Source: Paludibacteraceae bacterium
GTDB lineage: Bacteria > Bacteroidota > Bacteroidia > Bacteroidales > Paludibacteraceae
Assembly: GCA_017450435.1 (NCBI GenBank)
Contig: JAFSTO010000043.1
Location: 1 to 64,000, forward strand
Reading direction: 5' to 3'
DNA length: 64,000 nucleotides
The number at the start of each line of letters is the position of its first letter. Positions within the stretch are counted from its first letter, which is position 1. The notes beneath the pieces are model-generated. The model had not been told where the DNA came from. It saw only the letters and a program-made list of their open reading frames with translations, and searched no databases. Of this stretch, positions 1 to 64,000 are shown in pieces. A program made the translations under genes and the position numbers.

Positions 1-194
1 GCTCCGGAAAAGGCCTCTTGTGCTTGCGGGTCTTTCTCGAAGTTGATTTCTACAAAGTGCGTATAATTATCTTTCGCGAACGCTCGCACAATGGTCGTTT
101 TACCGACCTGTCTGGCTCCTTTAATAAGCAGCGCCTCGTGGGAGTGGTTGTCCTTCCATTCTTCCAACTGGCTTATAATCTTACGTCTGAGCAT
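1..194 (-). CDS. AAA ATPase (AAA_14/DUF4143 type), 5' part only
   Basis: The gene runs off the left edge, so only its first 64 or so codons are present. Translation of the minus strand starts MLRRKIISQLEEW and contains a Walker A motif, GARQVGKTT, at about residues 26-34. It continues into the pattern typical of the AAA_14 domain of AAA ATPases that usually carry a DUF4143 C-terminus (FAKDNYTHFVEINFEKD). An in-frame TAA lies five codons upstream of the chosen ATG (194), which fixes the start. These proteins are common in Bacteroidota islands; their role is not well defined, though toxin-like or defence functions have been proposed. The visible part is intact. Whether the rest is complete cannot be seen. 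Confidence 0.8.
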   Translation of the reverse strand, partial: MLRRKIISQLEEWKDNHSHEALLIKGARQVGKTTIVRAFAKDNYTHFVEINFEKDPQAQEAFSG

Positions 195-371
195 ATATTT
201 AGTGTGTTATTGCAGTTGTATTTTATTATCCACAGTGCGTTATTGCACTAAATTTGCTGCGAAGATAGTATAAAATTTCGATATATGCAAATAATTATGC
301 AATTATTTATACTTTGTAATAGGTCTTCTTAGCCTAAATAGGCACGATTACCTATAAATTTTTTTAGCGTT
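195..371. other. AT-rich intergenic gap
   Basis: This short AT-rich stretch lies between the ATPase start and the WYL-regulator remnant. I see no gene, clear promoter or repeat in it. Confidence 0.5.
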
Positions 372-599
372 TTAACGTGGTCGCGCATCATATCGCGAAC
401 GATAACCGGCATTGGACTCCATGTGGTTGAGGTCGAGGAAAATCTGGCGACGACTAACGGTCATGCGCTCGGAGAAAGCGTCATATAACGCTTCCGAGCA
501 AGCCTGCGCCAACTCTTCCCATCCGTACCGACCATGCTTGGAGCGCAAGCACTTGTCTATCGCCCGATAGCGAACTATTGCACCTTTGTTTTGTGCTAT
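372..599 (-). pseudogene. N-terminal remnant of a WYL-type transcriptional regulator
   Basis: The minus strand has an open stretch of about 75 codons reading IAQNKGAIVRYRAIDKCLRS, then HGRYGWEELAQACSEALYD, then SRRQIFLDLNHMES, ending RYDARPR and a TAA. This matches the N-terminal winged-helix part of Bacteroidota WYL-domain regulators (IVRYxxLDxCF...RRQIxxDIxxME). The normal protein is over 300 residues, so the WYL domain is missing. No ATG is available at the 5' end: the first plausible codon is ATA, and a TGA lies upstream in frame. It starts right after the AbiEii-like gene stops. I infer a decayed fragment. A non-canonical start is possible but unlikely. Confidence 0.6.
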
Positions 600-603
600 G
601 GTA

Positions 604-1617
604 TTATTGAATTTTTCTAAAACGTTCTTGTAGCTCTTTCATGAACTGCATCAATTCTTCAATGGATGGCGCGGTAGGGTCGTGGATGTACTCTTGCAGC
701 ATCATCTGATAGTCCGACTTATAATCATTCATCAAATGCTCGGGCGGAAGGAAAGAGATAGATTCCGGCAGCAGACGACTATAGTCCACGTAGTGCACAT
801 GATAATAAGTCTCACGATGGGTTACGATGCGACGATAGAGTTCGACATCGTTCAGCGCTTCTTCTGCATACGGAGTATGTGCCATCTTGTACATATCGTA
901 AAAGTGACGCGTCATACGTTGTGTGCGTGGTTTAGCCTTTTGGAACTCCTCGCAGAGCAAGAAAGCTTTTTCCAAGAATGTGCGCGTTGGGCGAACTGTC
1001 CTTGCTGTAACAACGGCATCCACATCGTAGGTCGGGTATTTATCGTGAATCATGGACGACAATTCAATGACCTCAGTCGGTTCATCCATTGATAGGCAAC
1101 TGATTTCAACCTTCACAAAGGGCATCATATAACTCCCTTTCGTAGGAAGGATAGACGGATATTGCACACGAAGCACAACCGGGTCTTTGTCGGAGTCAAT
1201 GGGATGAGGATTATTGCCTTCCGTCATGGTGACCGGTACTACCTTGACTTCGGCGATACCAAACGAATGCAATAGATCTTCCAGCTCTTTGCTTAACTCA
1301 TTGACGATGAATACACGGGATGTCTTGCGCAGTTTCTCGCGCTGGCTCTTAATCGTACTCTCGATACCGAAGAAACTATGATGCAACGAGAGGTCTATGT
1401 CCTCCGAGAAACGATCAATGAGGTTCCACCCCTTGCTTAACGACGTACCACCCTTAAAAGAAATAAACTCGTGGCATGACGCGAGGAACAAGGCTTTCAG
1501 CGTCATCGTTACCCACCAGTCCTTCTCGATAGTTGCCGCCTCGATGTTCTTCTCTTGCGCGATGTTGGCTATCATTTGTCGACGCAGTTGCAAATCGCTA
1601 TCAATCCACGTTTTCAT
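604..1617 (-). CDS. AbiEii-family nucleotidyltransferase toxin
   Basis: This 337-residue protein belongs to the AbiEii/AbiGii toxin family (DUF1814, nucleotidyltransferase fold). The diagnostic motif FKGGTSLSKGWNLIDRFSED occurs at about residues 54-73, with the GG(T)S and SEDIDLSL signatures that form the nucleotidyltransferase active site. Family members are the toxin half of type IV toxin-antitoxin and abortive-infection systems; characterised relatives modify tRNA acceptor ends. It overlaps the upstream gene by 17 bp, so the two are translationally coupled, as is usual for AbiE pairs. Length is normal for the family and the reading frame is intact. Membership of the AbiE system is secure. 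Whether it defends against phage here is inference. Confidence 0.88.
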   Translation of the reverse strand: MKTWIDSDLQLRRQMIANIAQEKNIEAATIEKDWWVTMTLKALFLASCHEFISFKGGTSLSKGWNLIDRFSEDIDLSLHHSFFGIESTIKSQREKLRKTSRVFIVNELSKELEDLLHSFGIAEVKVVPVTMTEGNNPHPIDSDKDPVVLRVQYPSILPTKGSYMMPFVKVEISCLSMDEPTEVIELSSMIHDKYPTYDVDAVVTARTVRPTRTFLEKAFLLCEEFQKAKPRTQRMTRHFYDMYKMAHTPYAEEALNDVELYRRIVTHRETYYHVHYVDYSRLLPESISFLPPEHLMNDYKSDYQMMLQEYIHDPTAPSIEELMQFMKELQERFRKIQ

Positions 1618-2203
1618 GATGTAGTGCGTTTTTGATTATTGTTCGTGCCCATACAGGGAATAAAGCGAGGTCGTGCTGCAATGCTTTCGGATTATCGATG
1701 CTATTGACCAGTTCTTCTATATGCAGTTGCTGCTGTTCGGTAAAATTGCCCTTACCTATCCATTTCATAGCTTGGAGCAGGACAGAAAGCGTCTCGTTGC
1801 GGAAAGCAAAGTGCGAAGGGGATACATGCTTGAGCAAGATGGTCTGATTGCCGATAGTTAGTTGCCGCGCTGTGCCATTCGTCAGATATACGTGACGCGT
1901 CGGCACTTGCTCGGAAAGCCCCAAACGATTGGCTGCAGAAGCACCGGTTGGCAGGTAGCGAGCACGATCACGCTTGCAGACAGCCGCTACCACATCTTCC
2001 GCAAAAGGATAACTAATGCCTAGTTCCGTGCGAATGGGTTTGTAATAGATGCCCTGTGCCAAACGGAGCAGCGTTCCGGTCTCTGCCATATCCGACAAAG
2101 TAGCACCTACGTACTCAGTATGATATTCCGGAAAGTCTTGACGGAAAATTACTGCTCCGGCATGCTTGCGCTCAATTTGTTTCTGTAACGATTTCTTAGC
2201 CAT
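1601..2203 (-). CDS. AbiEi-like antitoxin (DUF6088 type)
   Basis: This 200-residue protein precedes and overlaps the AbiEii-like toxin gene, the standard antitoxin-toxin order. The N-terminal half (LQKQIERKHAGAVIFRQDF, then GTLLRLAQGIYYKP) is the winged-helix region of the DUF6088/AbiEi_4 type, where the G-I-Y-Y turn is characteristic. The middle (YLPTGASAANRLGLSEQVP, TNGTARQLTIGN) is the conserved C-terminal antitoxin domain. AbiEi proteins repress their own operon by binding repeats upstream. Here a 32-bp sequence starts 8 bp upstream of the ATG and recurs 246 bp farther away, which could be the operator. The protein looks full length. Confidence 0.85.
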   Translation of the reverse strand: MAKKSLQKQIERKHAGAVIFRQDFPEYHTEYVGATLSDMAETGTLLRLAQGIYYKPIRTELGISYPFAEDVVAAVCKRDRARYLPTGASAANRLGLSEQVPTRHVYLTNGTARQLTIGNQTILLKHVSPSHFAFRNETLSVLLQAMKWIGKGNFTEQQQLHIEELVNSIDNPKALQHDLALFPVWARTIIKNALHHENVD

Positions 2204-2210
2204 AAAAATC

Positions 2211-2242
2211 TTGGAAATAATGCTATTTTTTCAAAGGTTTTT
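2211..2242. repeat. 32-bp direct repeat, copy 1 (upstream of AbiE pair)
   Basis: The sequence beginning TTGGAAATAATGC and ending CAAAGGTTTTT is identical over 32 bp to positions 2457-2488. This copy sits just upstream of the antitoxin ATG, so it could be an operator or part of the promoter. It could instead be the scar of a duplication. Confidence 0.7.
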
Positions 2243-2456
2243 ATATATCATGCCCTTTGGGCATTATGTAAAAATTTATTTATATTCGTTGCGTCTTTTA
2301 TAAGCGGTTGCGAAGATACAAAAAAAAAATGAATCTTGCAAATATTTTATTGTATTTTGAGGATTTTCTATTATTTTCAAATATTTTGACACTAGAACTG
2401 TTGCTTTTTCTCTTGTATTTAGCCGATTTGCTGCATTTTTTTGCGTCTAGAAAACC
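2243..2456. other. AT-rich spacer between two direct repeats
   Basis: This 214-bp stretch holds long A and T runs and no open frame that resembles a protein. It is bounded by two identical 32-bp repeats. I see no tRNA, hairpin terminator or transposase remnant in it. Confidence 0.45.
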
Positions 2457-2488
2457 TTGGAAATAATGCTATTTTTTCAAAGGTTTTT
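2457..2488. repeat. 32-bp direct repeat, copy 2
   Basis: This is identical to 2211-2242. The pair spans 246 bp unit to unit and surrounds an AT-rich spacer. Confidence 0.7.
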
Positions 2489-2779
2489 CGAGGCGGATTG
2501 AGGTATTATATAATTTTGGAAAAACATCCGAAATTTTGCAAAAAACCGGATATTTTCCAATGTGTTTTTTCCTAAAATCTTTGCAAAATTATAGGAAATT
2601 TAACTATGAAAAAAGAGTCGAGGAGCAGTTTGCGCTGCCCTTGCTCAATTCCGGAAGATGTGCCCATTGACCTCGGTGTAATCGCCACATCGCGGTCACT
2701 ATCCTCGTAAGTGCCTCAAAACCCCGCTTTAAGGGAAGTTACTCGGATGTGCGCCGCTCTCCCCACCGGATGCACTCTG
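2489..2779. other. Gap between direct repeat and ardA remnant
   Basis: The left half is AT-rich with short repeats of GCAAAA and GGAAA type. The right half (about 2610-2779) has coding-like composition but only short open frames on either strand, none of which I recognise. It may be further eroded element sequence next to the ardA remnant. Confidence 0.35.
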
Positions 2780-3235
2780 TTAGCGTCCGTCGGGGACCCC
2801 ATAGAAAGCGACTGCCGAATAATCAATGCAGCATTGGAGCCACTGCGGCAAGTTCTTGAAGTAGCCGCACTCCTCGCAAAGGTTCTCGGCGAAATCTTCG
2901 GGGCTATTGTATTTGCCCTCGTAGCGCTCCTCGAAATTTTCAAGCGTGCCCTCATCCCAATAGCTCAGATAAGCTTCGTAAGCCTCGCGGCGTTCCTCGC
3001 CATGGGCGGCATATTCTTTGATTTTATCGAACGTGCTTTCGCCCATGCTGCCCTCGCAGTACCATTGTTCGGGGTAGTGTTCAAAATCTTGGTACATGAG
3101 TTCCGGCTCTATCTCATCCGCGTGCAGGCGGTTGCAAAGGATTCTATCATCCAAGCATTGGAGTTCGATAGGAAGAATCAGACCGACCGGGTAGAGATGC
3201 AGCTTGCGCGGATTATGAACTTGTAAGATGAGGTA
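2780..3235 (-). pseudogene. Broken ardA-type antirestriction gene
   Basis: The minus strand encodes the C-terminal half of an ArdA-like DNA-mimic antirestriction protein. ADEIEPELMYQDFEHYPEQW matches the DPELMFQDYE motif of Bacteroidota ArdA. A very acidic helical part follows (WDEGTLENFEERYEGKYNSP, EDFAENLCEECG), and then the IDYSA motif that normally continues as ARD. After IDYSAVA the frame goes into GVPDGR and stops, so the last 30 or so residues are lost. Upstream of ADEIE the expected region (FATAC) is found in another frame, indicating a second frameshift. The apparent N-terminus of this open frame is tRNA sequence read backwards. ArdA genes travel on conjugative elements, so this marks an old integrated element. 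Confidence 0.7.
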
Positions 3236-3270
3236 CGAGAACTTTGTGACCTTGTAAATCAGTAAGAAAG

Positions 3271-3319
3271 TCAATAGTGAGACTCCACTTTTTCGCGAGT
3301 TCGAGTCTCGTCGGCACCG
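3271..3319 (+). tRNA. 3' half of a class II tRNA gene (attachment-site scar)
   Basis: Positions 3276-3289 fold as a long variable arm (AGTG/CACT). A T-arm follows at 3295-3311 (stem GCGAG/CTCGT, loop TTCGAGT), then the 3' acceptor strand CGGCACC at 3312-3318 and G at 3319. No 5' partner (GGTGCCG), D-arm or normal anticodon arm lies upstream, so this is not a working gene. The discriminator G would fit tRNA-Ser better than tRNA-Leu. Integrases often recombine in the 3' half of class II tRNA genes, leaving such a duplicate, and the broken ardA lies right beside it. I infer an att site. Confidence 0.68.
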
Positions 3320-3327
3320 CAAAAAAT

Positions 3328-3353
3328 AGCCTTGAGAAATCAAGGCTTTTTTT
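3328..3353 (+). terminator. Rho-independent terminator behind the tRNA remnant
   Basis: The stem AGCCTTGA/TCAAGGCT with a GAAA loop is followed by a run of T residues. It lies 8 bp past the tRNA 3' end and is probably the original tRNA terminator, retained with the tRNA half. Confidence 0.85.
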
Positions 3354-3370
3354 GTGTGTTTGTGTCAAAA

Positions 3371-3416
3371 AAAGTACGAAGGATAAATGTACGATGTACG
3401 AAGTATTTACGAAGGT
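3371..3416. repeat. TACGAAGTACGAA-type micro-repeat
   Basis: The stretch repeats GTACGAAG, GTACGATGTACGAAG and TTACGAAGG. The same words occur at 16480-16500 and at the end of fabD (28627-28656), so it belongs to one of the dispersed micro-repeat families of this window. The rest of the gap to 3532 holds nothing I can support. Confidence 0.55.
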
Positions 3417-3532
3417 AATTAAAAGGATAGCGTCTGCTATCTGGTCAGTCGTCTTTCCATGACCATCCGACATGATGGCACATGTGAGAGCATTTTCTCC
3501 GTTACGTGTCGATTATCGCTTCCCTTTTTTCA

Positions 3533-3882
3533 TCAGTCGATTACAACGGCAGCGCCGGAGACAGAAATCATAATCATGCCGTTGGCTTGGCCCATTGTTT
3601 CATAGCCAAAGCTAACTCCAACGATGGCATTAGCGCCCAATTTCTCGGCGCGAGAGCGCATTTCTTTCTGCGCTGTTTCGCGTCCTTCGAGCATAGCCTT
3701 TTCGTAACTGTCAGTACGTCCTCCGAAGAAATCACGAAGTGAAGCGCCAAAATCTTTGAGGAAGTTCTTATCTCGCATAGCTCGAACGATTACTACATTC
3801 CGAAAATGACCTCTCCGGAAACAAGACCTTTGTACTCCTTAATGGTGTGCCCTTCAATAATTGGTGTGGTGGTAACTATCAT
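3533..3882 (-). pseudogene. YbjQ/DUF74-family gene with a frameshift
   Basis: Two adjacent frames together give a complete YbjQ-family (heavy-metal-binding domain) protein. The first, starting at the ATG at 3882, reads MIVTTTPIIEGHTIKEYKGL then VSGEVIFGM and stops. The second continues VVIVRAMRDKNFLKDFGASL and FFGGRTDSYEKAMLEGRETA, then LGANAIVGVSFGYETMG. The family is about 105 residues and forms a homopentamer; its function is unclear. The join near 3790-3800 needs a shift of one base. Both halves are well conserved, so this is either a recent mutation or a sequence error. The 81-residue ORF alone (3533-3778) lacks the conserved N-terminal strands. Confidence 0.75.
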
Positions 3883-3918
3883 ATTATTGTGCTTTAGTTT
3901 TTCTACAAAACAATCGAA

Positions 3919-4575
3919 TCATACGATGCCTCTAACCCTCTCTACTAATCGTTTGCCGAGTTCGAAGGCCTTTTGCATGTCCTTTGGGAAGCGGTTGGCA
4001 CGGATGTCGGCACGGACGGCTTCGTCCACAGCTGTCTCATAACGGCTGTAGTTATTGAACTGATATGTCTCATGCGAACAAAGCATTTCCGGCTGACAGC
4101 CGAAGATGCCGAGCACGCGGCAGTTCTCGCCGAGGATGGTATTGTAATGCAGCGGCTCCATCAATATCTCAGGCGCGTTCATCGTATAGATTGCAGCGCA
4201 CTGTATTTTCTTGCGGATTTTCGGTGCCGAGTAATCGCAGTAATTGACCGCCGGGAAGACAAGCCGTTCGACGAACGAACGCGTCATGCCGGTCGGGAAC
4301 GAGTCATACACCGGCGAACCGATAACAAGAACATCGGCGTTGACGGCTTTCTCCAAGACGGGTTGTAACTCGTCTTTAATAGCGCAAAGACCATTGACCT
4401 TATTGCCCTTCAACTTACAAGCGAAACAAGATTTGCAGCCCTGATAATTAAACTCATAGAGGTGAATGAGCTCGGTTTCTGCTCCGGCTTCTTGTGCGCC
4501 CTTTATGGCACTCTCTAACATTTGCGCGGTATTTTTGTTCTTGCGCGGAGAACCATTTATAAAAATCGCTTTCAT
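3919..4575 (-). CDS. NADPH-dependent FMN reductase / flavodoxin-family oxidoreductase
   Basis: This 218-residue protein has a flavodoxin fold of the iron-sulfur flavoprotein/WrbA-like group. The FMN-phosphate loop is at the N-terminus (FINGSPRKNKNTAQML, residues 5-20). The motif CKSCFACK (about 47-54) is the cysteine-rich stretch typical of this family. ADVLVIGSPVYDSFPTGMTR (about 79-98) is the second flavin-contact segment. It probably reduces flavin or small substrates with NAD(P)H in the cytoplasm. The C-terminal half is less conserved. It lies downstream of the lipoprotein gene on the same strand, 118 bp away, and could be cotranscribed. Confidence 0.8.
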   Translation of the reverse strand: MKAIFINGSPRKNKNTAQMLESAIKGAQEAGAETELIHLYEFNYQGCKSCFACKLKGNKVNGLCAIKDELQPVLEKAVNADVLVIGSPVYDSFPTGMTRSFVERLVFPAVNYCDYSAPKIRKKIQCAAIYTMNAPEILMEPLHYNTILGENCRVLGIFGCQPEMLCSHETYQFNNYSRYETAVDEAVRADIRANRFPKDMQKAFELGKRLVERVRGIV

Positions 4576-4693
4576 ATTTCATGAGTACAATGCCCAACGT
4601 AAATTATTGCCTTAATTGGGAGAGTAAATAAAAATAAAAACAATGTTGCAACAATCTTGTGCATAAGTTTCAAGTTGTTAACTTTTTCGTAGT

Positions 4694-5509
4694 TTACATT
4701 TTGATAGTTATTGATTGTTCGCCGGCTGCGGTGGTTGCGGTCGGAACGAATGTGATGATGCGTCCTGTGGTGGCGTGGTAATACTTGATGGTAACCGTCT
4801 CTCCTGTTTTGCGTCCAAAGACAGTGAAACGAACGGGCGAGAACCACAGTTCATCGCCTATCACGCCCGTGCCTCTGCACTCGTTGTCAACAAAAGCAGC
4901 GATGATGTCCCCTTTGGCAGGCTTGATATTGCTATCCTCTAAGGGAAGGCACGCAACTGAGAGAGTCATTACTACGGGATATGAGGCTGCACCAAGTGAG
5001 AAGGGAGGGATGAACGGTTCGTCTAAGCCGTAGATGTCCCCGCCTAAATTGAGCGGTGTTGGTATGTCGTATGTAAAGAGTTGGTGTAGAGATTCGCTGT
5101 AATAACGCAACTTGCATTGCAGATTGTTTTCTGCTTCGTTACCATAAATTTTGAGGATAAATTCTCCCTTATTACCGCTACTCTCTTCCCCTACATGAAC
5201 AGCCGGTGCAGCCAGTCCGCGAAGCTCATCGCCGATAAAGACTGCCATGCGGTCGTCAGGTTGTACAACGGGTTTGAGAATGTCCTCCAATTGGATAAAG
5301 AGGATAGCCCAGCTTTCGTACTTTGACGGGTCCGGTTCCTGCCAATCAGGACGGGCTTCCGTGCCTTCATAACTCACTTGCCACAACGGGGCGGAAATAG
5401 ATGTGTCCTCGGGTTCAATTACGGAATAATACTCCGCATTTTTATCACCTTTTTTACAAGCCGCTATAGAGAGGGCAGCGAGCGTCAGAAAAATAATATG
5501 TTTTTTCAT
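4694..5509 (-). CDS. Surface lipoprotein with two copies of a domain shared with the giant protein
   Basis: This 271-residue protein has a lipoprotein signal peptide ending in the lipobox IAAC (Cys18), so it should be anchored to the outer membrane. The mature part holds two related beta-rich repeats. The first, about residues 85-155, has DDRMAVFIGDELRGLAA and then FILKIYGNE. The second, about 200-265, has GDIIAAFVDNECRGTG and then FTVFGRKTGETVTIKYYH. The same pattern (D-x-I-x-A-F-x-x-x-x-x-C-x-G) occurs three to four times near the C-terminus of the giant protein encoded upstream. Shared domains and adjacency suggest the two proteins work together at the surface. No enzymatic motif is seen. 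Confidence 0.7.
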   Translation of the reverse strand: MKKHIIFLTLAALSIAACKKGDKNAEYYSVIEPEDTSISAPLWQVSYEGTEARPDWQEPDPSKYESWAILFIQLEDILKPVVQPDDRMAVFIGDELRGLAAPAVHVGEESSGNKGEFILKIYGNEAENNLQCKLRYYSESLHQLFTYDIPTPLNLGGDIYGLDEPFIPPFSLGAASYPVVMTLSVACLPLEDSNIKPAKGDIIAAFVDNECRGTGVIGDELWFSPVRFTVFGRKTGETVTIKYYHATTGRIITFVPTATTAAGEQSITIKM

Positions 5510-5525
5510 TGATTTAATATTATTT

Positions 5526-5559
5526 CGTTATCCCGATATAGTGCTATATCGGGATAACG
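5526..5559. promoter_or_regulatory. Perfect 16-bp inverted repeat
   Basis: The arms CGTTATCCCGATATAG and CTATATCGGGATAACG are perfectly complementary around a 2-bp centre. The site lies between the giant gene's stop (5579) and the lipoprotein start (5509). There is no T-run on either side, so it is not a standard terminator. An RNA hairpin stabilising the upstream message, or a protein-binding site, are the likeliest roles. Confidence 0.7.
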
Positions 5560-5578
5560 GGTTGTCGTAATATCGAGT

Positions 5579-8500
5579 TTATTTTATTATCTCCTTTTTG
5601 CAGTTATGGATATAAACTCCCGGAACGGTAGGTTCGTCAGGAAGCAGAATTCCCAGTGGCGTGTACCACCCCCGAATGCCGCAACCGCAGTCATCCTCGT
5701 CAACGTTGCCATTGTCTATTCCTCCGGTACGGAAAGAGATGACAGCGGGATTATCAGGTGCGCCGACTACGGCATTGGGTGTATAGGTCATCTGCTCATC
5801 GGTAGTGTCAAGGATTTCACCGTCTCGTTCGATGGCAAAACGGATGCCGGACTGCACATCATTGCTGATGGTGAGATAGAAGACGTTGTCTTTGGCTCCG
5901 GCTTCACCGATTCGTTCGCCGTTGGCGAGTGCCACGAGTTGGTCACCCTCCATCAGACTGATGCCGTCCACTACAGCTGAAACACTCATCGTGTTACGGC
6001 GTGCGGGAGCAGACGAACGTACCGTTGAATAAGACCACTCGTCAATGAATGTGCTGTTAGGTTCGTAGAACGGATATACGAAATTCGTTTCGTTCTGTGC
6101 CTTGCGCAGCAACATGTAGCCTTCGCCCGGCTTCATATACTCAAGGCTTCCTTTCCATCTGCCTACGCCGCCTACATTGGTGAAATACGCGAACTCGTCG
6201 TGACTCTTGATGACATCGCCGGGCAGCGCCTTGTCGTAGTAGTCGGAGAGGGCTGTTTCAACGGGCAGGTTATGCATCGGAGTGTAGCCGATGCCGTTCC
6301 AGCCGTTCTTGAGGGTGATGGTCCGCATATCCACATTCTGAATGATATTACCGGCAATGGGGAATCGTGTCTCTGCTTGTACCTTGACGGCATAGGCTTT
6401 CTTTGGTGTTATCTCATCGGTTACATTGCCGGAAGATGCAATCCAGAAACCACCTTTGTAGATGAATGTGGTGGTGCTATTCATGTCGGTGAGCACATCA
6501 CCGTCTTTCCAGGGTAAGCTCTCAAGCAAGTTGTGGAGGTTGAGCAGTTTGTCGTTGGTGACATTAAATGAAATCCAGTTCCACCCCTCTTTGAGGTTGA
6601 AGGTCTGTATATACTTGTCGCTTGCCTCAAATCTAACAGGTTCGTCCGTTCCTATAATGGTCCCGTTACGGAAAGCAAGCACGTCGCGTACGGAGGAACC
6701 TTCTGTCGGCATAGTGAGCATCATTTCGCGGCCTGTGGAGTACTGCCACAGTTTGAAATATAGATTAGTACCAGATGTGTGGTTGTCATAGACGGTGAGG
6801 TATAGATTACTCTCGCCTGTCATCGTCGTGTAATGAATATTGGCAAATCCGTGGCACTTGCCGTCTCGGTCAAACGCCCCTATGATATCACGGTTATCGA
6901 TGTCTATCTCATCGTGTACATAAACGCGTCCGATGATGTTCATCGAGTACTGTAACAGCTCATGTTCGATTCCGTCAGCCCATTCCGGCTGTTCTCCCTC
7001 CACGGTGAGCATGAAGTAGAGGGGTTCGGATACGCCGTTCTCGTCCGTGAGGTAAATCACCTCGTCGTATGAGCCTACGTTGAGTCCTTTGTTCACGATA
7101 CCGGTGATGGTAACTTTGTTTTGCGCCGAAATCACATCGGTGTAGGTGTCTAATGTGAGCCATTTCGGGCAGTTCTCTATGGTGTAGGTATGGTCTGTGG
7201 CATCGATGTTCTCAAACTCTAAATATATCTTGTCCTCATACCCGTAGGAACCGGTCGTTTCCATCTGTTTATCGATCCACCGGAGGGCGCTGTTGTTCAC
7301 GAAATAGACCGCCGTTGCAGGCGAAGCCATCGCATTGCCGTTCTTGTCCTCTACATCGCGCAGCGTGACATAGAGATTGCGTCGGTTGATGCGTGATGCC
7401 AGTTCGTTGATGTTCACCAGCACCTGGTTATTCTTGCCCGCGTAGCTGAACGAGATATTCTTCAGTTCCTCCGCCGGCGCGACAGGTGCAGCAGTGGAGT
7501 TGACAAGATGCGACATGATGACGGCTACGCTGTCAACAAAGAGGTAGTCGCGTTTGGGCGTGGTGGTCGGTTCCTTGGTGACGGGATCGAGTTCATAGAC
7601 TACTTGTAGCTTGTCGTCCAGATAGATTCTGCGGCTGTAGGGATATGGCACTAATTCGATGTCATTGTCTTTCTGTCTCTGCTGACGGTCGAAACTGAAG
7701 TAGGTGAGCAGTCCCGCCTCGTCGCCGGCAGGGCTCTTGGTGGCAAACCGTTTGATGAGCGAGAGTGGCAGTGCCTGCGAGAAGAAACACAGTTCGTCTA
7801 TGTTTCCCGTAAAGCCGTTCTCCGCATCACCGATGGCGGGCACTCCTCCGCTGATACCGCCGAGTTGGTCGGACGCAAAGGAGACTCTTAGAGCGTGGTC
7901 GATATAGATGTTGGCTATGTTGTGCGCCCGGTTAACCGTCATGGCGAAGTGGTGCCAAGTGTTGTCGTCATAGCCGGAGCCGAGTTGGTGTACCTGTTCC
8001 GCCGAGCGATAGACAAGTTCTGCTCCGTCGAAGCCGATACAGAAATGATTGGGGTCGGTATCATCCGTGATGCCGGTATTGCCCAACACCACTCCGCGAC
8101 CATGTTCGTCGGTTTGGAACCAGAACATCAGTGTGTAGTCCTGTTCGTCGGTACGGTTGAGTGCGTTCTCGTCCAGCCGGACGGCTTGTCCGTCGGTGTG
8201 AAGCGACCATCCTCGCGGCACCATCCATCCTGCATCAATGAGTCGTGCGTTGGCGCCCTGTGCATGATCCAGCGCATAAGTGCCGGTGCCTTCGTTCATC
8301 GGGTAGTAGTCCACGAGTCCCACCTCATAACCTGTGAGTCGTCTGTTGCCGTAAGTCGTACCGAGCTGACCGCCGGTCAGCGCCCGGTACCAGAGTCGTG
8401 CCTCCATCATGCGTCCGTGGTAATAGGTACTCCTTGTGCGGTTCGTCTCGTTGGTGCGCCCGAAGATAAGCGGACCGACACCGTTATAGGACTCGTAGAT

Positions 8501-11500
8501 ACGGAAGGTATCGAGTATCAAGCCGCCGTTATAGAGAGTGAGCAGACCTTTATTGCTGCCGGCGGGATGCCTCATCGCCAAGGCAATCTGCGTAAAGCCG
8601 CCGGTGTTAATCGCCTTGCGTGCCGTATAAACGGAGTCTCCTATGACTGCGCGCAGAATGGAATCGGAGGTGAGCCACAATTGCAGCTTACTGCCGTTGG
8701 TGCCGTGCGAGAAGAGTGGCATATCCGTCCCCGTTGCTTCGGGACAGATCATCATGTCAATGGTGAAATCCTTGTAGCTGAGGTTGCGTTTCGCCTCGGT
8801 CTCGACGGAGGAGTTGCCGCTGAAGAGGACGCTGACAGCCTCTGCCACATTGGCGTTGTTCACTTCTCCCTTGACCTCGAAATTAGTGATCTGCGAGAGG
8901 TAGTTGTAGTCGATGTCCTCGGAGAAGTTGAAGATGATATTGTCGCCAATTCCGATGATGGCGTTTTTCGGTTCGGGGTTACCGAAGAGCTGCGGTCGGC
9001 GTGTATCCTTGACGCCGCTCAGTACGGTTGAGGAAGAGGTAAGGAACGAATTGCCGTCCCGGCAGAAGAGTACGGCACGCAGGTCGTACCCTTTCTCTAT
9101 AATAGGTCCATCACCGTAGAACTTATGTGTTATATTGCCGTTCTCAGGTATGAGTTTCTTCACTCCTGAGGCGTTAGCCATCAGTGTGCTGTCGGCATAG
9201 AAAGAGCATAGATTGGTCCAATATTCCTCTCCGCGGTTAGTTTCCTTGTATTGTAACTCAATATGGTCAAAATTATGCTGATGTTTATTAAATCCATCAA
9301 TGACGATAGGTAAGAACCATCCGCGGTCATTATCGTAGCCTGCATCGCAGTTCATTACCCACTTATTTCCGGGATTGGATATGTTTACGGGTCCCGCTTC
9401 GCGAAGGTAGTGTACATCAAAGGACACAAGGTCACTCACGTGTTCCCAGTCGCTTGCCGGGGCGAACATTAGTTGTAGGCTGTCATAGTCGAAGCCCTCA
9501 CCGGCATACACATACATCGTAGTGGTGGTTACCTCGCCGGGTTTGATGATGAACTCCATTCCGTTACCGTTTAGAGGTGAGGATTCGATGAATATCCTTG
9601 CACCATGTGGGTTGGACGAGGTTACCAGATATAAATCAATGAGGCAAAGTGCCCCGCTGACGGCTTCAGGCTGTTCACTGTCGTTGGCCATATAGACTTT
9701 GAATACCGCGGGTTGGTCGATACGAACGCCGCTCACGCTCTGTCGGTCAAGCCAAATCTTGGGGTTGACGATCTTCTTGGTTCGCTGATCGACTGTCGTT
9801 CCCGGCCGATAGACCAGTGTGTTTCGTTCGTCTTCCCACGGGTTGCAGGTAGCCCCCCCGCGTGTGCGATAGACATAGCCTCGCGGAGCGGAGATGGCAG
9901 AATAGGAGATACCTTCGGTGGTTATTCCCTGACGAATATGACTTGCCACAATGTCCGACCATTGGTTGTAGTTGGCGTTGAAGAACACTTCGCTCTCGCT
10001 GATGCTTCTGGTCCCGGTAGTATCAGTGGTGGCGGTACGCACATGGTAAACGTCAAAGTTCAGATGGCTCTTTTTGTCCATTGATATTGTGAAACTCTCC
10101 TGACGGCTGTAGCCATAGCCTGAACCGTAAGTGCCGGTACTGCTATAAGATACGACAGGTGTAATCCCGAACTGGAAGGTTGCACCGAAAAAATCCAACT
10201 CGATACGATTGATTTTAGCAGGGTCATTCCCGCTCCTATAAGCAGTAGTTTCACCTGCTGTCGGTATCATATTCAATAACGTTTTCAGAAACGGTTGTGA
10301 GAGAATGACTCCTGCTGCAGCGGCAAGGCGGTCCCATCTGTTGTCTCCGTCTGTGCCGAAATAGTCGGCTGTGGTGAATGGATAAACCAAGCATTGCGAC
10401 TGCGTGTATTCGCTCTCGAAAGTCTCGCCGTGGGTGAATTTTGAGCCGCCGTCCAAATCATAGTTGGCTACCATATCATAGGCGGTCATTTTCTCGTACT
10501 CGTTCTCGCCTATCATGTTAATCCATGCCCCAAGGACATTGAGTTTCTCCTTGAGCTCGTCTCTGTACTTTCCGTCGCCTGCCGGTTTAATCATTTCGTA
10601 TTCGAAGGCAGCGGTGTCAGAGGGAAGGTTCTCTACCCAATATACAGGTTTCTTGGTGGCATTGGCTTCTGCTTGCGCCTGTTCGCGGGCGCCGGTATGG
10701 AGCATCGCAAAAATATCCTGCGCCAACTGCGGTAATATCTGTGTTACGATATGTTTCTGCGAGTGAATGAACCGTGACGTTATTTGCGGACCGTAAGCCA
10801 ACGACTCATCGCGTACAAGATGATATTTCTTGCCGCCCGAAACACCCTCGGCGATGTGTACAAGCGAGCCGTAGGGAGTGGTAATAGTGCCCGTCATGCT
10901 GTTCGATGCAGAGTCGGAGTAGAGCGTGGAGGTGCCGCTCAATCGTGCGCTCATCAGACTATACAGGCTGTCCGGTATGGCACGGATGGACGATACGGGC
11001 GAAACAAGCATGTTCTGCACCACGCCGATATACACATCCGCATCGCCGCCTACCATGGTCGGTTCGCTGCTCGTTGTGATGTCCTCATTCACTTTCATGG
11101 TATAGGAATAGCCTTTCTTTCCGTTTCCTGAAGTGATGATATCCAGATTTATTATGTCATGGTTAGAAACCGTATTGATAATACCATATTCAACAGGAGC
11201 AGCCACTGTTCCTGAATAACTATCCATTTTGGTACCGACTCCGAATTGGAGGCTCACACCTGCCTCAAATGCCATGTCCACGGTATAGTCGTATTTGAGT
11301 GTCGAGCCTTTGGAGATAGTAGCAGTACTGCTTCCTCCCGGTGGGTCGCGCAGGATGTCTATCAATAGTGGCTGCCCAACGGAAATGGCGTCTTGGGCGC
11401 CGGTGGTGGCAAAGAGGTTGAGAATATATCCTTGTAACGGTTTGGCTTCGTAAGTGGTGCCGTCCTGCTCAAGTGTCATCGTTACGGTGCGCAGAGCATC

Positions 11501-14500
11501 ATTGCCTGTGAGCAGGCGCGTTGTCTGCTCGGCTTTGAGGTTATAGACGGCCTGACCATTTTCGTCCAATTGTATAATCTCATGGTTGACGCCATTGGCA
11601 AAGCCGTTATGTATAGTTACTTTTCCACCGCCTATATGTACGATATCCTCGTTGAGCGAGCCTGCCACGCCGTTCCACGGGTAGCGTTCTACCACGGAGA
11701 TTTGTATAGGGTACCTACGCTCCAGACTGAATACAGGATAGCCGAAGGTGTAACGAGTCGTATCGCCCAAAATAGTCTTACCTGACGAATCTACACCGAT
11801 GCTGTCATGATATACCAGCGGCACCTGTTCGGAATAACCGCCGAGTGTGCTGCAGTAGTAGTAGAGATCGCCGAAATAGTCGAAACCATCATACACAAGT
11901 TGCCTGTAGGTTATTTCTACCGGCGAGTGGTAGATGCGGTTATAGACGGCGTTATATACAGCGACGGGATTGTCAATAGTACGACCATCGACATCGGTGT
12001 AGGTGCCGCTGTACCTGATTGTATCCGCTGTGAGGGCGGAGGTGAGGTCGATAACCTCATTCACCATACCGTCTTGAAATAGGGTAGGATAACCTTCGCA
12101 ATAGACTTGCGTCACTTTCCAACGTACCGGCGGCAGCATGAGACGGTACTCTCCTGTCGCGGAATCCGGCTTGACCACCATGCGTTTGCGGAAGACCTCC
12201 GCGGTCGTCTGGTGTCCTGTGCCCACGGGGTGTGGGAAGGTCTTGTTGCGCTGTGTGATGAGCGGGTCAGTGTTGTCAAAGACGAGCCAGGAGGTGTTGT
12301 CGCCCTCAAGCGTGAGCACCATGGTCAGGTCCTCGCCAAGGTTGTTGCGCGAGAGGTTGTTGCCCAGCGGCAATTCGCCTTGGTCTTTACCTCCCACGAC
12401 GCGTCCCGTGAGACAGACGAGGGTGGAGTCATAGAAATAGACATTGGTCACCTTGTCGGTCAGCACCACTCCCTGCGGGCTCTTGTAATAACCTCCTTTG
12501 GTAAAGGTGTGTCCGTCCATCTCCACCCGTATTTTGTTGGATGTACCGGCGAGGACGAAGAAATTGGCCTTACCCTCAAAATCGGTCTCCACCACCTCTC
12601 CACGGCGGTTGTAAATGATACTATCGTTCACGCGGAAGTGTGCGCCCTTGACCGGGATGGAGGTACCTTCGTACATTACCACGGCGCTGAATGACAAACC
12701 ATTGGTAATGATGAAATCGCTGAGAACACGGTAGTTGCTGAGACTGTCGAAAGTGACCGCTGCACTCCCGTTTTCCAAATGGATCGCCTGAGAGGTAGGC
12801 GTGACAGTGTAAGTAACAGACTTGCCACCGAGGTACGGTATGTCTTTCGCAATGAAATGTCCGTCCTGATCGGTTGTCACGGTGAATGTGGTGCCGGGCA
12901 TTAAGCGGTGGGCGCTGTCCTGAGGCTCGATGGTGACTGTGATACCGGCTGCACCTGAGCCGTCGCTGAAACGGACATACCCCTCTACCTTGCCGGAGTG
13001 CTCGCATGCGCCGTCATAAATGGCTGTCCAGCTGTGTATCTCGCCCTCACAATCGTTGGTAGCGCAGACGCGGTACTCATAGTCCTCCAGAGGTAAGACA
13101 GAGGTGTCCTCATAAGAGGTCTTGTCGATGCCGGTAATGACCACAGTCCACGTTGTGTCGGGGCTGTTCTTCACGCGGCGATAGACGGTGAAATAGTCAA
13201 TAGGCCTGCCGTCGGTATCCCATGCAAGGTACACACTGCTCTGTCGTGTGACGGTCTTTATTTCTGTAGAGATGACGCCGTTCGCCTTGTGATAGAATGT
13301 AGGCAGGACAGGTACAGGTAGGTCGGCTGCCGGATCAAAGGAAGAACGCACATCAGGAACAACTCGTCCGCGCTCTATCTTCCATCCACTGCCGAGCAGC
13401 TTGAGCAGTTTTTCCGAAGCCAAGTCCCCTGTGGCAATAGTATCCATCACCGGCACTGCCTTGCCGTCCACCAACTGCCATGAACCGGGTACTTCCGCGT
13501 TCATTCGCTGTACAACAGTGTCTTGGTCAGTCTGATTGCGGTAGGTATCATTTAGCATTTTATCCCAGTTATGGGCGGATATACAGTTAGTACTTTGGTC
13601 ATTATTCCCCCAACCATATGTAGTACCGTCCTCCCAATAATGTCCCATAGCTGCATATAATATGTTGTTATATGTGCCGTTTTCATACACACGGTGCATT
13701 GTCCAACATTTGTTGTCAGTTGTCCAATCGTAATTATCTCCCATTGCGACAATAGCACCACCATAGGTAAAATATGAACTGTTGTTGGTATTGAGTGTGC
13801 CGTCGAACCGACAATCAGTGATTGACAAAATTGCACTATTGGCATGCCCGATGATACCTGCAACGCTATTATTAGTGCTCGTAACGTTGACAGCCACCCA
13901 TACATTATCTATATTTATCTGGTAATGACTATCGGCCATGACAGTTCCTATAAGTCCGGAAGACCATTTTCCACCCACTACGGTACCTGTTACGTGCAGA
14001 TTCTTAATTGTACAATCCTCCACCATACGGAAGGGAGCGATGTAGTCGGCTGCATAAGCGCTATTGACATTCTGGTCATAATTGACATGGAGTGTGTGTC
14101 CGCGACCATCAAAGGTTCCGCGATAGGGTGCCGTCGCGTTCCAGCCGACAATTGTATCCGTAGAGATGTCGGCGGTCAGTATGGCATTGACGTCGTATTT
14201 GCCTGCAGCGGTCTCCACCATCTCTGCAAATCGAATCCAGTCTGCCTCTGTGGCGATGATAAGGGTATTGCCGTCATATTCGATAGTGGCATAACTATTG
14301 ATGAGGGTAGGTGCCTTACCACGTGCCCAAGTCTTACAGCCATCAAACCGTGTACCTAAATGTATGGGGTCGAATAGACAATTCTCTATTTGCAGCGTGC
14401 CGTCGTCATTGGAGCCTACGAAACCACTATGGGCGTAACTATTCTTTCCTTCGAAACTGCCGTTGAAGACGCAGTTACGAATCGTGGCTTGAGCTGAAAA

Positions 14501-16441
14501 CATTCTTCCAATGAAACCTCCACATGCAGCAATACCATGAGTCGTGCTGTTGATTGTCGCAGACATGCGGCAGTTCTCAATCAATACCTTGCCATCCTCC
14601 ACTTTTCCCACCAAGCCTGAGGCGTACATTGCACTGCAGGTTATGTTGCCCGCTACATGCAGGTTGCGGAATGTGGCGTCTTTGACATTACGGAACAGAC
14701 CTACATAATCTTCATCATAGTTGATGGAAGCTGTGATGGTGTGCCCGTTGCCGTCGAACACGCCGCTATACGGTTTGTTAAGCCCCCCCGCAATTCTTGA
14801 CACCGTAATATCGTTGTAGAGCCGTGCATGAACGGCTTTAATCCCGCCTGCCTCCACGGAGTCGCAAAATGCATTCCAGTCGTCTGCCGTATGGATGGGA
14901 ATGACAAACGGCTTGATGTCCTTCCATTGACCGATAGGCGAACTTAGACGTTTGGTGCGGAACTCAATCTTATAATCCACGCAGGTGCGGGCTACGGAGA
15001 TGATTTTCTGCTGCTGCGAGCGTTCCTGCGCCGTGAGGATATACTCTACACTGTCGATGAGTTCGCCCTCGCGGTTGTACATGGTCGTGAAGATGGCCAT
15101 CTGTGCGCGGTCATCCCACACGGCGTTGTACTCGTCGGCGTAGGTCCAGTTGACGCGCGCCGTGTAAGCAAGACTGTCTTCCCATTGTGCGGTATAGCCG
15201 GCTACGCGCAACAAGTGCAGGTCATCCACGATACATGAGGCATATTGGGCTGCGGTGTTCTGTTCCCACCCCCATGTCTGCGTGGCAGTACGGCGAATAC
15301 GGTAGGTCAGGCTGTCGAGCGTACCGCCGTTCTTGAGACGCGCACCGCTCAAAGCCGAGATAAGAAGACTGTCAATATATGTATAACTGAGCGATTTAGG
15401 CGTGAAGGGAACAGTACCGATAGAGGTGAAGTCTTCCTCACGACCAGTTAGCGAGCGTTGTACCTCAAAGAAATCCATCGGAACAACATCCTCCACATTC
15501 TGGTACTCAATGCTCCATGCCAGGCGAACCTTCGCCTTGTGGTCTCCCTGCGGAGTGGCAGTCAGACTGATTGGCGCGTGCAGCATGGCGAGATTGAGGG
15601 ATGTCGAGGACTTCTCGGTGATAGGGTTATCATCTTTGTCTTTGTAACTCGCCACGATATGGAAATCATTATGAACCTCCGTTGCATCAACATAGATAAT
15701 ACCGTTGTTGGAGCGATTGTCCATTGTCACGGTATGCTCCGTGCCGTTGGCATCCTTGTATTTATATTTAATGTCAGTGATTGCATCTTTGGCGATATAC
15801 CATGGTATCTCAATCTTGCCCGCCTCGCTGTATGAGAGTGTGGCGGTGGTGATTTGCGGATAGACTACGGCCTCGGCAGCCGGGATGGTGACTGTGAAGT
15901 CGCTCAGTCCGGACACTTTTTCCTTGGAGCGTGCGTTGCCGTCGCGCTCCACATCCCACGTGAGTTTCACTTCCTCTCCGCGCCAATCAAGAGGCACAGT
16001 CCAAACGGCATAGATGCTATACGTATCACCGTCGGAATTTTCATACACCTGCCGCACTACGTCGCCCATTGACGAGGTGAGGGTGAAGTGACTGGTTGAG
16101 TTACCCTGCGTCACCGCGATGTTACCCCCTACTTCTGTTTTGAAGTGAACGGGGATGTCCTCGCTGTCACTGTCAACATTGCCGTCGCTGCTCCAGTGGA
16201 AGACCGTGTAGGTCGAGCCTTTAACCACAATTTTGAGGTTACCGTTCGTAACCCAGCAGTCGGCGCCGTCCTGGTCGTAAACCGGACATTTGATGGAAAA
16301 CTTGCTCGTTCCGCTGAGTGTGACTGAGTAGTTCTGCGTTTTGTCCACCCAAGTGTCCGCACTCGCCTCTGCAGGCAATAACAGCATCACCGTTGAAATC
16401 AGTATGAACAAAGCAAATTGTAAGAACTTGGTTCTTTTCAT
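5579..16441 (-). CDS. Giant multidomain secreted protein (3620 aa) with LamG, Fn3 and GLUG-like domains
   Basis: A signal peptide (about residues 1-28, hydrophobic run FALFILISTVMLLLPAEASA) starts an extracellular protein. Two GLUG-like repeat regions follow at about 510-655 and 730-885, with GVFDGNGHTITA and GTFDGRGHTLHVN strands. An Fn3-like module (about 1047-1140) precedes a carboxypeptidase-regulatory-like Ig fold (about 1150-1235). Two LamG/concanavalin-like domains lie at about 2555-2690 and 2745-2900. The last 450 residues repeat the GWNWISFNV / GWNGIGY motif and the D-x-I-x-A-F domain shared with the lipoprotein encoded next. The tail (GWYTPLGILLPDEPTVPG, then VYIHN) resembles a type IX secretion sorting domain. 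Adhesin or matrix component is the best guess; no catalytic site is evident. The gene is unbroken despite two poly-G7 tracts. Confidence 0.85.
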   Translation of the reverse strand: MKRTKFLQFALFILISTVMLLLPAEASADTWVDKTQNYSVTLSGTSKFSIKCPVYDQDGADCWVTNGNLKIVVKGSTYTVFHWSSDGNVDSDSEDIPVHFKTEVGGNIAVTQGNSTSHFTLTSSMGDVVRQVYENSDGDTYSIYAVWTVPLDWRGEEVKLTWDVERDGNARSKEKVSGLSDFTVTIPAAEAVVYPQITTATLSYSEAGKIEIPWYIAKDAITDIKYKYKDANGTEHTVTMDNRSNNGIIYVDATEVHNDFHIVASYKDKDDNPITEKSSTSLNLAMLHAPISLTATPQGDHKAKVRLAWSIEYQNVEDVVPMDFFEVQRSLTGREEDFTSIGTVPFTPKSLSYTYIDSLLISALSGARLKNGGTLDSLTYRIRRTATQTWGWEQNTAAQYASCIVDDLHLLRVAGYTAQWEDSLAYTARVNWTYADEYNAVWDDRAQMAIFTTMYNREGELIDSVEYILTAQERSQQQKIISVARTCVDYKIEFRTKRLSSPIGQWKDIKPFVIPIHTADDWNAFCDSVEAGGIKAVHARLYNDITVSRIAGGLNKPYSGVFDGNGHTITASINYDEDYVGLFRNVKDATFRNLHVAGNITCSAMYASGLVGKVEDGKVLIENCRMSATINSTTHGIAACGGFIGRMFSAQATIRNCVFNGSFEGKNSYAHSGFVGSNDDGTLQIENCLFDPIHLGTRFDGCKTWARGKAPTLINSYATIEYDGNTLIIATEADWIRFAEMVETAAGKYDVNAILTADISTDTIVGWNATAPYRGTFDGRGHTLHVNYDQNVNSAYAADYIAPFRMVEDCTIKNLHVTGTVVGGKWSSGLIGTVMADSHYQINIDNVWVAVNVTSTNNSVAGIIGHANSAILSITDCRFDGTLNTNNSSYFTYGGAIVAMGDNYDWTTDNKCWTMHRVYENGTYNNILYAAMGHYWEDGTTYGWGNNDQSTNCISAHNWDKMLNDTYRNQTDQDTVVQRMNAEVPGSWQLVDGKAVPVMDTIATGDLASEKLLKLLGSGWKIERGRVVPDVRSSFDPAADLPVPVLPTFYHKANGVISTEIKTVTRQSSVYLAWDTDGRPIDYFTVYRRVKNSPDTTWTVVITGIDKTSYEDTSVLPLEDYEYRVCATNDCEGEIHSWTAIYDGACEHSGKVEGYVRFSDGSGAAGITVTIEPQDSAHRLMPGTTFTVTTDQDGHFIAKDIPYLGGKSVTYTVTPTSQAIHLENGSAAVTFDSLSNYRVLSDFIITNGLSFSAVVMYEGTSIPVKGAHFRVNDSIIYNRRGEVVETDFEGKANFFVLAGTSNKIRVEMDGHTFTKGGYYKSPQGVVLTDKVTNVYFYDSTLVCLTGRVVGGKDQGELPLGNNLSRNNLGEDLTMVLTLEGDNTSWLVFDNTDPLITQRNKTFPHPVGTGHQTTAEVFRKRMVVKPDSATGEYRLMLPPVRWKVTQVYCEGYPTLFQDGMVNEVIDLTSALTADTIRYSGTYTDVDGRTIDNPVAVYNAVYNRIYHSPVEITYRQLVYDGFDYFGDLYYYCSTLGGYSEQVPLVYHDSIGVDSSGKTILGDTTRYTFGYPVFSLERRYPIQISVVERYPWNGVAGSLNEDIVHIGGGKVTIHNGFANGVNHEIIQLDENGQAVYNLKAEQTTRLLTGNDALRTVTMTLEQDGTTYEAKPLQGYILNLFATTGAQDAISVGQPLLIDILRDPPGGSSTATISKGSTLKYDYTVDMAFEAGVSLQFGVGTKMDSYSGTVAAPVEYGIINTVSNHDIINLDIITSGNGKKGYSYTMKVNEDITTSSEPTMVGGDADVYIGVVQNMLVSPVSSIRAIPDSLYSLMSARLSGTSTLYSDSASNSMTGTITTPYGSLVHIAEGVSGGKKYHLVRDESLAYGPQITSRFIHSQKHIVTQILPQLAQDIFAMLHTGAREQAQAEANATKKPVYWVENLPSDTAAFEYEMIKPAGDGKYRDELKEKLNVLGAWINMIGENEYEKMTAYDMVANYDLDGGSKFTHGETFESEYTQSQCLVYPFTTADYFGTDGDNRWDRLAAAAGVILSQPFLKTLLNMIPTAGETTAYRSGNDPAKINRIELDFFGATFQFGITPVVSYSSTGTYGSGYGYSRQESFTISMDKKSHLNFDVYHVRTATTDTTGTRSISESEVFFNANYNQWSDIVASHIRQGITTEGISYSAISAPRGYVYRTRGGATCNPWEDERNTLVYRPGTTVDQRTKKIVNPKIWLDRQSVSGVRIDQPAVFKVYMANDSEQPEAVSGALCLIDLYLVTSSNPHGARIFIESSPLNGNGMEFIIKPGEVTTTTMYVYAGEGFDYDSLQLMFAPASDWEHVSDLVSFDVHYLREAGPVNISNPGNKWVMNCDAGYDNDRGWFLPIVIDGFNKHQHNFDHIELQYKETNRGEEYWTNLCSFYADSTLMANASGVKKLIPENGNITHKFYGDGPIIEKGYDLRAVLFCRDGNSFLTSSSTVLSGVKDTRRPQLFGNPEPKNAIIGIGDNIIFNFSEDIDYNYLSQITNFEVKGEVNNANVAEAVSVLFSGNSSVETEAKRNLSYKDFTIDMMICPEATGTDMPLFSHGTNGSKLQLWLTSDSILRAVIGDSVYTARKAINTGGFTQIALAMRHPAGSNKGLLTLYNGGLILDTFRIYESYNGVGPLIFGRTNETNRTRSTYYHGRMMEARLWYRALTGGQLGTTYGNRRLTGYEVGLVDYYPMNEGTGTYALDHAQGANARLIDAGWMVPRGWSLHTDGQAVRLDENALNRTDEQDYTLMFWFQTDEHGRGVVLGNTGITDDTDPNHFCIGFDGAELVYRSAEQVHQLGSGYDDNTWHHFAMTVNRAHNIANIYIDHALRVSFASDQLGGISGGVPAIGDAENGFTGNIDELCFFSQALPLSLIKRFATKSPAGDEAGLLTYFSFDRQQRQKDNDIELVPYPYSRRIYLDDKLQVVYELDPVTKEPTTTPKRDYLFVDSVAVIMSHLVNSTAAPVAPAEELKNISFSYAGKNNQVLVNINELASRINRRNLYVTLRDVEDKNGNAMASPATAVYFVNNSALRWIDKQMETTGSYGYEDKIYLEFENIDATDHTYTIENCPKWLTLDTYTDVISAQNKVTITGIVNKGLNVGSYDEVIYLTDENGVSEPLYFMLTVEGEQPEWADGIEHELLQYSMNIIGRVYVHDEIDIDNRDIIGAFDRDGKCHGFANIHYTTMTGESNLYLTVYDNHTSGTNLYFKLWQYSTGREMMLTMPTEGSSVRDVLAFRNGTIIGTDEPVRFEASDKYIQTFNLKEGWNWISFNVTNDKLLNLHNLLESLPWKDGDVLTDMNSTTTFIYKGGFWIASSGNVTDEITPKKAYAVKVQAETRFPIAGNIIQNVDMRTITLKNGWNGIGYTPMHNLPVETALSDYYDKALPGDVIKSHDEFAYFTNVGGVGRWKGSLEYMKPGEGYMLLRKAQNETNFVYPFYEPNSTFIDEWSYSTVRSSAPARRNTMSVSAVVDGISLMEGDQLVALANGERIGEAGAKDNVFYLTISNDVQSGIRFAIERDGEILDTTDEQMTYTPNAVVGAPDNPAVISFRTGGIDNGNVDEDDCGCGIRGWYTPLGILLPDEPTVPGVYIHNCKKEIIK

Positions 16442-16479
16442 ATATTTTTGTTTTTTTATTGCTTAATGTTAATTAAGAA

Positions 16480-16600
16480 AAGTACGAAGTGAACAAGTAC
16501 CGACCTTGTTTCACCCAAATGTAGAGACACGGGGTCCCCGCGAACATCGTGAAGTGGGGTGTCAGACGGTATTGTGTACCGTCTCTCAAAACACTCAACC
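16480..16600. repeat. Intergenic repeat element E1 with ACGGTA hairpin
   Basis: After a short TACGAAG-type repeat, the gap holds ACCTTGTTTCACCCAAATG, a GGTCCCCGCGAACATCGTG block, then GTGTCAGACGGTA and TACCGTCTCTCAA. The last two form an 8-bp hairpin at 16564-16584 (AGACGGTA/TACCGTCT). Related pieces recur at 17640-17735, 25111-25165 and 28660-28710, so this is a dispersed intergenic element of REP or small-MITE type. Confidence 0.7.
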
Positions 16601-16876
16601 ACGTGGCTGTTCGTCAATGGAAGTTTTTTGTTGATTATCGCCATCATCACCTTCAATGAGCAACACGATCCAAACAAGCAATGGTGAGACAAAGAACGAT
16701 AACAGCACCCAACAGACAGGGTCGCGGTGTCTGTTCTTTGCCATGCGATAAGCTATGTGTATGCGAATGAGATACACTAATCCTAATCCCAAGGCGATAG
16801 CCAAAAGGATTAGAAGAACTGTCCAAAATTGTGGGTCAACAACCAAGCGAGTGTCAAGTAGGATTGTGCTTGTCAT
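16595..16876 (-). CDS. Small membrane protein with two TM helices
   Basis: This 93-residue protein has two hydrophobic segments: about residues 17-37 ([20 protein letters not shown]) and about 55-73 ([20 protein letters not shown]). A positively charged loop ([15 protein letters not shown]) lies between them and an acidic tail follows, giving a hairpin in the inner membrane. Its start overlaps the stop of the upstream gene by 4 bp (ATGA type), so the two are translationally coupled. The second segment resembles short hypothetical membrane proteins that follow phage-shock-like or transport genes. I do not recognise a specific family. Confidence 0.7.
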
Positions 16877-17613
16877 TTCACTTTATAGGATTTTAATTCA
16901 AATTTAACCTTGTATTTGCGGTCGGGATGCGAGTATATCGCTTGGCTTTTATAATAGGCATAACTTTCTTTGAAATTATATCCTTCTAATTCAATGCTCT
17001 TTACTAATCCTGACTCGATAGTGATGGATTTGCTGAAATCTTGATAGTCAAGCATATTATCGTTCATATCGTAATAATACATTCGCCCTGTAATGGCAGT
17101 TATAGTTCTATCTGTGTTATTCTTAAAAGAAACTGTAGCGTTGTGATCGACAAAGTTATGCGAATATTTTGCAAGCGTCACTGCATTTGCATTGACTGCC
17201 GTTTGGGTAGTCGATGTCGTGGTAGTGGTTGCTTTAGTGGTTTGGGTTGTTTTTTGCTGTGCTGTGGTGGTGTGTTGTGTTGTTGTGGTTTGGCTTACCT
17301 TTTCAACATGTTTAGAAGATGTTTGCTTCAACTGCTCCAACTCGCTTTTTGTTTGAGCGAGTTCGTTTTCCAGCTGTCGAACTTCTTGTTGTAGGGCATT
17401 CCACTCTCTCTCAGAGATAGCGAAATCTACTGTAGATGACGAAGATTGCTTTTCTACGCCAATTACAATCTCTTGTTCATTCGGTTTATCCGGTGTATTT
17501 TCCAAACGTATTAGTCCTGTTGCCCATAAAACGGCAATTACAGCAATTGCTACAAAAGCAACAATGAGAATGACTTTCAAGCCATTTCTCTGCTCATATC
17601 TTTCTTCGTTCAT
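16873..17613 (-). CDS. Membrane-anchored coiled-coil protein with Thr/Gln-rich stalk
   Basis: This 246-residue protein has one N-terminal membrane helix (about residues 12-32, [20 protein letters not shown]) and a coiled coil (about 64-98, heptads of [20 protein letters not shown]). A low-complexity Thr/Gln stalk (about 105-140, [20 protein letters not shown]) leads to a C-terminal beta-rich domain (about 150-246). That domain has the pattern [20 protein letters not shown] then ITGRMYYYD, which fits a FxLYD-like immunoglobulin fold. It is probably anchored in the inner membrane with its C-domain in the periplasm. It lies 131 bp downstream of the NRPS and overlaps the next gene by 4 bp. A role in the NRPS pathway is possible but unsupported by homology. 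Confidence 0.7.
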
Positions 17614-17639
17614 AATTTGTTATATTTAGTTTGTTATCT

Positions 17640-17735
17640 TTTTCGAGCGTCTCTACACTTGGGCGAAACAACGTGGACTCCGCGAAACAACGTGAAATGG
17701 TGGTGTCAGACAAGGTGGGAAGTTCATGGTTGTCC
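17640..17735. repeat. Intergenic repeat element E2
   Basis: The gap between the NRPS stop and the next gene holds GTCTCTACACTTGGGCGAAAC, and then ACTCCGCGAAACAACGTG and GGTGTCAGACAAGG. These match element E1 at 16500-16570 in part on the same strand and in part as its reverse complement. The ACGGTA hairpin is absent here. Confidence 0.55.
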
Positions 17736-17744
17736 TCAAATAGC

Positions 17745-20700
17745 TTATGTGTCGAAGAAACCTAATTGGTTGATAGCGGTGAGCATCTTGCCCACATATT
17801 CGCTGTCAGGTTCTGACCAACGAAAACCGAGACGCAGAAGGACTTGCGAGGTGTACTCGTTGTCACGTTCAACTTGCTTTGAAGGCTGTCCGTTTGCCAT
17901 GTTCTGGTAGGCGAGCATAGTGGTCAGCAGGGCGGCTTTCTTCGGATCCGAAGCGGCTTGCTGTACCAACGTGCCAAACTCCATAGACTCGACAAACCGT
18001 ATATCCGTACCGATTTTCTTCAACTCGTTGAGCACATCGCCCAACAAACGTGTGTGGTTGTTGTAAGGCTGGAAGACCGTACAATCGTCAGGAGTCGTAG
18101 CCAAGAGAACGATAGCCCTCGCTGTCTCGTTGATAGGCGAGAACTCGGTAGGCGAGTCGTACAGCTCATAGGGGCAGCAGCCTAACATATTGAAGATCTT
18201 GATACGTCCCATATAGCTGTTGGTGGAGAAATTGACTTGGAACTCGCCGTCATAACTGCGTGCCGCGAGATTGCCCACACGCATAATCTTTGCCTTGAGC
18301 CCCTTATGCGCCACAGCATCGAGGATAAGTCGGTCGGCAAGGAACTTGGAGTGCATGTACTGGTTGCCCAGATATTGGCCGAAATAGATATTCCGCTCCG
18401 TCAGGACAGGTGCCGGCTCATTATTCCCAATCCATATACCTCCGGTAGAGGTAGTGGATACATGTACGAGCCGCGCACCGGTATTGAGACAGAAGTCCAC
18501 GCAGCGTTGTGCACCGCCGATATTCACATCTTCAATATCCGTGCCCTTGGAGAAATGCTTCACGTTCGCCGCGCAGTTAATGACGGTGGTGATATTTACC
18601 ATTTGGTCATTTACCATTTGGTCATTTATTTGGGCATTTAGGCATTGGGATAAATCGCTTGTGACATCGCCGTTGACGACGAACAAACGCTTGCCGAAGA
18701 GGTCGTCGAAACGACGGCTGAAATAGTAGAACAGTAAGTTACGCACACGGCGCTCGGCATCGTGCCGGTCCTTGCCGCGCACAAGGCAGGTGATGGTCTT
18801 GGTGTCAGTGTCGATGAGTTCCTTGAGCACATGGATACCGAGGAAGCCTGTAGCACCGGTAAGAAGAACATGACCCAAGCCATTTACCATTTGGTCATTT
18901 ACCATTTGGTCATTTACCATTTGGTCATTTATTTGGTCATTTAGCATTTGGGCATTTAGGAAGGTGTCCAAGGTGTTCTTTTGGAGCAGTGCGTTGATGG
19001 GTTCGTAATCGTAATCCGTAATGACCGTATCGTGTGCATCGTGGTCATTTACCATTTGGTCATTTACCATTTGGTCATTTACCATCTGCGCCAACAGCCG
19101 GGGCGTAGGGTGGGAGAAGAGGTCGGCATACGCGATGTGCTGTCCGCCTTTCTCCGCCTCGATGATGACACGTGTCACCATGAGGGACGTGCCGCCCAAA
19201 TCGAAGAAGTTGTCCGTTGCACCTACTTTCTCCAGGCTCAAAACATTCGCAAAGATGTCTGCAAACAGTTTTTCGGTCTCGTTGGCGGGTGCTACGTAGG
19301 CATGGTCGTCCGCCTGAATCTTCGGAGCCGGCAGTGCTTTGCGGTTCACTTTCTGGTTCTGGTTAAGCGGAATAGCGTCAATCTGCATCGTAGCAGCCGG
19401 CACCATGTATGGCGGTTTGGTCTCGCGGATGAAAGCATTGAGCGCCTGCACATCTATCTTCTCGTCGCTGACGATATATGCCGCGATAAATTTACCGCCG
19501 TTGGGGTAATCGAACGCCTGCACGGTAGCATCCTTGATACCGGGGAACTGACGTATCACCGTCTCCACCTCTTTCAGTTCGATACGGAACCCGCGGATCT
19601 TGACCTGTCCGTCTCGCCGTCCTACAAACTGAATGTTGCCGTCCGGCAGATAGCGAACGATGTCACCGGTGCTATAGCAACGCACATTTGTACATTGTAC
19701 ATCGTCAAATTGTACATCCACAAAGGTTTCTTTTGTCTTTTCGGGCAGGTTGAGGTAACCGCGTCCTACTTGCGGCCCACTGACCCATAACTCGCCTGCG
19801 GCACCGAGCGGCAGACGCCGGCCGTCGGTATCCATGACAAACAGTTGCAGATTATCCAGCGGTTTGCCGATAGGTATATGCTGCTCGTATTCGGAGAGTG
19901 CATACGTGGTGGTGAAGATTGTACACTCGGTCGGGCCATAGCCGTTGTGCATCTTGTAGTTGCTTGGCGGCGTGAGAGCAGCCAGTGCTTCACCGCCCAC
20001 TGACAGATGTTTCAAACTATGGCACTCCACATTCGTAGCGAACTGGAATCCAATCTGTGTGGTCATGAACGAGTGTGTCACCCCCTCTTGGTCGAAATAC
20101 CGTCCCAACTCCGGCAGGTTCAGTCGCATGTCTTCGGGGATGATGCAAACCGCAGCACCGCATGTCAACGCCGGATACATATCCATCATATTGGCATCGA
20201 AACCGAACGAAGCATACGCCGCCACTTTATCGCCGGCATGCAGGTCGTAATACCGGTGGTACCAATGGCAGAACGCCACAAGGTTGCGATGCTCCAGCAT
20301 CACGCCCTTCGGCACGCCCGTAGAACCGGAAGTGTAGAGGAGAATAAATAAATCTGACGGCTGAATGCTGATTGCTGAATGCTTTTGACTTGCGACTTTC
20401 GACTTTTGACTCAGCTCCTCCAGTTCTTTCTCTGTCAGCAGCATGCAGCTGTTGCCGTCCTGCTGCATATACTCCAGTCGCTCGGCGGGATAACTCGGGT
20501 CGAGCGGCATGTACGCGCAACCGGTTTTGAGCACGGAGAGAGCGCCGATAGTCATCCATTCGGAGCGTTCCACTTTGATGGCAATGACATTCGTTGTCGG
20601 GTGCAGGCAGGTGGCTATACGGTCGGTTATCTCATCCAGCTCGCGATAGGTGATTCGTTTGTCGCGGAAGATGACTGCAATGTTATCCGGCGTCTTCGCC

Positions 20701-23700
20701 ACCTGCGTTTTGAAGAGCGAGAGTATGGTCTGCGTGTCATCATAGTCCACGTGGGTCTCGTTGAAACTATCCAGCAGCGCTGTCTGTTGCTCGTCCATCA
20801 GCGAGACGGAGCGCAAAGCGGCTTTGGTATCCTTGGCGAACGCACTCACGGCATTGCTAACCGATTGCGCAAGGCTCTGCATCATCTCGCGGCTGTAACG
20901 GCCGTTGTCGTATTCAATCGCCACGGAAGGTTTGCCATCCACCTCCACGATATAGAACGCAATCTTGAACTTCGGCACGTTCAGTTCCATGTTCTCCGTC
21001 TCCATCGCCTGTCCCTTCACCTTGTATTCGGAAAGGACGCCGAGCTGGTAGGCGTACATGATTTCTGCCGTCAGGTCGTAGTCGGCGGCTATCTGTGCAA
21101 ACGGATAGTTCTCATGCGAGAGAGTCTGCTCGAATTTCCTGCCTGTCTCCCGAACGAACTCCTCCACGCTCTGCGTGCCTATCTTGCTGCTCAACGCAAG
21201 CGTGTTCACCATCATGCCGATAGTGTTCGCCATCTTGAGGTTGCTACGGCCGTTGGAGATAGTGGTGATACAGAGGTCGTCGTTGTTTGCGAAGCGCGCG
21301 AGCGTGTAGAATACTGCCGCGAGTGTTGCGCCGGCGGCTGTCACGCCTGCGTTCTTCGCCACCTGCTCGGCAGCCTGCAGATTCATTGGCGCATAGACCT
21401 GCCCTATCTCGCCGTCTTTGGGGTTGGTCAGGTCCGCCGGTAGCTCCGTCACGCCCTCCACTTGAGCCAATTGCGAATGGAAGAACTCTTTGGCTGCTGC
21501 GTGTTCCTCACTGTTCTCTGCGGCTTGTTCCTCAGCCACAAACTCGGCATAAGAGCACATTTCCGGTTCGATGGTCCCGCCGTTCAGTAGTGCGCACAAC
21601 TCATTGAAGAACACATCATACGAAGCGCCGTCGCATACCAAATGGTGCATGTCACAATAGAGATACAGAGCCTTTTCGGTCCGGACGATGCAGAACCGGA
21701 AGAGTTGGTCTTTCGAGAGATTGAAGGGGCGGACAAATTCCGCACGATAGGCATCCAACTGCGCCTCTTTCATGTCAATCGTCTCCAGCCTCAGCTCTTG
21801 GCCTTTGTCTATCAGTTGTTCCACTCCTGTCTCGTTCGTCCGGAAATGTACGAAAAGCTCAGGGTGGTTTCGTACCACTTGTTCTACTGCCGCACGCAGT
21901 TCCTCCGCATGGACGCCCTCCGGTAATCGCGCGCGCATGGGAATATTATACAGTGTCGAAGCGGGATTCTTCATGCATTCGAAATAGACGCCTGTCTGCG
22001 CGTGGCTGAGAGGGAATGAGATTGCTTCGCTCAAAGCAGAAGGAGTCTTTTGACTTTCGACTTTTGACTTTCGACTGCCATCCATCATCGACTTCAATAT
22101 CTCGTTTTCGATAAGCTGGATGTTCGCCCCTTTGATAAGCAGTTTGGCATCAAGTTGCACGCCGAAACGCTTATAGACCTGCGTTGCCAGTTTGATAGCG
22201 GAGATGGAACTCAGTCCCACGTAACGGAGATCGGTCATGATTCCGAAATCGCTGTTTCCCACGATGCCGGCGACCATGTCACGCAACTGCTCCTCCAATA
22301 CATTGAGCGGTGCTGCCTCCTTGGTACTTTGTCCTTCATCACTTTGTACCTTCGGTTCCGGCAGTGCCCGTTTGTTCACTTTCTGGTTCTGGTTGAGCGG
22401 AATAGCATCTATCTGCATCGTGACAGTTGGTACCATATAAGGCGGTTTCCGGTCCATGATAAAGGCATTGAGTGCTTGAATATCAATCTGCCGGTCAGAA
22501 ACTATGTATGCTGCGATGAACTTACCGCCGCCTTCCGGAAAATCAAACGCCTGCACGGTGGCATCCTTTATACCCTCAAACTGGCGTATAACCGCCTCTA
22601 CCTCTTTGAGTTCAATACGGAAACCGCGAATCTTGACTTGTCCGTCTTTGCGTCCGACGAACTCAATTGCTCCGTCCTGACGATAGCGCACGATGTCGCC
22701 CGTTCTATAGCAACGAACGGATGTACAAGGGGACAATGTACAATGTACAAAGGATTCTGCTGTTCTTTCGGGTTGGTTGAGATAACCGATACCTACCTGC
22801 GGTCCGGCTATGAGCAGCTCGCCTGCTGCACCCCAAGGAACACGCTTGCCGTTCTTATTGACAATAAAGAGTTCGGCTGTGTCGTTCGGATAACCGATAG
22901 GGATATTCGGCTCGTTCTTCTCCACCCAGAAACTGGATACATAGACAGTGCACTCCGTCGGACCGTAGCAGTTAAGCAGTTTGTAAGAAGGCGGAGTGAG
23001 GCTCATCATTTTTTCGCCACCTGTTCCTAAATACTGCAAGCCGTGTATATCCGGATAGTTGATTACCAGTTGGGTAGCCATCTGGGTGGTCATGAAGACA
23101 TGTGTGATGGATTCCTTGACAAAATAGTTGTAAAGCCCTTCCAAATCAAAACGGATATCGTCTCCGATGACATGTATCGCACAGCCCGCCACCATACATC
23201 CCCATAGATCCATCATATATGCGTCAAAGCCGTAGCCGGCATACGTAGCGTACCGGCTCTCGGGCGTCAGACCTATATGATGAGTATGGTAATCGCAGAA
23301 GGTGAGAATATTCTGTTCGCTCAGCATCACACCTTTTGGTGTGCCGGTCGTGCCTGACGTATAAAGTAGCATGAAGGCATCTCCGCCTTCATATTTTGCG
23401 GCATCCTGACGCATGAACTCCAGCCGGTCGGCAGGGTAGGAACTATCCAGCGGCATGGCAGTAAAGCCTGCTTTGGCGATAGCGAGCGGCACAATCACCA
23501 TCTGTTCGTTCCGCGGCACGGAATAACCAATCACATGCTCGCCGCAATGTGAAATAGTGGTTATCGGTGATTGGTTATTGGCGAATTGTTCTGCCAGTTC
23601 ATCACTAAGCTGATCCACTTCGGAATATGTCAATCGCACATCGCCGGCTACTACGCATGTTGCGTCCGGCTGTTCGGAAACGTGTTGTTTGAAGCGTGCG

Positions 23701-25058
23701 ATGAGTGAGCTTCCTTTGCTATTCCGGCATTTCGATATTTCGGGATTCCGAAGGTCTAACCACTTGACTTGTTCCTCGTCGCAATAGTCGATGTCGCTCA
23801 CATGCTCCGCCGTTAGCATTGAGCGGATGATGGTGCTATAGGTCTTAGCCAACTCCTGCATGAACGCGTCGGAGTAGTCGGCTTCGCTATAACTCAGTTT
23901 GAGCGAATACGTCCCGTCTGACTCAAATAATTCTGCGCATAGTTTCCATCCCGGTGTGGGTTGGCGCAAGTCAATAAAAGGCACCAACTGACCATCCAGA
24001 TGCAGACCGCGTTTGTCAGCCAATACGGCTCCCTGATAAACGAACATCACCTGATTGTTCAGTCCCAAGTCGCGTACCGCATCAGGGTATGCATAGTATT
24101 GGTATTTCTGTGTCTGTTGCAGTTGCGCGTCCATTGCATCGAAGAGTTCGGCGAGAGAGGAGTCTGCTTTCGTCTGCGCAAACACAGGAAGAGTATGAAC
24201 CATCATCGTGACAGAACCTAATGTCCTTCTGTCGCTACGTCCCCAGAAAGCGGTGCAGTAGGAGGCTTTCTCTTCAGCGGAGTAGGCGGCAAGAAGTTGC
24301 GCCCAAGCCGATTGCATGATAATACTCTCTTTAGTATTAAAGCGCTTCTCGATAGATTGTATCTCATCTTTGCTGACGGACAAGGGGTAGTGTTTATATC
24401 TGATAACTGAAGACTGATTGCTGAGGGCTAACTCCGATTGTGGAATAGGCAGACTGTCTGTATCGGCTGCGTCTGAAAACTCACGAGCGTACCATTCGCG
24501 TGCTTCGTTCATCAGCGTCTTGTCAGCACGTTGGACGGCCTCAGCTTCGGCGATAGCGGCGCCATCGAGCATCTCGACTGCGGCTTTCTTGCCACTATAG
24601 AGCCGCTCGATGTCACGCAACAGAACCGTTATTGAGAATCCGTCCGCCAGAACATGGTGAAGATTAAGATAAAGATATTTACCATTTGGACATTTACCAT
24701 TTACCATTTGGTAGATTTCAGCCCGATACAGTCTCTCCCCGTGTATGTCCATTGTGCGGGCGAAGGTTTTTTGAACATCTGCCCACTCAGTCTCCGATAC
24801 TTGTTTTACTTCCACTATAGGCTTTTCTTCCTCATGATATGAGAGAACCGGGGTGAGGTTTTCCTCGTCAGGTTCTATATGCCCCAATATATACGGATGG
24901 GCGCACAAAGCGTCAAAGACAGCCTGTTGCAGCCGCTCGATATCCGTGTTTTCCGGTAGGGGAAACAGTACGGGGTTTTGATAATTGGTCATATCGCTGA
25001 CCGATGTCTCGCAGGCATAGTAAACGCCTAATTGCGCTTGGCTTAACGGACTTTTCAT
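17745..25058 (-). CDS. Two-module NRPS with terminal thioester reductase (C-A-T-C-A-T-R)
   Basis: Domains in order: condensation 1 (about 1-430, HHVLADG); adenylation 1 (about 465-895, YTSGTTGTPKG near 567, RGFRIELKEVE, NQNQKVNKRALP); carrier 1 (VGLSSISA near 950); condensation 2 (about 1018-1450, HHLVCDG near 1140); adenylation 2 (YTSGSTGVPKG near 1577, NQNQKVNRKALP); carrier 2 (FFDLGGTSL near 1957); reductase (GATGFLG near 2070, YMHSK near 2236). Core residues are present throughout, so it should be active. The Lys2-like reductase should release the peptide as an aldehyde, which may cyclise to a pyrazinone. Condensation 1 at the start suggests N-acylation. Aligning core positions by eye gives specificity codes DAMMGGCVYK and DAMMSGGIFK. 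Several short repeats (QMVND, KSKVES, DVQCT types) are inserted in frame in linkers. Confidence 0.93.
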   Translation of the reverse strand: MKSPLSQAQLGVYYACETSVSDMTNYQNPVLFPLPENTDIERLQQAVFDALCAHPYILGHIEPDEENLTPVLSYHEEEKPIVEVKQVSETEWADVQKTFARTMDIHGERLYRAEIYQMVNGKCPNGKYLYLNLHHVLADGFSITVLLRDIERLYSGKKAAVEMLDGAAIAEAEAVQRADKTLMNEAREWYAREFSDAADTDSLPIPQSELALSNQSSVIRYKHYPLSVSKDEIQSIEKRFNTKESIIMQSAWAQLLAAYSAEEKASYCTAFWGRSDRRTLGSVTMMVHTLPVFAQTKADSSLAELFDAMDAQLQQTQKYQYYAYPDAVRDLGLNNQVMFVYQGAVLADKRGLHLDGQLVPFIDLRQPTPGWKLCAELFESDGTYSLKLSYSEADYSDAFMQELAKTYSTIIRSMLTAEHVSDIDYCDEEQVKWLDLRNPEISKCRNSKGSSLIARFKQHVSEQPDATCVVAGDVRLTYSEVDQLSDELAEQFANNQSPITTISHCGEHVIGYSVPRNEQMVIVPLAIAKAGFTAMPLDSSYPADRLEFMRQDAAKYEGGDAFMLLYTSGTTGTPKGVMLSEQNILTFCDYHTHHIGLTPESRYATYAGYGFDAYMMDLWGCMVAGCAIHVIGDDIRFDLEGLYNYFVKESITHVFMTTQMATQLVINYPDIHGLQYLGTGGEKMMSLTPPSYKLLNCYGPTECTVYVSSFWVEKNEPNIPIGYPNDTAELFIVNKNGKRVPWGAAGELLIAGPQVGIGYLNQPERTAESFVHCTLSPCTSVRCYRTGDIVRYRQDGAIEFVGRKDGQVKIRGFRIELKEVEAVIRQFEGIKDATVQAFDFPEGGGKFIAAYIVSDRQIDIQALNAFIMDRKPPYMVPTVTMQIDAIPLNQNQKVNKRALPEPKVQSDEGQSTKEAAPLNVLEEQLRDMVAGIVGNSDFGIMTDLRYVGLSSISAIKLATQVYKRFGVQLDAKLLIKGANIQLIENEILKSMMDGSRKSKVESQKTPSALSEAISFPLSHAQTGVYFECMKNPASTLYNIPMRARLPEGVHAEELRAAVEQVVRNHPELFVHFRTNETGVEQLIDKGQELRLETIDMKEAQLDAYRAEFVRPFNLSKDQLFRFCIVRTEKALYLYCDMHHLVCDGASYDVFFNELCALLNGGTIEPEMCSYAEFVAEEQAAENSEEHAAAKEFFHSQLAQVEGVTELPADLTNPKDGEIGQVYAPMNLQAAEQVAKNAGVTAAGATLAAVFYTLARFANNDDLCITTISNGRSNLKMANTIGMMVNTLALSSKIGTQSVEEFVRETGRKFEQTLSHENYPFAQIAADYDLTAEIMYAYQLGVLSEYKVKGQAMETENMELNVPKFKIAFYIVEVDGKPSVAIEYDNGRYSREMMQSLAQSVSNAVSAFAKDTKAALRSVSLMDEQQTALLDSFNETHVDYDDTQTILSLFKTQVAKTPDNIAVIFRDKRITYRELDEITDRIATCLHPTTNVIAIKVERSEWMTIGALSVLKTGCAYMPLDPSYPAERLEYMQQDGNSCMLLTEKELEELSQKSKVASQKHSAISIQPSDLFILLYTSGSTGVPKGVMLEHRNLVAFCHWYHRYYDLHAGDKVAAYASFGFDANMMDMYPALTCGAAVCIIPEDMRLNLPELGRYFDQEGVTHSFMTTQIGFQFATNVECHSLKHLSVGGEALAALTPPSNYKMHNGYGPTECTIFTTTYALSEYEQHIPIGKPLDNLQLFVMDTDGRRLPLGAAGELWVSGPQVGRGYLNLPEKTKETFVDVQFDDVQCTNVRCYSTGDIVRYLPDGNIQFVGRRDGQVKIRGFRIELKEVETVIRQFPGIKDATVQAFDYPNGGKFIAAYIVSDEKIDVQALNAFIRETKPPYMVPAATMQIDAIPLNQNQKVNRKALPAPKIQADDHAYVAPANETEKLFADIFANVLSLEKVGATDNFFDLGGTSLMVTRVIIEAEKGGQHIAYADLFSHPTPRLLAQMVNDQMVNDQMVNDHDAHDTVITDYDYEPINALLQKNTLDTFLNAQMLNDQINDQMVNDQMVNDQMVNGLGHVLLTGATGFLGIHVLKELIDTDTKTITCLVRGKDRHDAERRVRNLLFYYFSRRFDDLFGKRLFVVNGDVTSDLSQCLNAQINDQMVNDQMVNITTVINCAANVKHFSKGTDIEDVNIGGAQRCVDFCLNTGARLVHVSTTSTGGIWIGNNEPAPVLTERNIYFGQYLGNQYMHSKFLADRLILDAVAHKGLKAKIMRVGNLAARSYDGEFQVNFSTNSYMGRIKIFNMLGCCPYELYDSPTEFSPINETARAIVLLATTPDDCTVFQPYNNHTRLLGDVLNELKKIGTDIRFVESMEFGTLVQQAASDPKKAALLTTMLAYQNMANGQPSKQVERDNEYTSQVLLRLGFRWSEPDSEYVGKMLTAINQLGFFDT
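18588..18648. repeat. QMVND micro-repeat inside the NRPS reductase domain
   Basis: The 15-bp unit CATTTACCATTTGGT is repeated and followed by diverged CATTTATTTGGG units. In the reading frame of the NRPS it encodes about LNAQINDQMVNDQMVN, placed between GDVTSDLSQ and TTVINCAAN, that is, in a surface loop of the Rossmann fold. Confidence 0.8.
18880..18960. repeat. QMVND micro-repeat before the NRPS reductase domain
   Basis: Three exact 15-bp units plus diverged units encode AQMLNDQINDQMVND and further QMVN units, just upstream of the GATGFLG motif. This is part of the carrier-to-reductase linker. Confidence 0.85.
19041..19088. repeat. QMVND micro-repeat behind NRPS carrier 2
   Basis: Three units of the 15-bp repeat encode QMVNDQMVNDQMVND at about residues 1991-2006, just after the second carrier domain. 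It is in frame. Confidence 0.85.
19686..19717. repeat. TTGTACA-type micro-repeat in NRPS adenylation 2
   Basis: TTGTACATTGTACATCGTC and AATTGTACATCC encode VDVQFDDVQCTNV, in the loop before RCYSTGDIVRY. The same place in adenylation 1 (22721-22750) holds another copy of this family. Confidence 0.7.
20361..20413. repeat. Two adjoining micro-repeats in NRPS adenylation 2
   Basis: CTGAATGCTGATTGCTGAATG is followed directly by CTTTTGACTTGCGACTTTCG and CTTTTGACT. In the NRPS frame this gives SQKSKVASQK then HSAISIQPS, inserted just before the LLYTSGSTG core motif. Two different repeat families sit side by side. Confidence 0.75.
22046..22077. repeat. KSKVES micro-repeat between NRPS modules
   Basis: TCTTTTGACTTTCGACTTTT and GACTTTCGACT encode SRKSKVESQK, in the linker between carrier 1 and condensation 2. 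Confidence 0.75.
22721..22750. repeat. TTGTACA-type micro-repeat in NRPS adenylation 1
   Basis: GATGTACAAGGGGACAATG and TACAATGTACAA encode HCTLSPCTSV, in the loop just before RCYRTGDIVRY. It occupies the equivalent loop to 19686-19717 in adenylation 2. Confidence 0.65.
23557..23583. repeat. NQSPIT micro-repeat in NRPS adenylation 1
   Basis: GTGGTTATCGGTGATTGG and TTATTGGCG encode ANNQSPITTI near residue 495. It resembles the ATTGCTGATTGCTG-type families seen at 20361 and 24401. Confidence 0.5.
24675..24715. repeat. QMVN micro-repeat in NRPS condensation 1
   Basis: TATTTACCATTTGGACATTT and ACCATTTACCATTTGGT encode YQMVNGKCPNGKY, at about residues 115-128, just before the HHVLADG motif. It is a shorter, diverged copy of the 15-bp repeat found three times near the reductase. 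Confidence 0.7.
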
Positions 25059-25110
25059 GGTTTTGGGTCTTTGATTATTTGTCGGAATCTTGCCGGCATT
25101 GATTCTTCGT

Positions 25111-25165
25111 CTTGAGAGACGGTAAAAAAATACCGTCTGACACTAAGGCGAAACAAGGTTGGGGA
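25111..25165. repeat. Intergenic repeat element E3 with ACGGTA hairpin
   Basis: CTTGAGAGACGGTA and TACCGTCTGACAC form an 8-bp hairpin at 25117-25138, followed by AAGGCGAAACAAGG. It is the reverse complement of element E1. It lies between the STAS gene and the NRPS gene and might reduce or shape read-through between them. Confidence 0.7.
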
Positions 25166-25171
25166 ATCACT

Positions 25172-25474
25172 TTACTCAATCTCAAAGATGTTTTGGAATC
25201 CGCTCATGCGGAAGATGTCTGCTACGTCTTCGTTAAGGTGGATAATGCGTATGCTGCCGCCTTTGGCTTCTGATTCTCGTTTGAGTTGCATAAAGAACCT
25301 CAGTCCGGCTGAAGAGATGTACTCCAGCTCTGTACAGTCAATCACTAATGTTTGGTCGGCAATGTAGAGCACTTGCTGTAGTTCATCAGCCTGTTCGGTG
25401 GTGGCTACAGTGTCCAGTTCGCCTATGATGCGAACGATTGTTTCTTGTTTGTTTGTCTGAATCTGGATTCGCAT
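25172..25474 (-). CDS. STAS-domain anti-sigma-factor antagonist
   Basis: This 100-residue single-domain STAS protein resembles SpoIIAA/RsbV. The expected elements are present: a first beta strand (MRIQIQTNKQETIVRIIGEL), then the conserved D-C-T-E-L-E-Y-I-S-S-A-G-L loop at about residues 50-62. The second serine of SSAG is in the position phosphorylated in SpoIIAA. In partner switching the unphosphorylated form binds the anti-sigma kinase and frees its target. It follows the phosphatase gene by only 4 bp and precedes the NRPS by 113 bp. A phosphatase, kinase domain and antagonist side by side form a complete switch. The final target is not visible. Confidence 0.9.
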   Translation of the reverse strand: MRIQIQTNKQETIVRIIGELDTVATTEQADELQQVLYIADQTLVIDCTELEYISSAGLRFFMQLKRESEAKGGSIRIIHLNEDVADIFRMSGFQNIFEIE

Positions 25475-25478
25475 ATAA

Positions 25479-27530
25479 TCAGAGATTTTTGATAATTGTC
25501 AGTTCGTTTTTGTCTTCAATCCGTTGGTAGCGGAGTTCGTCAGCAATCTGCCTTAACAGCGTTATACCCAATCCGCCTATTTGCCTTCCTTCGGCATTTT
25601 GTACGATGTCCGTCTCTTTTTGTGCAGTGGGGTCAAAAATCGTGCCGTTGTCAGTGAGAGTAATGGTTAATGGTGAATGTCTGGCGGTGAGTGTGATTTC
25701 TGTGGCTTGTGAATATCTGACGATGTTGACTACAGCTTCCTCGACAGCGAGTTGCAGGCGTTTGAGAGTAGGTTTGTTGAGTCCGGCACACAGTCCGTAG
25801 TTATGCAAAGCGTTTTTGAGTATTGGCCATTGGTCCAACCTATTCTCCACCCTGACGGTGAGTGGTTGCACCTCTTGCGTTAGGCGGATAGTCATAAGGG
25901 TCATATCGTCGGTCTGCTCGGCTTTGCCGATAAACTTCAGCCCTGCTTCGGCGATGGCGTACATATCAACTTTGTTTAGTGGTGAGATATTCTCTTCCAC
26001 TATTTGTTTCCAGCGCTTCATTCCTAACATCTCGCGTTTCTCGTTCCGTGCCTCGGTTATGCCGTCTGTATAAAGGACTAAGGTGTCGTTGTGGTAGAGC
26101 ATTGTGCCTTGTTCTTCAAACCGGAACGTGCCATCATACCCCAATGGAATATTAGGAATCAGCGCAATCTCCTTCGCACTTCGTGCTCCGTGCTTTGTAC
26201 ATTGTACATCGTCACTCTGTACCTTAATAGGCGGTAGGTGTCCTGCGTTGCAGTATAGTACTTCACCTGTCGGTATATGCAGCCGTCCTACGAAGGCCGT
26301 AACAAACATCATTTTCGGGTTATTGTCGCTGAGCACAGCGTTGATGTCTTCCATAATGGCTTTGGGTGATTGTAGTCGTCTGACAGCCGAACGGAAGAGG
26401 TTGACGGTTGCCGCCATGAACATCGCTGCAGTCACACTCTTGCCGCTCACATCTCCGATAATGAAATAGAGGTCGTCGTCTTTTCGGTAGAAATCATAGA
26501 GGTCTCCGCCCACTTCCCGCATCGGTTCCAGCGCAGCCTGCAGCTCGATATCTGACCATTTATCTGCCGCCTTGACCTTGTCACGTTCGCCAATCCGGAG
26601 AATACTTTTCTGAATATTGCTCGCTATACGGAGCTCTTTTTCCATTACTCTGTTTTCTGTTTCCGAACGAACGTATTTTGCTTGGTCTCGCCAAAGGCGG
26701 CGAATGAGTAGTCCTGCAACCAGAATACCTATAACGAGTACAATAAAAGTAATGAGCGATAGGCGCATCATACCGTCCCACAAGTGGTAATCAGGTACAC
26801 CGATGACCAGTTTCATGTTAGCCGGAGACATTGTTTTCTCGGAAACAATCATATTGTGCCTGTCTATCTCGCCTGTTTGAACAATCAGTGTCCCGTCAGG
26901 GTTGTAAAGTTGGCACACGGCATCTTCGTACGGCCGCGTGAGCAGCAGCAGTTGTTGCGCCCATTCCAATGTGTAGTCCGCACCTGCCACACCAATAATA
27001 TTGTTATCATGCTCGTCATATACCTTGAGGGCATAAGAGAAAATCAAAGTGTCGCTATCTACATCTCTATACGTCCGGCTCCAATATCCGTTATTATCGC
27101 TTAGCATTGCACCTTTGAACCATTCGCGCTCGAAATAATCTGACATGTTTTCATAGCGATAATGGATAATCGAATCCTTACCGGCACGGCGCAACCCTAT
27201 ACCGACATGACGTGTTTGATTTGGGAAATGGTTTGGTTTATAAAAGAAATAGCAACTATATAAATCAGGAAAACGCCATAAGACGGTGGAGAATAGCTCG
27301 TATTGAGTAGTGGTGTCCTTCGCGTGTTGAGGCAGATAACTTGCGATTTCTGACACGGCATCAGACATATCGTAGAGCTCAGAGGTTACATCCTTTTGCG
27401 CCATCTCCATTTTGTGGTCAATACGCTCCATTATGTCCTCTTTGTTTCGCCGGTATGACAAGACAAACTGAATAGTCATTGCTATGACGAGAAATACCGC
27501 ACCTACGATTGGAAGATACTTGATTTTCAT
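25479..27530 (-). CDS. SpoIIE-type PP2C phosphatase with sensor domain and RsbW-like ATPase
   Basis: This protein of 683 residues starts with a membrane helix (about 5-23) and an extracytoplasmic Cache-like sensor (to about 240). A second helix (LITFIVLVIGILVAGLLI) follows. The PP2C/SpoIIE domain shows VGGDLYDF, GDVSGKSVTAAMFM, YCNAGHLPP and LYTDGITEARN. The C-terminal 130 residues form an RsbW/SpoIIAB-type ATPase (LQLAVEEAVVNIVRY, LTDNGTIFDP, GGLGITLLRQ). It should dephosphorylate the downstream STAS protein, with the kinase domain doing the reverse. An ATG exists at 27560, but the -7 box at 27550-27557 overlaps it, so 27530 is chosen. A DDVQCT-type micro-repeat is inserted between GHLPP and the next conserved strand. 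Confidence 0.9.
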   Translation of the reverse strand: MKIKYLPIVGAVFLVIAMTIQFVLSYRRNKEDIMERIDHKMEMAQKDVTSELYDMSDAVSEIASYLPQHAKDTTTQYELFSTVLWRFPDLYSCYFFYKPNHFPNQTRHVGIGLRRAGKDSIIHYRYENMSDYFEREWFKGAMLSDNNGYWSRTYRDVDSDTLIFSYALKVYDEHDNNIIGVAGADYTLEWAQQLLLLTRPYEDAVCQLYNPDGTLIVQTGEIDRHNMIVSEKTMSPANMKLVIGVPDYHLWDGMMRLSLITFIVLVIGILVAGLLIRRLWRDQAKYVRSETENRVMEKELRIASNIQKSILRIGERDKVKAADKWSDIELQAALEPMREVGGDLYDFYRKDDDLYFIIGDVSGKSVTAAMFMAATVNLFRSAVRRLQSPKAIMEDINAVLSDNNPKMMFVTAFVGRLHIPTGEVLYCNAGHLPPIKVQSDDVQCTKHGARSAKEIALIPNIPLGYDGTFRFEEQGTMLYHNDTLVLYTDGITEARNEKREMLGMKRWKQIVEENISPLNKVDMYAIAEAGLKFIGKAEQTDDMTLMTIRLTQEVQPLTVRVENRLDQWPILKNALHNYGLCAGLNKPTLKRLQLAVEEAVVNIVRYSQATEITLTARHSPLTITLTDNGTIFDPTAQKETDIVQNAEGRQIGGLGITLLRQIADELRYQRIEDKNELTIIKNL
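26173..26223. repeat. Micro-repeats inside the phosphatase domain
   Basis: TTCGCACTTCGTGCTCCGTG and TTTGTACATTGTACATCGTC encode KVQSDDVQCTKHGARSAKE in frame. It lies in a loop of the PP2C domain right after the conserved GHLPP motif, a point where other family members are shorter. Confidence 0.7.
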
Positions 27531-27549
27531 ATTGATGCATAAATATGTG

Positions 27550-27581
27550 CAAAAATACATATTTTTTTCCGATTATACAAG
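27550..27581 (-). promoter_or_regulatory. Promoter of the phosphatase-STAS-NRPS run
   Basis: On the minus strand CTTG (27578-27581), 20 bp, then TATTTTTG (27550-27557) match the Bacteroidota sigma consensus TTTG-N19/20-TAnnTTTG. Transcription would start a few bases before the ATG at 27530, giving a very short leader. Confidence 0.65.
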
Positions 27582-27673
27582 ACTTTAAAAATTTTTTTTT
27601 TTGCAGTTTGTTACTTTGTTGCTTGGTTACCTCATAGCGTCAGCAGTCTCACACTTCTTTTTTTTATTGTTTT

Positions 27674-27705
27674 CTTGGCTATTTCGCAAAAATGTTGTAA
27701 TTTTG
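27674..27705 (+). promoter_or_regulatory. fabD promoter
   Basis: CTTG (27674-27677), 20 bp, then TAATTTTG (27698-27705) fit the Bacteroidota promoter pattern. It diverges from the phosphatase promoter and leaves a leader of about 45 bp before the ATG at 27758. Confidence 0.65.
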
Positions 27706-27757
27706 CATGTTTAATTGAATTGAAATAACCTTTTAGGGTTCTTATAAATTTGTTGTA

Positions 27758-28654
27758 ATGAAAAAAGCATATATCTTTCCCGGGCAAGGTGCGCAGTTTG
27801 CAGGTATGGGTAAGGACTTGTATGACAACTGTGGTATAGCACATGATTTATTTGTTAAAGCCGATGATATACTTGGTTTTAAGATAACCGATGTGATGTT
27901 TGGCGGCACTGATGAAGACCTACGTCGTACTGATGTTACGCAACCTGCAGTATATCTCCACTCTGTTATATCATATCTGACGGCTGTTGAGCGCGGGTTG
28001 TCCAAGCCGGATATGGTGGCGGGACATTCGCTGGGCGAGTTTTCCGCCTTAGTAGCAGCCGGCGCACTTGATTTTGAGAGTGGTCTGCGTTTGGTCAGTG
28101 CACGTGCTCATGCCATGCAGGAAGCCTGCGAACTGCAACGCGGAACGATGGCTGCAGTGCTGAAGATGGAAGACAAACAGGTGGAACAGGCATGTGAGAG
28201 TATCTGTGATGATGTGGTTGTTGCTGCCAACTATAACAGTCCGGGACAGGTGGTCATAAGCGGCACCGTCAGTGGTGTAGAACGTGCGACAGAGGCTCTG
28301 AAGGTAATGGGTGGTAAGCGCATCGTTCCGCTAAGTGTAGGAGGCGCTTTTCATTCGCCACTGATGCAGCCGGCGGCAGAGAAGCTGGAAAAAGCCATCA
28401 GAAACACACAATTTAATGAGCCAAAATGTTCAATATATCAGAACGTAAACGCTTTGCCTCAGACTGATCCGGAGAGGATAGCCGAGAATCTTATCAGGCA
28501 ACTTACCTCACCGGTCAGATGGACGCAGACGGTCAAAAATATGCTGGCAGACGGAGCTGCGGAATTTATAGAATTCGGACCGGGACAAGTGCTTTGCGGC
28601 CTCGTTAAGAAAATTGCGGGTGAGGCCAAGTACGAAGTGACCAAGTACGAATGA
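27758..28654 (+). CDS. fabD: Malonyl-CoA:ACP transacylase
   Basis: This 298-residue cytoplasmic enzyme transfers malonyl groups from CoA to acyl carrier protein to start fatty acid elongation. The N-terminal IFPGQGAQFAGMGKDLY is the classic FabD start. The nucleophile motif GHSLGEFSAL (Ser near residue 91) and the catalytic His in GGAFHSPLM (near 201) are both present. The end of the protein, GEAKYEVTKYE, is encoded by a TACGAAGTGACC-type micro-repeat (28627-28656) and is unlike other FabD tails. It is divergent from the phosphatase gene. Although it lies near the NRPS, it is a housekeeping gene and not evidence of a polyketide pathway. Confidence 0.95.
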   Translation: MKKAYIFPGQGAQFAGMGKDLYDNCGIAHDLFVKADDILGFKITDVMFGGTDEDLRRTDVTQPAVYLHSVISYLTAVERGLSKPDMVAGHSLGEFSALVAAGALDFESGLRLVSARAHAMQEACELQRGTMAAVLKMEDKQVEQACESICDDVVVAANYNSPGQVVISGTVSGVERATEALKVMGGKRIVPLSVGGAFHSPLMQPAAEKLEKAIRNTQFNEPKCSIYQNVNALPQTDPERIAENLIRQLTSPVRWTQTVKNMLADGAAEFIEFGPGQVLCGLVKKIAGEAKYEVTKYE

Positions 28655-28656
28655 CA
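28627..28656. repeat. KYEVT micro-repeat at the end of fabD
   Basis: AAGTACGAAGTGACCAAGTAC and GAATGAC form a tandem repeat that encodes the last residues and stop of FabD. The protein's normal end has been extended or replaced by it. Confidence 0.7.
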
Positions 28657-28659
28657 ATG

Positions 28660-28710
28660 TTCCGCCCAAGGGTTTGACCTTGTTACACCCAAATGGTTTG
28701 ACCTTGTTGT
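28660..28710. repeat. Intergenic repeat element E4 (partial)
   Basis: GACCTTGTTACACCCAAATGG and TTTGACCTTGTTGTGCTCACC match the ACCTTGTTTCACCCAAATG part of element E1, in two tandem copies. The hairpin part is missing. It lies between fabD and aspS. Confidence 0.55.
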
Positions 28711-28747
28711 GCTCACCACTAATTGAAAATTATTAAAAATAACTATA

Positions 28748-30508
28748 ATGTACAGAACATTTACATGTGGCGAGCTACGGCTCGCAGACGTTGGAAAGAC
28801 GGTTGTGTTGGCAGGCTGGGTACAGCGTGTCAGAAAAATGGGCGGTATGACGTTTATAGACCTGCGCGACAGGTATGGCATCACACAGCTATCATTTGAT
28901 GAGAGCATCAATGCAGAAGTGTTTGTTGAGGCGAACAAACTGGGCAGAGAGTATGTGGTGCAAGCAACAGGTGTTGTGAAAGAACGTTACTCAAAGAACG
29001 CTCAATTGCCGACAGGCGATATAGAGATTGAGGTTGAGAAACTACAGGTGCTTAATCCTGCAGTCACCCCGCCGTTCACCATAGAAGACGACACTGACGG
29101 GGGTGATGATATAAGAATGAAATATCGCTATCTCGACCTTCGTCGCACAGCCGTCAGAAAAAATCTTGAACTACGTCATAAGATGGCGTTTGAGGTGAGG
29201 CGATATCTTGACGAGCAAGGCTTCCTTGAGGTAGAGACGCCGGTGCTTGTCAATTCCACTCCTGAGGGTGCGCGTGACTTTGTTGTTCCGTCACGTATGA
29301 ACCCCGGACAATTTTATGCTTTGCCACAGTCGCCGCAGATTCTGAAACAACTTCTGATGGTGAGTGGTTTCGACCGTTATTTCCAAATAGTCAAGTGTTT
29401 TCGCGATGAGGACCTGCGTGCTGACCGTCAACCGGAATTTACGCAGATTGACTGTGAGATGTCGTTTGTTGAACAGGAGGATATTCTGCAGATGTTCGAA
29501 GGTATGAGTCGTCATCTCTTCAAGACAATCAAAGGAATAGACCTGCCTAAGCTGCCTCGTATGACATGGGCTGATGCAATGAAGTATTACGGTTCGGACA
29601 AACCGGATACCCGCTTCGACATGCGTTTTGTGGAATTACATGATATGTTCCACGCTCACCCCGGTTTTGGAGTGTTTGACGGAGCCGCCTATATCGGAGG
29701 TATTTGTGCCAAGGGAGCGGCATCATATACTCGCAAGCAAATAGATGCTCTGACCGACTATGTTCGTCGTCCGCAGATTGGTGCCAAAGGATTGGTTTAT
29801 GCAAGGGTTGAGCAGGACGGCACTGTGAAATCGTCGGTTGACAAGTTCTATAGTCAGGATGTACTTCAGGAACTGAAATCTCAGATGAACGCTGAGGGAG
29901 GAGACCTTATTCTCATTCTTTCCGGCGATGATGCTATGCGTACGCGTAAACAACTATGCGAGCTGCGTTTGGAGATGGGTAAGCAACTCGGTCTGCGCGA
30001 TCCGCAGAAGTTCAGCTGCTTGTGGGTCATTGACTTTCCGATGTACGAATGGTCCGACGAAGAGCAACGTTTGATGGCTATGCACCATCCATTCACATCA
30101 CCAAAACCGGAAGATATACCAATGCTTGATACTGATCCGGCGGCTGTGAGAGCCAATGCCTACGATATGGTAATCAATGGTGTAGAAGTAGGTGGCGGAA
30201 GTATTCGTATTCACGATGCTAAGCTACAGGAGAAGGTGTTTGAGATACTTGGTTTCACTCCCGAGCAGGCTCAGGCGAAATTCGGCTTCCTGATGAACGC
30301 ATTTAAGTACGGCGCACCTCCTCACGGTGGTTTGGCATACGGATTGGATAGGTTCGTGTCGCTGTTTGCCGGTTTGGATTCTATTCGCGACTGCATCGCT
30401 TTCCCAAAGAATAATCAGGGCAAGGATGTTATGCTTGGCGCTCCGGGCGTAATAGATCAGGCGCAATTGGATGAACTGCAACTGAAACTAAGCAATACAA
30501 AGCAATAA
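28748..30508 (+). CDS. aspS: Aspartyl-tRNA synthetase
   Basis: This 586-residue class IIb synthetase charges tRNA-Asp with aspartate. The N-terminal OB-fold anticodon-binding domain ([20 protein letters not shown], about 1-110) is followed by motif 2 ([18 protein letters not shown] near 220). The bacterial GAD insertion domain spans about 290-410. Motif 3 is near 530 ([16 protein letters not shown]). Length is normal for the bacterial type. It lies 94 bp downstream of fabD on the same strand with a repeat element in the gap, so cotranscription is likely. Confidence 0.97.
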
Positions 30509-30509
30509 G

Positions 30510-30547
30510 AAGTGACAAAGTGACAAAGTGACAATGTACAAGGTGAC
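30510..30547. repeat. AAGTGAC micro-repeat after aspS
   Basis: AAGTGACAAAGTGACAAAGTG then ACAATGTACAAGGTGAC is a tandem repeat starting two bases after the aspS stop. It joins the AAGTGAC and TGTACAA families and parallels the repeat at the end of fabD. Confidence 0.65.
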
Positions 30548-30591
30548 TTCCCACAGCGCAGCGGTTCTCACTTATCACTTAGTTATATCTC

Positions 30592-32259
30592 ATGGACTGG
30601 TTCCTATCGTTATTAACACAGAGTTCAGTGGCTCATACACTGCTGATATACTCTGCAATCATCACCCTTGGCATGGCACTTGGCAAAGTGCATGTCAAGG
30701 GTGTGTCGCTTGGGGCCACGTTTGTGCTGTTTGTCGGCTTACTGATAGGCTATTTCCAAGTTGGAATAGACCCTGTCATAATTGATTTTCTTAAGAACTT
30801 CGGACTGATAATCTTTATCTTTGCTGTCGGTCTGCAGGTTGGTCCCGGCTTCTTCTCTTCCTTCAAACAAGGTGGTTTGAAGCTTAACGGTTTGGCAGTG
30901 CTGACTGTTGTGCTTGGGGTAGGGATGACAATGAGCTTGTATTATCTGCTTTCTGACAAGGTGAGTCTGCCGATGATGGTGGGTGTGATGTCCGGTGCGA
31001 TAACCAGTACTCCCGGTCTGGGTGCTGCAGAAGAAGCGTTGCAGCAGCTGAGTAGTATATCCGACGTTGCGGCCGAACCTATATCGCTTGGATACGCCGT
31101 GGCATATCCTGTGGCAATATTAGGCACCATAGCCGTTATGGCAGGACTGAAATATCTGCTGCGTGTGAATATAGCAGTTGAGGAGGATGCTCTCAGAAAA
31201 GCTACTGAAGATAAAGACAAACCTGACATACTCACCTTCCGTATCACCAACGATGCAATTGATGGCATGACGCTTGCGCAGATGAAAGCACGCTTTGGCC
31301 ACGAGGCTATAGCAACACGCCTCTATAATGGCGAGGAAACGTTTATCCCGCAGGGTGACACGGTGCTTCATAAAGGAGATATCGTTCTTATCGTGACCTC
31401 AGATGCTGATGCAGGGCAGTTGCAGACAATGCTTGGTGAGCAAATAGAACACGAGTGGAAAGACGATGATAATAAACTGGTGTCAAGACGAATAGTCGTG
31501 ACGAAGAATGACGTGAACGGGAAGACTATAGGCGACCTGCACTTGCGTTCCGGCTTCAACGTCAATATAACTCGTGTTAATCGTGCAGGCATCAATCTGC
31601 TGGCGCGTCCTGACTTGAGTCTGCAGTTGGGAGACAGGGTGATGGTAGTCGGACCAATGGAAGGAATAAAATATGCAGAACGCAAGCTTGGTAATGCTCT
31701 TCGCAAACTGAACGAACCGCCGGTAGTTACAATCTTCCTTGGAATAATGCTTGGCATTCTGCTTGGCAGTATTCCTATATATTTTCCTCATCTTCCTATG
31801 CCGGCTAAGCTTGGTATAGTAGGCGGACCATTGATAGTGGCTGTGTTACTTGGCAGATTCGGCTACAAGCTGCACCTGATAACATACACCACCATTTCCG
31901 CCAATCTCATGCTTCGTGAGTTAGGACTGACTCTTTTTCTTGCTTCAGTCGGCCTATCTGCCGGAAAAGGCTTTATGGAGAGTGTGTTTTCGCATGAAGG
32001 TTTGTTGTGGGCAGCGTGCGGATTGGCAATAACCGTGGTGCCGGCATTGATAATCGGTATAGTGGCGAGGATGATGCGAATGAACTACTTCACCATTTGC
32101 GGTTTGATAGCCGGCGCTCATACCAATGCGCCACCGCTGGCATACGTGAGTGCAATGACCGACAGCGATGAGGCTGTTGTGGCGTATTCAACCGTGTATC
32201 CGTTAGTTACATTCCTCAGAATTCTCATAGCACAATTTATGATTTTAATATTTGCATAA
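30592..32259 (+). CDS. YidE/YbjL-family (AspT-type) transporter with two TrkA-C domains
   Basis: This 555-residue inner-membrane protein has the duplicated AspT/YidE layout. The N-terminal half has five helices (HTLLIYSAIITLGMALGKVH to LLRVN) with the signature GAITSTPGLGAAEEAL. Two TrkA-C (RCK_C) domains follow in the cytoplasm (about 210-290 and 295-375). The C-terminal half repeats the helices (VVTIFLGIMLGILLGSIPIY to the end) with the matching motif GLIAGAHTNAPPLAY. Characterised AspT proteins exchange aspartate for alanine. The substrate here is unknown, though aspS next to it hints at aspartate. The next gene begins one base after its stop, so the two are cotranscribed. Confidence 0.85.
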   Translation: MDWFLSLLTQSSVAHTLLIYSAIITLGMALGKVHVKGVSLGATFVLFVGLLIGYFQVGIDPVIIDFLKNFGLIIFIFAVGLQVGPGFFSSFKQGGLKLNGLAVLTVVLGVGMTMSLYYLLSDKVSLPMMVGVMSGAITSTPGLGAAEEALQQLSSISDVAAEPISLGYAVAYPVAILGTIAVMAGLKYLLRVNIAVEEDALRKATEDKDKPDILTFRITNDAIDGMTLAQMKARFGHEAIATRLYNGEETFIPQGDTVLHKGDIVLIVTSDADAGQLQTMLGEQIEHEWKDDDNKLVSRRIVVTKNDVNGKTIGDLHLRSGFNVNITRVNRAGINLLARPDLSLQLGDRVMVVGPMEGIKYAERKLGNALRKLNEPPVVTIFLGIMLGILLGSIPIYFPHLPMPAKLGIVGGPLIVAVLLGRFGYKLHLITYTTISANLMLRELGLTLFLASVGLSAGKGFMESVFSHEGLLWAACGLAITVVPALIIGIVARMMRMNYFTICGLIAGAHTNAPPLAYVSAMTDSDEAVVAYSTVYPLVTFLRILIAQFMILIFA

Positions 32260-32260
32260 C

Positions 32261-33673
32261 ATGAAAACCTCATTTTTCTTTAGCGTTGCCATCAGTGCCG
32301 CGCTCTTTGTGTCATGCGACAAGGCACAGCCGACAACTGATTTGGAGTCGCAACAGGGTGATACAACACATGTTACGGACCCTGTTACTGAACAGGAAGA
32401 ACAACCAACGCCCGAAGACTCTACCTACTATTCCGTTAAACTCAACGGCAGTGTGACTCATGTTCAGCCGATGTGCGGAATGGTATTATGGAATGATATG
32501 GCGGCATCGAAAAACAACACTCATGGCAATTGCATATCGCTGGAGTTCGCCTATGTGCCGCCTTGTAAGATTGTTACAGGAAAGAGTGGGGAGCAACTCA
32601 CCTACAATTGGACTTATCTTGACAACAAACTGCAGGCAGCGGCTTCGCGCGGACACCAGATGGTAATACGTTTTCCGCTTTGCTACCCTTCGAACCGTGA
32701 AAACTGCGAGGGAACGAAAGGTGCAACATACGTGCCGGATTATATAAAAGCATTAGAGAACTACAATGAGACCTATTCCGCCAATCCGGGAGGTGATGGT
32801 CCGACGTATTACCCTGATTGGAGCAATGCGGAGCTCCAGTGGTTTGTGAAGCAGTTTTATGTTGACCTGAACGCCCGTTATGCCTCTGACCCGCGACTTG
32901 CCTTTGTGGAGGTGGGATTCGGTCATTGGGGAGAGTATCACACTTATGGAACGAACGTTAAGTTTGGAAAGAACTTCCCGACACGCGACTATCAACGGCA
33001 GTTCTTCATACACCTTTCTAATGTGCTGACCATTCCTTGGTTGGTGAGTATAGATGCCGGCGATGATGCTTATTTTGTGAATATTGCCAACGACAGCGAA
33101 CTCAATGCTCTTGCCTTTGGCTTGTTCGATGACTCGTTTATGCACAAAGAGCACGACAAGAGCCAAGGTGACGGTTGGAATGAGCAATGCTGGCAGTGGT
33201 CTGGTATGGACCGTTGGATAAAAGGCGTCTGTGGCGGGGAAATAAGCTACTATACAAGTAACGACCAGCGCAGTTTCCTCAATCCGCAGGGTATGTACGG
33301 CGTGACATGGGAACATGCAGCTGCCAAATACCACATGTCGTTTATTATCTGTAACGACGCTCCTGCCGGCAGTTACTTCACGCCGGAGCGTGTTACAGAA
33401 GCCGGTATAGCATCAGGCTACAAGTTTGCCATCATAGCCTGCACTACCAATGGTGTGGAAACACACGTAACTGTAGCCAACACCGGTGTGGCTCCTATCT
33501 ATCGCGACGCATACGTGACGGTTGGTGGTGTTAGAGCTGCTAAATCACTTCGGGGACTGCTACCGGGTGAGTCAAAGAGATTCGACGTTAAAGCAGTGGC
33601 GGATAACGCAAACGTTAAGATAACGTCTGATTTTATCTTATCGGAACAGGAAATTCAATACGAGGCGAGATAA
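32261..33673 (+). CDS. DUF4832-like secreted lipoprotein, glycosidase-like fold
   Basis: This 470-residue lipoprotein (lipobox FVSC, Cys19) continues with an acidic Glu/Thr-rich tether. The domain from about residue 65 resembles the TIM-barrel-like DUF4874/DUF4832 proteins: RGHQMVIRFPLCYP, FVEVGFGHWGEYH and ALAFGLFDDSFMHKEHD. Its last 80 residues form the beta-sandwich typical of DUF4832 (HVTVANTGVAPIYRDAYVTV). Such proteins are probable surface glycosidases without a characterised reaction. A distant homologue is at 37567-38967. An upstream TTG (32252) would overlap the transporter; the ATG one base past its stop is preferred. Confidence 0.72.
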   Translation: MKTSFFFSVAISAALFVSCDKAQPTTDLESQQGDTTHVTDPVTEQEEQPTPEDSTYYSVKLNGSVTHVQPMCGMVLWNDMAASKNNTHGNCISLEFAYVPPCKIVTGKSGEQLTYNWTYLDNKLQAAASRGHQMVIRFPLCYPSNRENCEGTKGATYVPDYIKALENYNETYSANPGGDGPTYYPDWSNAELQWFVKQFYVDLNARYASDPRLAFVEVGFGHWGEYHTYGTNVKFGKNFPTRDYQRQFFIHLSNVLTIPWLVSIDAGDDAYFVNIANDSELNALAFGLFDDSFMHKEHDKSQGDGWNEQCWQWSGMDRWIKGVCGGEISYYTSNDQRSFLNPQGMYGVTWEHAAAKYHMSFIICNDAPAGSYFTPERVTEAGIASGYKFAIIACTTNGVETHVTVANTGVAPIYRDAYVTVGGVRAAKSLRGLLPGESKRFDVKAVADNANVKITSDFILSEQEIQYEAR

Positions 33674-33849
33674 AAGAAAAGCCGTAATTACTGCATCTGA
33701 ACGATGTTTGTATATCGCTTGATTGATGTTTGAACGGATTTTGAGCGGTATTCAAACGGGGTATTAAAAACAGTGGGCAACCCGATTCGCATCAGTTTGC
33801 CCACTTCACTTAAATCAAATCAACTATTTATTAACCACGTGTTGAATTG

Positions 33850-33880
33850 CTTCGATGCCCGCTGGCATTGAAGTTTTTTT
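33850..33880 (+). terminator. Rho-independent terminator of the fabD-side plus-strand group
   Basis: CTTCGATGCC / GGCATTGAAG form a 10-bp stem (two G-U or mismatch positions) with a CGCT-type loop and seven T residues behind. The element lies between convergent genes. A second, longer-loop hairpin (GTGGGCAA/TTGCCCAC) precedes it near 33772-33805. Confidence 0.75.
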
Positions 33881-34991
33881 ATTGTTGTACTAATCGACCA
33901 TCAACAGTGTATATCATGTTTTTTTTGCGAATATAAAGATTGTTGCCTATAAGTTGTAGAGTAGTATTCTTTGAACCTTCCTCGAAGCTTATTGTCTGCA
34001 CGTTGCCAATATCTGCGGGTTGCTGGCGGGTGTATTTATAGATTGGCGGATTGCCGTCGTCAGCATCGCTGGTGGTATAGAATGTGTCGTCATCAAGCCA
34101 ACAGATGGCTTCACCTTGCCATTCGTACATGTAGCATTGTAACGGTTGAGGTTGGCGTGTGAGGGCTTCTTCTACCGTCTCGCCTTCCATACGTTCCCAA
34201 TAGAGAATCCACGAGTATGAGGCTACGATATTGTTGTGGTTCTTTATAAGGATATACTTGCCGTCAGGTGAGATGTCGGCAGCCGTGACAAGGTGAAAAC
34301 CTTTGTAAGGCTGATTTTTCTCGCTGTATCCGAGGTCGGAACGTACACCAAGGTCGCATACATAGGTGAGGGTCTGTGTTTCTGTGCCGTAATCAAGGCG
34401 CATGGGCAGACTGAATACCTGGCAGACGTTGTAATATACTTTGGTGATGATGTAAATTGTCTGCGACACATTATCATACATCAAAGCCTCTGCGTTGTGT
34501 TTCTTTCCGTCAGGATATTCATATTTAATCTGGTTCGGTTCGATAGTTATCTCCGGTGTAGAAGCGTCAATTGCAGGTTCTTTGAAATAGACGATGGAAT
34601 AGTTGCCGTCTGTTTCTTCGTTGTCGCCAAACGCACCGATGAAGAGATAATTGGTGTCGTTATATACACCTCCGGACATATCTTCCCAGTCCCAACGGAT
34701 AGTTTTTGAAAATTTGACCTTGCAATGTCGCTCGCTACCAAGTTCGGTTGTGGCAACAATATAGCTCTCGTAGTCATCACTTTGCATCCAAATATATCCG
34801 GGCGTCACACGTGAGCAGGCTATACCTGACACCTCTTTTATGTTCTTGGAGATATCCAGAGTACCACACTGCTTTCTTTTCCACTCTTTGTTCCACTGCA
34901 AAGTGTCGCCGTTATATACCAAGCGTGGAGCGGCAAGGCCAACAGCGGGCAAGAGAAGGTTAAGAAGAATGAGACAATGTTTTATTTTCAT
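33879..34991 (-). CDS. Secreted beta-propeller-like protein with short C-terminal tail
   Basis: This 370-residue protein has a Sec signal peptide (MKIKHCLILLNLLLPAVGLA). The mature part looks like a beta-propeller, with blade-like segments (VSGIACSRVTPGYIWMQSDD, EALMYDNVSQTIYIITKVYY, LVTAADISPDGKYILIKNHN). The last motif, with HLVTAADISPDGKY, is close to esterase-like or SMP-type propellers. It ends NNLYIRKKNMIYTVDGRLVQ, a short tail also seen on three other secreted proteins in this window. It is the distal gene of the minus-strand sugar-utilisation locus, 50 bp from the transporter gene. Substrate and reaction are unknown. Confidence 0.7.
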   Translation of the reverse strand: MKIKHCLILLNLLLPAVGLAAPRLVYNGDTLQWNKEWKRKQCGTLDISKNIKEVSGIACSRVTPGYIWMQSDDYESYIVATTELGSERHCKVKFSKTIRWDWEDMSGGVYNDTNYLFIGAFGDNEETDGNYSIVYFKEPAIDASTPEITIEPNQIKYEYPDGKKHNAEALMYDNVSQTIYIITKVYYNVCQVFSLPMRLDYGTETQTLTYVCDLGVRSDLGYSEKNQPYKGFHLVTAADISPDGKYILIKNHNNIVASYSWILYWERMEGETVEEALTRQPQPLQCYMYEWQGEAICWLDDDTFYTTSDADDGNPPIYKYTRQQPADIGNVQTISFEEGSKNTTLQLIGNNLYIRKKNMIYTVDGRLVQQ

Positions 34992-35041
34992 AGTGTTAGT
35001 GATTTATAGATTAGAAAGACTAAAAAGAATAGCCCCCCCGG

Positions 35042-35923
35042 TCACTTAGACAACGCGTACATAGCGAAGGCGGCACAGCATATACCGGCAATCTGAAGCG
35101 GGTTTGGAATAACCTGCAGAATGATAAGCGAAAGCAGGACGGTCACCATAGGTGATAGCCCTTCCATAGGCGACACGACAACCGCTTTGCCGTAGCGGTA
35201 AGCATATACAAGTGTCAGTGCACCAATCGAGTTGAGAATCTGTATGCCGAAGCACCCAAGGCTTGTGGTCAGTATGCCCTCTTGTGCAAAAAACTCAGGC
35301 GCTGTCATCGGATCGCTACTCATATACCATGCAACAGGAATGAGAACAAGTCCGGTGAGAGACATCCAAATAAAGATTGACTCAGCATCCATGTGGTTAT
35401 TTGCAAACTTCATGAAGAACCCTTGTACGCCCCATGCGAAGAGTACAAGAATAGCAAGCACAATCCATAGCCAACCGCTGACGGGACTGCCTTCCTGCCC
35501 TGTCTCTAATGAGAGAAGGAGAATAGCAACAAGTGCGACCACTATGCCGGCTAACTGCCAACGGGTGGCTTTCTCTTTGAGGAAAACAGCAGCCAGGGTA
35601 ATGACAATAACCGGAGACATAGAGATGAACGGGTAGATAATATAACTTGGACCGAGCGTGAGTGCTTTGAATAGTACAAGCTGACCTCCGGCACCAAGCA
35701 GACCTACAGTACAGCCAAGCAGGGCAGACTTACCGTCGAACATGAACTTGCCTTTGTTAACGATAAGTGCCACAATAGCACATGGGAGCATCGATAGAGC
35801 CCAGAGGATATAAACAACAGTATCAGGTATGCCATTTTGAATCTGATAACCGGAGAAGGCTCCCCACACGCCCCATGTAACAACGGTGATGAGGATAAAC
35901 ACAAGCCATAATTTGTCTTTCAT
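35042..35923 (-). CDS. EamA/DMT-superfamily transporter
   Basis: This 293-residue inner-membrane protein has about ten hydrophobic segments arranged as two five-helix halves, the drug/metabolite transporter layout. The first half ends near MSPVIVITLAAVFLKEKATR and the second near LSPMVTVLLSLIILQVIPNP, both matching the EamA signature (P-V-x-x-x-L-x-x-x-x-L-x-E). The glycine-rich N-terminus (WGVWGAFSGY) resembles glucose/ribose-uptake relatives. Its place between GH31 and a secreted protein suggests it moves a sugar released by the locus, but this is inference. Confidence 0.83.
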   Translation of the reverse strand: MKDKLWLVFILITVVTWGVWGAFSGYQIQNGIPDTVVYILWALSMLPCAIVALIVNKGKFMFDGKSALLGCTVGLLGAGGQLVLFKALTLGPSYIIYPFISMSPVIVITLAAVFLKEKATRWQLAGIVVALVAILLLSLETGQEGSPVSGWLWIVLAILVLFAWGVQGFFMKFANNHMDAESIFIWMSLTGLVLIPVAWYMSSDPMTAPEFFAQEGILTTSLGCFGIQILNSIGALTLVYAYRYGKAVVVSPMEGLSPMVTVLLSLIILQVIPNPLQIAGICCAAFAMYALSK

Positions 35924-35940
35924 AGTGATATTTATTTAGT

Positions 35941-35979
35941 TATATGGAGTATCTAGAATATCTAGAGTATTTAGAGTGT
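35941..35979. repeat. TAGAGTATCTAGA micro-repeat
   Basis: GGAGTATCTAGAATATCTAG then AGTATTTAGAGTGTCTATAG fills the gap between two genes. Similar TTAGAG-word repeats lie at 62893-62975 and 63940-63990. Confidence 0.6.
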
Positions 35980-37521
35980 CTATAGTTTTTCAAAGTAGGG
36001 AAGGCGGGAGAGCGGCACCTCTATGGTGTAGGTCTTTCCGCCTTTGTATTTGCGTCCTTGTTCGTCGCGCCACGTGCCTTTGGGCAGAACGACTTTGCGG
36101 CTCAAGGCGGGAGTGACAACCGGAGTAACCAAATACTTGTCGCCAAGCATGAATTGGTCTTTCACGTCTGCCAGTCCCTGATGCGGGAACTGATACTCCA
36201 TCGGGCGCACTATCGGTTCGCCTGTTGTGGCTGCCTTACGCGCATATTGCATAATATATGGTGCAAAGTCTGCGTGAAGTTTAGCCATGTTTTTCACAAT
36301 AGCAAGGTTCTCTTTAGAGAGAATTCTCCATGGCGCGACAGAGAACTGCATCATAGGCATCAGAGCGTGCACTTGTGCCGAACGGATAATATGAGCCTGA
36401 TCGAACTTGTCTTCGTCGATGTTCAAGAATGAGGTAAACTGTCCTCCGCCAACCATATCCGGACATGCGAAGGCATAGCCAAGCAAGCCTGCTGTGCACA
36501 TCTGCGGAATAAGCGACTGCACAGCCTCCCAACTATAGTCTTTGTCCCCGAGACGCTGCACAAGAGGCCTGCCGCCTAACTTCCAACATGCGCGATATTC
36601 ATTGACGGGAAATTCCAAGCCAATCTTCGCCCATGATGTGGTGTGGTCAACGTTGGTGGCACTGTGATCGTATGCCATCCAGGGAGCTGAGGCGTAGCAG
36701 TTGTTATCGCCGGCATCGAACTTGAATCCGTCAATACCATACTCTGCTTGTGCGTTTCGAAGAACATCAATGAAGTATTTGGCAGCCTCGGGATTGGTAA
36801 GGTCATAACATGCTGAGTAGCCGTTCCACCAGTTTAGCACGGCAGTGCCGCCGTCGGGTGACTTGAGCAGATAACCTTTATCGGCAAGAGCACGTGCTTC
36901 CGGCGAATCCGGACTGACAAACGGACATATCCACACCATCACTTTGAAGCCCATTTGATGCAACTCGTCAATCATCGCTTTGGCGTCAGGGAATCGCTCA
37001 GCCTTGAAGGAGAAGTTTCCGTAATATCTTTGCCAGTTGTCGTCAATCATCAGCACTCCGGCAGGAAAACCGTTGTCAATGATAGCGTGTGCATAGCGCA
37101 GGATATCCTCCTGGTTCTGGTTGTACATCAGTTCTATCCACGTGTTATACTGCGGTCGAGTGAAGAATAGCGAGTCAGGCAGTTGTCCGTCGGCTGGGAA
37201 ATATTGTGCCTGTGCCGCGATGTAAGCTTCGCGCAAGGTAGTACCGGCTTTGACGCGCTCCATCGGCACGGAGGTCTCTATTCCGCCAAGCTTGGCGGAA
37301 AACGAGAATGCGTTGTCCGACCACATATACTCGCCGTCTGACGAAAGGAAGAGCGGTACCAACTGGTTGTTGGCATCTTCGGTCATCAGATTGAAGGTGC
37401 GAAAATCTGTGTAAGGCTGTTCATGTCCGAGTCCCACTGCAGCGCCCCACCACCGGCTCTGAGCCGTAAGGACAAAGCTAAGTGGTATGATTGACGATAT
37501 GAGAAATATAATGCGTTTCAT
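35980..37521 (-). CDS. Glycoside hydrolase family 31 enzyme
   Basis: This 513-residue protein has a signal peptide (IIFLISSIIPLSFVLTAQS) and a short N-terminal beta domain. The GH31 TIM barrel is marked by GVLMIDDNWQRYYGNFSF (about 155-172), GFKVMVWICPFVSPDSPE and the nucleophile motif GIDGFKFDAGD (about 240-250). Later barrel parts include PWMAYDHSATNVDH and CPDMVGGG. A C-terminal beta sandwich ends the protein. GH31 enzymes are mostly alpha-glucosidases, alpha-xylosidases or alpha-galactosidases, and the substrate here cannot be read. No lipobox is seen, so it is probably periplasmic. It is shorter than most family members. Confidence 0.87.
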   Translation of the reverse strand: MKRIIFLISSIIPLSFVLTAQSRWWGAAVGLGHEQPYTDFRTFNLMTEDANNQLVPLFLSSDGEYMWSDNAFSFSAKLGGIETSVPMERVKAGTTLREAYIAAQAQYFPADGQLPDSLFFTRPQYNTWIELMYNQNQEDILRYAHAIIDNGFPAGVLMIDDNWQRYYGNFSFKAERFPDAKAMIDELHQMGFKVMVWICPFVSPDSPEARALADKGYLLKSPDGGTAVLNWWNGYSACYDLTNPEAAKYFIDVLRNAQAEYGIDGFKFDAGDNNCYASAPWMAYDHSATNVDHTTSWAKIGLEFPVNEYRACWKLGGRPLVQRLGDKDYSWEAVQSLIPQMCTAGLLGYAFACPDMVGGGQFTSFLNIDEDKFDQAHIIRSAQVHALMPMMQFSVAPWRILSKENLAIVKNMAKLHADFAPYIMQYARKAATTGEPIVRPMEYQFPHQGLADVKDQFMLGDKYLVTPVVTPALSRKVVLPKGTWRDEQGRKYKGGKTYTIEVPLSRLPYFEKL

Positions 37522-37566
37522 TATAGGAAAGCGTTACGGGATTACGAAATGACGGTATTACGTTTA

Positions 37567-38967
37567 CTACTCGATTGTAATCTTTGCGATATGGTTATAT
37601 CCTGTCTGCTCATCCCAGACAGCATCATTGGCAAGACGAATGGAGAAACGCGGGTCGTCATGCAGAGAGGGGTAGGGGTCCGGCAGATTGAGATAGAGGT
37701 TATACACGCCTTTCATTGTTGGGTCAAGCGTGCAGGATAGTGTGAACTTATGCTGCTCGCCCGGAAGCCAGAAGCGCGGGTCAACGGTCTCAAGGCTTTG
37801 CGGATAAACAAATTTCTTTGTCGGGTCAGTTGTGCTGACGAACACCAGTTCAACGTCACGTTTGTTCATCGGCGCCGCAAAACCGGAGTTATGTAGGGTG
37901 AAGTATGCTTCGTATTTCTGTCCTGCAACAGGTTTTTCGGTTAGAATAGCTTTCTCAAGGGCGAGACGATAGCCGAGCCGCCGCATAACCTTATCCCATG
38001 TTCCGTCCATTCGCCACATACTTAATACTTCTTTCCTATAGTCACGATTGAGGTATGTCCAATGGTATGTCTCCATCTCACTAATTGCGTTTTCTCCGTC
38101 AGAGTAAGAGCATTTTTCGCAAGTCTCACCGCCCATAAGGGTGTACTTGGTATCCTCTGCCCAGAAGGCGCGGTCGTTCTTTCCTTTGTATGTTCCTACA
38201 TCGTTAGATGATGATACGAAGCAATCATTATGTCCGCATATACGTGCTTTATAAGTAGGTTTGAAAGCTTCTTCAGCATTAAGTGGTGAGGAGAGTGAAT
38301 CGCCGCGCATCTTCAGATATCGCATCTTGTACGCTGGTATGCGAAGTGCAACTTGTCTGTCGTCCGGCAGTGAGCGAAGCATGTGCTCAAGTACTTGCCA
38401 ACGCACTTCGTAGTCAGAGTCCTTCGACGGATTCATTTTAAATCCTGATGTATAGTACCATTCTCCCCATGAACCGATAAATCCACATTGTACACAAAGT
38501 ATAACATCAGAATGTTTTTGTAGATACGGGGTTATCTGATCAATATGTTTATGTACCCATTCGGGAGTAGTGTCCCACGGACGGTCTTTATCGTCCATAC
38601 TACTTTTATATGAGAAGCGCAAGACGACTTTGGCGCCGCCTTCACGCAGAGCATTCATGTTGGTTTCCAAGCGATCTAAAAACTCTTGGGGTATATCACT
38701 CTCCATGTAATCGGTTAGATAATAGGAGTGCAGGTATAATGTAAGGTAGGCAGAGCCTGTGCGGTTGTTGTTAATGCCACTACTGCTGGCATGTTGTACC
38801 AAATCGCTTGAGACATAGTACACTTGTGATAGTAAGCCTCGCTCTGGATTAGGAAACAACTCATCGGTTTCTGTGAAGTTAACCACTGCTCCTTTGGGTT
38901 CCGGTTCACTGGTATTGCATGCTGCGATGAGCAGGGTACAAAGTATTAAGGGAAATAGTTTTCTCAT
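37567..38967 (-). CDS. DUF4874/DUF4832 lipoprotein
   Basis: This 466-residue lipoprotein has a lipobox IAAC (Cys17). The DUF4874 domain begins at NPERGLLSQVYYVSS and includes KVVLRFSYKSSMDDKDRPWD, typical of these TIM-barrel-like proteins. DUF4832 follows with VQCGFIGSWGEWYYTSGF and YNLYLNLPDPYPSLHDDPRF near the end. These paired domains are found in surface glycoside hydrolase-like proteins of Bacteroidota; the reaction is not established. An upstream ATG at 39036 adds 23 residues without signal-peptide character, so 38967 is preferred. It is distantly related to the plus-strand gene at 32261. Confidence 0.85.
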   Translation of the reverse strand: MRKLFPLILCTLLIAACNTSEPEPKGAVVNFTETDELFPNPERGLLSQVYYVSSDLVQHASSSGINNNRTGSAYLTLYLHSYYLTDYMESDIPQEFLDRLETNMNALREGGAKVVLRFSYKSSMDDKDRPWDTTPEWVHKHIDQITPYLQKHSDVILCVQCGFIGSWGEWYYTSGFKMNPSKDSDYEVRWQVLEHMLRSLPDDRQVALRIPAYKMRYLKMRGDSLSSPLNAEEAFKPTYKARICGHNDCFVSSSNDVGTYKGKNDRAFWAEDTKYTLMGGETCEKCSYSDGENAISEMETYHWTYLNRDYRKEVLSMWRMDGTWDKVMRRLGYRLALEKAILTEKPVAGQKYEAYFTLHNSGFAAPMNKRDVELVFVSTTDPTKKFVYPQSLETVDPRFWLPGEQHKFTLSCTLDPTMKGVYNLYLNLPDPYPSLHDDPRFSIRLANDAVWDEQTGYNHIAKITIE

Positions 38968-39092
38968 GGTTAAGAAAAAATAACAGGTGCCGATGTGGAA
39001 GCGATGCGCCTCCGCATCGGCACCTTCAATCAACATTGATTAAGCTTAATTGTGTTGTGTTTTGTCAAGAAATACAAATAAATTGTTTGAAC

Positions 39093-39878
39093 TTATTTAT
39101 ATATCTTAACTTGCAGTTTATTAGAATGTCCGGATGGATTTTCATCAGTTGCATCAACCTGCGGGAGAAGTCCTGCAGATTCCCAGTTTTGTTGGATGTC
39201 AAAGCCAATACCAAATTCACTCTCGTTCCAACCTGCGTTAGTAGCAATGAGCTCACGAATCAGCTGAATCTCAAAGAACTTGTTATTAACTAACTGGCTC
39301 TTGCCAATCGGCATGTCACCGGAGCATACAGTAGCGCACCAGCAGTCGGTTGCATCGTTAGCAGCACCTTCCGGGCACCACTCCCAACCTGTTCCGCCAA
39401 CTTCGCCGTACCAGTTGGATACGCCGGGGTTATATTCTGCTGCTGCACCGTCAGCAAACACACCACCCTCAAGCATAACGTCAGTATTAGCGTCTGCGAA
39501 CTGGTCGCCATAGCCACCGGTAAGGTCGCTATTGTCAGTGTTGATGTACATGTGGAAAGGAGTCCAGGAGCGGTCAGCTACCTCTTCCTCGTCAATTTCA
39601 ACAAGTACATTGATGTAAATCTCATCAGCAAACACTTTTACACTCTTGAGAGCGAGCAAGCCTGCGCTTTCAGGAAGAGTGGCGGATGCAAGATACTCTG
39701 CAGGAACATTATCCCAATCAGCGAGACTATTGTCGTCAACTTTAATCTCTACTTTCTTGTCGGTTTGTTCCTCTCCTCCCCCTTCTTGGTTGGGTTTGTT
39801 AGGATCTTTGTCCTTGTTACATGCAACAAATGCAAGAGCTGCTGCGCACATAAGCGCTAATTTCCAATTTGCTTTCAT
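39093..39878 (-). CDS. Surface lipoprotein of the SusC/D locus
   Basis: This 261-residue lipoprotein (lipobox FVAC, Cys20) begins with an acidic, Gly/Glu-rich linker (PNKPNQEGGGEEQTDKKVEI). The remaining domain is a single beta-rich fold with an even spread of acidic residues (YINTDNSDLTGGYGDQFADA looks like a calcium-binding loop). It sits directly downstream of SusD by 60 bp, the usual position of an accessory surface glycan-binding lipoprotein (SusE/F or SGBP). It has no recognisable SusE or SusF domain. A glycan-binding role is inferred from position only. Confidence 0.65.
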   Translation of the reverse strand: MKANWKLALMCAAALAFVACNKDKDPNKPNQEGGGEEQTDKKVEIKVDDNSLADWDNVPAEYLASATLPESAGLLALKSVKVFADEIYINVLVEIDEEEVADRSWTPFHMYINTDNSDLTGGYGDQFADANTDVMLEGGVFADGAAAEYNPGVSNWYGEVGGTGWEWCPEGAANDATDCWCATVCSGDMPIGKSQLVNNKFFEIQLIRELIATNAGWNESEFGIGFDIQQNWESAGLLPQVDATDENPSGHSNKLQVKIYK

Positions 39879-39938
39879 AATTTTAAGTTTTAATTGGTTA
39901 ATATTGAATGTTGATTGGTTGTTGTCTGTTTCGTTGGT

Positions 39939-41651
39939 TTAATATCCCGGATTTTGTTCAATACCGCTTACCGTCCATTCATTATTAGGAATAGGGTATT
40001 GTATATGCGGTTCGGTATAAGGCACAATCTTAAATGGTTGTGCTCCGGCATAGCGGCGGTCCATATCACGTTTGTTGCGATATACATCAAACATTCGATG
40101 TCCCTCAAAAGCGAGTTCCATGCGTCGCTCATCAAGCACCACGTCAAGCACATTGTCATAGCCGTGCATGTTTCCGGCGGCAAACATACCTTCAGCAGGA
40201 ATGCCGGCACGTGTGCGAATAACGTTGACATCAGCTAACGCCTTTGCATCCTGACCTGACTTGGCGTATGCTTCTGCACGGTTGAGAATTACCTCACCCC
40301 AGCGGCAGAGTACAGGAGAAGAAAGCATTGGATTGCCGTCCTGGTAACTGAATTTGTTTACGAATACCATCGGAATAGTAAAACCGGTACGTAGAGTAAC
40401 GTCGTGATTGATGCGGCACAGGCAGTCTTCACCTTTGAAGTTAACGTGATACTCAACATACTCGCCGGCTGCATCTTGCTTGCCTTCGCCGTTGATTTTG
40501 CGTTTCTCAATATTGTAGGTAGTGCTTCCGTCCTTGAATGAATAGTTGCCGGCACCATCGTCAATGAGATTGAATCTTTGTTTGATATGCGGTGCTTCGG
40601 GGTCATCATCAGTGGCAGGTATGGTTACATATACTCTCATGTCATTATTGTCAGAGAACTGCGGGATGATGAAGCTCGAATATCGAACATCGTCAGGGTA
40701 GCGCTCATAGAGATACATAAGCGGGTCAGATGGATAAACTTCGCCCCAGCCGATACCGTCTTTTAAGTACATTGAGCCGATAGACGACTGTCCGCAATCA
40801 TCAGACACTTCGTGTGCTATGCAGAATAGTGTTTCTTTTGATGTTTTAGCATTCGCAAAATAGGTGGCGAAGCCTCCCGTTGATTCCAATTTGCTGCTTG
40901 GGTCAGCGCCGGCAAGCATTTCGTCAACGGTGGCGATACAATTGTCGTAGTCATCCATATATAGATAAACGCGGCTGAGCACTCCTAAAGCGGCATCATG
41001 TGACGGATAGCCGGCGTTGCCACGCGAGGCTCCCATCAATTCGGCAGCCTTCTTAAGGTCGGCTACAATCTGGTCATACACTTCGCCCACAGGATTACGC
41101 ACTATTTTATCAGAAGCGGTCGTGGTGCGCAATGGTACACCTATATTGTCGCGCCCCATAGAGTAGGGTTTGGCAAAGAGGGTGACCATCTGCAAGTGCA
41201 TTAAGCCGCGCATGAAATATGCTTCACCAAGCAACTGTTTGTTGTTTGCGTCAGACTCGTCAAGAGTACTGATTACGGTGTTGGTCATATAGATAATCTT
41301 ATAGCCTATCATCCATAGTGTTCCCACGTTCTTCAGACCATCGTTCATCATATAGGCTGTAGCCTCATAGAGCGGGTCTATTGTGTGAGCCGATAGACAG
41401 ATGTTGTCTCCGGGGAACTCAGAGAGCTGGAAATAATGGCGGGCATAGGTGTTGCCGCTGGAGTAGCCGAGAAATTCAACCTCGTCCTTCATAATGGCAT
41501 AGCAACCGTCCATGATATATTCAGCACCTTTAGCATCCTGAAGAAGGAGGTCGCTATTGAGCTCGTCTGATGGGAAGTAGTCGAGTTTACAACTACCCAT
41601 GCCAAGCAGCATAACTGCCGCTATAGCTATATTCATCAGTTTTGTTTTCAT
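39939..41651 (-). CDS. SusD/RagB-family glycan-binding lipoprotein
   Basis: This 570-residue outer-membrane lipoprotein (lipobox MGSC, Cys21) is of the SusD family. The N-terminus (LDYFPSDELNSDLLLQDAKG) and the helical repeat region (YFMRGLMHLQMVTLFAKPYS) are typical. The C-terminal part has VLCRWGEVILNRAEAYAKSG, DVNVIRTRAGIPA and DERRMELAFEGHRMFDVYRN, the strongest family signatures. SusD proteins form the lid over the SusC channel and bind the glycan. Its gene is 59 bp behind susC, as usual. Which glycan is not readable. Confidence 0.95.
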   Translation of the reverse strand: MKTKLMNIAIAAVMLLGMGSCKLDYFPSDELNSDLLLQDAKGAEYIMDGCYAIMKDEVEFLGYSSGNTYARHYFQLSEFPGDNICLSAHTIDPLYEATAYMMNDGLKNVGTLWMIGYKIIYMTNTVISTLDESDANNKQLLGEAYFMRGLMHLQMVTLFAKPYSMGRDNIGVPLRTTTASDKIVRNPVGEVYDQIVADLKKAAELMGASRGNAGYPSHDAALGVLSRVYLYMDDYDNCIATVDEMLAGADPSSKLESTGGFATYFANAKTSKETLFCIAHEVSDDCGQSSIGSMYLKDGIGWGEVYPSDPLMYLYERYPDDVRYSSFIIPQFSDNNDMRVYVTIPATDDDPEAPHIKQRFNLIDDGAGNYSFKDGSTTYNIEKRKINGEGKQDAAGEYVEYHVNFKGEDCLCRINHDVTLRTGFTIPMVFVNKFSYQDGNPMLSSPVLCRWGEVILNRAEAYAKSGQDAKALADVNVIRTRAGIPAEGMFAAGNMHGYDNVLDVVLDERRMELAFEGHRMFDVYRNKRDMDRRYAGAQPFKIVPYTEPHIQYPIPNNEWTVSGIEQNPGY

Positions 41652-41710
41652 AGTCTATTAAAATTTAAATCCTTAATTCTATAAAACTTTTAAAATTCAG
41701 ACCTCATCTA

Positions 41711-44700
41711 TTAGAATGAAATCTCCAATCCGCCAAGGAAGGTACGTCCTACAGGATAGTTGTCGGTGTACATACCTGCGAGGTTACCGGAGCTGGTTTC
41801 TATAGTGATTTCCGGATCCATACCAGAGAACTTGGATGCTGTCCAAACATTATCAGCCGTGAAATAGATGCGGCACTTGGTCATGTGTGCCTTGCTGATT
41901 AGCTTGGCGGGGAAGTCGTATCCGACCGTGATGTTTTTGATACGGAAGTACGAACCGTCTTCCAAGTAACGCGACGATATCTGGTTAGCACTCTTGTTAC
42001 CGTTAAGTTTCGGCTTCGGGTGAGTAGCTATGTCACCGGGTTTCTCCCAGCGGCTCCAGCCTTGGCGCGAGTTCTCAATAGAAAGTTGGTTGTAACCAAG
42101 GTATGCACCATCGGCATCAGACGAGTGACGAGTGTAGTTGTAAATCTTGTTGCCGTACATAAAGTTGGTATTGACATGCAGGAAGATGCCGTTCCAACTG
42201 AGCTGTGTATTCAAACCACCGGAGAAGAGCGGGGTAGCCTTGGCAACAGCGTGTGCCTGTGTGGCATTATAGTCGTTGGTCGTGGTCTTGTTGCCGGCGG
42301 CATCAAGTACGTAATCACCGTTACCATCCACCACGTACCACAATGGGTCACCATTGGCGGGGTCAACACCTGCCCATTCCTTCAGATACCAAGTGTAGAT
42401 ATCCTGACCTTCCTTCACCTGTTGTGTAACAGACGAAGCTACTTGCAGGAACGGAGTATGGTTTGGCAGGTCAACTACGCGGTTCTGGTTGAAGCCGATA
42501 TTGAAACCAAGGTCCCAACGCCATTTGTTTTTGTTGATGATATTGGCATCAATGCGATACTCTATACCGCGGTTGCGAACGGCACCAACGTTTTGTGTCA
42601 CCTCATAGAAACCTGTAGAGGGAGCGACAGGCACGTTCAAGAGCAGTCCGGTATTGTCGGTCTGATAGAGGTCAATAGACATGTCTATACGTTTAATGAA
42701 CGTGAGGTCAATACCGATAGCCGCCATGTTGGCAGTCTCCCAATGCAGATACGGGTTTGCAAGACGGCTCGGACTTCCACCTACTTGACCTTGGTAGAGT
42801 TTGTTAAGCGCATAGGTGGAGAGGTACTTGTACGCCGGAATGTTGTTGTTACCGGTTACGCCATACGATGCACGCAGCTTCAGGAAACTAACCACGTCCT
42901 GCTGTTTCATGAACTCTTCGTTAGAGATGAGCCAACTTGCAGCCACTGATGGGAAGTGACCTACACGGTTGTTAGGCGCGAAGATAGAACTTGCCTCAAC
43001 ACGATATGTGGCTGTAATGAAATAGCGTTTGCCATAGTCGTAACTTGCCTGCAGGAATGTAGCCCATGATGCTCCCGGCATGATATAACCGCTATTTGAC
43101 AAAGGAGATGAAGAGTTGAGAGCGTCAACACCGTTAGGCATGCCTATACCTGATGCAGATGTGTACTCGGTGCGCCAAACTCCATATTCAAAGCCTGCCA
43201 TGGCATTGAAACTGTGTTTATCCCATTGGTAGCCGCCTTTCAATATATTGGTGGTTCCAAATGAGCGACTGATACCGACACTCTTACCAACGTATCCGTT
43301 AGGGTAGGAAGTACTATAGGTACGCGGATCAATGTATTCCGATGATAGCCAATGACCGGCACCAAAAGTATTGGTTGTGGTAAAGTGAAGCCAATCGGTG
43401 AAATGAATGCCGAGTTGGAGAACACCACTGAAATCAAAGTTATCTGACTTGGCATAATTGTACTTGGTGCCATGTAGCGAGTTCCATGTCTCTTGGCTCC
43501 ACCATTTGCCGCCGTTATCAGGACGTTTGCCTCTGTCTATGCGAACGTAGTTGTTTGTTAGGTTACCGGCTTCGTCGTACTCGTAAGGGCAGTCCCAAGG
43601 CATCTTATAATATGCATCACCAAGCATTGTCCATGAGGATGGGTAATTGACAGTGGATTTATTAAAGTCAACCTTTATGTTCATATCCAGCCACTTTGCA
43701 ATGTCGGCTTTCAATGAGGCATGTCCGCTAACCTTTTGCATTCCTGTAGTACGAAGTGTTCCGTCTTCCCCATAGTAGTCAAGAGAGGCGTAATAGCCGA
43801 CATGCTCCGAACCGCCGTGTACTGCTATATTGTAGTTCTGGAGAACGCCAATCTTAAAGAACTCGTCCTGCCAATTATAGTCGGGTAGGTCGGATAATTT
43901 AGGATAGGTAGCGGCAAATACGCCTTTGGAATACAATGCACCATGGAAGTTGTAGAGCTCCTCCGAACGCATCATCTTGTAGTTGCCGTAAAGTGCCTGC
44001 TTACCACCGGCGGTAGCTTTCAAGTCAACGTGCACCTTGTCGCCTTTCTTGCCGGATTTGGTTGTAACAACGATTACACCGCCGGCAGCGGCAGCACCAT
44101 AGATACCTGTTGCACCGGCGTCTTTCAAAACGGAGATGGTCTCCACATCGTTAGGATTGAACGAGCCGCCCATCACACCGTCAACAACATATACAGGGTC
44201 AGAACCTGCGGTTATAGAACCGGTACCGCGGATACGAATCTGCGCAGCATCACCGGGCTGACCACCGGCGTTGGAAACAGTCAGACCGGCTACTTTACCT
44301 TGAAGCATATTGCCGATATCGCTGGTGGTGACATCGGTCAGAGCCTCTGAGTTGATGGTAACAACGGCTGAACTCAACTCGGCTTTTTTTACTGCTGAAT
44401 AACCGAGGGAGACAACCTCTTGCAACTGCTGAGCATCCGACTCCATGATGATTTGCATGCTCGGTACGGCACGTACCTCAATTGTTTTGTAACCGATGTA
44501 CGAGAATTGTAACATCGCCTTGTCCGGAACGGTCAGTTCGAAGTTACCATCGAAATCGGTTATTGTTCCGCTGGTGGTTCCTTGAACGAGGACACTAACG
44601 CCAATCATTGGCTCCTGACCATCAGCGTCGATAACCTTGCCCTTCACGTTGATATCGGCAAATGCCGATACAGCGAGCATAAGGCTCAAAAAGATTACTG

Positions 44701-44713
44701 GTAATCGTTTCAT
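41711..44713 (-). CDS. SusC/RagA-family TonB-dependent outer-membrane transporter
   Basis: This 1000-residue beta-barrel has a signal peptide and an N-terminal carboxypeptidase-like domain (NVKGKVIDADGQEPMIGVSV, about 22-100). The plug domain includes LQGKVAGLTVSNAGGQPGDA, the SusC-type RIRGTGSI, and VYVVDGV. GAAAAGGVIVVTTKSGK closes the plug. The barrel ends GRTFLGGLEISF, with a terminal aromatic residue. It should bring oligosaccharides into the periplasm with energy from TonB. It pairs with the SusD gene immediately downstream and lies in the same direction as the GH36-like gene upstream. Confidence 0.97.
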   Translation of the reverse strand: MKRLPVIFLSLMLAVSAFADINVKGKVIDADGQEPMIGVSVLVQGTTSGTITDFDGNFELTVPDKAMLQFSYIGYKTIEVRAVPSMQIIMESDAQQLQEVVSLGYSAVKKAELSSAVVTINSEALTDVTTSDIGNMLQGKVAGLTVSNAGGQPGDAAQIRIRGTGSITAGSDPVYVVDGVMGGSFNPNDVETISVLKDAGATGIYGAAAAGGVIVVTTKSGKKGDKVHVDLKATAGGKQALYGNYKMMRSEELYNFHGALYSKGVFAATYPKLSDLPDYNWQDEFFKIGVLQNYNIAVHGGSEHVGYYASLDYYGEDGTLRTTGMQKVSGHASLKADIAKWLDMNIKVDFNKSTVNYPSSWTMLGDAYYKMPWDCPYEYDEAGNLTNNYVRIDRGKRPDNGGKWWSQETWNSLHGTKYNYAKSDNFDFSGVLQLGIHFTDWLHFTTTNTFGAGHWLSSEYIDPRTYSTSYPNGYVGKSVGISRSFGTTNILKGGYQWDKHSFNAMAGFEYGVWRTEYTSASGIGMPNGVDALNSSSPLSNSGYIMPGASWATFLQASYDYGKRYFITATYRVEASSIFAPNNRVGHFPSVAASWLISNEEFMKQQDVVSFLKLRASYGVTGNNNIPAYKYLSTYALNKLYQGQVGGSPSRLANPYLHWETANMAAIGIDLTFIKRIDMSIDLYQTDNTGLLLNVPVAPSTGFYEVTQNVGAVRNRGIEYRIDANIINKNKWRWDLGFNIGFNQNRVVDLPNHTPFLQVASSVTQQVKEGQDIYTWYLKEWAGVDPANGDPLWYVVDGNGDYVLDAAGNKTTTNDYNATQAHAVAKATPLFSGGLNTQLSWNGIFLHVNTNFMYGNKIYNYTRHSSDADGAYLGYNQLSIENSRQGWSRWEKPGDIATHPKPKLNGNKSANQISSRYLEDGSYFRIKNITVGYDFPAKLISKAHMTKCRIYFTADNVWTASKFSGMDPEITIETSSGNLAGMYTDNYPVGRTFLGGLEISF

Positions 44714-44813
44714 GGTTAATTTATTTAGGGGTTGATAGAATTCTTATTGAGAATAAATAGTCGTTGATTATCTGCAGAACAAGAGTTGTTGAAGATAACA
44801 TTTTGTCGTATGC

Positions 44814-46757
44814 TTATTCAGGTTGAACCGGTGTTAACTTCAGCAGATAGTTTCTTTCGAATGTAACGTCAATCTTCGGATTGCTGCCTTCCACGGTGAA
44901 CTCACGTGGCAGGTCGGCGGTATATTCGGCAGCAGTGTATGTCTTCTGTGGGTCCAGACCGCGCAGTTCAATGGTTCCACTATAAGTAGGAGCAGGCACC
45001 TCCGCTTTATCCACGTGCTCCGGGTCCATCGCACCTAACGGAGCCACCGGGTCCACATAGAAGGCGTAATACAAAGCTCCGTTCTGGCGAATGACATGTG
45101 CCTCAGGGTAGTCGTAGCCCCATGTATAGAGATTGAGGTATTCGCCGCGGGAGAGGTTGTTTTCTTTGTATATACGCATCCATTTGCGGATAAGTTGCTC
45201 TTTCTCCTGTGTCAGCAGGAACGAGCCGTCCGGCGAATACGGGTTGTCCTTAGGGTAGGTAAATTTCGTACCTATTACGGCACCGGTACCTATCTGTGAA
45301 GCGAAGTCGTTGCCGCCGTCGGTCAGCTCTACATGGTCGCCGTAATAAGCCAAGTCGGGAGCCATAGCAGCGTATGCCTTACGTTTCATTCGTACCTGAC
45401 GAGACGACATCGGGTCAGACGCCACTGCCTGATTGATTTGCGGAATAAGCCAATAATTGACGGCACAACCACACGGGCAGACCTGTATTACCGCATCGGG
45501 TTTGTAAGCACGCGCTTCATCATAGACCTTGCCGAAATATGTGGGCATCTGCTCAGGTGCCTCCCATGCGCTGTTGAGTCCGCTTGCGGGGTTGTAGTCA
45601 GGTAGGCAACAATTGAGGTGCTGACCATCGATTTTCAATCCGTCGAAATCCCATGTCTGTAAGAACATCTTAAGCAGGTCATGTGTATAAGCGTCCACAG
45701 CAGGATTGACGGGAGACAGGTACCAGCTGTCCCACCATGTGATATACTCTCGTGCCCACTCGTCGGTGAGTAGAAGCATCTCCGGGTGTTCTTTAACCAA
45801 CTTAGTGTCCGGGTCGGCAGCGAGAGGTGCCCACCATAGTTTGGCTTTCATTCCGCGTTTGTGTATTTCGTCGGTCATGCGGCGCATATCTTTGTCACCG
45901 CCCGGAAAACGGCTGTTGGTGTTCCAATCGCCTTCGGCAATCTGGTAACCATCGTCCACGTCCACCCATCGGAACCCGAGTTCTGCCACTTTGTCTAAAG
46001 TGCCCACCACCTCGTCGATGGTGAACAAACGCTGGTATCCCCAGGCGCACCACACGGGCTCAAATGCTTCCGGCTCTGACGGCTTCATCTGAATACCCTC
46101 GTATTCTTGCATGTAGCGGGAGAATGTGCGAAGGGCGTTGTAATAATCACCTTGATGTGTGTAGCGGAATGATTTGAAGCAAAAGAGTGTATCACCTTTC
46201 TCCAACACCACCGGCTCAGGAAGGTCGTAGTGCAGACATGCCGTCACTTTGTTATCGTAGCGTTTCCACTCAACGGGCATTGAAATCATGCGCAGCACCG
46301 GTTCGAACAAACCGATAGCCACACCTTCGTCACGCTGCCAGAGGTCAAGCACAGGAATACCTCCGCCGTAGTCGGAGTTGTTCATGCCAAGGTAGTTTTG
46401 CTTGCTGAAGCCCTGCTTAATCGGTAAAACCCAATCCATGCGTGCACTTGTGCTGCTGGGTTGCAGCGACCACACCACGCTATCACTTGGCTCAAGCACT
46501 GTATGACACAACTCGTATGCGCGAACGGTAACAGGTTGGCCATGGTTGACGTAGTAGGTTTCGATGACCTCTAAACCTTCATAACCGGCTACCGCTTGCA
46601 CAGTGCTGTGTCTCTCAATATTAAAACCGTCATGCTTATAAGGGAAGGACTGACACGTCACTTCGTCGCATATAAGGCGGTCGGTAGAAACGGGTTGAGA
46701 GCAAGCTGCCAAGAGAAGCAGTAGAGAAGAGGATAATATCGGCAAATAGTGTTTCAT
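44814..46757 (-). CDS. GH36-like alpha-galactosidase lipoprotein
   Basis: This 647-residue lipoprotein (lipobox LAAC, Cys19) has a beta-sandwich N-terminal domain and a TIM barrel of the GH27/GH36 clan. Barrel motifs include FRWVDVDDGYQIAEGDWNTN, GMKAKLWWAPLAADP, the nucleophile segment WDFDGLKIDGQHLN and a probable acid/base segment QAVASDPMSSRQV. Family members mostly cleave alpha-1,6-galactose. An upstream ATG at 46859 adds a basic 34-residue stretch without signal character, so the ATG at 46757 is preferred. It is the first gene of the run that leads into SusC and SusD. Confidence 0.83.
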   Translation of the reverse strand: MKHYLPILSSSLLLLLAACSQPVSTDRLICDEVTCQSFPYKHDGFNIERHSTVQAVAGYEGLEVIETYYVNHGQPVTVRAYELCHTVLEPSDSVVWSLQPSSTSARMDWVLPIKQGFSKQNYLGMNNSDYGGGIPVLDLWQRDEGVAIGLFEPVLRMISMPVEWKRYDNKVTACLHYDLPEPVVLEKGDTLFCFKSFRYTHQGDYYNALRTFSRYMQEYEGIQMKPSEPEAFEPVWCAWGYQRLFTIDEVVGTLDKVAELGFRWVDVDDGYQIAEGDWNTNSRFPGGDKDMRRMTDEIHKRGMKAKLWWAPLAADPDTKLVKEHPEMLLLTDEWAREYITWWDSWYLSPVNPAVDAYTHDLLKMFLQTWDFDGLKIDGQHLNCCLPDYNPASGLNSAWEAPEQMPTYFGKVYDEARAYKPDAVIQVCPCGCAVNYWLIPQINQAVASDPMSSRQVRMKRKAYAAMAPDLAYYGDHVELTDGGNDFASQIGTGAVIGTKFTYPKDNPYSPDGSFLLTQEKEQLIRKWMRIYKENNLSRGEYLNLYTWGYDYPEAHVIRQNGALYYAFYVDPVAPLGAMDPEHVDKAEVPAPTYSGTIELRGLDPQKTYTAAEYTADLPREFTVEGSNPKIDVTFERNYLLKLTPVQPE

Positions 46758-47058
46758 CGCTGCTGTGTTTTTTATGGTTTTGTTTTGGGCTGGGCGGTAT
46801 CGGAAAAAGGTACGATTTTGCGCTACCGCTTTTTTGTGCGTATAATTTTTCTGTTTCAATAGTGTTCAAACGGCGTTTAAAGGGTGTTTAAGGGGGCTTT
46901 GTAGAAGACTTAGAGGACTTAGAAATTGAAATCGTACGATTTTGCGCTACCGAGTGATTTTTTTGGGGGGGCGGTGGGTGGTGTGGTGCCGAATGGCATT
47001 CGGCGTAATTCGAAGAATATTTTTTTTGGGGGGGGACGACGGGAGTCGTTCCCTACTA
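46758..47058. other. Long intergenic region upstream of the GH36-like gene
   Basis: About 300 bp hold no gene. A 19-bp direct repeat (GTACGATTTTGCGCTACCG) lies at 46810-46828 and 46934-46952, 124 bp apart. A micro-repeat of TTAGAGGACTTAGA type lies at 46906-46930. G-tracts of seven to eight residues occur near 46966-46972 and 47027-47035, and a GCCGAATGGCATTCGGC inverted repeat near 46990-47006. The repeats could serve as operators for the locus. Confidence 0.55.
46810..46952. repeat. 19-bp direct repeat pair upstream of the GH36-like gene
   Basis: GTACGATTTTGCGCTACCG occurs identically at 46810-46828 and 46934-46952 in the upstream region of the sugar-utilisation locus. Placement suggests a regulator-binding site pair. 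Confidence 0.65.
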
Positions 47059-48168
47059 TTATTTATATTCGGTGAGGATACGTTCTGCGTTGTCGTGGTA
47101 AATCTTTTTCAGTACCTCGTCAGGCAGATTGAAAGCAGAGAGTGCCCAATGATAATTGAAATCATGAATATAGAAATGCTCGTCGTTGGTTTCCAGCACT
47201 CGGAATATGTTCCGATACATATCCGCAGTCATACCATTGTCCGTTCCGAAGAGAACGCGGTCTTGATACTTTATAAGGAAGTCGCGTGTGGCGCGTGGGG
47301 TATGAGCGGACTCGGCTACACGGGCGGCAATGTCAACATACATATTAGGATATTTGTCGAGCATAGCGCCAAGACGTGGCAGGTCGTCGTTCATATTAAG
47401 GTAGTGGCATGCGATGAATATAGTGCTTGGGTTCTCGCGAACAGCATTCTCGAAGGTGTTAACCAATCCATAGTATCCCATGCAGTTGGTGGTATCAACA
47501 TGCCAAACGGCACCGTTAGGCAGTCCGTCGTTGGTTTCATCAATCGGCAGGTACATCCATATAGGTTCGCCGATATGGATACTGATAGGCATCTTCAGCT
47601 CCGCACATTTCTCTATCAGCGGTTTGATGCGCGGGTCATCAATATGTATGTCGCGGCCTTCCACCGGACGTGCATAGAGGTCTCCCTCGCCTTTGTCTCC
47701 CAGCTCGCCGATTCCTACAGCCCCCATAGCGTGGTAACGCTCAAGGGTCGCAAGCGATGCAGCAAGACCTTCGGGAGTGTCGATATCTGTATAGTCGAAG
47801 CAGCACCAAAGGCGGAAACGGTCTTTGTATGGAGCGTAAGCCTCAACGACTTCCTCAAACGGACGACCTATCCAAGAGCAATGCATCACAGCGGTGTGTT
47901 CTACACCTACGGCATCCATCACCTTCACCCAGTCGGCTATATCCTGAGCATTGGCGGCGTAGTCGTGCGAGTGCATATCGATGATTGGGAACTTGGCCTT
48001 TTCTACGTATGTCTTCGGGATATTATTCACCACCTGAGGGCGGAAATCTGTAACACGGATGGTGCTGACAGCATCAGTGGCATCAGTAGTTTCGTTTTCA
48101 ACACTTGACTTGCTTGTGCAAGACACGATAACAAACAATAGGAATGGAATAAATAGTGACTTTTTCAT
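47059..48168 (-). CDS. Amidohydrolase-family (type 2) lipoprotein
   Basis: This 369-residue lipoprotein (lipobox VSC, Cys17) has a metal-dependent amidohydrolase fold. The first metal motif is PIIDMHSHDYA (about 67-77). ISIHIGEP, IFIACHYLNM and FGTDNGMTADMYR give the later histidines and the aspartate (FGTD). Relatives include TIM-barrel hydrolases and decarboxylases acting on cyclic compounds. Being secreted makes a lactonase, or a hydrolase of a sugar-derived substrate, likelier than a nucleobase enzyme. A GTG three codons upstream (48177) is also possible. It has its own promoter divergent from the DeoR-type regulator. Confidence 0.82.
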   Translation of the reverse strand: MKKSLFIPFLLFVIVSCTSKSSVENETTDATDAVSTIRVTDFRPQVVNNIPKTYVEKAKFPIIDMHSHDYAANAQDIADWVKVMDAVGVEHTAVMHCSWIGRPFEEVVEAYAPYKDRFRLWCCFDYTDIDTPEGLAASLATLERYHAMGAVGIGELGDKGEGDLYARPVEGRDIHIDDPRIKPLIEKCAELKMPISIHIGEPIWMYLPIDETNDGLPNGAVWHVDTTNCMGYYGLVNTFENAVRENPSTIFIACHYLNMNDDLPRLGAMLDKYPNMYVDIAARVAESAHTPRATRDFLIKYQDRVLFGTDNGMTADMYRNIFRVLETNDEHFYIHDFNYHWALSAFNLPDEVLKKIYHDNAERILTEYK

Positions 48169-48190
48169 GGTATTCACATTTTTACGTGTG

Positions 48191-48222
48191 CAAAATTACA
48201 ATATTTTCAATGTATTAACAAG
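48191..48222 (-). promoter_or_regulatory. Promoter of the amidohydrolase gene
   Basis: On the minus strand CTTG (48219-48222), 20 bp, then TAATTTTG (48191-48198) match the Bacteroidota promoter. It lies 23 bp before the ATG at 48168. Confidence 0.7.
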
Positions 48223-48355
48223 AAACGCAATATGCTTTATAGCATGTTTTGAAACATTTGCATGTAATATATAGATAATAAGTGCGTTATAATTTGCAAA
48301 ATCGTCTTTTTCGGCATTTCGTAATGTTTCGAAATGACGATTTGAAACGTTTTTC

Positions 48356-48386
48356 TTTCGTAATTTGAAAAAAAGTTGTAACTTTG
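48356..48386 (+). promoter_or_regulatory. Promoter of the DeoR-type regulator gene
   Basis: TTTC (48356-48359), 19 bp, then TAACTTTG (48379-48386) match the consensus with one change in the -33 box. The ATG at 48433 is 47 bp downstream. This faces away from the amidohydrolase promoter, so one operator could serve both. Confidence 0.65.
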
Positions 48387-48432
48387 CAGTGTTCTACTAT
48401 GTGTAAATTTGTCAGATAAACCATATTTAGTC

Positions 48433-49209
48433 ATGAACACATCGTCAGCCAAGGAGCGCCGTGCGCTTATCCTAAAAAAAATAGAGACTGAGCACGAGGT
48501 TATCGTCACCGATCTCAGTCGTGAAACAGGCATTTCGGAAGTAACAATCCGTAAAGATCTGACAATCCTTCAGCGTCGCAATCTTCTTGTCCGTACTCGT
48601 GGCGGCGCAATGCGCCGGCCGGTGGAGAACATTTCTGAGGACACTGCAATCAGCAAAAAGAGTATGTTCAACTTCAAGGAGAAAGAGCGGATAGGTGAAG
48701 AAGCTGCCAAGATGATACAGGACGGCGACCATATCATGCTCGACTCCGGCACCACAACGCTTGAGGTGGCGCGACATTTGGATAATTTCAACAACCTGCA
48801 TATATTGACAAACGCCATGAATATAGCCACCGAGCTGATGCGTTACAAGCGCTTCGAGGTGATGCTTCTCGGCGGCACGGTGCGTGTCAACTCACATTCG
48901 ATGGTGGGACCGATGGCACTGGCGAACCTGAAGAACTTCAGCGGCTATAAGTTGTTTCTCGGTGTGGACTCATTTTCGCTAAATGATGGTGTATCAACCC
49001 CCAGTTTGGAAGAGGCGTTGCTTAATCAGATGATGATACAGCAGGCGGAGACGGTGATAGCGGTGTTCGACTCATCGAAGTTCAACAAACGCAGTTATTC
49101 ACATGTGGCAGATGTCTCGCAATTGGATTGTATAATTACCGACAAGGCTATTCCGGTGGGAATGACCGGCAAACTCAGGCAAGCGGGAATTGAGGTAAGA
49201 GTAGTGTGA
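48433..49209 (+). CDS. DeoR/GlpR-family transcriptional regulator
   Basis: This 258-residue regulator has a DeoR N-terminal winged helix (ERRALILKKIETEHEVIVTD, then LSRETGISEVTIRKDLTIL, ending RTRGGAM). The C-terminal ribose-5-phosphate-isomerase-like sensor domain shows GDHIMLDSGTTTLEVARHL, VMLLGGTVRVNSHSMVGPMA and AVFDSSKF. Such regulators bind phosphorylated sugars and usually repress sugar-utilisation genes. A TTG at 48409 adds eight residues and overlaps the likely leader, so the ATG at 48433 is chosen. It is divergent from the amidohydrolase and close to the SusC/D locus, with a PfkB kinase in the same region, which fits phospho-sugar sensing. Confidence 0.9.
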   Translation: MNTSSAKERRALILKKIETEHEVIVTDLSRETGISEVTIRKDLTILQRRNLLVRTRGGAMRRPVENISEDTAISKKSMFNFKEKERIGEEAAKMIQDGDHIMLDSGTTTLEVARHLDNFNNLHILTNAMNIATELMRYKRFEVMLLGGTVRVNSHSMVGPMALANLKNFSGYKLFLGVDSFSLNDGVSTPSLEEALLNQMMIQQAETVIAVFDSSKFNKRSYSHVADVSQLDCIITDKAIPVGMTGKLRQAGIEVRVV

Positions 49210-49260
49210 ATGAATGTGCGGGCAGAGCCCTAATGTGGAATGTTGAAAATGCGAAACAAA

Positions 49261-49290
49261 AAGGCTTCGGACAACCCCGAAGCCTTTTTG
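49261..49290. terminator. Bidirectional terminator between convergent genes
   Basis: AAGGCTTCGG / CCGAAGCCTT form a 10-bp stem around a short loop, with A residues before and T residues after. It would stop transcription from both the regulator gene and the convergent secreted-protein gene. Confidence 0.9.
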
Positions 49291-49297
49291 TTTTATC

Positions 49298-49332
49298 TGA
49301 ACTTTGTACATTGTACATTGTTCCTTTGTACA
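49298..49332. repeat. TTTGTACATTG micro-repeat
   Basis: AACTTTGTACATTGTACATTG then TTCCTTTGTACATTGC repeats the same word family that is inserted in the NRPS and phosphatase genes, here in an intergenic gap just before a stop codon. Confidence 0.65.
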
Positions 49333-49339
49333 TTGCTTG

Positions 49340-52300
49340 TTACTTCACTCTTACGCCGGTAATGGTGTAAACAGCGCCGTCGCGACGGATGTAAACCTGA
49401 CCGTTCATGAAGAACTTCTCAGCCTTCGGAGCCTCATTGAGGTTGTCGAAGCCTGTTGCGGGTCCTTCATCTGCATGAACTTTAACGGCAGTGAAGTAAA
49501 CGGACTGACTAACGCGTGTGATGTAGAACTCGGTAGCACCTACTCCGATTGCATTTATATGGATGTCAAGTGTCTCTATTGCTTTGGCTACAGTGGTAGC
49601 AGCTGAGCCGACAACCTGTGAACCGGCGCGGTCAAGGGATACTTGGAATGCTTGACCATCCTTTGGATTGCTGCTTGCAAAGCCGGTAATGCTAATCACG
49701 TCGCCGGCAGCCAAAGGACGATTGAGTTTGCAGAGAACATATTTCGAGTTTGTCTCACTCGGATTGCCATCAAGCTTATAGCCGAAGAGCTCTGTTCCGC
49801 TCATAATCTCAAACTTGTCTGCACCGAAGATGATTGTACCGCCGGTAGCCGCCGTCTCTGTATTCTTTGCGATGGTCTCGGTTACGGTATAAGCGAAGTA
49901 GGTGTCGTCAATCGGCGTTCCAAGAGTGATTGTGCTTGTTGTTGGCGCAGGAGTTACACATGAGTTGTTGGGCTTGACAGTTGCGTATGCATAGAACATC
50001 TCTTTAGATGCGGAAAGTACATATAAGTTCTCTGCGTAGTCAAATGCGAGACCATCAATGTTATTACCGAAGATATTTTCGGTCCTATATGCCTCGGTAA
50101 GTGTGGGGACACCAGTCTCTTCATCGTATGCAATGTTATATACAACAACGCGGCTCTTGGTAGGAATAGCAAGTAATGTCTTGCTTTCGTTGATAGCAAT
50201 AACACCACGATATGTTGTTACATCGCTTGACTGCGGGAGAACATCGGTGTTTGTACCGCTTTGTATAACGTAGTCGCGTACACCTGCTGCAGTAAGGTGA
50301 TATACTGCTGCCCAAGTATCATATCCCCATCGGTGTTGACAGCCCCAGAAACCGCCCCGACCGTCAGATACAAACTGGTTGTCAGAAATACCGAGATCGT
50401 TGTCTCCACTAACAGTAACGAATGTGTCCGGTTGTTGAGCATAGTTAGTAGCGTTGCCTATGGCGTATTTATTGATACTACCAGTAGTTGCGGATGCAAC
50501 AAAGTTATCTGCAGTGTAGAGCACTTTCTCTGCGCCCTGACCTTCTACGGCCATAGATGAGATGGTAGTGTAAGTCGTTCCTTTCTGAGCAAGGTCCAGT
50601 ACAGGAACAAAATCGGCAGATGGGTTAGCAGGATCCATTCTGTAAACACCACCCCTGGTAGCATCCATACTATTGATATATACATATCCGTCTTTGTCAA
50701 CTACAATGCGTTTGAAAGCTGTACGATCACTTGCCGTCATGTCTGTAAGTCCTCCGAGATAACCTGTTGTACCTTGCGAGGTAACGTCGTTTAGAAGTGC
50801 GTCATAAATGAATACACCACGTGTCATTGCTTTTGTGCGTGCAGTTGCACCATCGTTTGCACCATCTCTGGATTCTGATACATATATACGTCCGAAGTAA
50901 GGATTCTCGGGGTTGTTGTCAATAGCCAAGCCCTGAGGCAGATAATAGTTGTATATACCATCAGTGTAATTGGTTATGACATTAGCCAATGTTGTGGTCG
51001 CATTAGATGTTGCTTTTACTGCCCAGTGGTATGTACCATCAGCCACGTCGGAGAGGTCAATTTCAAAGCTGTTTGCGCCCTTGTTATAAGCGGAGTACGG
51101 AGCAGGGTAGGTTTTAATAACAACGCCATCGACATCAAGCAGCTGAACTTCAACAGCCGTTGCTACTGCATTGAGCACATAACTTACGGTTGCTTTGTCA
51201 TCTTCAACAGCGGATACTTGCAGACCGGAGGCGAAGATGTTAAGCTGTGTATCCGGAACTGCGGGACGCGGGTCAACCGGAGTCTCGGGTTTCTCGTTCT
51301 CGGCACCTACAGTATAGGCGATATCAACACGCTTGGCGGCCCCTGCATACGGGAAATAGAAGAACGCACCTTCAAGAGCTGTACCATCCTCGTAGGTGTC
51401 AGTAGTAGTATAGGTAAACTTCAGTCCATCGGCAACCATATCTTGGAAACCGGCGCCGAGGTTGATTTGTGCAACCAGACCGGTAACGGCATTGGTGAAC
51501 TCAGCCTCGAAGGTGAGAGTCTTGTCTGCGTTACGTGTGATGTTGTACTCTATACCTGCCCACTGCACAGGATTGATAACTGTACCTTCTGTCAGGAAAG
51601 AGGTGGCACCATAGAATGTGGCGGGTTCAAGAGCAGGTTGCGGAGCTGCAAATATAATGCTGTTGAGCACTGCTTCTGACCATTGTGTTGCATTGGTGAG
51701 TTTTACAACATAATTGCCTGCTGCCGGTATAGTAATACTGCCAAGTTCTTTAATACCGGTATCCCAAGCCTGAGCTTCACCTACTGAACCGATTTCTGAT
51801 GTGCCATCGGCAGAGAGTAGTGCTACTCCATAAGTATGACCATTAGAAGCGGTGAAGTCAATAGTAACATTGTAGGCACCGGCTTCTGCAAAACTTACAT
51901 TCCATGTAGCGTATTCATTAGGAGCTGTGCCAGGTGTAAAAGCAATTGCATTGTTAGCTACAGAGGCTCCGGAAGACAATAATGCATATGCCGGTTGAAG
52001 TGTACCCGGCAACGTAACAGAAACGCCTTGATAGTCTGCCGTGAAGATGACATCTTTGAGTTTCATCGCCGACCATGCGGTAGCAGCGCGTACGCGTACC
52101 TTGTAGTTTCCGGCATCCAAGTCACTCAGATCCATGGCACCGATAGCGAATTGTCCCTTCTGCTCGGACGAACCCTTGTAACGAATAGCCTTAACCACAT
52201 CATTAGATTGATTGAGAAGATCAAGCTGTACGCGCCAACTGTTGGTGTTATACACATCCACAGCGACATTGTACTTAATCGGTTCAATTGTTACTTCCCA

Positions 52301-52516
52301 TTCTGCATAGAGAAGAGTGTCGTTGGAGCTGTCATGTGCACCCATGTCGAAGTACGTTCCGGCATAGTCTTGCCCTGCTTCAATAACAAAGTCCGGCATC
52401 TCCTCGGAACGATAACTTACGTTAGAAACATCCAACGTAGCAGGTAGGACGACAGTGGCTGCCACCATACCGGCTGCAAACAGCGTCGCAGCGCAAAAAG
52501 ATAGAATCTTTTTCAT
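49340..52516 (-). CDS. Large secreted protein with carbohydrate-binding-like and propeller domains
   Basis: This 1058-residue protein has a signal peptide (MKKILSFCAATLFAAGMVAA). Two CBM6/35-like jelly-roll modules follow (about 25-155 and 165-300; motifs FDMGAHDSSNDTLLYAEWEV, NEYATWNVSFAEAGAYNVTI). A third beta domain (about 310-410) and an Ig-like module (about 425-520) precede an NHL/SMP-30-like propeller (about 525-890), with YVLSASKEMFYAYA and DLGISDNQFVSDGRGGFWGC as blades. A beta domain ends in the short tail KFFMNGQVYIRRDGAVYTIT, then GVRVK. Function is unknown. A glycan-binding secreted sensor or lyase-like protein is plausible. A strong promoter lies upstream. Confidence 0.75.
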   Translation of the reverse strand: MKKILSFCAATLFAAGMVAATVVLPATLDVSNVSYRSEEMPDFVIEAGQDYAGTYFDMGAHDSSNDTLLYAEWEVTIEPIKYNVAVDVYNTNSWRVQLDLLNQSNDVVKAIRYKGSSEQKGQFAIGAMDLSDLDAGNYKVRVRAATAWSAMKLKDVIFTADYQGVSVTLPGTLQPAYALLSSGASVANNAIAFTPGTAPNEYATWNVSFAEAGAYNVTIDFTASNGHTYGVALLSADGTSEIGSVGEAQAWDTGIKELGSITIPAAGNYVVKLTNATQWSEAVLNSIIFAAPQPALEPATFYGATSFLTEGTVINPVQWAGIEYNITRNADKTLTFEAEFTNAVTGLVAQINLGAGFQDMVADGLKFTYTTTDTYEDGTALEGAFFYFPYAGAAKRVDIAYTVGAENEKPETPVDPRPAVPDTQLNIFASGLQVSAVEDDKATVSYVLNAVATAVEVQLLDVDGVVIKTYPAPYSAYNKGANSFEIDLSDVADGTYHWAVKATSNATTTLANVITNYTDGIYNYYLPQGLAIDNNPENPYFGRIYVSESRDGANDGATARTKAMTRGVFIYDALLNDVTSQGTTGYLGGLTDMTASDRTAFKRIVVDKDGYVYINSMDATRGGVYRMDPANPSADFVPVLDLAQKGTTYTTISSMAVEGQGAEKVLYTADNFVASATTGSINKYAIGNATNYAQQPDTFVTVSGDNDLGISDNQFVSDGRGGFWGCQHRWGYDTWAAVYHLTAAGVRDYVIQSGTNTDVLPQSSDVTTYRGVIAINESKTLLAIPTKSRVVVYNIAYDEETGVPTLTEAYRTENIFGNNIDGLAFDYAENLYVLSASKEMFYAYATVKPNNSCVTPAPTTSTITLGTPIDDTYFAYTVTETIAKNTETAATGGTIIFGADKFEIMSGTELFGYKLDGNPSETNSKYVLCKLNRPLAAGDVISITGFASSNPKDGQAFQVSLDRAGSQVVGSAATTVAKAIETLDIHINAIGVGATEFYITRVSQSVYFTAVKVHADEGPATGFDNLNEAPKAEKFFMNGQVYIRRDGAVYTITGVRVK

Positions 52517-52569
52517 AGTGTTTTAAATTTTGGTTAATATTGTAGTTAGCATGTTTTCGTAAACGTTTG

Positions 52570-52600
52570 CAAATATAACATTTTATTTTCGTGCAACAAA
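52570..52600 (-). promoter_or_regulatory. Promoter of the large secreted-protein gene
   Basis: On the minus strand TTTG (52597-52600), 19 bp, then TATATTTG (52570-52577) match the Bacteroidota consensus exactly. It lies 54 bp before the ATG at 52516. Confidence 0.75.
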
Positions 52601-52654
52601 ACGAAAAAGCATATTTCTGCAAAAAAATGTTACTTTTTTGTTGGTGAAAAGTGT

Positions 52655-52696
52655 CGCCGAAGCACTCCGTGCTCTTAACCACAAGAGGCTTCGGCG
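52655..52696 (-). terminator. Hairpin behind the beta-helix gene
   Basis: CGCCGAAGC and GCTTCGGCG form a 9-bp stem with a 24-nt loop holding a smaller hairpin. No clean T-run follows on the minus strand, so termination efficiency is uncertain. Confidence 0.5.
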
Positions 52697-52704
52697 CGTT
52701 CATG

Positions 52705-54849
52705 TTACTTGATTTCTTGTCCGAGAGTGTTATATACATCGTCGCCGCGGCGTATGAGCAGCTGTCCGTTACGAATGACTTTCGCCGTACGGGTATCAGC
52801 ACTCACGTTGTCAACATCAAGAGTGACATTGATAAAGAAGTAACCGCCGAACTCTGCCCAGTCAGGATTGCCTGCAGGACGGAAATAAACGGTTTTTTCG
52901 CCGGCATGTGCTGCGTCAACAACATATTCCTTACCAATACCTGCAGGATACCATGTCTCGTCTTCTCCGGAAACACCCACGACCTTGATACTCATGTCGG
53001 TTTCCAGCGTGGCATTGACAGTGTACTCACCTGCAAGTTCAGGGTTCTCAACGAACATATATTCGTCCGTCGCAGCCCATTCGGTCATGGAGCCTACAAG
53101 GTAATAGGTCGGCGGTTCGGGACACTCCGTTTCCTCAATGACCACATCGTAGATTTGAATAACAGTTCCTTCTTGTGCATAACCGAAGTCGAGAATGAGG
53201 ATACCGTTACTGCCTTGTTCTCCGACTACGCCGGTAACCACTTTGTCATAAGCAAACTCTTCTGACGCGGCGATATTGACGGATTGGTTCTCATAGATGA
53301 CGTTCGGCAGATTATTGTCGTCCTGCCATTTGAGGGTAATGCCTGTGACATCTTTGTTCGCCAGCATCTTTAGTGCCACGTGATAGCACTTGCCGTCCTC
53401 AGCGTGTATGCCGTGGTATTTGACTTGCGCCTGCCATTGTCCGTATTTGCCTTGCAAGATATACACTTCTGCCTTTTGCGTATTAGGATCATAGCTCAGA
53501 TAAGAGAGCGTCTCTTCCTGCCAGTCGGCATTGCCGAACCATGTTTCCCATGGTCCGAGGTCAGCTGCCTCGGTGTAAATATATCCGTAGTGCCATCCAT
53601 CGCCTCCTTGTCCGTCGGGACGGAAATAAATGGTATAATCACCGGAACGGGTAACCTCATAGTTATTGTTTACACCTGTGGGATACCAGTCGGTATCGGC
53701 AATTGACAAACCGTCGGATTTGACAATCTTGAACGCGTTGCCGGCGTACAATGTCATTGATATCATATACTCGGCTTCGTTCGCCGGATTTACCGATAGT
53801 TTATATCCGGGCTGAACTTCCCATTGTGTAATATCACCTACCATATAATACTCCATCTTCGGAATCCATCGTGGGTCGCCGATGTCAGACCCTTCGGAAC
53901 CGGTACCGAGCACGGGTGAGCCGCCTTGAATACGATAGTCAGCATTAGCAGCATCCACGAACATAGGATCGGATTGAATACAAGCTGTAATAGTCGGACC
54001 GCTGTAAATACCTGTCATAGCATCATTCGTGTAGTTGTAGGTCAGACAGTTTTTTACTTCGCCATTCGTGTTATATACCGCACGACCGCCTGCATACTCC
54101 TCCGGCATCATAAAAATGCAATTGGAAACAATGGGAGAAATGTTAGTAGGCACTTTGACTGCACCGTAATCAATGTTCTTCACTTCGCAATTATAAAACG
54201 TGCAATGGTCAATGAGCACCGAGCCTGTTGTGGCCTGGACATCAATCACACCCAAAGACGGTGCATTGGCATCCGTAGTTATATTGGCGAATGTGGAGTT
54301 AGTGATTTCCAACCCCTCTATGCTTGCGTATTTCAGCGAAATACAGTTATACAGATTATCGTGGAAATAGCAGTTGTTAATCACAATTGAGTCCAACTGT
54401 CTGTCCGAGCGGGTATGGATAATTGCAGTGCTCTTCTGTTTCCATCCGAAAAACTCACATCCTTCCAGAAAGACCTTTTTACCGGTAGTGCCATCCGCCG
54501 GAACAATAATCTCGGAATATGATGCCAAGTCGCTGAGGTGACCGCAGTCAAACTTGATATTGTAGAAACGTGCCACACCTCCTGTTTTTAAACGAATAGG
54601 CACCTTAGGTTGTACGATAACTTCGGCACCATTCTCCGCCATGACAGTCACGTCCTTGCCGTGAAAAGCGATATAATCGCTGTTCGACTCAATATATGTA
54701 CCTGCCGCCATAACGATAACATCACCTGAGCCGGCACTTGCCACCGCTTTACGCAATGCGTCCGATGTCCCCGTATTGATGTTTATCACAGCTGCATTCG
54801 CTACTAACGCTACCAGCATTGCAGCGAAAAGATTAAATAACTTTTTCAT
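52705..54849 (-). CDS. Secreted right-handed beta-helix protein with C-terminal SusF-like modules
   Basis: This 714-residue protein has a signal peptide (LFNLFAAMLVALVANAA) and a right-handed beta-helix (about 20-310). Helix turns are visible in VVMAAGTYIESNSDYIAFHG, SIVINNCYFHDN and LEITNSTFANI. Two small beta modules follow, each with the pattern YYMVGDITQWEVQPGYKL / YYLVGSMTEWAATDEYMF and WYPTG or WYPAG, ending VYFRP (about 340-425 and 590-680). These resemble SusE/SusF-type starch-binding modules. A jelly-roll lies between them. The tail KVIRNGQLLIRRGDDVYNTL then GQEIK is the short C-terminal motif. A role in binding or cleaving a polysaccharide such as pectin is possible. It lies 33 bp behind the phosphoesterase gene. 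Confidence 0.8.
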   Translation of the reverse strand: MKKLFNLFAAMLVALVANAAVININTGTSDALRKAVASAGSGDVIVMAAGTYIESNSDYIAFHGKDVTVMAENGAEVIVQPKVPIRLKTGGVARFYNIKFDCGHLSDLASYSEIIVPADGTTGKKVFLEGCEFFGWKQKSTAIIHTRSDRQLDSIVINNCYFHDNLYNCISLKYASIEGLEITNSTFANITTDANAPSLGVIDVQATTGSVLIDHCTFYNCEVKNIDYGAVKVPTNISPIVSNCIFMMPEEYAGGRAVYNTNGEVKNCLTYNYTNDAMTGIYSGPTITACIQSDPMFVDAANADYRIQGGSPVLGTGSEGSDIGDPRWIPKMEYYMVGDITQWEVQPGYKLSVNPANEAEYMISMTLYAGNAFKIVKSDGLSIADTDWYPTGVNNNYEVTRSGDYTIYFRPDGQGGDGWHYGYIYTEAADLGPWETWFGNADWQEETLSYLSYDPNTQKAEVYILQGKYGQWQAQVKYHGIHAEDGKCYHVALKMLANKDVTGITLKWQDDNNLPNVIYENQSVNIAASEEFAYDKVVTGVVGEQGSNGILILDFGYAQEGTVIQIYDVVIEETECPEPPTYYLVGSMTEWAATDEYMFVENPELAGEYTVNATLETDMSIKVVGVSGEDETWYPAGIGKEYVVDAAHAGEKTVYFRPAGNPDWAEFGGYFFINVTLDVDNVSADTRTAKVIRNGQLLIRRGDDVYNTLGQEIK

Positions 54850-54882
54850 ACAATCGAATTATTGGTTACGTTAATAGATGTA

Positions 54883-57800
54883 TTATTGCACTTCCATACC
54901 AAGTATGTTATATACATGGCCGTTCTTGAGGATAAATATCTGTCCGTTACGGATGAACTTCTCGCCTTCCTGCATCTGTGCTTCCACGTTTTCAATATCC
55001 ACGAAAGGAGCAGTATGCGGCATGGTGCGTGTAATCTTCATCGAATTAATGAGGTTGGCTGTGCCATTGGTGTTAGCCGTGTAGGAGTTGATATAAATGC
55101 CGTCTGCTTTCACGGTGAATTTGGTGAACGAAGGAGCACTCGGCTGTCCGAACATGCCGGTGAAGAGGTCGAAGTAGTTCGCTACATCATGGTGGCTACC
55201 GTCGTATAGCAGAGCACGATCGGTGGTGTACTTCTCCTCCATCTTCTCACGGCTGTACGGATAGTAACGTTTGCGTCCGCAGGTAGCGCCGATGAAATAC
55301 ATCGTACCATTGTCGGTGCAGTATGTGCCGCCCTCAATGCCCGTCATGTTGGTATTGGTGTTGACTTCCACATGCGTAGTGTCGGTTACGGCACCCTCCA
55401 CTACGGTACGTGTATCCGGATTAACCGGCCCGATAACCTCGTAGCAATGGTCGTGCCCCTGAATGGCAAGGTCAATCTCACACTCCTTCAGGATAGGCAG
55501 CATAATCTTGCGGAACAGAGGTATCTCACTGTCAACAGAGTGTCCGGAACCTGAGAAGATATTCTTGTGCGAAAGCGTCACACGGTACTTGGTGTTAGGA
55601 TGTAATGCTATCTGCTGCTTGAACCAGTTAGACACATCTGTCGAGAGATACGTGGATTTCATAGAAGTCTCTCCGCTTGACGAACGCCACCAGTCTTGCA
55701 GCGAATAGACGAGGAATAGAACATCGCCATATACGAAGCTATAGGTTATACCATGGAACTGCGGGCGATACTCCTCAGGCACAGACATTGCGAAATCGGT
55801 GTTCGTGTTGAAATGGTAATCATAGTTGAGCAACGGGCTGTCATCATGGTTGCCGTCGGTAGGCACTATCGGCATCTTCATTATGACGGGCTTGATACTC
55901 TCCTCAAACCAGCGTTCCCACTCCCATTCGGAGTTGGCGTCAGTTCCTGTCTCTACGAAGTCACCGGGGAAGAGGCAGAATCGTGCGTCAGGCACTGTGT
56001 TGGCTGCAGCGGTGGCACACCACTTGGCGTTCTCTACGTATTCGGCATCCTGTATATGGCTGTCGGACATGTAAAGGAACGAATATTCGCCTTGTGCCGC
56101 ATTCTGCGTACGGAAATGTGCTATCTTGCTCCAATGTCCGTCATATCCTACTCGCCAGCTGTATGCGGTACCCGGCGTTAGGTTGGTAGCCATAGCTTTA
56201 TGACTGACATAACGGAAGGCAGTCTTCGACGCCATACCGGTAGCTTTCAATAGACCGGAGGTGGACACGGCGTAACGCAGAGGCACGGTAGTCGTCGCCT
56301 CGGCATCCAGTGTTAGCACGTCGTCACCGGCAAAATCAGCCGCAGTGGCATACGCCTTGGCAACGATCTGCACCTTGCCTTCGGTAACACCTTCGTTGGT
56401 GAACCAAGCGAACGCCATGTTGGTACGCGGATTACCGTTGATGTTAGCCACCATGTTATACGGCTCTTCTTTGCCAACCAGTTTTGTTGCCGCCTCATAC
56501 ATAGCTGCAAGTTTTTCGTCGATGGTGGCAATCATCTCGTCAGTCGCAGAGAAACTATCCACGCGTGCCGCCTCTTTTGCCACCCAGAAAGGAATGAACG
56601 ACGGGATGGTATAGTCCTCAATCTTATACATCGTGTCGGCTGCCAGTACCTGAACAGGGTAGAGTACGGGCGGCTTAGGTGTGATAACAGCTACTACAGA
56701 ATCTTTAAATCCGCCATCAACGCTTGTGGCGCGTATGATAGTTGTGCCTTCGCTAACTCCGGTAATCGTACCATGGTTGTCCACCGTGGCAATAGCGGTG
56801 TTGGCGCTTGACCAGTTGAGCGTACGGTTGGTAGCGTTGCGCGGAGTGAAAATCACACTTGCCGCAGCCATGCTCTCTACGTGCAGAGAGATTGTGTCCT
56901 GAAAGATATCAAATCCCTGCAGCGGTATGACCGGTGCATTGGGGTCATACTCGTATGCACCTACATCCGAAGAGTTTCCCTTAGGACGAGCGACGCCGTT
57001 GATGTCTGAAGCAGGCGCCTTGCTGTCCAGACCTTTGTCTATCAAGAAAGAACCGGCTTCAATTGACCAGTCGGCTGCCTGCATCATTGCAATCTCTGCC
57101 GCATTGGCGGGCACACCGACAAAATTAGTAGGAGCCACAAAATGCGGACCGTCGGCTGCGTCGTTGTCGGCATTCAGCGTCAGGCTGACAAACGGCTCGG
57201 AGTTGAAGCCTTGGTCGGCAATGTTATTACTGGACGGAGCCCCCAAAATATAGTTGGCCGGCTCTGCAAAACCTTCCTCCGCGCGGTTGCCCCACATCAC
57301 GGAGTTGAATACATACCCGTCGGAGTGAATACCGGCATACTTTGCACCGTAGTTGTTAGTGAAAGTACAGTTGATTACCTCGCCAGCAGGGTTATACACG
57401 CCACCGGAGTTAGGCCAGCTATCGCCTGCCGTATTGTTATACAGCACGCTGTTGCGGATACTGCCGCCACGCAGCACAACAGAAGCATACATGCCCTGGC
57501 AGCCACGGATGATACAGTTGTCAATCACGGCACCCGTATTGTGGATAGCACCGCCGGAACCATTAGCCGTACACAACTCTATGAGACAGTTGCTGATGAC
57601 GGTTGGCAGCGTCTTATCCGCTATGTCCACGTAAATAGCACCACCGGATGACAGCGAATGACAGTCACGCATTATACAGTTGTTCACCGTCATGTTGCCG
57701 CGTATGTAGAAGGCACTACCTGACGACGAGTATTCGGCATGCTCCAGAATCAGACCATCGTACAGTAGCGGGATAGTAGGTTCTGCCTCTGCCTTGATTA

Positions 57801-58122
57801 GAATCTTGCCAAGGTCCGAACCGTCCATGATTGTCTGGAAGATTTCGGGATTACGCAACCCCGAGGTGGCATCGTAGCCGCCGAGGATAGATATGAACTT
57901 GCCAGTGGTGATGGTCACTCGCTCATTGTACCTGCCGGCAGCAACGAACAGGGTGTCACCATCTGCACACTCGCCGAAACCTTTCGTAATCGTTTGTACA
58001 GCGGTAGCCCACGACAAGCCATCGTTGTTGTCATCGCCACCGGTCTGACTAACGAAATGATTAGCTGCTGACACACACAGCATTGCCGTGCAGAGTGTCA
58101 AAAGGAGTAGAACTTTCTTCAT
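54883..58122 (-). CDS. Secreted beta-helix, Ig-like and metallophosphoesterase protein
   Basis: This 1079-residue protein has a signal peptide (VLLLLTLCTAMLCVSAA) and a right-handed beta-helix (about 20-390). A BIG2-like Ig domain follows (about 400-480, NTAIATVDNHGTITGVSEGT). A purple-acid-phosphatase-type Fn3 domain (about 555-665) precedes the calcineurin-like phosphoesterase (about 675-950). Metal ligands are seen in YMSDSHIQ, FPGDFVETG, DGNHDDS, LSHKNIF and IQGHDHCYE. The tail KFIRNGQIFILKNGHVYNIL is the short sorting-like motif. The open frame extends 40 codons upstream, but that part (LQPILAEITTKK repeats) is read from the 39-bp tandem array, so the start is placed at 58122. Confidence 0.85.
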   Translation of the reverse strand: MKKVLLLLTLCTAMLCVSAANHFVSQTGGDDNNDGLSWATAVQTITKGFGECADGDTLFVAAGRYNERVTITTGKFISILGGYDATSGLRNPEIFQTIMDGSDLGKILIKAEAEPTIPLLYDGLILEHAEYSSSGSAFYIRGNMTVNNCIMRDCHSLSSGGAIYVDIADKTLPTVISNCLIELCTANGSGGAIHNTGAVIDNCIIRGCQGMYASVVLRGGSIRNSVLYNNTAGDSWPNSGGVYNPAGEVINCTFTNNYGAKYAGIHSDGYVFNSVMWGNRAEEGFAEPANYILGAPSSNNIADQGFNSEPFVSLTLNADNDAADGPHFVAPTNFVGVPANAAEIAMMQAADWSIEAGSFLIDKGLDSKAPASDINGVARPKGNSSDVGAYEYDPNAPVIPLQGFDIFQDTISLHVESMAAASVIFTPRNATNRTLNWSSANTAIATVDNHGTITGVSEGTTIIRATSVDGGFKDSVVAVITPKPPVLYPVQVLAADTMYKIEDYTIPSFIPFWVAKEAARVDSFSATDEMIATIDEKLAAMYEAATKLVGKEEPYNMVANINGNPRTNMAFAWFTNEGVTEGKVQIVAKAYATAADFAGDDVLTLDAEATTTVPLRYAVSTSGLLKATGMASKTAFRYVSHKAMATNLTPGTAYSWRVGYDGHWSKIAHFRTQNAAQGEYSFLYMSDSHIQDAEYVENAKWCATAAANTVPDARFCLFPGDFVETGTDANSEWEWERWFEESIKPVIMKMPIVPTDGNHDDSPLLNYDYHFNTNTDFAMSVPEEYRPQFHGITYSFVYGDVLFLVYSLQDWWRSSSGETSMKSTYLSTDVSNWFKQQIALHPNTKYRVTLSHKNIFSGSGHSVDSEIPLFRKIMLPILKECEIDLAIQGHDHCYEVIGPVNPDTRTVVEGAVTDTTHVEVNTNTNMTGIEGGTYCTDNGTMYFIGATCGRKRYYPYSREKMEEKYTTDRALLYDGSHHDVANYFDLFTGMFGQPSAPSFTKFTVKADGIYINSYTANTNGTANLINSMKITRTMPHTAPFVDIENVEAQMQEGEKFIRNGQIFILKNGHVYNILGMEVQ

Positions 58123-58155
58123 GATATAAGGGTTGATTGGGTGAATTGCGTATAT

Positions 58156-58410
58156 TTCAGCCAAGATTGGCTGAAGGCTTTTCTTCGTTGTTATTTCGGC
58201 CAAGATTGGCTGAAGGCGTTTCTTCGTTGTTATTTCGGCCAAGATTGGCTGAAGGCTTTTCTTTGTTGTTATTCGGCCAAGATTGGTTGAAGGCTGTTCT
58301 TCGTTGTTATTTCAGCCAAGATTGGCTGAATGCTTTTCTTTGTTATTATTTCAGCCAAGATTGGCTGAAGGCTTTTCCTTGTTGTTATTTCAGCCAAGAT
58401 TGGCTGAAGG
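58156..58410. repeat. Tandem array of seven 39-bp palindromic units
   Basis: Seven copies repeat at 39 bp (one interval is 38). Each has TTCAGCCAAGATTGGCTGAA, a 9-bp palindrome around GA, followed by GGCTTTTCTTCGTTGTTAT. Copies differ at a few bases (TTCGGCC, TGGTTGAA). The array lies between two phosphoesterase genes. It is open in 13-codon repeats on both strands only because 39 is divisible by three. Confidence 0.92.
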
Positions 58411-58431
58411 TTTTTTTAGGGGGGAGGGCTT

Positions 58432-60171
58432 TTATTGGTTTGGGGTGCTGTGGGGGGTGGTGCGGAGTACACGCATGGTATTGAAGAGGGTAACATTACC
58501 TTCGTCATCGTCTGCGGTGTAGGAGTTGAACTCAATGCAATCGTCCTTGACGGTAATTTTTGTAAACGACGGTGCCTCAGGTTGCCCGAACATGCCGGTG
58601 AAGAGGTCGAAGTAGTTCTCAACATCATGCTTTCCATTCGTAAAGTCCTGCTCCATTTTCTCCTTGGTGTGGGGATAATAGCGTTTGCGTCCACAGGTGG
58701 CTCCAATGAAATAGAGCGTGCCGTCGTTAGTGTTATATGTGCCGCCCTTGTAACCGGTGATGTTTCTATTCTTGTCAATAGTCACTTCTTCGCGGTCAGA
58801 GATAGCGTCAAGAATAGGAGTACAATTGTCAGGGTTGACCGGGCCGATAACCTCGTAGGTATGGTCGTGTCCTTGCAGGGCAACGTCAATCTCGCAATCT
58901 TTCATCACGGGAAGCATGCATGCCCTGAATAGCGGCGGTTCTTCATCGGTAGAATGGTCGGAGCCTGAGAAGAGATTGAAGTGAGCAAGTGAAAAACGAT
59001 ATTTGGTGTTAGGTGTTTCAGAAACGGTCTTACGGAACCAATATCCAACGTGGTCGGTAAGATAGACAGATGTTTTGTTGACATAGTTATATGCCTCTCG
59101 CCAAAAATCTTGCATAGAGAACACAAGGAACAATGCATCACCATAAGTGAAACTATACACTATACCCTCGAACTGCGGTTTGTTGGTGATTGAGAGGTTG
59201 AACTCATTATCAGTATTGAAGTGGTAAGTATAGTTTGTGTTAGGGCTGTCATCATGGTTGCCGTCGGTAGGCACAATCGGCATTTGCATGATAACGGGAT
59301 TGAGCGACTCTTCGAACCAGCGCTCCCATTCCCACTCAGAGTTGTTGGCGTCACCGTCTTCGACAAAGTCACCGGGGAAGACGCAGAAGCGTGCTTCTGG
59401 CACAGTCTTGGCAGCAGCAATGGCGCACCGACGGGCATATCTAACATATTCCGGATTCATGATATGACTATCTGACATGTAGATAAACGAATACTCGCCC
59501 TGTGTAGCATCTTCTGTGCGGAAATGCGCTATCTTGCTCCAATGTCCGTTATATCCTACACGCCACGAGTACTCGGTGCCAGGAGTGAGATTAGTGGCAA
59601 TGGCTTTATGGCTGATATACTTGTATCTAACATTTGATTTGATGCCGGAAGCCTTAACTATATACATAGCTTTGCCGCTATATCTCAGCAGTTTCGTTTG
59701 AGTGTTTGTTGCCGGTACTGTTATAGCGCCGGTCTCAAAGTCGGTTTCAGTGGCATCAGCCTTAGCCACCAACTGCACTTCACCGTCGGTGATACCATCG
59801 TTGGTAAACCAACAAAAGGCCATTCGAGTCTTCGGGTCACCATTGATATTGGCAACCATGCAATACGGTTCTTCTTTCGGCACCAGTTCCTTTACCTTGG
59901 CGTACATCTCGGCGAAGTTCTCTTCTGTAGGGTTCTGCCGTGCCGTTTCCTTAGCAATACATAAAGTGGTAAAACTGGGTATGGTATAATCCTCTACCTG
60001 ATATAGAGAGTCTACTTCCAATACTTCTTTCGGTCCAACAGGTTCTGTGGGGTCGGCAGGTATAGTGTCTTTCGGAGTTTCTTGTCCAGGGTCAACAACC
60101 GGCGGCTCGTTATTACAAGCTGCAAAAGCAATAAAGCAAATGCTTAGTAAGGGCAGGTAATACTTTTTCAT
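58432..60171 (-). CDS. Metallophosphoesterase lipoprotein
   Basis: This 579-residue lipoprotein (lipobox FAAC, Cys19) has a Pro/Thr-rich tether (VVDPGQETPKDTIPADPTEP), a purple-acid-phosphatase Fn3 domain (about 125-240) and a calcineurin-like phosphoesterase domain (about 245-520). Metal-ligand motifs are SDSHIM, FPGDFVEDG, DGNHDDS, LAHFNLF and LQGHDHTYE. It is a clear paralogue of its two neighbours: MPIVPTDGNHDDSP is identical in all three. It lacks the beta-helix and the C-terminal tail, in keeping with lipid anchoring. Secreted phosphomonoesterase is the likely role; the substrate is unknown. Confidence 0.87.
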   Translation of the reverse strand: MKKYYLPLLSICFIAFAACNNEPPVVDPGQETPKDTIPADPTEPVGPKEVLEVDSLYQVEDYTIPSFTTLCIAKETARQNPTEENFAEMYAKVKELVPKEEPYCMVANINGDPKTRMAFCWFTNDGITDGEVQLVAKADATETDFETGAITVPATNTQTKLLRYSGKAMYIVKASGIKSNVRYKYISHKAIATNLTPGTEYSWRVGYNGHWSKIAHFRTEDATQGEYSFIYMSDSHIMNPEYVRYARRCAIAAAKTVPEARFCVFPGDFVEDGDANNSEWEWERWFEESLNPVIMQMPIVPTDGNHDDSPNTNYTYHFNTDNEFNLSITNKPQFEGIVYSFTYGDALFLVFSMQDFWREAYNYVNKTSVYLTDHVGYWFRKTVSETPNTKYRFSLAHFNLFSGSDHSTDEEPPLFRACMLPVMKDCEIDVALQGHDHTYEVIGPVNPDNCTPILDAISDREEVTIDKNRNITGYKGGTYNTNDGTLYFIGATCGRKRYYPHTKEKMEQDFTNGKHDVENYFDLFTGMFGQPEAPSFTKITVKDDCIEFNSYTADDDEGNVTLFNTMRVLRTTPHSTPNQ

Positions 60172-60270
60172 ATTGTCTTGTTTTAAAATAGTCTTATAGA
60201 TTTTTATATAGAGGAGCTAATAACAATTCAGTCGGACAAGCCGACAATGTGCAAGCATAAAGCATGGCAC

Positions 60271-62799
60271 TTATTTGACGATTTTAATTGTGTTGAAGAG
60301 CTCTGTTGTTCCGTCCGGTAGTACTTTGAATGACTCAAGTAAGAGGTGCCGTTTCTTCACTGTAACTCGCGTATAGGAAGGAGCACCCGGTTGCCCGAAC
60401 ATGCCGGTAAAAAGGTCGAAGTAGTTGTCCACCTGATGAATGTGTTTTGAGTCTTCCATCTGCTCTCGAGTTAGCGGAGTATATCGCTTTGTGCCGCATG
60501 TAGCTCCAATGAAATAGAGCGTACCTCGGCTCACGTTGTATATGCCACCACGTTTGCCGGTGAGGTTACTAACGGAGTCAATTGCTACTGTCTCTTGTCC
60601 GTGTATATCGTTTAGCAAAGGTTTGCGTGTGTCGGAATCTACCGGACCGATAATCTCATAGGTGTGGTCGTGACCTTGCATGAGAAGGTCTATATGACAA
60701 TCTTTCATTACCGGCAACAGTGTTTGGCGAAGTAGGGGCGTCTCTTTATCGCGCTGGTGGTCAGAACCTGAAAAAAGGTTCTTATGCACGAGCCCGAGCC
60801 TCCATTTAGTATCCTTATACAACTGTATTTGTCGTCTGAACCAGCAGCCGAGGTCGTCTGTCAGGTAGGTGGATGTTAGGGTAGAGTAACTGTAATCGCC
60901 GCGCCAAAAGTCCTGTTCGGAAAAGGCGATAAGCAGCATGTCACCATAAACGAAGCTATAATTGATACCCGCGAACTGCGGACGAACCGTCGATGTGAGA
61001 TTGAAGGATGTGTCGGTATTGAAATGATAGGTGTAGTTAAGCAACGGACTATCGTCGTGATTGCCGTCGGTAGGCACTATCGGCATCAGTTTTAAAACCG
61101 GCTTCAAAGCCTCTTCAAACCACCTCTCCCATTCCCATTCGGAGTTGTTAGCAGTACCTGTATCAACAAAATCGCCAGGGAAGACGCAGAATCGTGCGTC
61201 CCTCTCATATCGCGCCACAGCCTCTGCGCAACGACGCGCATCATCGATATACTCTTGGTTCTGTATGTGACTGTCGGTCATATATATGAAAGAAAATTCT
61301 TTCTCTCGTTTTGCTGCTGTACGAAATTGTCGGATGTCGCTCCATGCACCGTTTTTTCCTACACGATAAGAGTATGCAGTGGCGGGTTGCAAATCTGTTG
61401 CAACAGCCTTGTGGCAGACATATCGAAAAGCAGTATGTTTGTCTAATCCGATAGTTTTCAGCAAGCCTGATGTAGAGATGGCATAGTGTAGCGGAAGCGT
61501 TGTTTGTTCGTTGGCGTTAACTGTCAACACGTCTCCTTGCTCAAAGTCTATTTCCGATGCGTTCGCCTTGCGAACGAGTTGTACTACGCCGCCGTTAACA
61601 CCTTCGTTGGTGAACCAGTTGAACGCCATACGTGAAGTAGGGTCGCCATTGATGTTGGCAACAACGCAGTAAGGCTGTGAAGCAGGAACGAGTGTAGCAG
61701 TGTCGGATAGGAGAAAAGCAATGAAAGACGGAATAGTGTAATCGGCGGAACGATAGACCTTGTCACCGATGTGTAGGTCGTAAGGGAATGTGATTATTTG
61801 TGCGGGGTAGTCTTTTCTCAGTGTCGCCGGCGGCATTGCGGCTATTTTGTGTGTCGGAGCACCAATGCTGTAGTCGGCAGCGAGCATGATATTTTCTTCG
61901 TCAGGAGTAATTGGCACTCCGGCAAAAGTGGCAGGGTCTCGGAAGTGCGGACCGTATGGGGCTTCGTTGTCAGTGGACAGCCATGGCCGACGGAAGAAGT
62001 GTTCTTCGAACCCCTCATCAGCATTACTCATGCCGGATATGCTTTCGTCTGACACATAATTAGCGGGATCAACGAAACCGTATTCGTTTCTATTACCCCA
62101 CATTATGCAGTCAAATACAGAGCTCTCAGAGTGGATACCACCATATCTGTCTCCATAGTTGTTGGCGATAGTGCATCTGAGTAGTGTTCCGTTGAAGTTC
62201 GCCACCCCTCCTGCATCCGGCCAGTAGTGTCCGGTGGCAGTGCAGTTATGAATAAGGCAATCTTCAAGCACGGCGCTGAGTGCAGAAGCCTCCGGAGCCT
62301 CGCCTTCTATCAACACACCGCCAGCCTGTTCACCGCTGCAGCCTCTGATTATACAGTGCCGCATAGTCACTTTGCCACGAAGCAAAGCCGCTCCGCCTCG
62401 CTGGTGGTGACGGGCGTTCTGAAGCACAAGATTTTCAATCAGGGTGGGAATTTTGCAGTCTTGCTCGCAAGTGATGAGTCTGGTGTTAAGTCCTTTGCCG
62501 TCAAGTACTGTCATACCTGGGTAGCAAGCAACATCTTTATGACTCGGGTTGTCGTGCCGGCAACCGCCAATGATGGTTATTCCGTCTTTTAAGACTATTC
62601 CTTCGTAATATAGCCCCTCTGCAATGAAAAGAGTGTCACCTGCCTTGCAGTTGTCTATCCCTAACATTATGCTCGATTGAGCAGTCGCCCATGAGCGACC
62701 GTCAGCACCATCAGAACCACGAGTGCTGACATACCAATTAGTAGCGGCTGCAGTTGCTACCGTAAGACAAAAGTTAAGTATGAACAGGGCTCTTTTCAT
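60271..62799 (-). CDS. Secreted beta-helix and metallophosphoesterase protein
   Basis: This 842-residue protein has a signal peptide (ALFILNFCLTVATAAA) and a right-handed beta-helix (about 20-320). The helix region closely resembles that of the 54883-58122 protein: NWYVSTRGSDGADGRSWATA and DTLFIAEGLYYE correspond to its opening. The purple-acid-phosphatase Fn3 domain (about 365-500) and a phosphoesterase domain (about 505-790) follow, with MTDSHIQ, FPGDFVDTG, DGNHDDS, LVHKNLF and MQGHDHTYE. Unlike its larger paralogue it has no Ig domain and no C-terminal tail motif, ending NTIKIVK. It is probably a secreted phosphoesterase. Which step distinguishes the three paralogues is unknown. Confidence 0.87.
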   Translation of the reverse strand: MKRALFILNFCLTVATAAATNWYVSTRGSDGADGRSWATAQSSIMLGIDNCKAGDTLFIAEGLYYEGIVLKDGITIIGGCRHDNPSHKDVACYPGMTVLDGKGLNTRLITCEQDCKIPTLIENLVLQNARHHQRGGAALLRGKVTMRHCIIRGCSGEQAGGVLIEGEAPEASALSAVLEDCLIHNCTATGHYWPDAGGVANFNGTLLRCTIANNYGDRYGGIHSESSVFDCIMWGNRNEYGFVDPANYVSDESISGMSNADEGFEEHFFRRPWLSTDNEAPYGPHFRDPATFAGVPITPDEENIMLAADYSIGAPTHKIAAMPPATLRKDYPAQIITFPYDLHIGDKVYRSADYTIPSFIAFLLSDTATLVPASQPYCVVANINGDPTSRMAFNWFTNEGVNGGVVQLVRKANASEIDFEQGDVLTVNANEQTTLPLHYAISTSGLLKTIGLDKHTAFRYVCHKAVATDLQPATAYSYRVGKNGAWSDIRQFRTAAKREKEFSFIYMTDSHIQNQEYIDDARRCAEAVARYERDARFCVFPGDFVDTGTANNSEWEWERWFEEALKPVLKLMPIVPTDGNHDDSPLLNYTYHFNTDTSFNLTSTVRPQFAGINYSFVYGDMLLIAFSEQDFWRGDYSYSTLTSTYLTDDLGCWFRRQIQLYKDTKWRLGLVHKNLFSGSDHQRDKETPLLRQTLLPVMKDCHIDLLMQGHDHTYEIIGPVDSDTRKPLLNDIHGQETVAIDSVSNLTGKRGGIYNVSRGTLYFIGATCGTKRYTPLTREQMEDSKHIHQVDNYFDLFTGMFGQPGAPSYTRVTVKKRHLLLESFKVLPDGTTELFNTIKIVK

Positions 62800-62892
62800 T
62801 GCAGTCTTTGTAATCTTTTCTGTACCTAAAGCGGGAAAATAGTGTTTGTGGGGGCTGTGAGGTAATGAGAGGAAAGCTCCGGGTAAGACTTG

Positions 62893-62975
62893 GGAATAGC
62901 TTAGAGATCTTAGATTACTTAGATGTTTTTAGAGGACACAGAAGACTAAGAGAGCTTAGCAGACATAGAAATATT
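62893..62975. repeat. TTAGAG-word micro-repeat
   Basis: AGCTTAGAGATCTTAGATTAC, then TTTTTAGAGGACACAGAAG and CTAAGAGAGCTTAGCAGAC, a diverged short-word repeat, fills much of the gap before the kinase gene's stop. Related runs lie at 35941-35979 and 63940-63990. Confidence 0.55.
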
Positions 62976-62978
62976 AGA

Positions 62979-63929
62979 TTATTGGATTGTCCAGCCGAAT
63001 CGTTCTTTGCCAATACGTTCAACGTCTTCCCTTGAGGTGAAAGCCGTTGTACCTCCGGCAGCAGTGGTATTGACAGCACCTGTCATGTTGCCATATTGCT
63101 GACACAGTTCCAAAGGTTTGCCTGCCGCGAGTTGCGAAATAAAGCCGGAGTTGAAAGAGTCGCCTGCACCTATGCAGTCCACCACCCGTGTGTTAAGCAA
63201 GGCAGCCTGTAGGCGGTCGGGTTTGCCTTTCTGCAAGAGTAGCGAGCCGCGACTGCCACATTTGATAACAGCAGCGTTGGCATAAGGACGAATCTTTTCA
63301 ACCGCTTCTTCCAGAGTATTGCTTCGGGTGAGGAACTTCAGTTCAGTCTCATTGGGCATAAAGACGGTGAGCATCGGCAGAATCTCCTTGTAGTCAAGTT
63401 GCCATGTCTCTTTCGGGTCCCACTGACTATCAAGTGACGTGGTGACACCATTCTCATTGCAGAGCATAAGAATCTTCTTTAAGTCGCGCCGTACACCGCT
63501 TTGCATGAATATAGAGGAGATGTGAATGTGCTTGGTTTTTATGAAGAGTTCCGGATTGATGTCACTGAGCGACATATAGTCCATCGCTCCCTGGTAAGTC
63601 AGATTGGCCCGGTCTTCGTCATAACTCATACAAATAGTTGCTCCTGTTGCATACTTATTTTGCCTGATAAGATAGCGTGTGTCCACGCCTTTGTTGCGGA
63701 GACTTGTTTCTACGAGGTCACCAAAACTGTCGTTGCCGATCATCCCGCAGAATGCAACACGCGAGCCGAGCGCAGCGGCATTCGCGGCAAAAATAGCGGT
63801 ACTACTACCTAAGGTGAGGGTCATTTCGCCGGCAAACTTCTCTTTACCTATTTCCGGCTGACCTTCAATCTGATTGAGGATAAGGTCAACGTTAAGTTCG
63901 CCGAGGGCTACTATATCAAATTCTTTCAT
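62979..63929 (-). CDS. PfkB-family carbohydrate kinase
   Basis: This 316-residue cytoplasmic kinase belongs to the ribokinase/PfkB family. The N-terminal GELNVDLILNQ, the glycine-rich GSSTAIFAANAAALGSRVAF and the catalytic C-terminal signature VDCIGAGDSFNSGF (Asp near residue 253) are all present. PfkB members phosphorylate fructose, ribose, 2-keto-3-deoxygluconate and related sugars; the specific sugar is not evident. It is the only sugar kinase in the window and would provide a phosphorylated sugar, possibly the ligand of the DeoR-type regulator. Its length is normal. Confidence 0.93.
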   Translation of the reverse strand: MKEFDIVALGELNVDLILNQIEGQPEIGKEKFAGEMTLTLGSSTAIFAANAAALGSRVAFCGMIGNDSFGDLVETSLRNKGVDTRYLIRQNKYATGATICMSYDEDRANLTYQGAMDYMSLSDINPELFIKTKHIHISSIFMQSGVRRDLKKILMLCNENGVTTSLDSQWDPKETWQLDYKEILPMLTVFMPNETELKFLTRSNTLEEAVEKIRPYANAAVIKCGSRGSLLLQKGKPDRLQAALLNTRVVDCIGAGDSFNSGFISQLAAGKPLELCQQYGNMTGAVNTTAAGGTTAFTSREDVERIGKERFGWTIQ

Positions 63930-63939
63930 GGTGTGTGGT

Positions 63940-63990
63940 GTTTTAGAGGATTTAGATTTTATAGGGGACTTAGAGTGTTTAGAGTCTGTT
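63940..63990. repeat. TTAGAG-word micro-repeat
   Basis: GTTTTAGAGGATTTAGATTT then GGGGACTTAGAGTGTTTAGAG lies upstream of the kinase gene and belongs to the same word family as 62893-62975. Confidence 0.5.
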
Positions 63991-64000
63991 TTTGAAGAAC

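Follow-up and report, generated by a model that had tools for sequence, protein, structure and literature searches.

Short tandem word arrays recur at unlinked sites and in protein loops of a Paludibacteraceae genus

Tandem arrays of short DNA words, most with units of 7 bases, some with units of 8 or 9 and with higher-order units of 14/15 and 21/22, recur within and between genes of a Paludibacteraceae bacterium and its relatives. Each genome of the genus holds its own small vocabulary of such words, and this vocabulary differs between species. The scattering of shared words, and their being written into protein loops, points to copying between distant places rather than to stuttering of the DNA copier alone. 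We give an even chance to the reading that short arrays are copied ectopically, probably by template switching during replication, that they then slip locally, and that selection keeps the in-frame copies. The copying act, the template switching and the roles of slippage and selection are what we infer from the patterns below. No donor–recipient pair was caught among the genomes compared, of which the closest two are 87.7% alike in DNA and the closest to the source genome 81.2%.

Tandem arrays in the window

The window is the whole 64,000-nucleotide stretch analysed (contig JAFSTO010000043.1). Array positions were taken from TRF, and arrays with units of 1–3 bases (1–5 in some scripts) were filtered out. 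For the chance level, arrays were counted by period, allowing at most 2 mismatches in 14, in the window and in 20 order-3 Markov shuffles of it. Six arrays of period 7 stood against a shuffle mean of 0.15, with similar excesses at period 8 (2 against 0.15), 9 (2 against 0.25), 14 (3 against 0.3) and 15 (7 against 0.1). The NRPS-like gene alone gave 13 hits, summed over five periods so that one place may count more than once, against 0.05 on average and never more than 1 in 200 codon-order shuffles; codon usage therefore does not explain its arrays. Single words are enriched about twofold at most (TACGAAG 18 against 8.1 expected, TTGTACA 24 against 11.5, AAGTGAC 15 against 7.2, TTAGAG 19 against 15.7, GCTGAAT 8 against 9.5), and the signal is their tandem arrangement.

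An earlier note on this DNA had proposed that several tandem word families recur across it, and this holds, as TRF arrays lie at or near most of the places it named and the counts far exceed those of the shuffles. The words at 16480, 24401 and 62893 are weak and gave no TRF row, and at 63940, assigned to the TTAGAG family, a nearby period-27 hit was all that was seen. Two of the proposed pairings need correcting: the exact 16-mer AAGTCAAAAGTCGAAA, whose family was placed at 20382 and 22046, occurs once in the window (minus strand, 22055), and ATTGCTGAATG, placed at 20361 and 24401, has a single copy at 20371, with degenerate words at 24401. The note's description of the settings was accurate. 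Words stand in frame in the NRPS and the phosphatase and at the end of FabD, one array directly follows a stop codon, and two families adjoin at 20361–20413 (Table 1). TRF arrays of the same kind beyond those already noted begin at 18594, 18881, 19042, 24677 and 25661.

Table 1. Array sites and host genes in the window
Feature	Positions	Strand	Evidence and remarks
TACGAAG/ATGTACG words	3371..3414	+	Between ORFs; TRF row 3387-3405
NRPS-like gene	17745..25058	-	Condensation, AMP-binding, PP-binding, C-terminal NAD_binding_4 (Pfam); holds most in-frame arrays
15-base composite array AAATGACCAAATGGT	18594..18646	-	TRF; reads NDQMVN in NAD_binding_4 domain of NRPS
15-base composite array	18881..18958	-	TRF; NRPS; seed only in relatives G017 and G028, another word in G122
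15-base composite array MVNDQMVNDQMVND	19042..19085	-	TRF; NRPS, at and after end of PP-binding match
GTACAAT array	19688..19724	-	TRF; NRPS; AAGTACC words in G017
CATTCAG and AAGTCRA adjoining families (coding strand)	20360..20411	-	TRF; NRPS; other words in aligned relatives
AAGTCAA/AAGTCGA array	22047..22076	-	TRF; NRPS; common to G017, G028 and G122 with point changes
TTGTACA array	22721..22750	-	TRF; NRPS
Degenerate CTGATTG-type words	24401..24425	-	NRPS; no TRF row
AATGGTA array	24677..24709	-	TRF; NRPS; equal length, other words in G122 and G066
SpoIIE-type phosphatase with HATPase_c_2 domain	25479..27560	-	Pfam
Short TAATGGT array	25661..25679	-	TRF; near phosphatase C-terminus
GTACAAT and GCACGAA words	26169..26222	-	Phosphatase loop, residues 447-464; TRF row 26195-26209
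FabD-type acyltransferase	27758..28654	+	Pfam; last residues formed by array
AAGTACGAAGTGACC array	28626..28655	+	TRF; end of FabD
AAGTGACA array	30510..30547	+	TRF; directly behind stop codon of AspRS-type gene
9-base GAGTATCTA-type array	35947..35986	+	TRF
9-base TTAGAAGAC-type array	46902..46924	+	TRF
TTGTACA array	49304..49335	+	TRF; between ORFs

Words and composites shared between unlinked sites

In stretches sampled from seven genomes of this genus, 232 period-7 arrays were counted against 2 in shuffles; periods 6, 9, 10, 11 and 12 were also above the shuffles, less so than 7. Several unrelated words occur in each genome of this sample. Among unlinked arrays, with 7 word-sharing pairs of similar flanks dropped, an exact word was shared by 135 of 2862 same-genome pairs of sites and by 168 of 16646 different-genome pairs, a 4.7-fold difference that was equalled in 0 of 2000 label permutations. 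Permuting the letters of the words lowered sharing within genomes to 0.0033 (maximum 0.0070) from an observed 103/2863, or 0.036, and random genomic 7-mers were shared in 50 of 44850 pairs. Words in genes also match words between genes more often in the same genome (52/1479) than between genomes (59/8348; 0 of 500 permutations as high). Sharing between different genomes is itself higher than with permuted letters (0.0083 against 0.0015), which leaves a part to inheritance, transfer or a common preference for certain words.

Individual words behave accordingly across 121 whole genomes, the same word standing in tandem at many unlinked places (overlapping matches counted). GTCRAAA tandems occur in 69 of them and AAGGTGA tandems in 50. 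The former stand at 137 places in genome G137 and are absent from G113; the latter stand at 46 places in G113 and are absent from G137. AACTATC, among eleven named relatives, reaches 41 places in one; its reversed control is void because the reversed word is a rotation of itself.

Tested on exact words, the source genome gives a weak result (1 of 89 pairs share one); its case is made by composite arrays. An uneven 23-base composite occurs at 4 places in this genome and at 28 places in 13 of 61 genomes, its reversed pattern at none among the 61. Likewise, the CAAATGGTAAATGNNCAAATG composite was found in 16 of 61 genomes and its reversal in 0 of 61, and 11 contigs of the source genome together hold CAAATGGTAAATG 36 times and its reversal 0 times. 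When sites of this genome were compared, matches of at least 40 bases covered array words; one pair of sites and overlapping pieces of the NRPS gene were the exceptions.

Three further lines were tried and dropped. A strong letter pattern common to the words was found by EM and proved weak in cross-validation, where 3 of 7 genomes reached at most 3 of 200 permutations and a test on other Bacteroidota gave 47/500. Species free of arrays could not serve as a contrast: ten genomes lack both tested words, and period-7 arrays of other words were present in 6 of the 9 with readable bases in the sampled stretch (one of the nine stretches being only 4.6 kb long), which left no usable on/off contrast between species. 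A universal dictionary was not apparent in IMG/VR either, where GTCRAAA gave 42 stretches, several of them near-copies of one another, letter-permuted words gave 36, 16 and 4, and GTGRAAG gave 5; with permuted words present there too, the viral contigs show no preference for one particular word.

Different words at orthologous loops

In the loops of the phosphatase, the NRPS and isoleucyl-tRNA synthetase (IleRS), orthologues from different species carry different words or none. The phosphatase loop has pLDDT below 50 at residues 450–459. Within the NRPS gene, the arrays at 19688 and 22721 are each absent from 6 of 8 relatives, the locus being shorter there than in the window by 21 and 15 bases, respectively. 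The match to FabD ends at or before residue 293 of 298 in 78 of 80 related loci. Mapping the sites against orthologues, as the note had recommended, thus revealed places that lack arrays or hold other words; the target duplications sought alongside did not appear at the aligned sites.

The IleRS loop was followed in 30 loci, chosen as those most like the insert-bearing query among 83 genomes with a match (91 searched), so that the counts are not a genus-wide rate. Ten loci carry arrays of six vocabularies, one a hairpin-type insert, and 19 no insert. On the IleRS tree, the loop passed through at least 10 changes among eight states, and their clustering barely exceeds that of shuffled states (10 changes against a shuffled mean of 10.8; as low in 36 of 200). 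Hairpin-type repeats, a class judged by eye, enter the same loops as the word arrays.

Some sites change in place. The 22047 array is common to four related species and differs among them by point changes alone, and at 18881 a seed still present in two relatives has undergone a local 15-base expansion. Dispersal and local slippage thus probably both operate. Gradual local evolution, the outcome that would have spoken against insertion, is seen at some of the sites. Could slippage alone, growing arrays in place from chance seeds while the polymerase footprint sets a preference for 7 bases, account for everything? The dominance of period 7, as reported for many bacteria, the 18881 expansion and the AATTAAA arrays of the IleRS loop, which by eye adjoin similar host sequence, are what it would predict. 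Independent seeds, however, do not yield the same exact words, or the uneven 23-base composite, at unlinked sites, and we regard this account as distinctly unlikely.

The suggestion that something inserts the words stands in part: recurrence at unlinked places, sharing beyond chance and orthologues with other words or none support it, while a discrete inserting element was not seen. These observations support array sites being places of insertion or replacement with words drawn from a genome-wide pool. Under ectopic copying, an existing array at a distant site would donate a piece that is written into a new place or overwrites an older array. The likeliest occasion would be a template switch, in which a strand under replication or repair jumps to the donor through a few matching bases and returns later. 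Slippage at the site, by steps of 7 bases, would then lengthen, shorten and mix the units. In genes, the survivors would be copies that keep the frame and avoid stops, and so would come to lie in tolerant loops and at protein ends; as the vocabulary of a species changes, one word would be replaced by another in these loops.

A stronger version is possible though doubtful in our view. Throughout the genomes of the genus, DNA that tolerates change, the loops of essential enzymes such as IleRS included, may be rewritten continuously with a small species-specific vocabulary of seven-base words. A dedicated or specially error-prone copying system would do this, and protein loops would evolve by word replacement rather than by point mutation.

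Genomic placement

Arrays are about ten times denser between ORFs (236 in ~147 kb) than within them (225 in 1363 kb), coding calls here being ORFs of at least 100 aa and not annotated genes. Between co-directed ORFs there is a modest sense-strand bias (80 against 47, with 6 ties). Both observations would suit words that a species-specific regulator recognises and that appear by convergence wherever they are of use, and a translational regulator has been proposed by MacGregor for TAACTGA arrays (PMC4679880). Against such binding sites stand the several unrelated words per genome, the arrays inside enzymes, in IleRS and at the end of gyrase A, and the different words that relatives carry at one place; nor does convergence yield a 23-base composite. 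We consider selection for binding sites very unlikely to be the explanation.

Inverted copies, a larger element and phages

An inverted partner lay within 150 bases of 3 of 232 genus arrays, 6 of 46 other arrays and 0 of 278 control stretches. Palindromes or terminal inverted repeats with common ends, the mark of Rickettsia palindromic elements and MITEs, are thus not general to the arrays (3 of 232). A larger element around the CAAATGGTAAATG sites was judged absent by eye, yet one was found for a single pair of sites: of 16 sites for one composite in the source genome, two, lying in L229 and L248, have in common a 113-base segment, 78% alike, with inverted word copies, as would be expected of a longer element. 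Given these, a minority of arrays could belong to a palindromic or MITE-like element.

It is conceivable, if unlikely, that the words are the product of dedicated machinery, such as an enzyme carrying a short template of its own or a non-autonomous mobile element mobilised in trans. Vocabularies that are discrete per genome, a composite word order kept in 13 to 16 of 61 genomes, the longer segment with inverted copies at two sites and the hairpin-type repeats in the same loops are all consistent with it. On the other side, neither common ends nor a target-site duplication could be seen by eye in the aligned sites, inverted partners are rare, and one genome holds many vocabularies.

The words are patchy across species and heptamer arrays are present in viral contigs (the 42 IMG/VR stretches of one word), as might be expected if phages or other transfer spread array-bearing DNA between species. 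We attach only a slight probability to this, as permuted control words are found in IMG/VR too and the composite CAAATGGTAAATGNNCAAATGG was in no IMG/VR contig scanned, so that phage carriage of the composite was not seen in that scan.

Relation to known repeats

Dispersed heptamer repeats are already known; changing vocabularies and the repeated overwriting of protein loops look like a new form of them. TAACTGA direct repeats occur in Beggiatoaceae, Cyanobacteria and some Bacteroidetes (MacGregor 2015, PMC4679880), with other heptamer repeats noted in Bacteroidetes and no evident mechanism of repeat transmission. Like the arrays described here, they have a seven-base unit and one word at many unlinked places, mainly intergenic and partly in reading frames. 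They consist of one word, in a Beggiatoaceae genome mostly just upstream of start codons, whereas here there are several words per genome, word sets differ by species and orthologous protein loops carry different words. TAACTGA itself did not appear among the array words from the stretches sampled in seven genomes or from 80 further loci.

The GGGAATC and GGGGATT repeats of Xanthomonas and Nostoc (PMC4692102) are likewise of period 7, dispersed, mainly intergenic and of varying length among relatives. These are G-rich and quadruplex-forming, 90% lying between the same ORFs in two Xanthomonas species; the genus arrays, by contrast, turn over fast and include many copies that are in frame. Heptanucleotide long simple sequence repeats (Mrazek 2007, as presented in PMC4679880) are the commonest class in most genomes, and polymerase slippage was proposed for them. 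The genus arrays resemble them in the far-above-chance number of tandem seven-base units and in enrichment between genes, although 225 of 461 arrays lie within ORFs, and differ in their shared vocabularies and composites, for which slippage alone is not a sufficient account.

A preference for seven-base tandem repeats, and the occupation of scores of places by one word, become testable through this genus, in which many species have been sequenced, vocabularies differ, and one and the same protein loop is occupied by different words. It suggests a route by which loops change through replacement of whole segments, even in an aminoacyl-tRNA synthetase, and it cautions that short peptide repeats of these proteins, MVNDQMVN among them, may be traces of events at the DNA level rather than domains.

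Repeats in frame in unrelated genes also characterise Rickettsia palindromic elements, which in the account given in PMC10969869 are palindromes of ~150 bp encoding a conserved peptide; here in-frame arrays are found in genes too, as short tandem words. The tandem repeats of archaeal Borgs (PMC9879509) are similarly A-enriched and fast-evolving, lie between and within genes and make disordered protein stretches. Borg repeats are perfect, longer in the examples given (18–21 bases) and unique to each locus, and the conclusion there was that they originate from local sequence, while the words of this genus are common to several loci.

Abundance and period of the tandem arrays

The earlier note had listed families of short tandem words in the window and suggested that something inserts them. 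TRF placed short tandem arrays at, or close to, most of the positions that the note named, and found others of the same kind. The window (48% GC, from a 2.65 Mb genome, the own genome below) holds six period-7 arrays against 0.15 expected from order-3 Markov shuffles, and seven period-15 arrays against 0.1, while the NRPS-like (NRPS) gene alone gave 13 array hits against a mean of 0.05 in 200 codon-order shuffles. Counted as isolated words, the families were enriched about twofold at most, so the signal lies in the tandem arrangement. The array feature is real and striking. A tandem repeat of a different kind, a 39-base unit holding the palindrome TTCAGCCAAGATTGGCTGAA, overlaps the start of an ORF (Table).

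Relatives were taken from the collection as labelled same genus or same order; the best 80 named relatives of the acyltransferase FabD were mostly Bacteroidales, at identities of 68% or less. The genus sample covered stretches of seven genomes (1.5 Mb, window included), with one Markov shuffle per locus. Period 7 dominated, with 232 arrays against 2 in the shuffled sequence, followed by periods 14 (153 against 7), 21 (113 against 3), 8 (61 against 5) and 15 (61 against 4), although these counts overlap, as longer periods in part describe the same arrays again. Smaller excesses were seen at periods 6 (26 against 4), 9 (67 against 8), 10 (24 against 6), 11 (56 against 3) and 12 (43 against 4), and little or none at 4 (5 against 2), 5 (6 against 6) and 13 (7 against 7). 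Other Bacteroidota (80 loci, 1.24 Mb, some from isolates) gave 46 period-7 arrays against 6.5. Periods divisible by three are to be expected in genes; seven is not one of them, and selection at the protein level is therefore not the generator. Although 90% of the sampled sequence lies in ORFs of at least 100 aa, only 225 of the 461 arrays of the periods counted do, making arrays about ten times denser between ORFs.

Positions of the genes and repeats (window coordinates unless a locus or residues are named; G numbers are compared genomes)
Feature	Position	Strand	Observation
NRPS gene	17745..25058	-	
NRPS array	18881		Seed kept in G017 and G028, expanded in own genome
NRPS array	19688		6 of 8 relatives without array, 21 bases shorter than window
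NRPS array	20361		AAGTCRA plus CATTCAG / ATACCGA / GCGGTCCTACA / AAATTTC / AAGGTGA, by species
NRPS array	22047		Common to four relatives, point changes between them
NRPS array	22721		6 of 8 relatives without array, 15 bases shorter than window
SpoIIE-type phosphatase	25479..27560	-	
Phosphatase loop	residues 447-464		GTACAAT + GCACGAA (own genome); AAGTACC (G017); AAGTGACC + AAGGACY (G122); GAGTCAA-type (G106); no words (G028, G140)
FabD	27758..28654	+	
39-base repeat	58153-58415		About 6.8 copies (TRF); ORF 54883-58242
Common segment, locus L229	about 1490-1660		Own genome
Common segment, locus L248	about 1405-1532		Own genome

Protein loops carry different words in different species

At a single phosphatase loop, different genomes carry different words or none (Table). 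Residues 450-459 within it have an AlphaFold pLDDT below 50, as do some other stretches (mean 75.3). When nine genomes were aligned along the NRPS gene, the words again depended on the species, as they did in six further genomes, and the length differences at 19688 and 22721 are multiples of three. Arrays also evolve locally, since the one at 22047 is shared with point changes and the seed at 18881 has expanded.

A comparable picture was obtained for the isoleucyl-tRNA synthetase (IleRS) loop preceding AWTTTPWTLP: among 30 loci, picked by likeness to an insert-bearing query, 19 lacked an array, 10 carried tandem words from six vocabularies and one (G064, L265) had an in-frame hairpin-type repeat. 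The IleRS tree requires at least 10 changes among eight loop states, and sister genomes differ (G086 with MVN, G098 with none; G109 with AACGACC, G103 with none). In-frame hairpin-type repeats, e.g. CTCTCCTTAGGAGAGGGTCGGGGTGAGG, also lie in NRPS loops of G014 and G140 (L163, L156); the loops concerned in all three genomes carry heptamer arrays in other species.

Words are shared within genomes

For the vocabulary test, the majority word of each period-7 array was used, arrays less than 200 bases apart were merged (200 sites), only sites on different stretches were paired, and 7 word-sharing pairs with similar flanks were set aside. A word was shared in 135 of 2862 same-genome pairs against 168 of 16646 different-genome pairs, and none of 2000 permutations of genome labels reached the observed within-genome sharing. 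Permuting letters within words gave a mean within-genome sharing of 0.0033 (maximum 0.0070) against 0.036 observed (first words). Between genic (101) and intergenic (99) sites, words were shared in 52 of 1479 within-genome and 59 of 8348 between-genome pairs (0 of 500 permutations reached this); one word pool serves both. The own genome adds little (1 of 89 pairs), since its sampling yielded few exact period-7 arrays.

Whole-genome pattern counts placed GTCRAAAGTCRAAAGTC in 69 of 121 genomes (137 places in G137, none in G113) and AAGGTGAAAGGTGAAAGG in 50 of 121 (46 places in G113, none in G137); no genome had more than 5 and 7 places, respectively, for their reversed controls. AACTATC tandems occupy 41 places in G155 (genome of L082, a Paludibacteraceae bacterium from red deer) compared with 0 to 3 in each of ten other named relatives; for this word a reversed control is void. 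Repeated non-tandem words, e.g. GCGGTCTTACAGGCGAAGCC and GACCGCTTTGCTGTAGGACC, recur between G122 loci (L149, L197-L206), and related words occur inside NRPS loops. Tandem GTCRAAA arrays, some followed by inverted copies, were seen in IMG/VR viral stretches (L333-L374) of very varied GC (0.35-0.69), where one of three letter-permuted control words was nearly as common.

Dispersal and possible modes of spread

Of 61 genomes, 16 contain the composite CAAATGGTAAATGNNCAAATG, which belongs to a 15-base unit built from two related words, and none contains its reverse; in the own genome CAAATGGTAAATG was counted at 36 places, spread over 11 contigs, and its reverse nowhere. Composite sequence also encodes MVN-type peptides in frame: in the own genome within a SusD-type protein, a GH130-type enzyme and an N-acylglucosamine epimerase and at the end of gyrase A, in G069 within a POR-type oxidoreductase, and in G017 within IleRS. 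The uneven 23-mer AATAAATGACCAAATGGTAAATG, one of whose words is truncated, has four places in the own genome (two inside the NRPS gene, two on other contigs); the count across 61 genomes was 28 places, in 13 genomes, and none for the reverse. Independent slippage could hardly have produced this dispersed 23-mer, which copying can explain, as can descent from a segment copied earlier.

The evidence calls for information passing between unlinked places of one genome. We think that the simplest carrier would be ectopic copying, in which a stretch of array is copied by template switching during replication or repair and would then slip in seven-base steps. The closest genome pair compared is 87.7% alike. 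Alternatively, a dedicated writer or a trans-mobilised element may spread the words. Sixteen distinct CAAATGGTAAATG sites of the own genome were read; among 17 such pieces compared, matches of at least 40 bases covered the array words, apart from NRPS pieces that overlap and one pair, the loci L229 and L248. These two have a 113-base segment in common (78% identity), both with inverted copies of AAATGGTAAATG words, and seem to be copies of a longer segment with inverted repeats, possibly an element, which speaks somewhat for mobilisation. However, inspection by eye showed neither common ends nor target duplications, and apart from this pair arrays rarely have an inverted partner (3 of 232 genus period-7 arrays and 6 of 46 from the remaining loci; control stretches, 0 of 278). 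Hairpin-type repeats in the same loops fit a general copying process, and how the words spread is a testable question.

Dispersed heptamers as such are already known. MacGregor (PMC4679880) lists 169 sets of TAACTGA repeats for a single genome, notes further heptamers in some Bacteroidetes as well as repeats close to protein ends, and sees no evident mechanism by which they are transmitted; the paper also reports that Mrazek (2007) found seven-base units most abundant in most genomes and suggested a polymerase footprint. Excerpts of other papers describe G-rich heptamers in Xanthomonas and Nostoc (PMC4692102), in-frame palindromic elements in Rickettsia genes (PMC10969869) and satellites derived from heptamers (PMC6749651). 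Borg repeats, in the excerpt of PMC9879509, are unique in each locus and concluded to arise locally, the opposite of our result. What looks new is the shared, changing vocabularies and the variety of words at one and the same protein loop: in the open-licence literature on heptamer repeats, where Bacteroides and Bacteroidota gave no match, species vocabularies and loop replacement are unreported in the titles and abstract openings of the matches listed for Bacteroidales (12 of 17) and Bacteroidetes (one).
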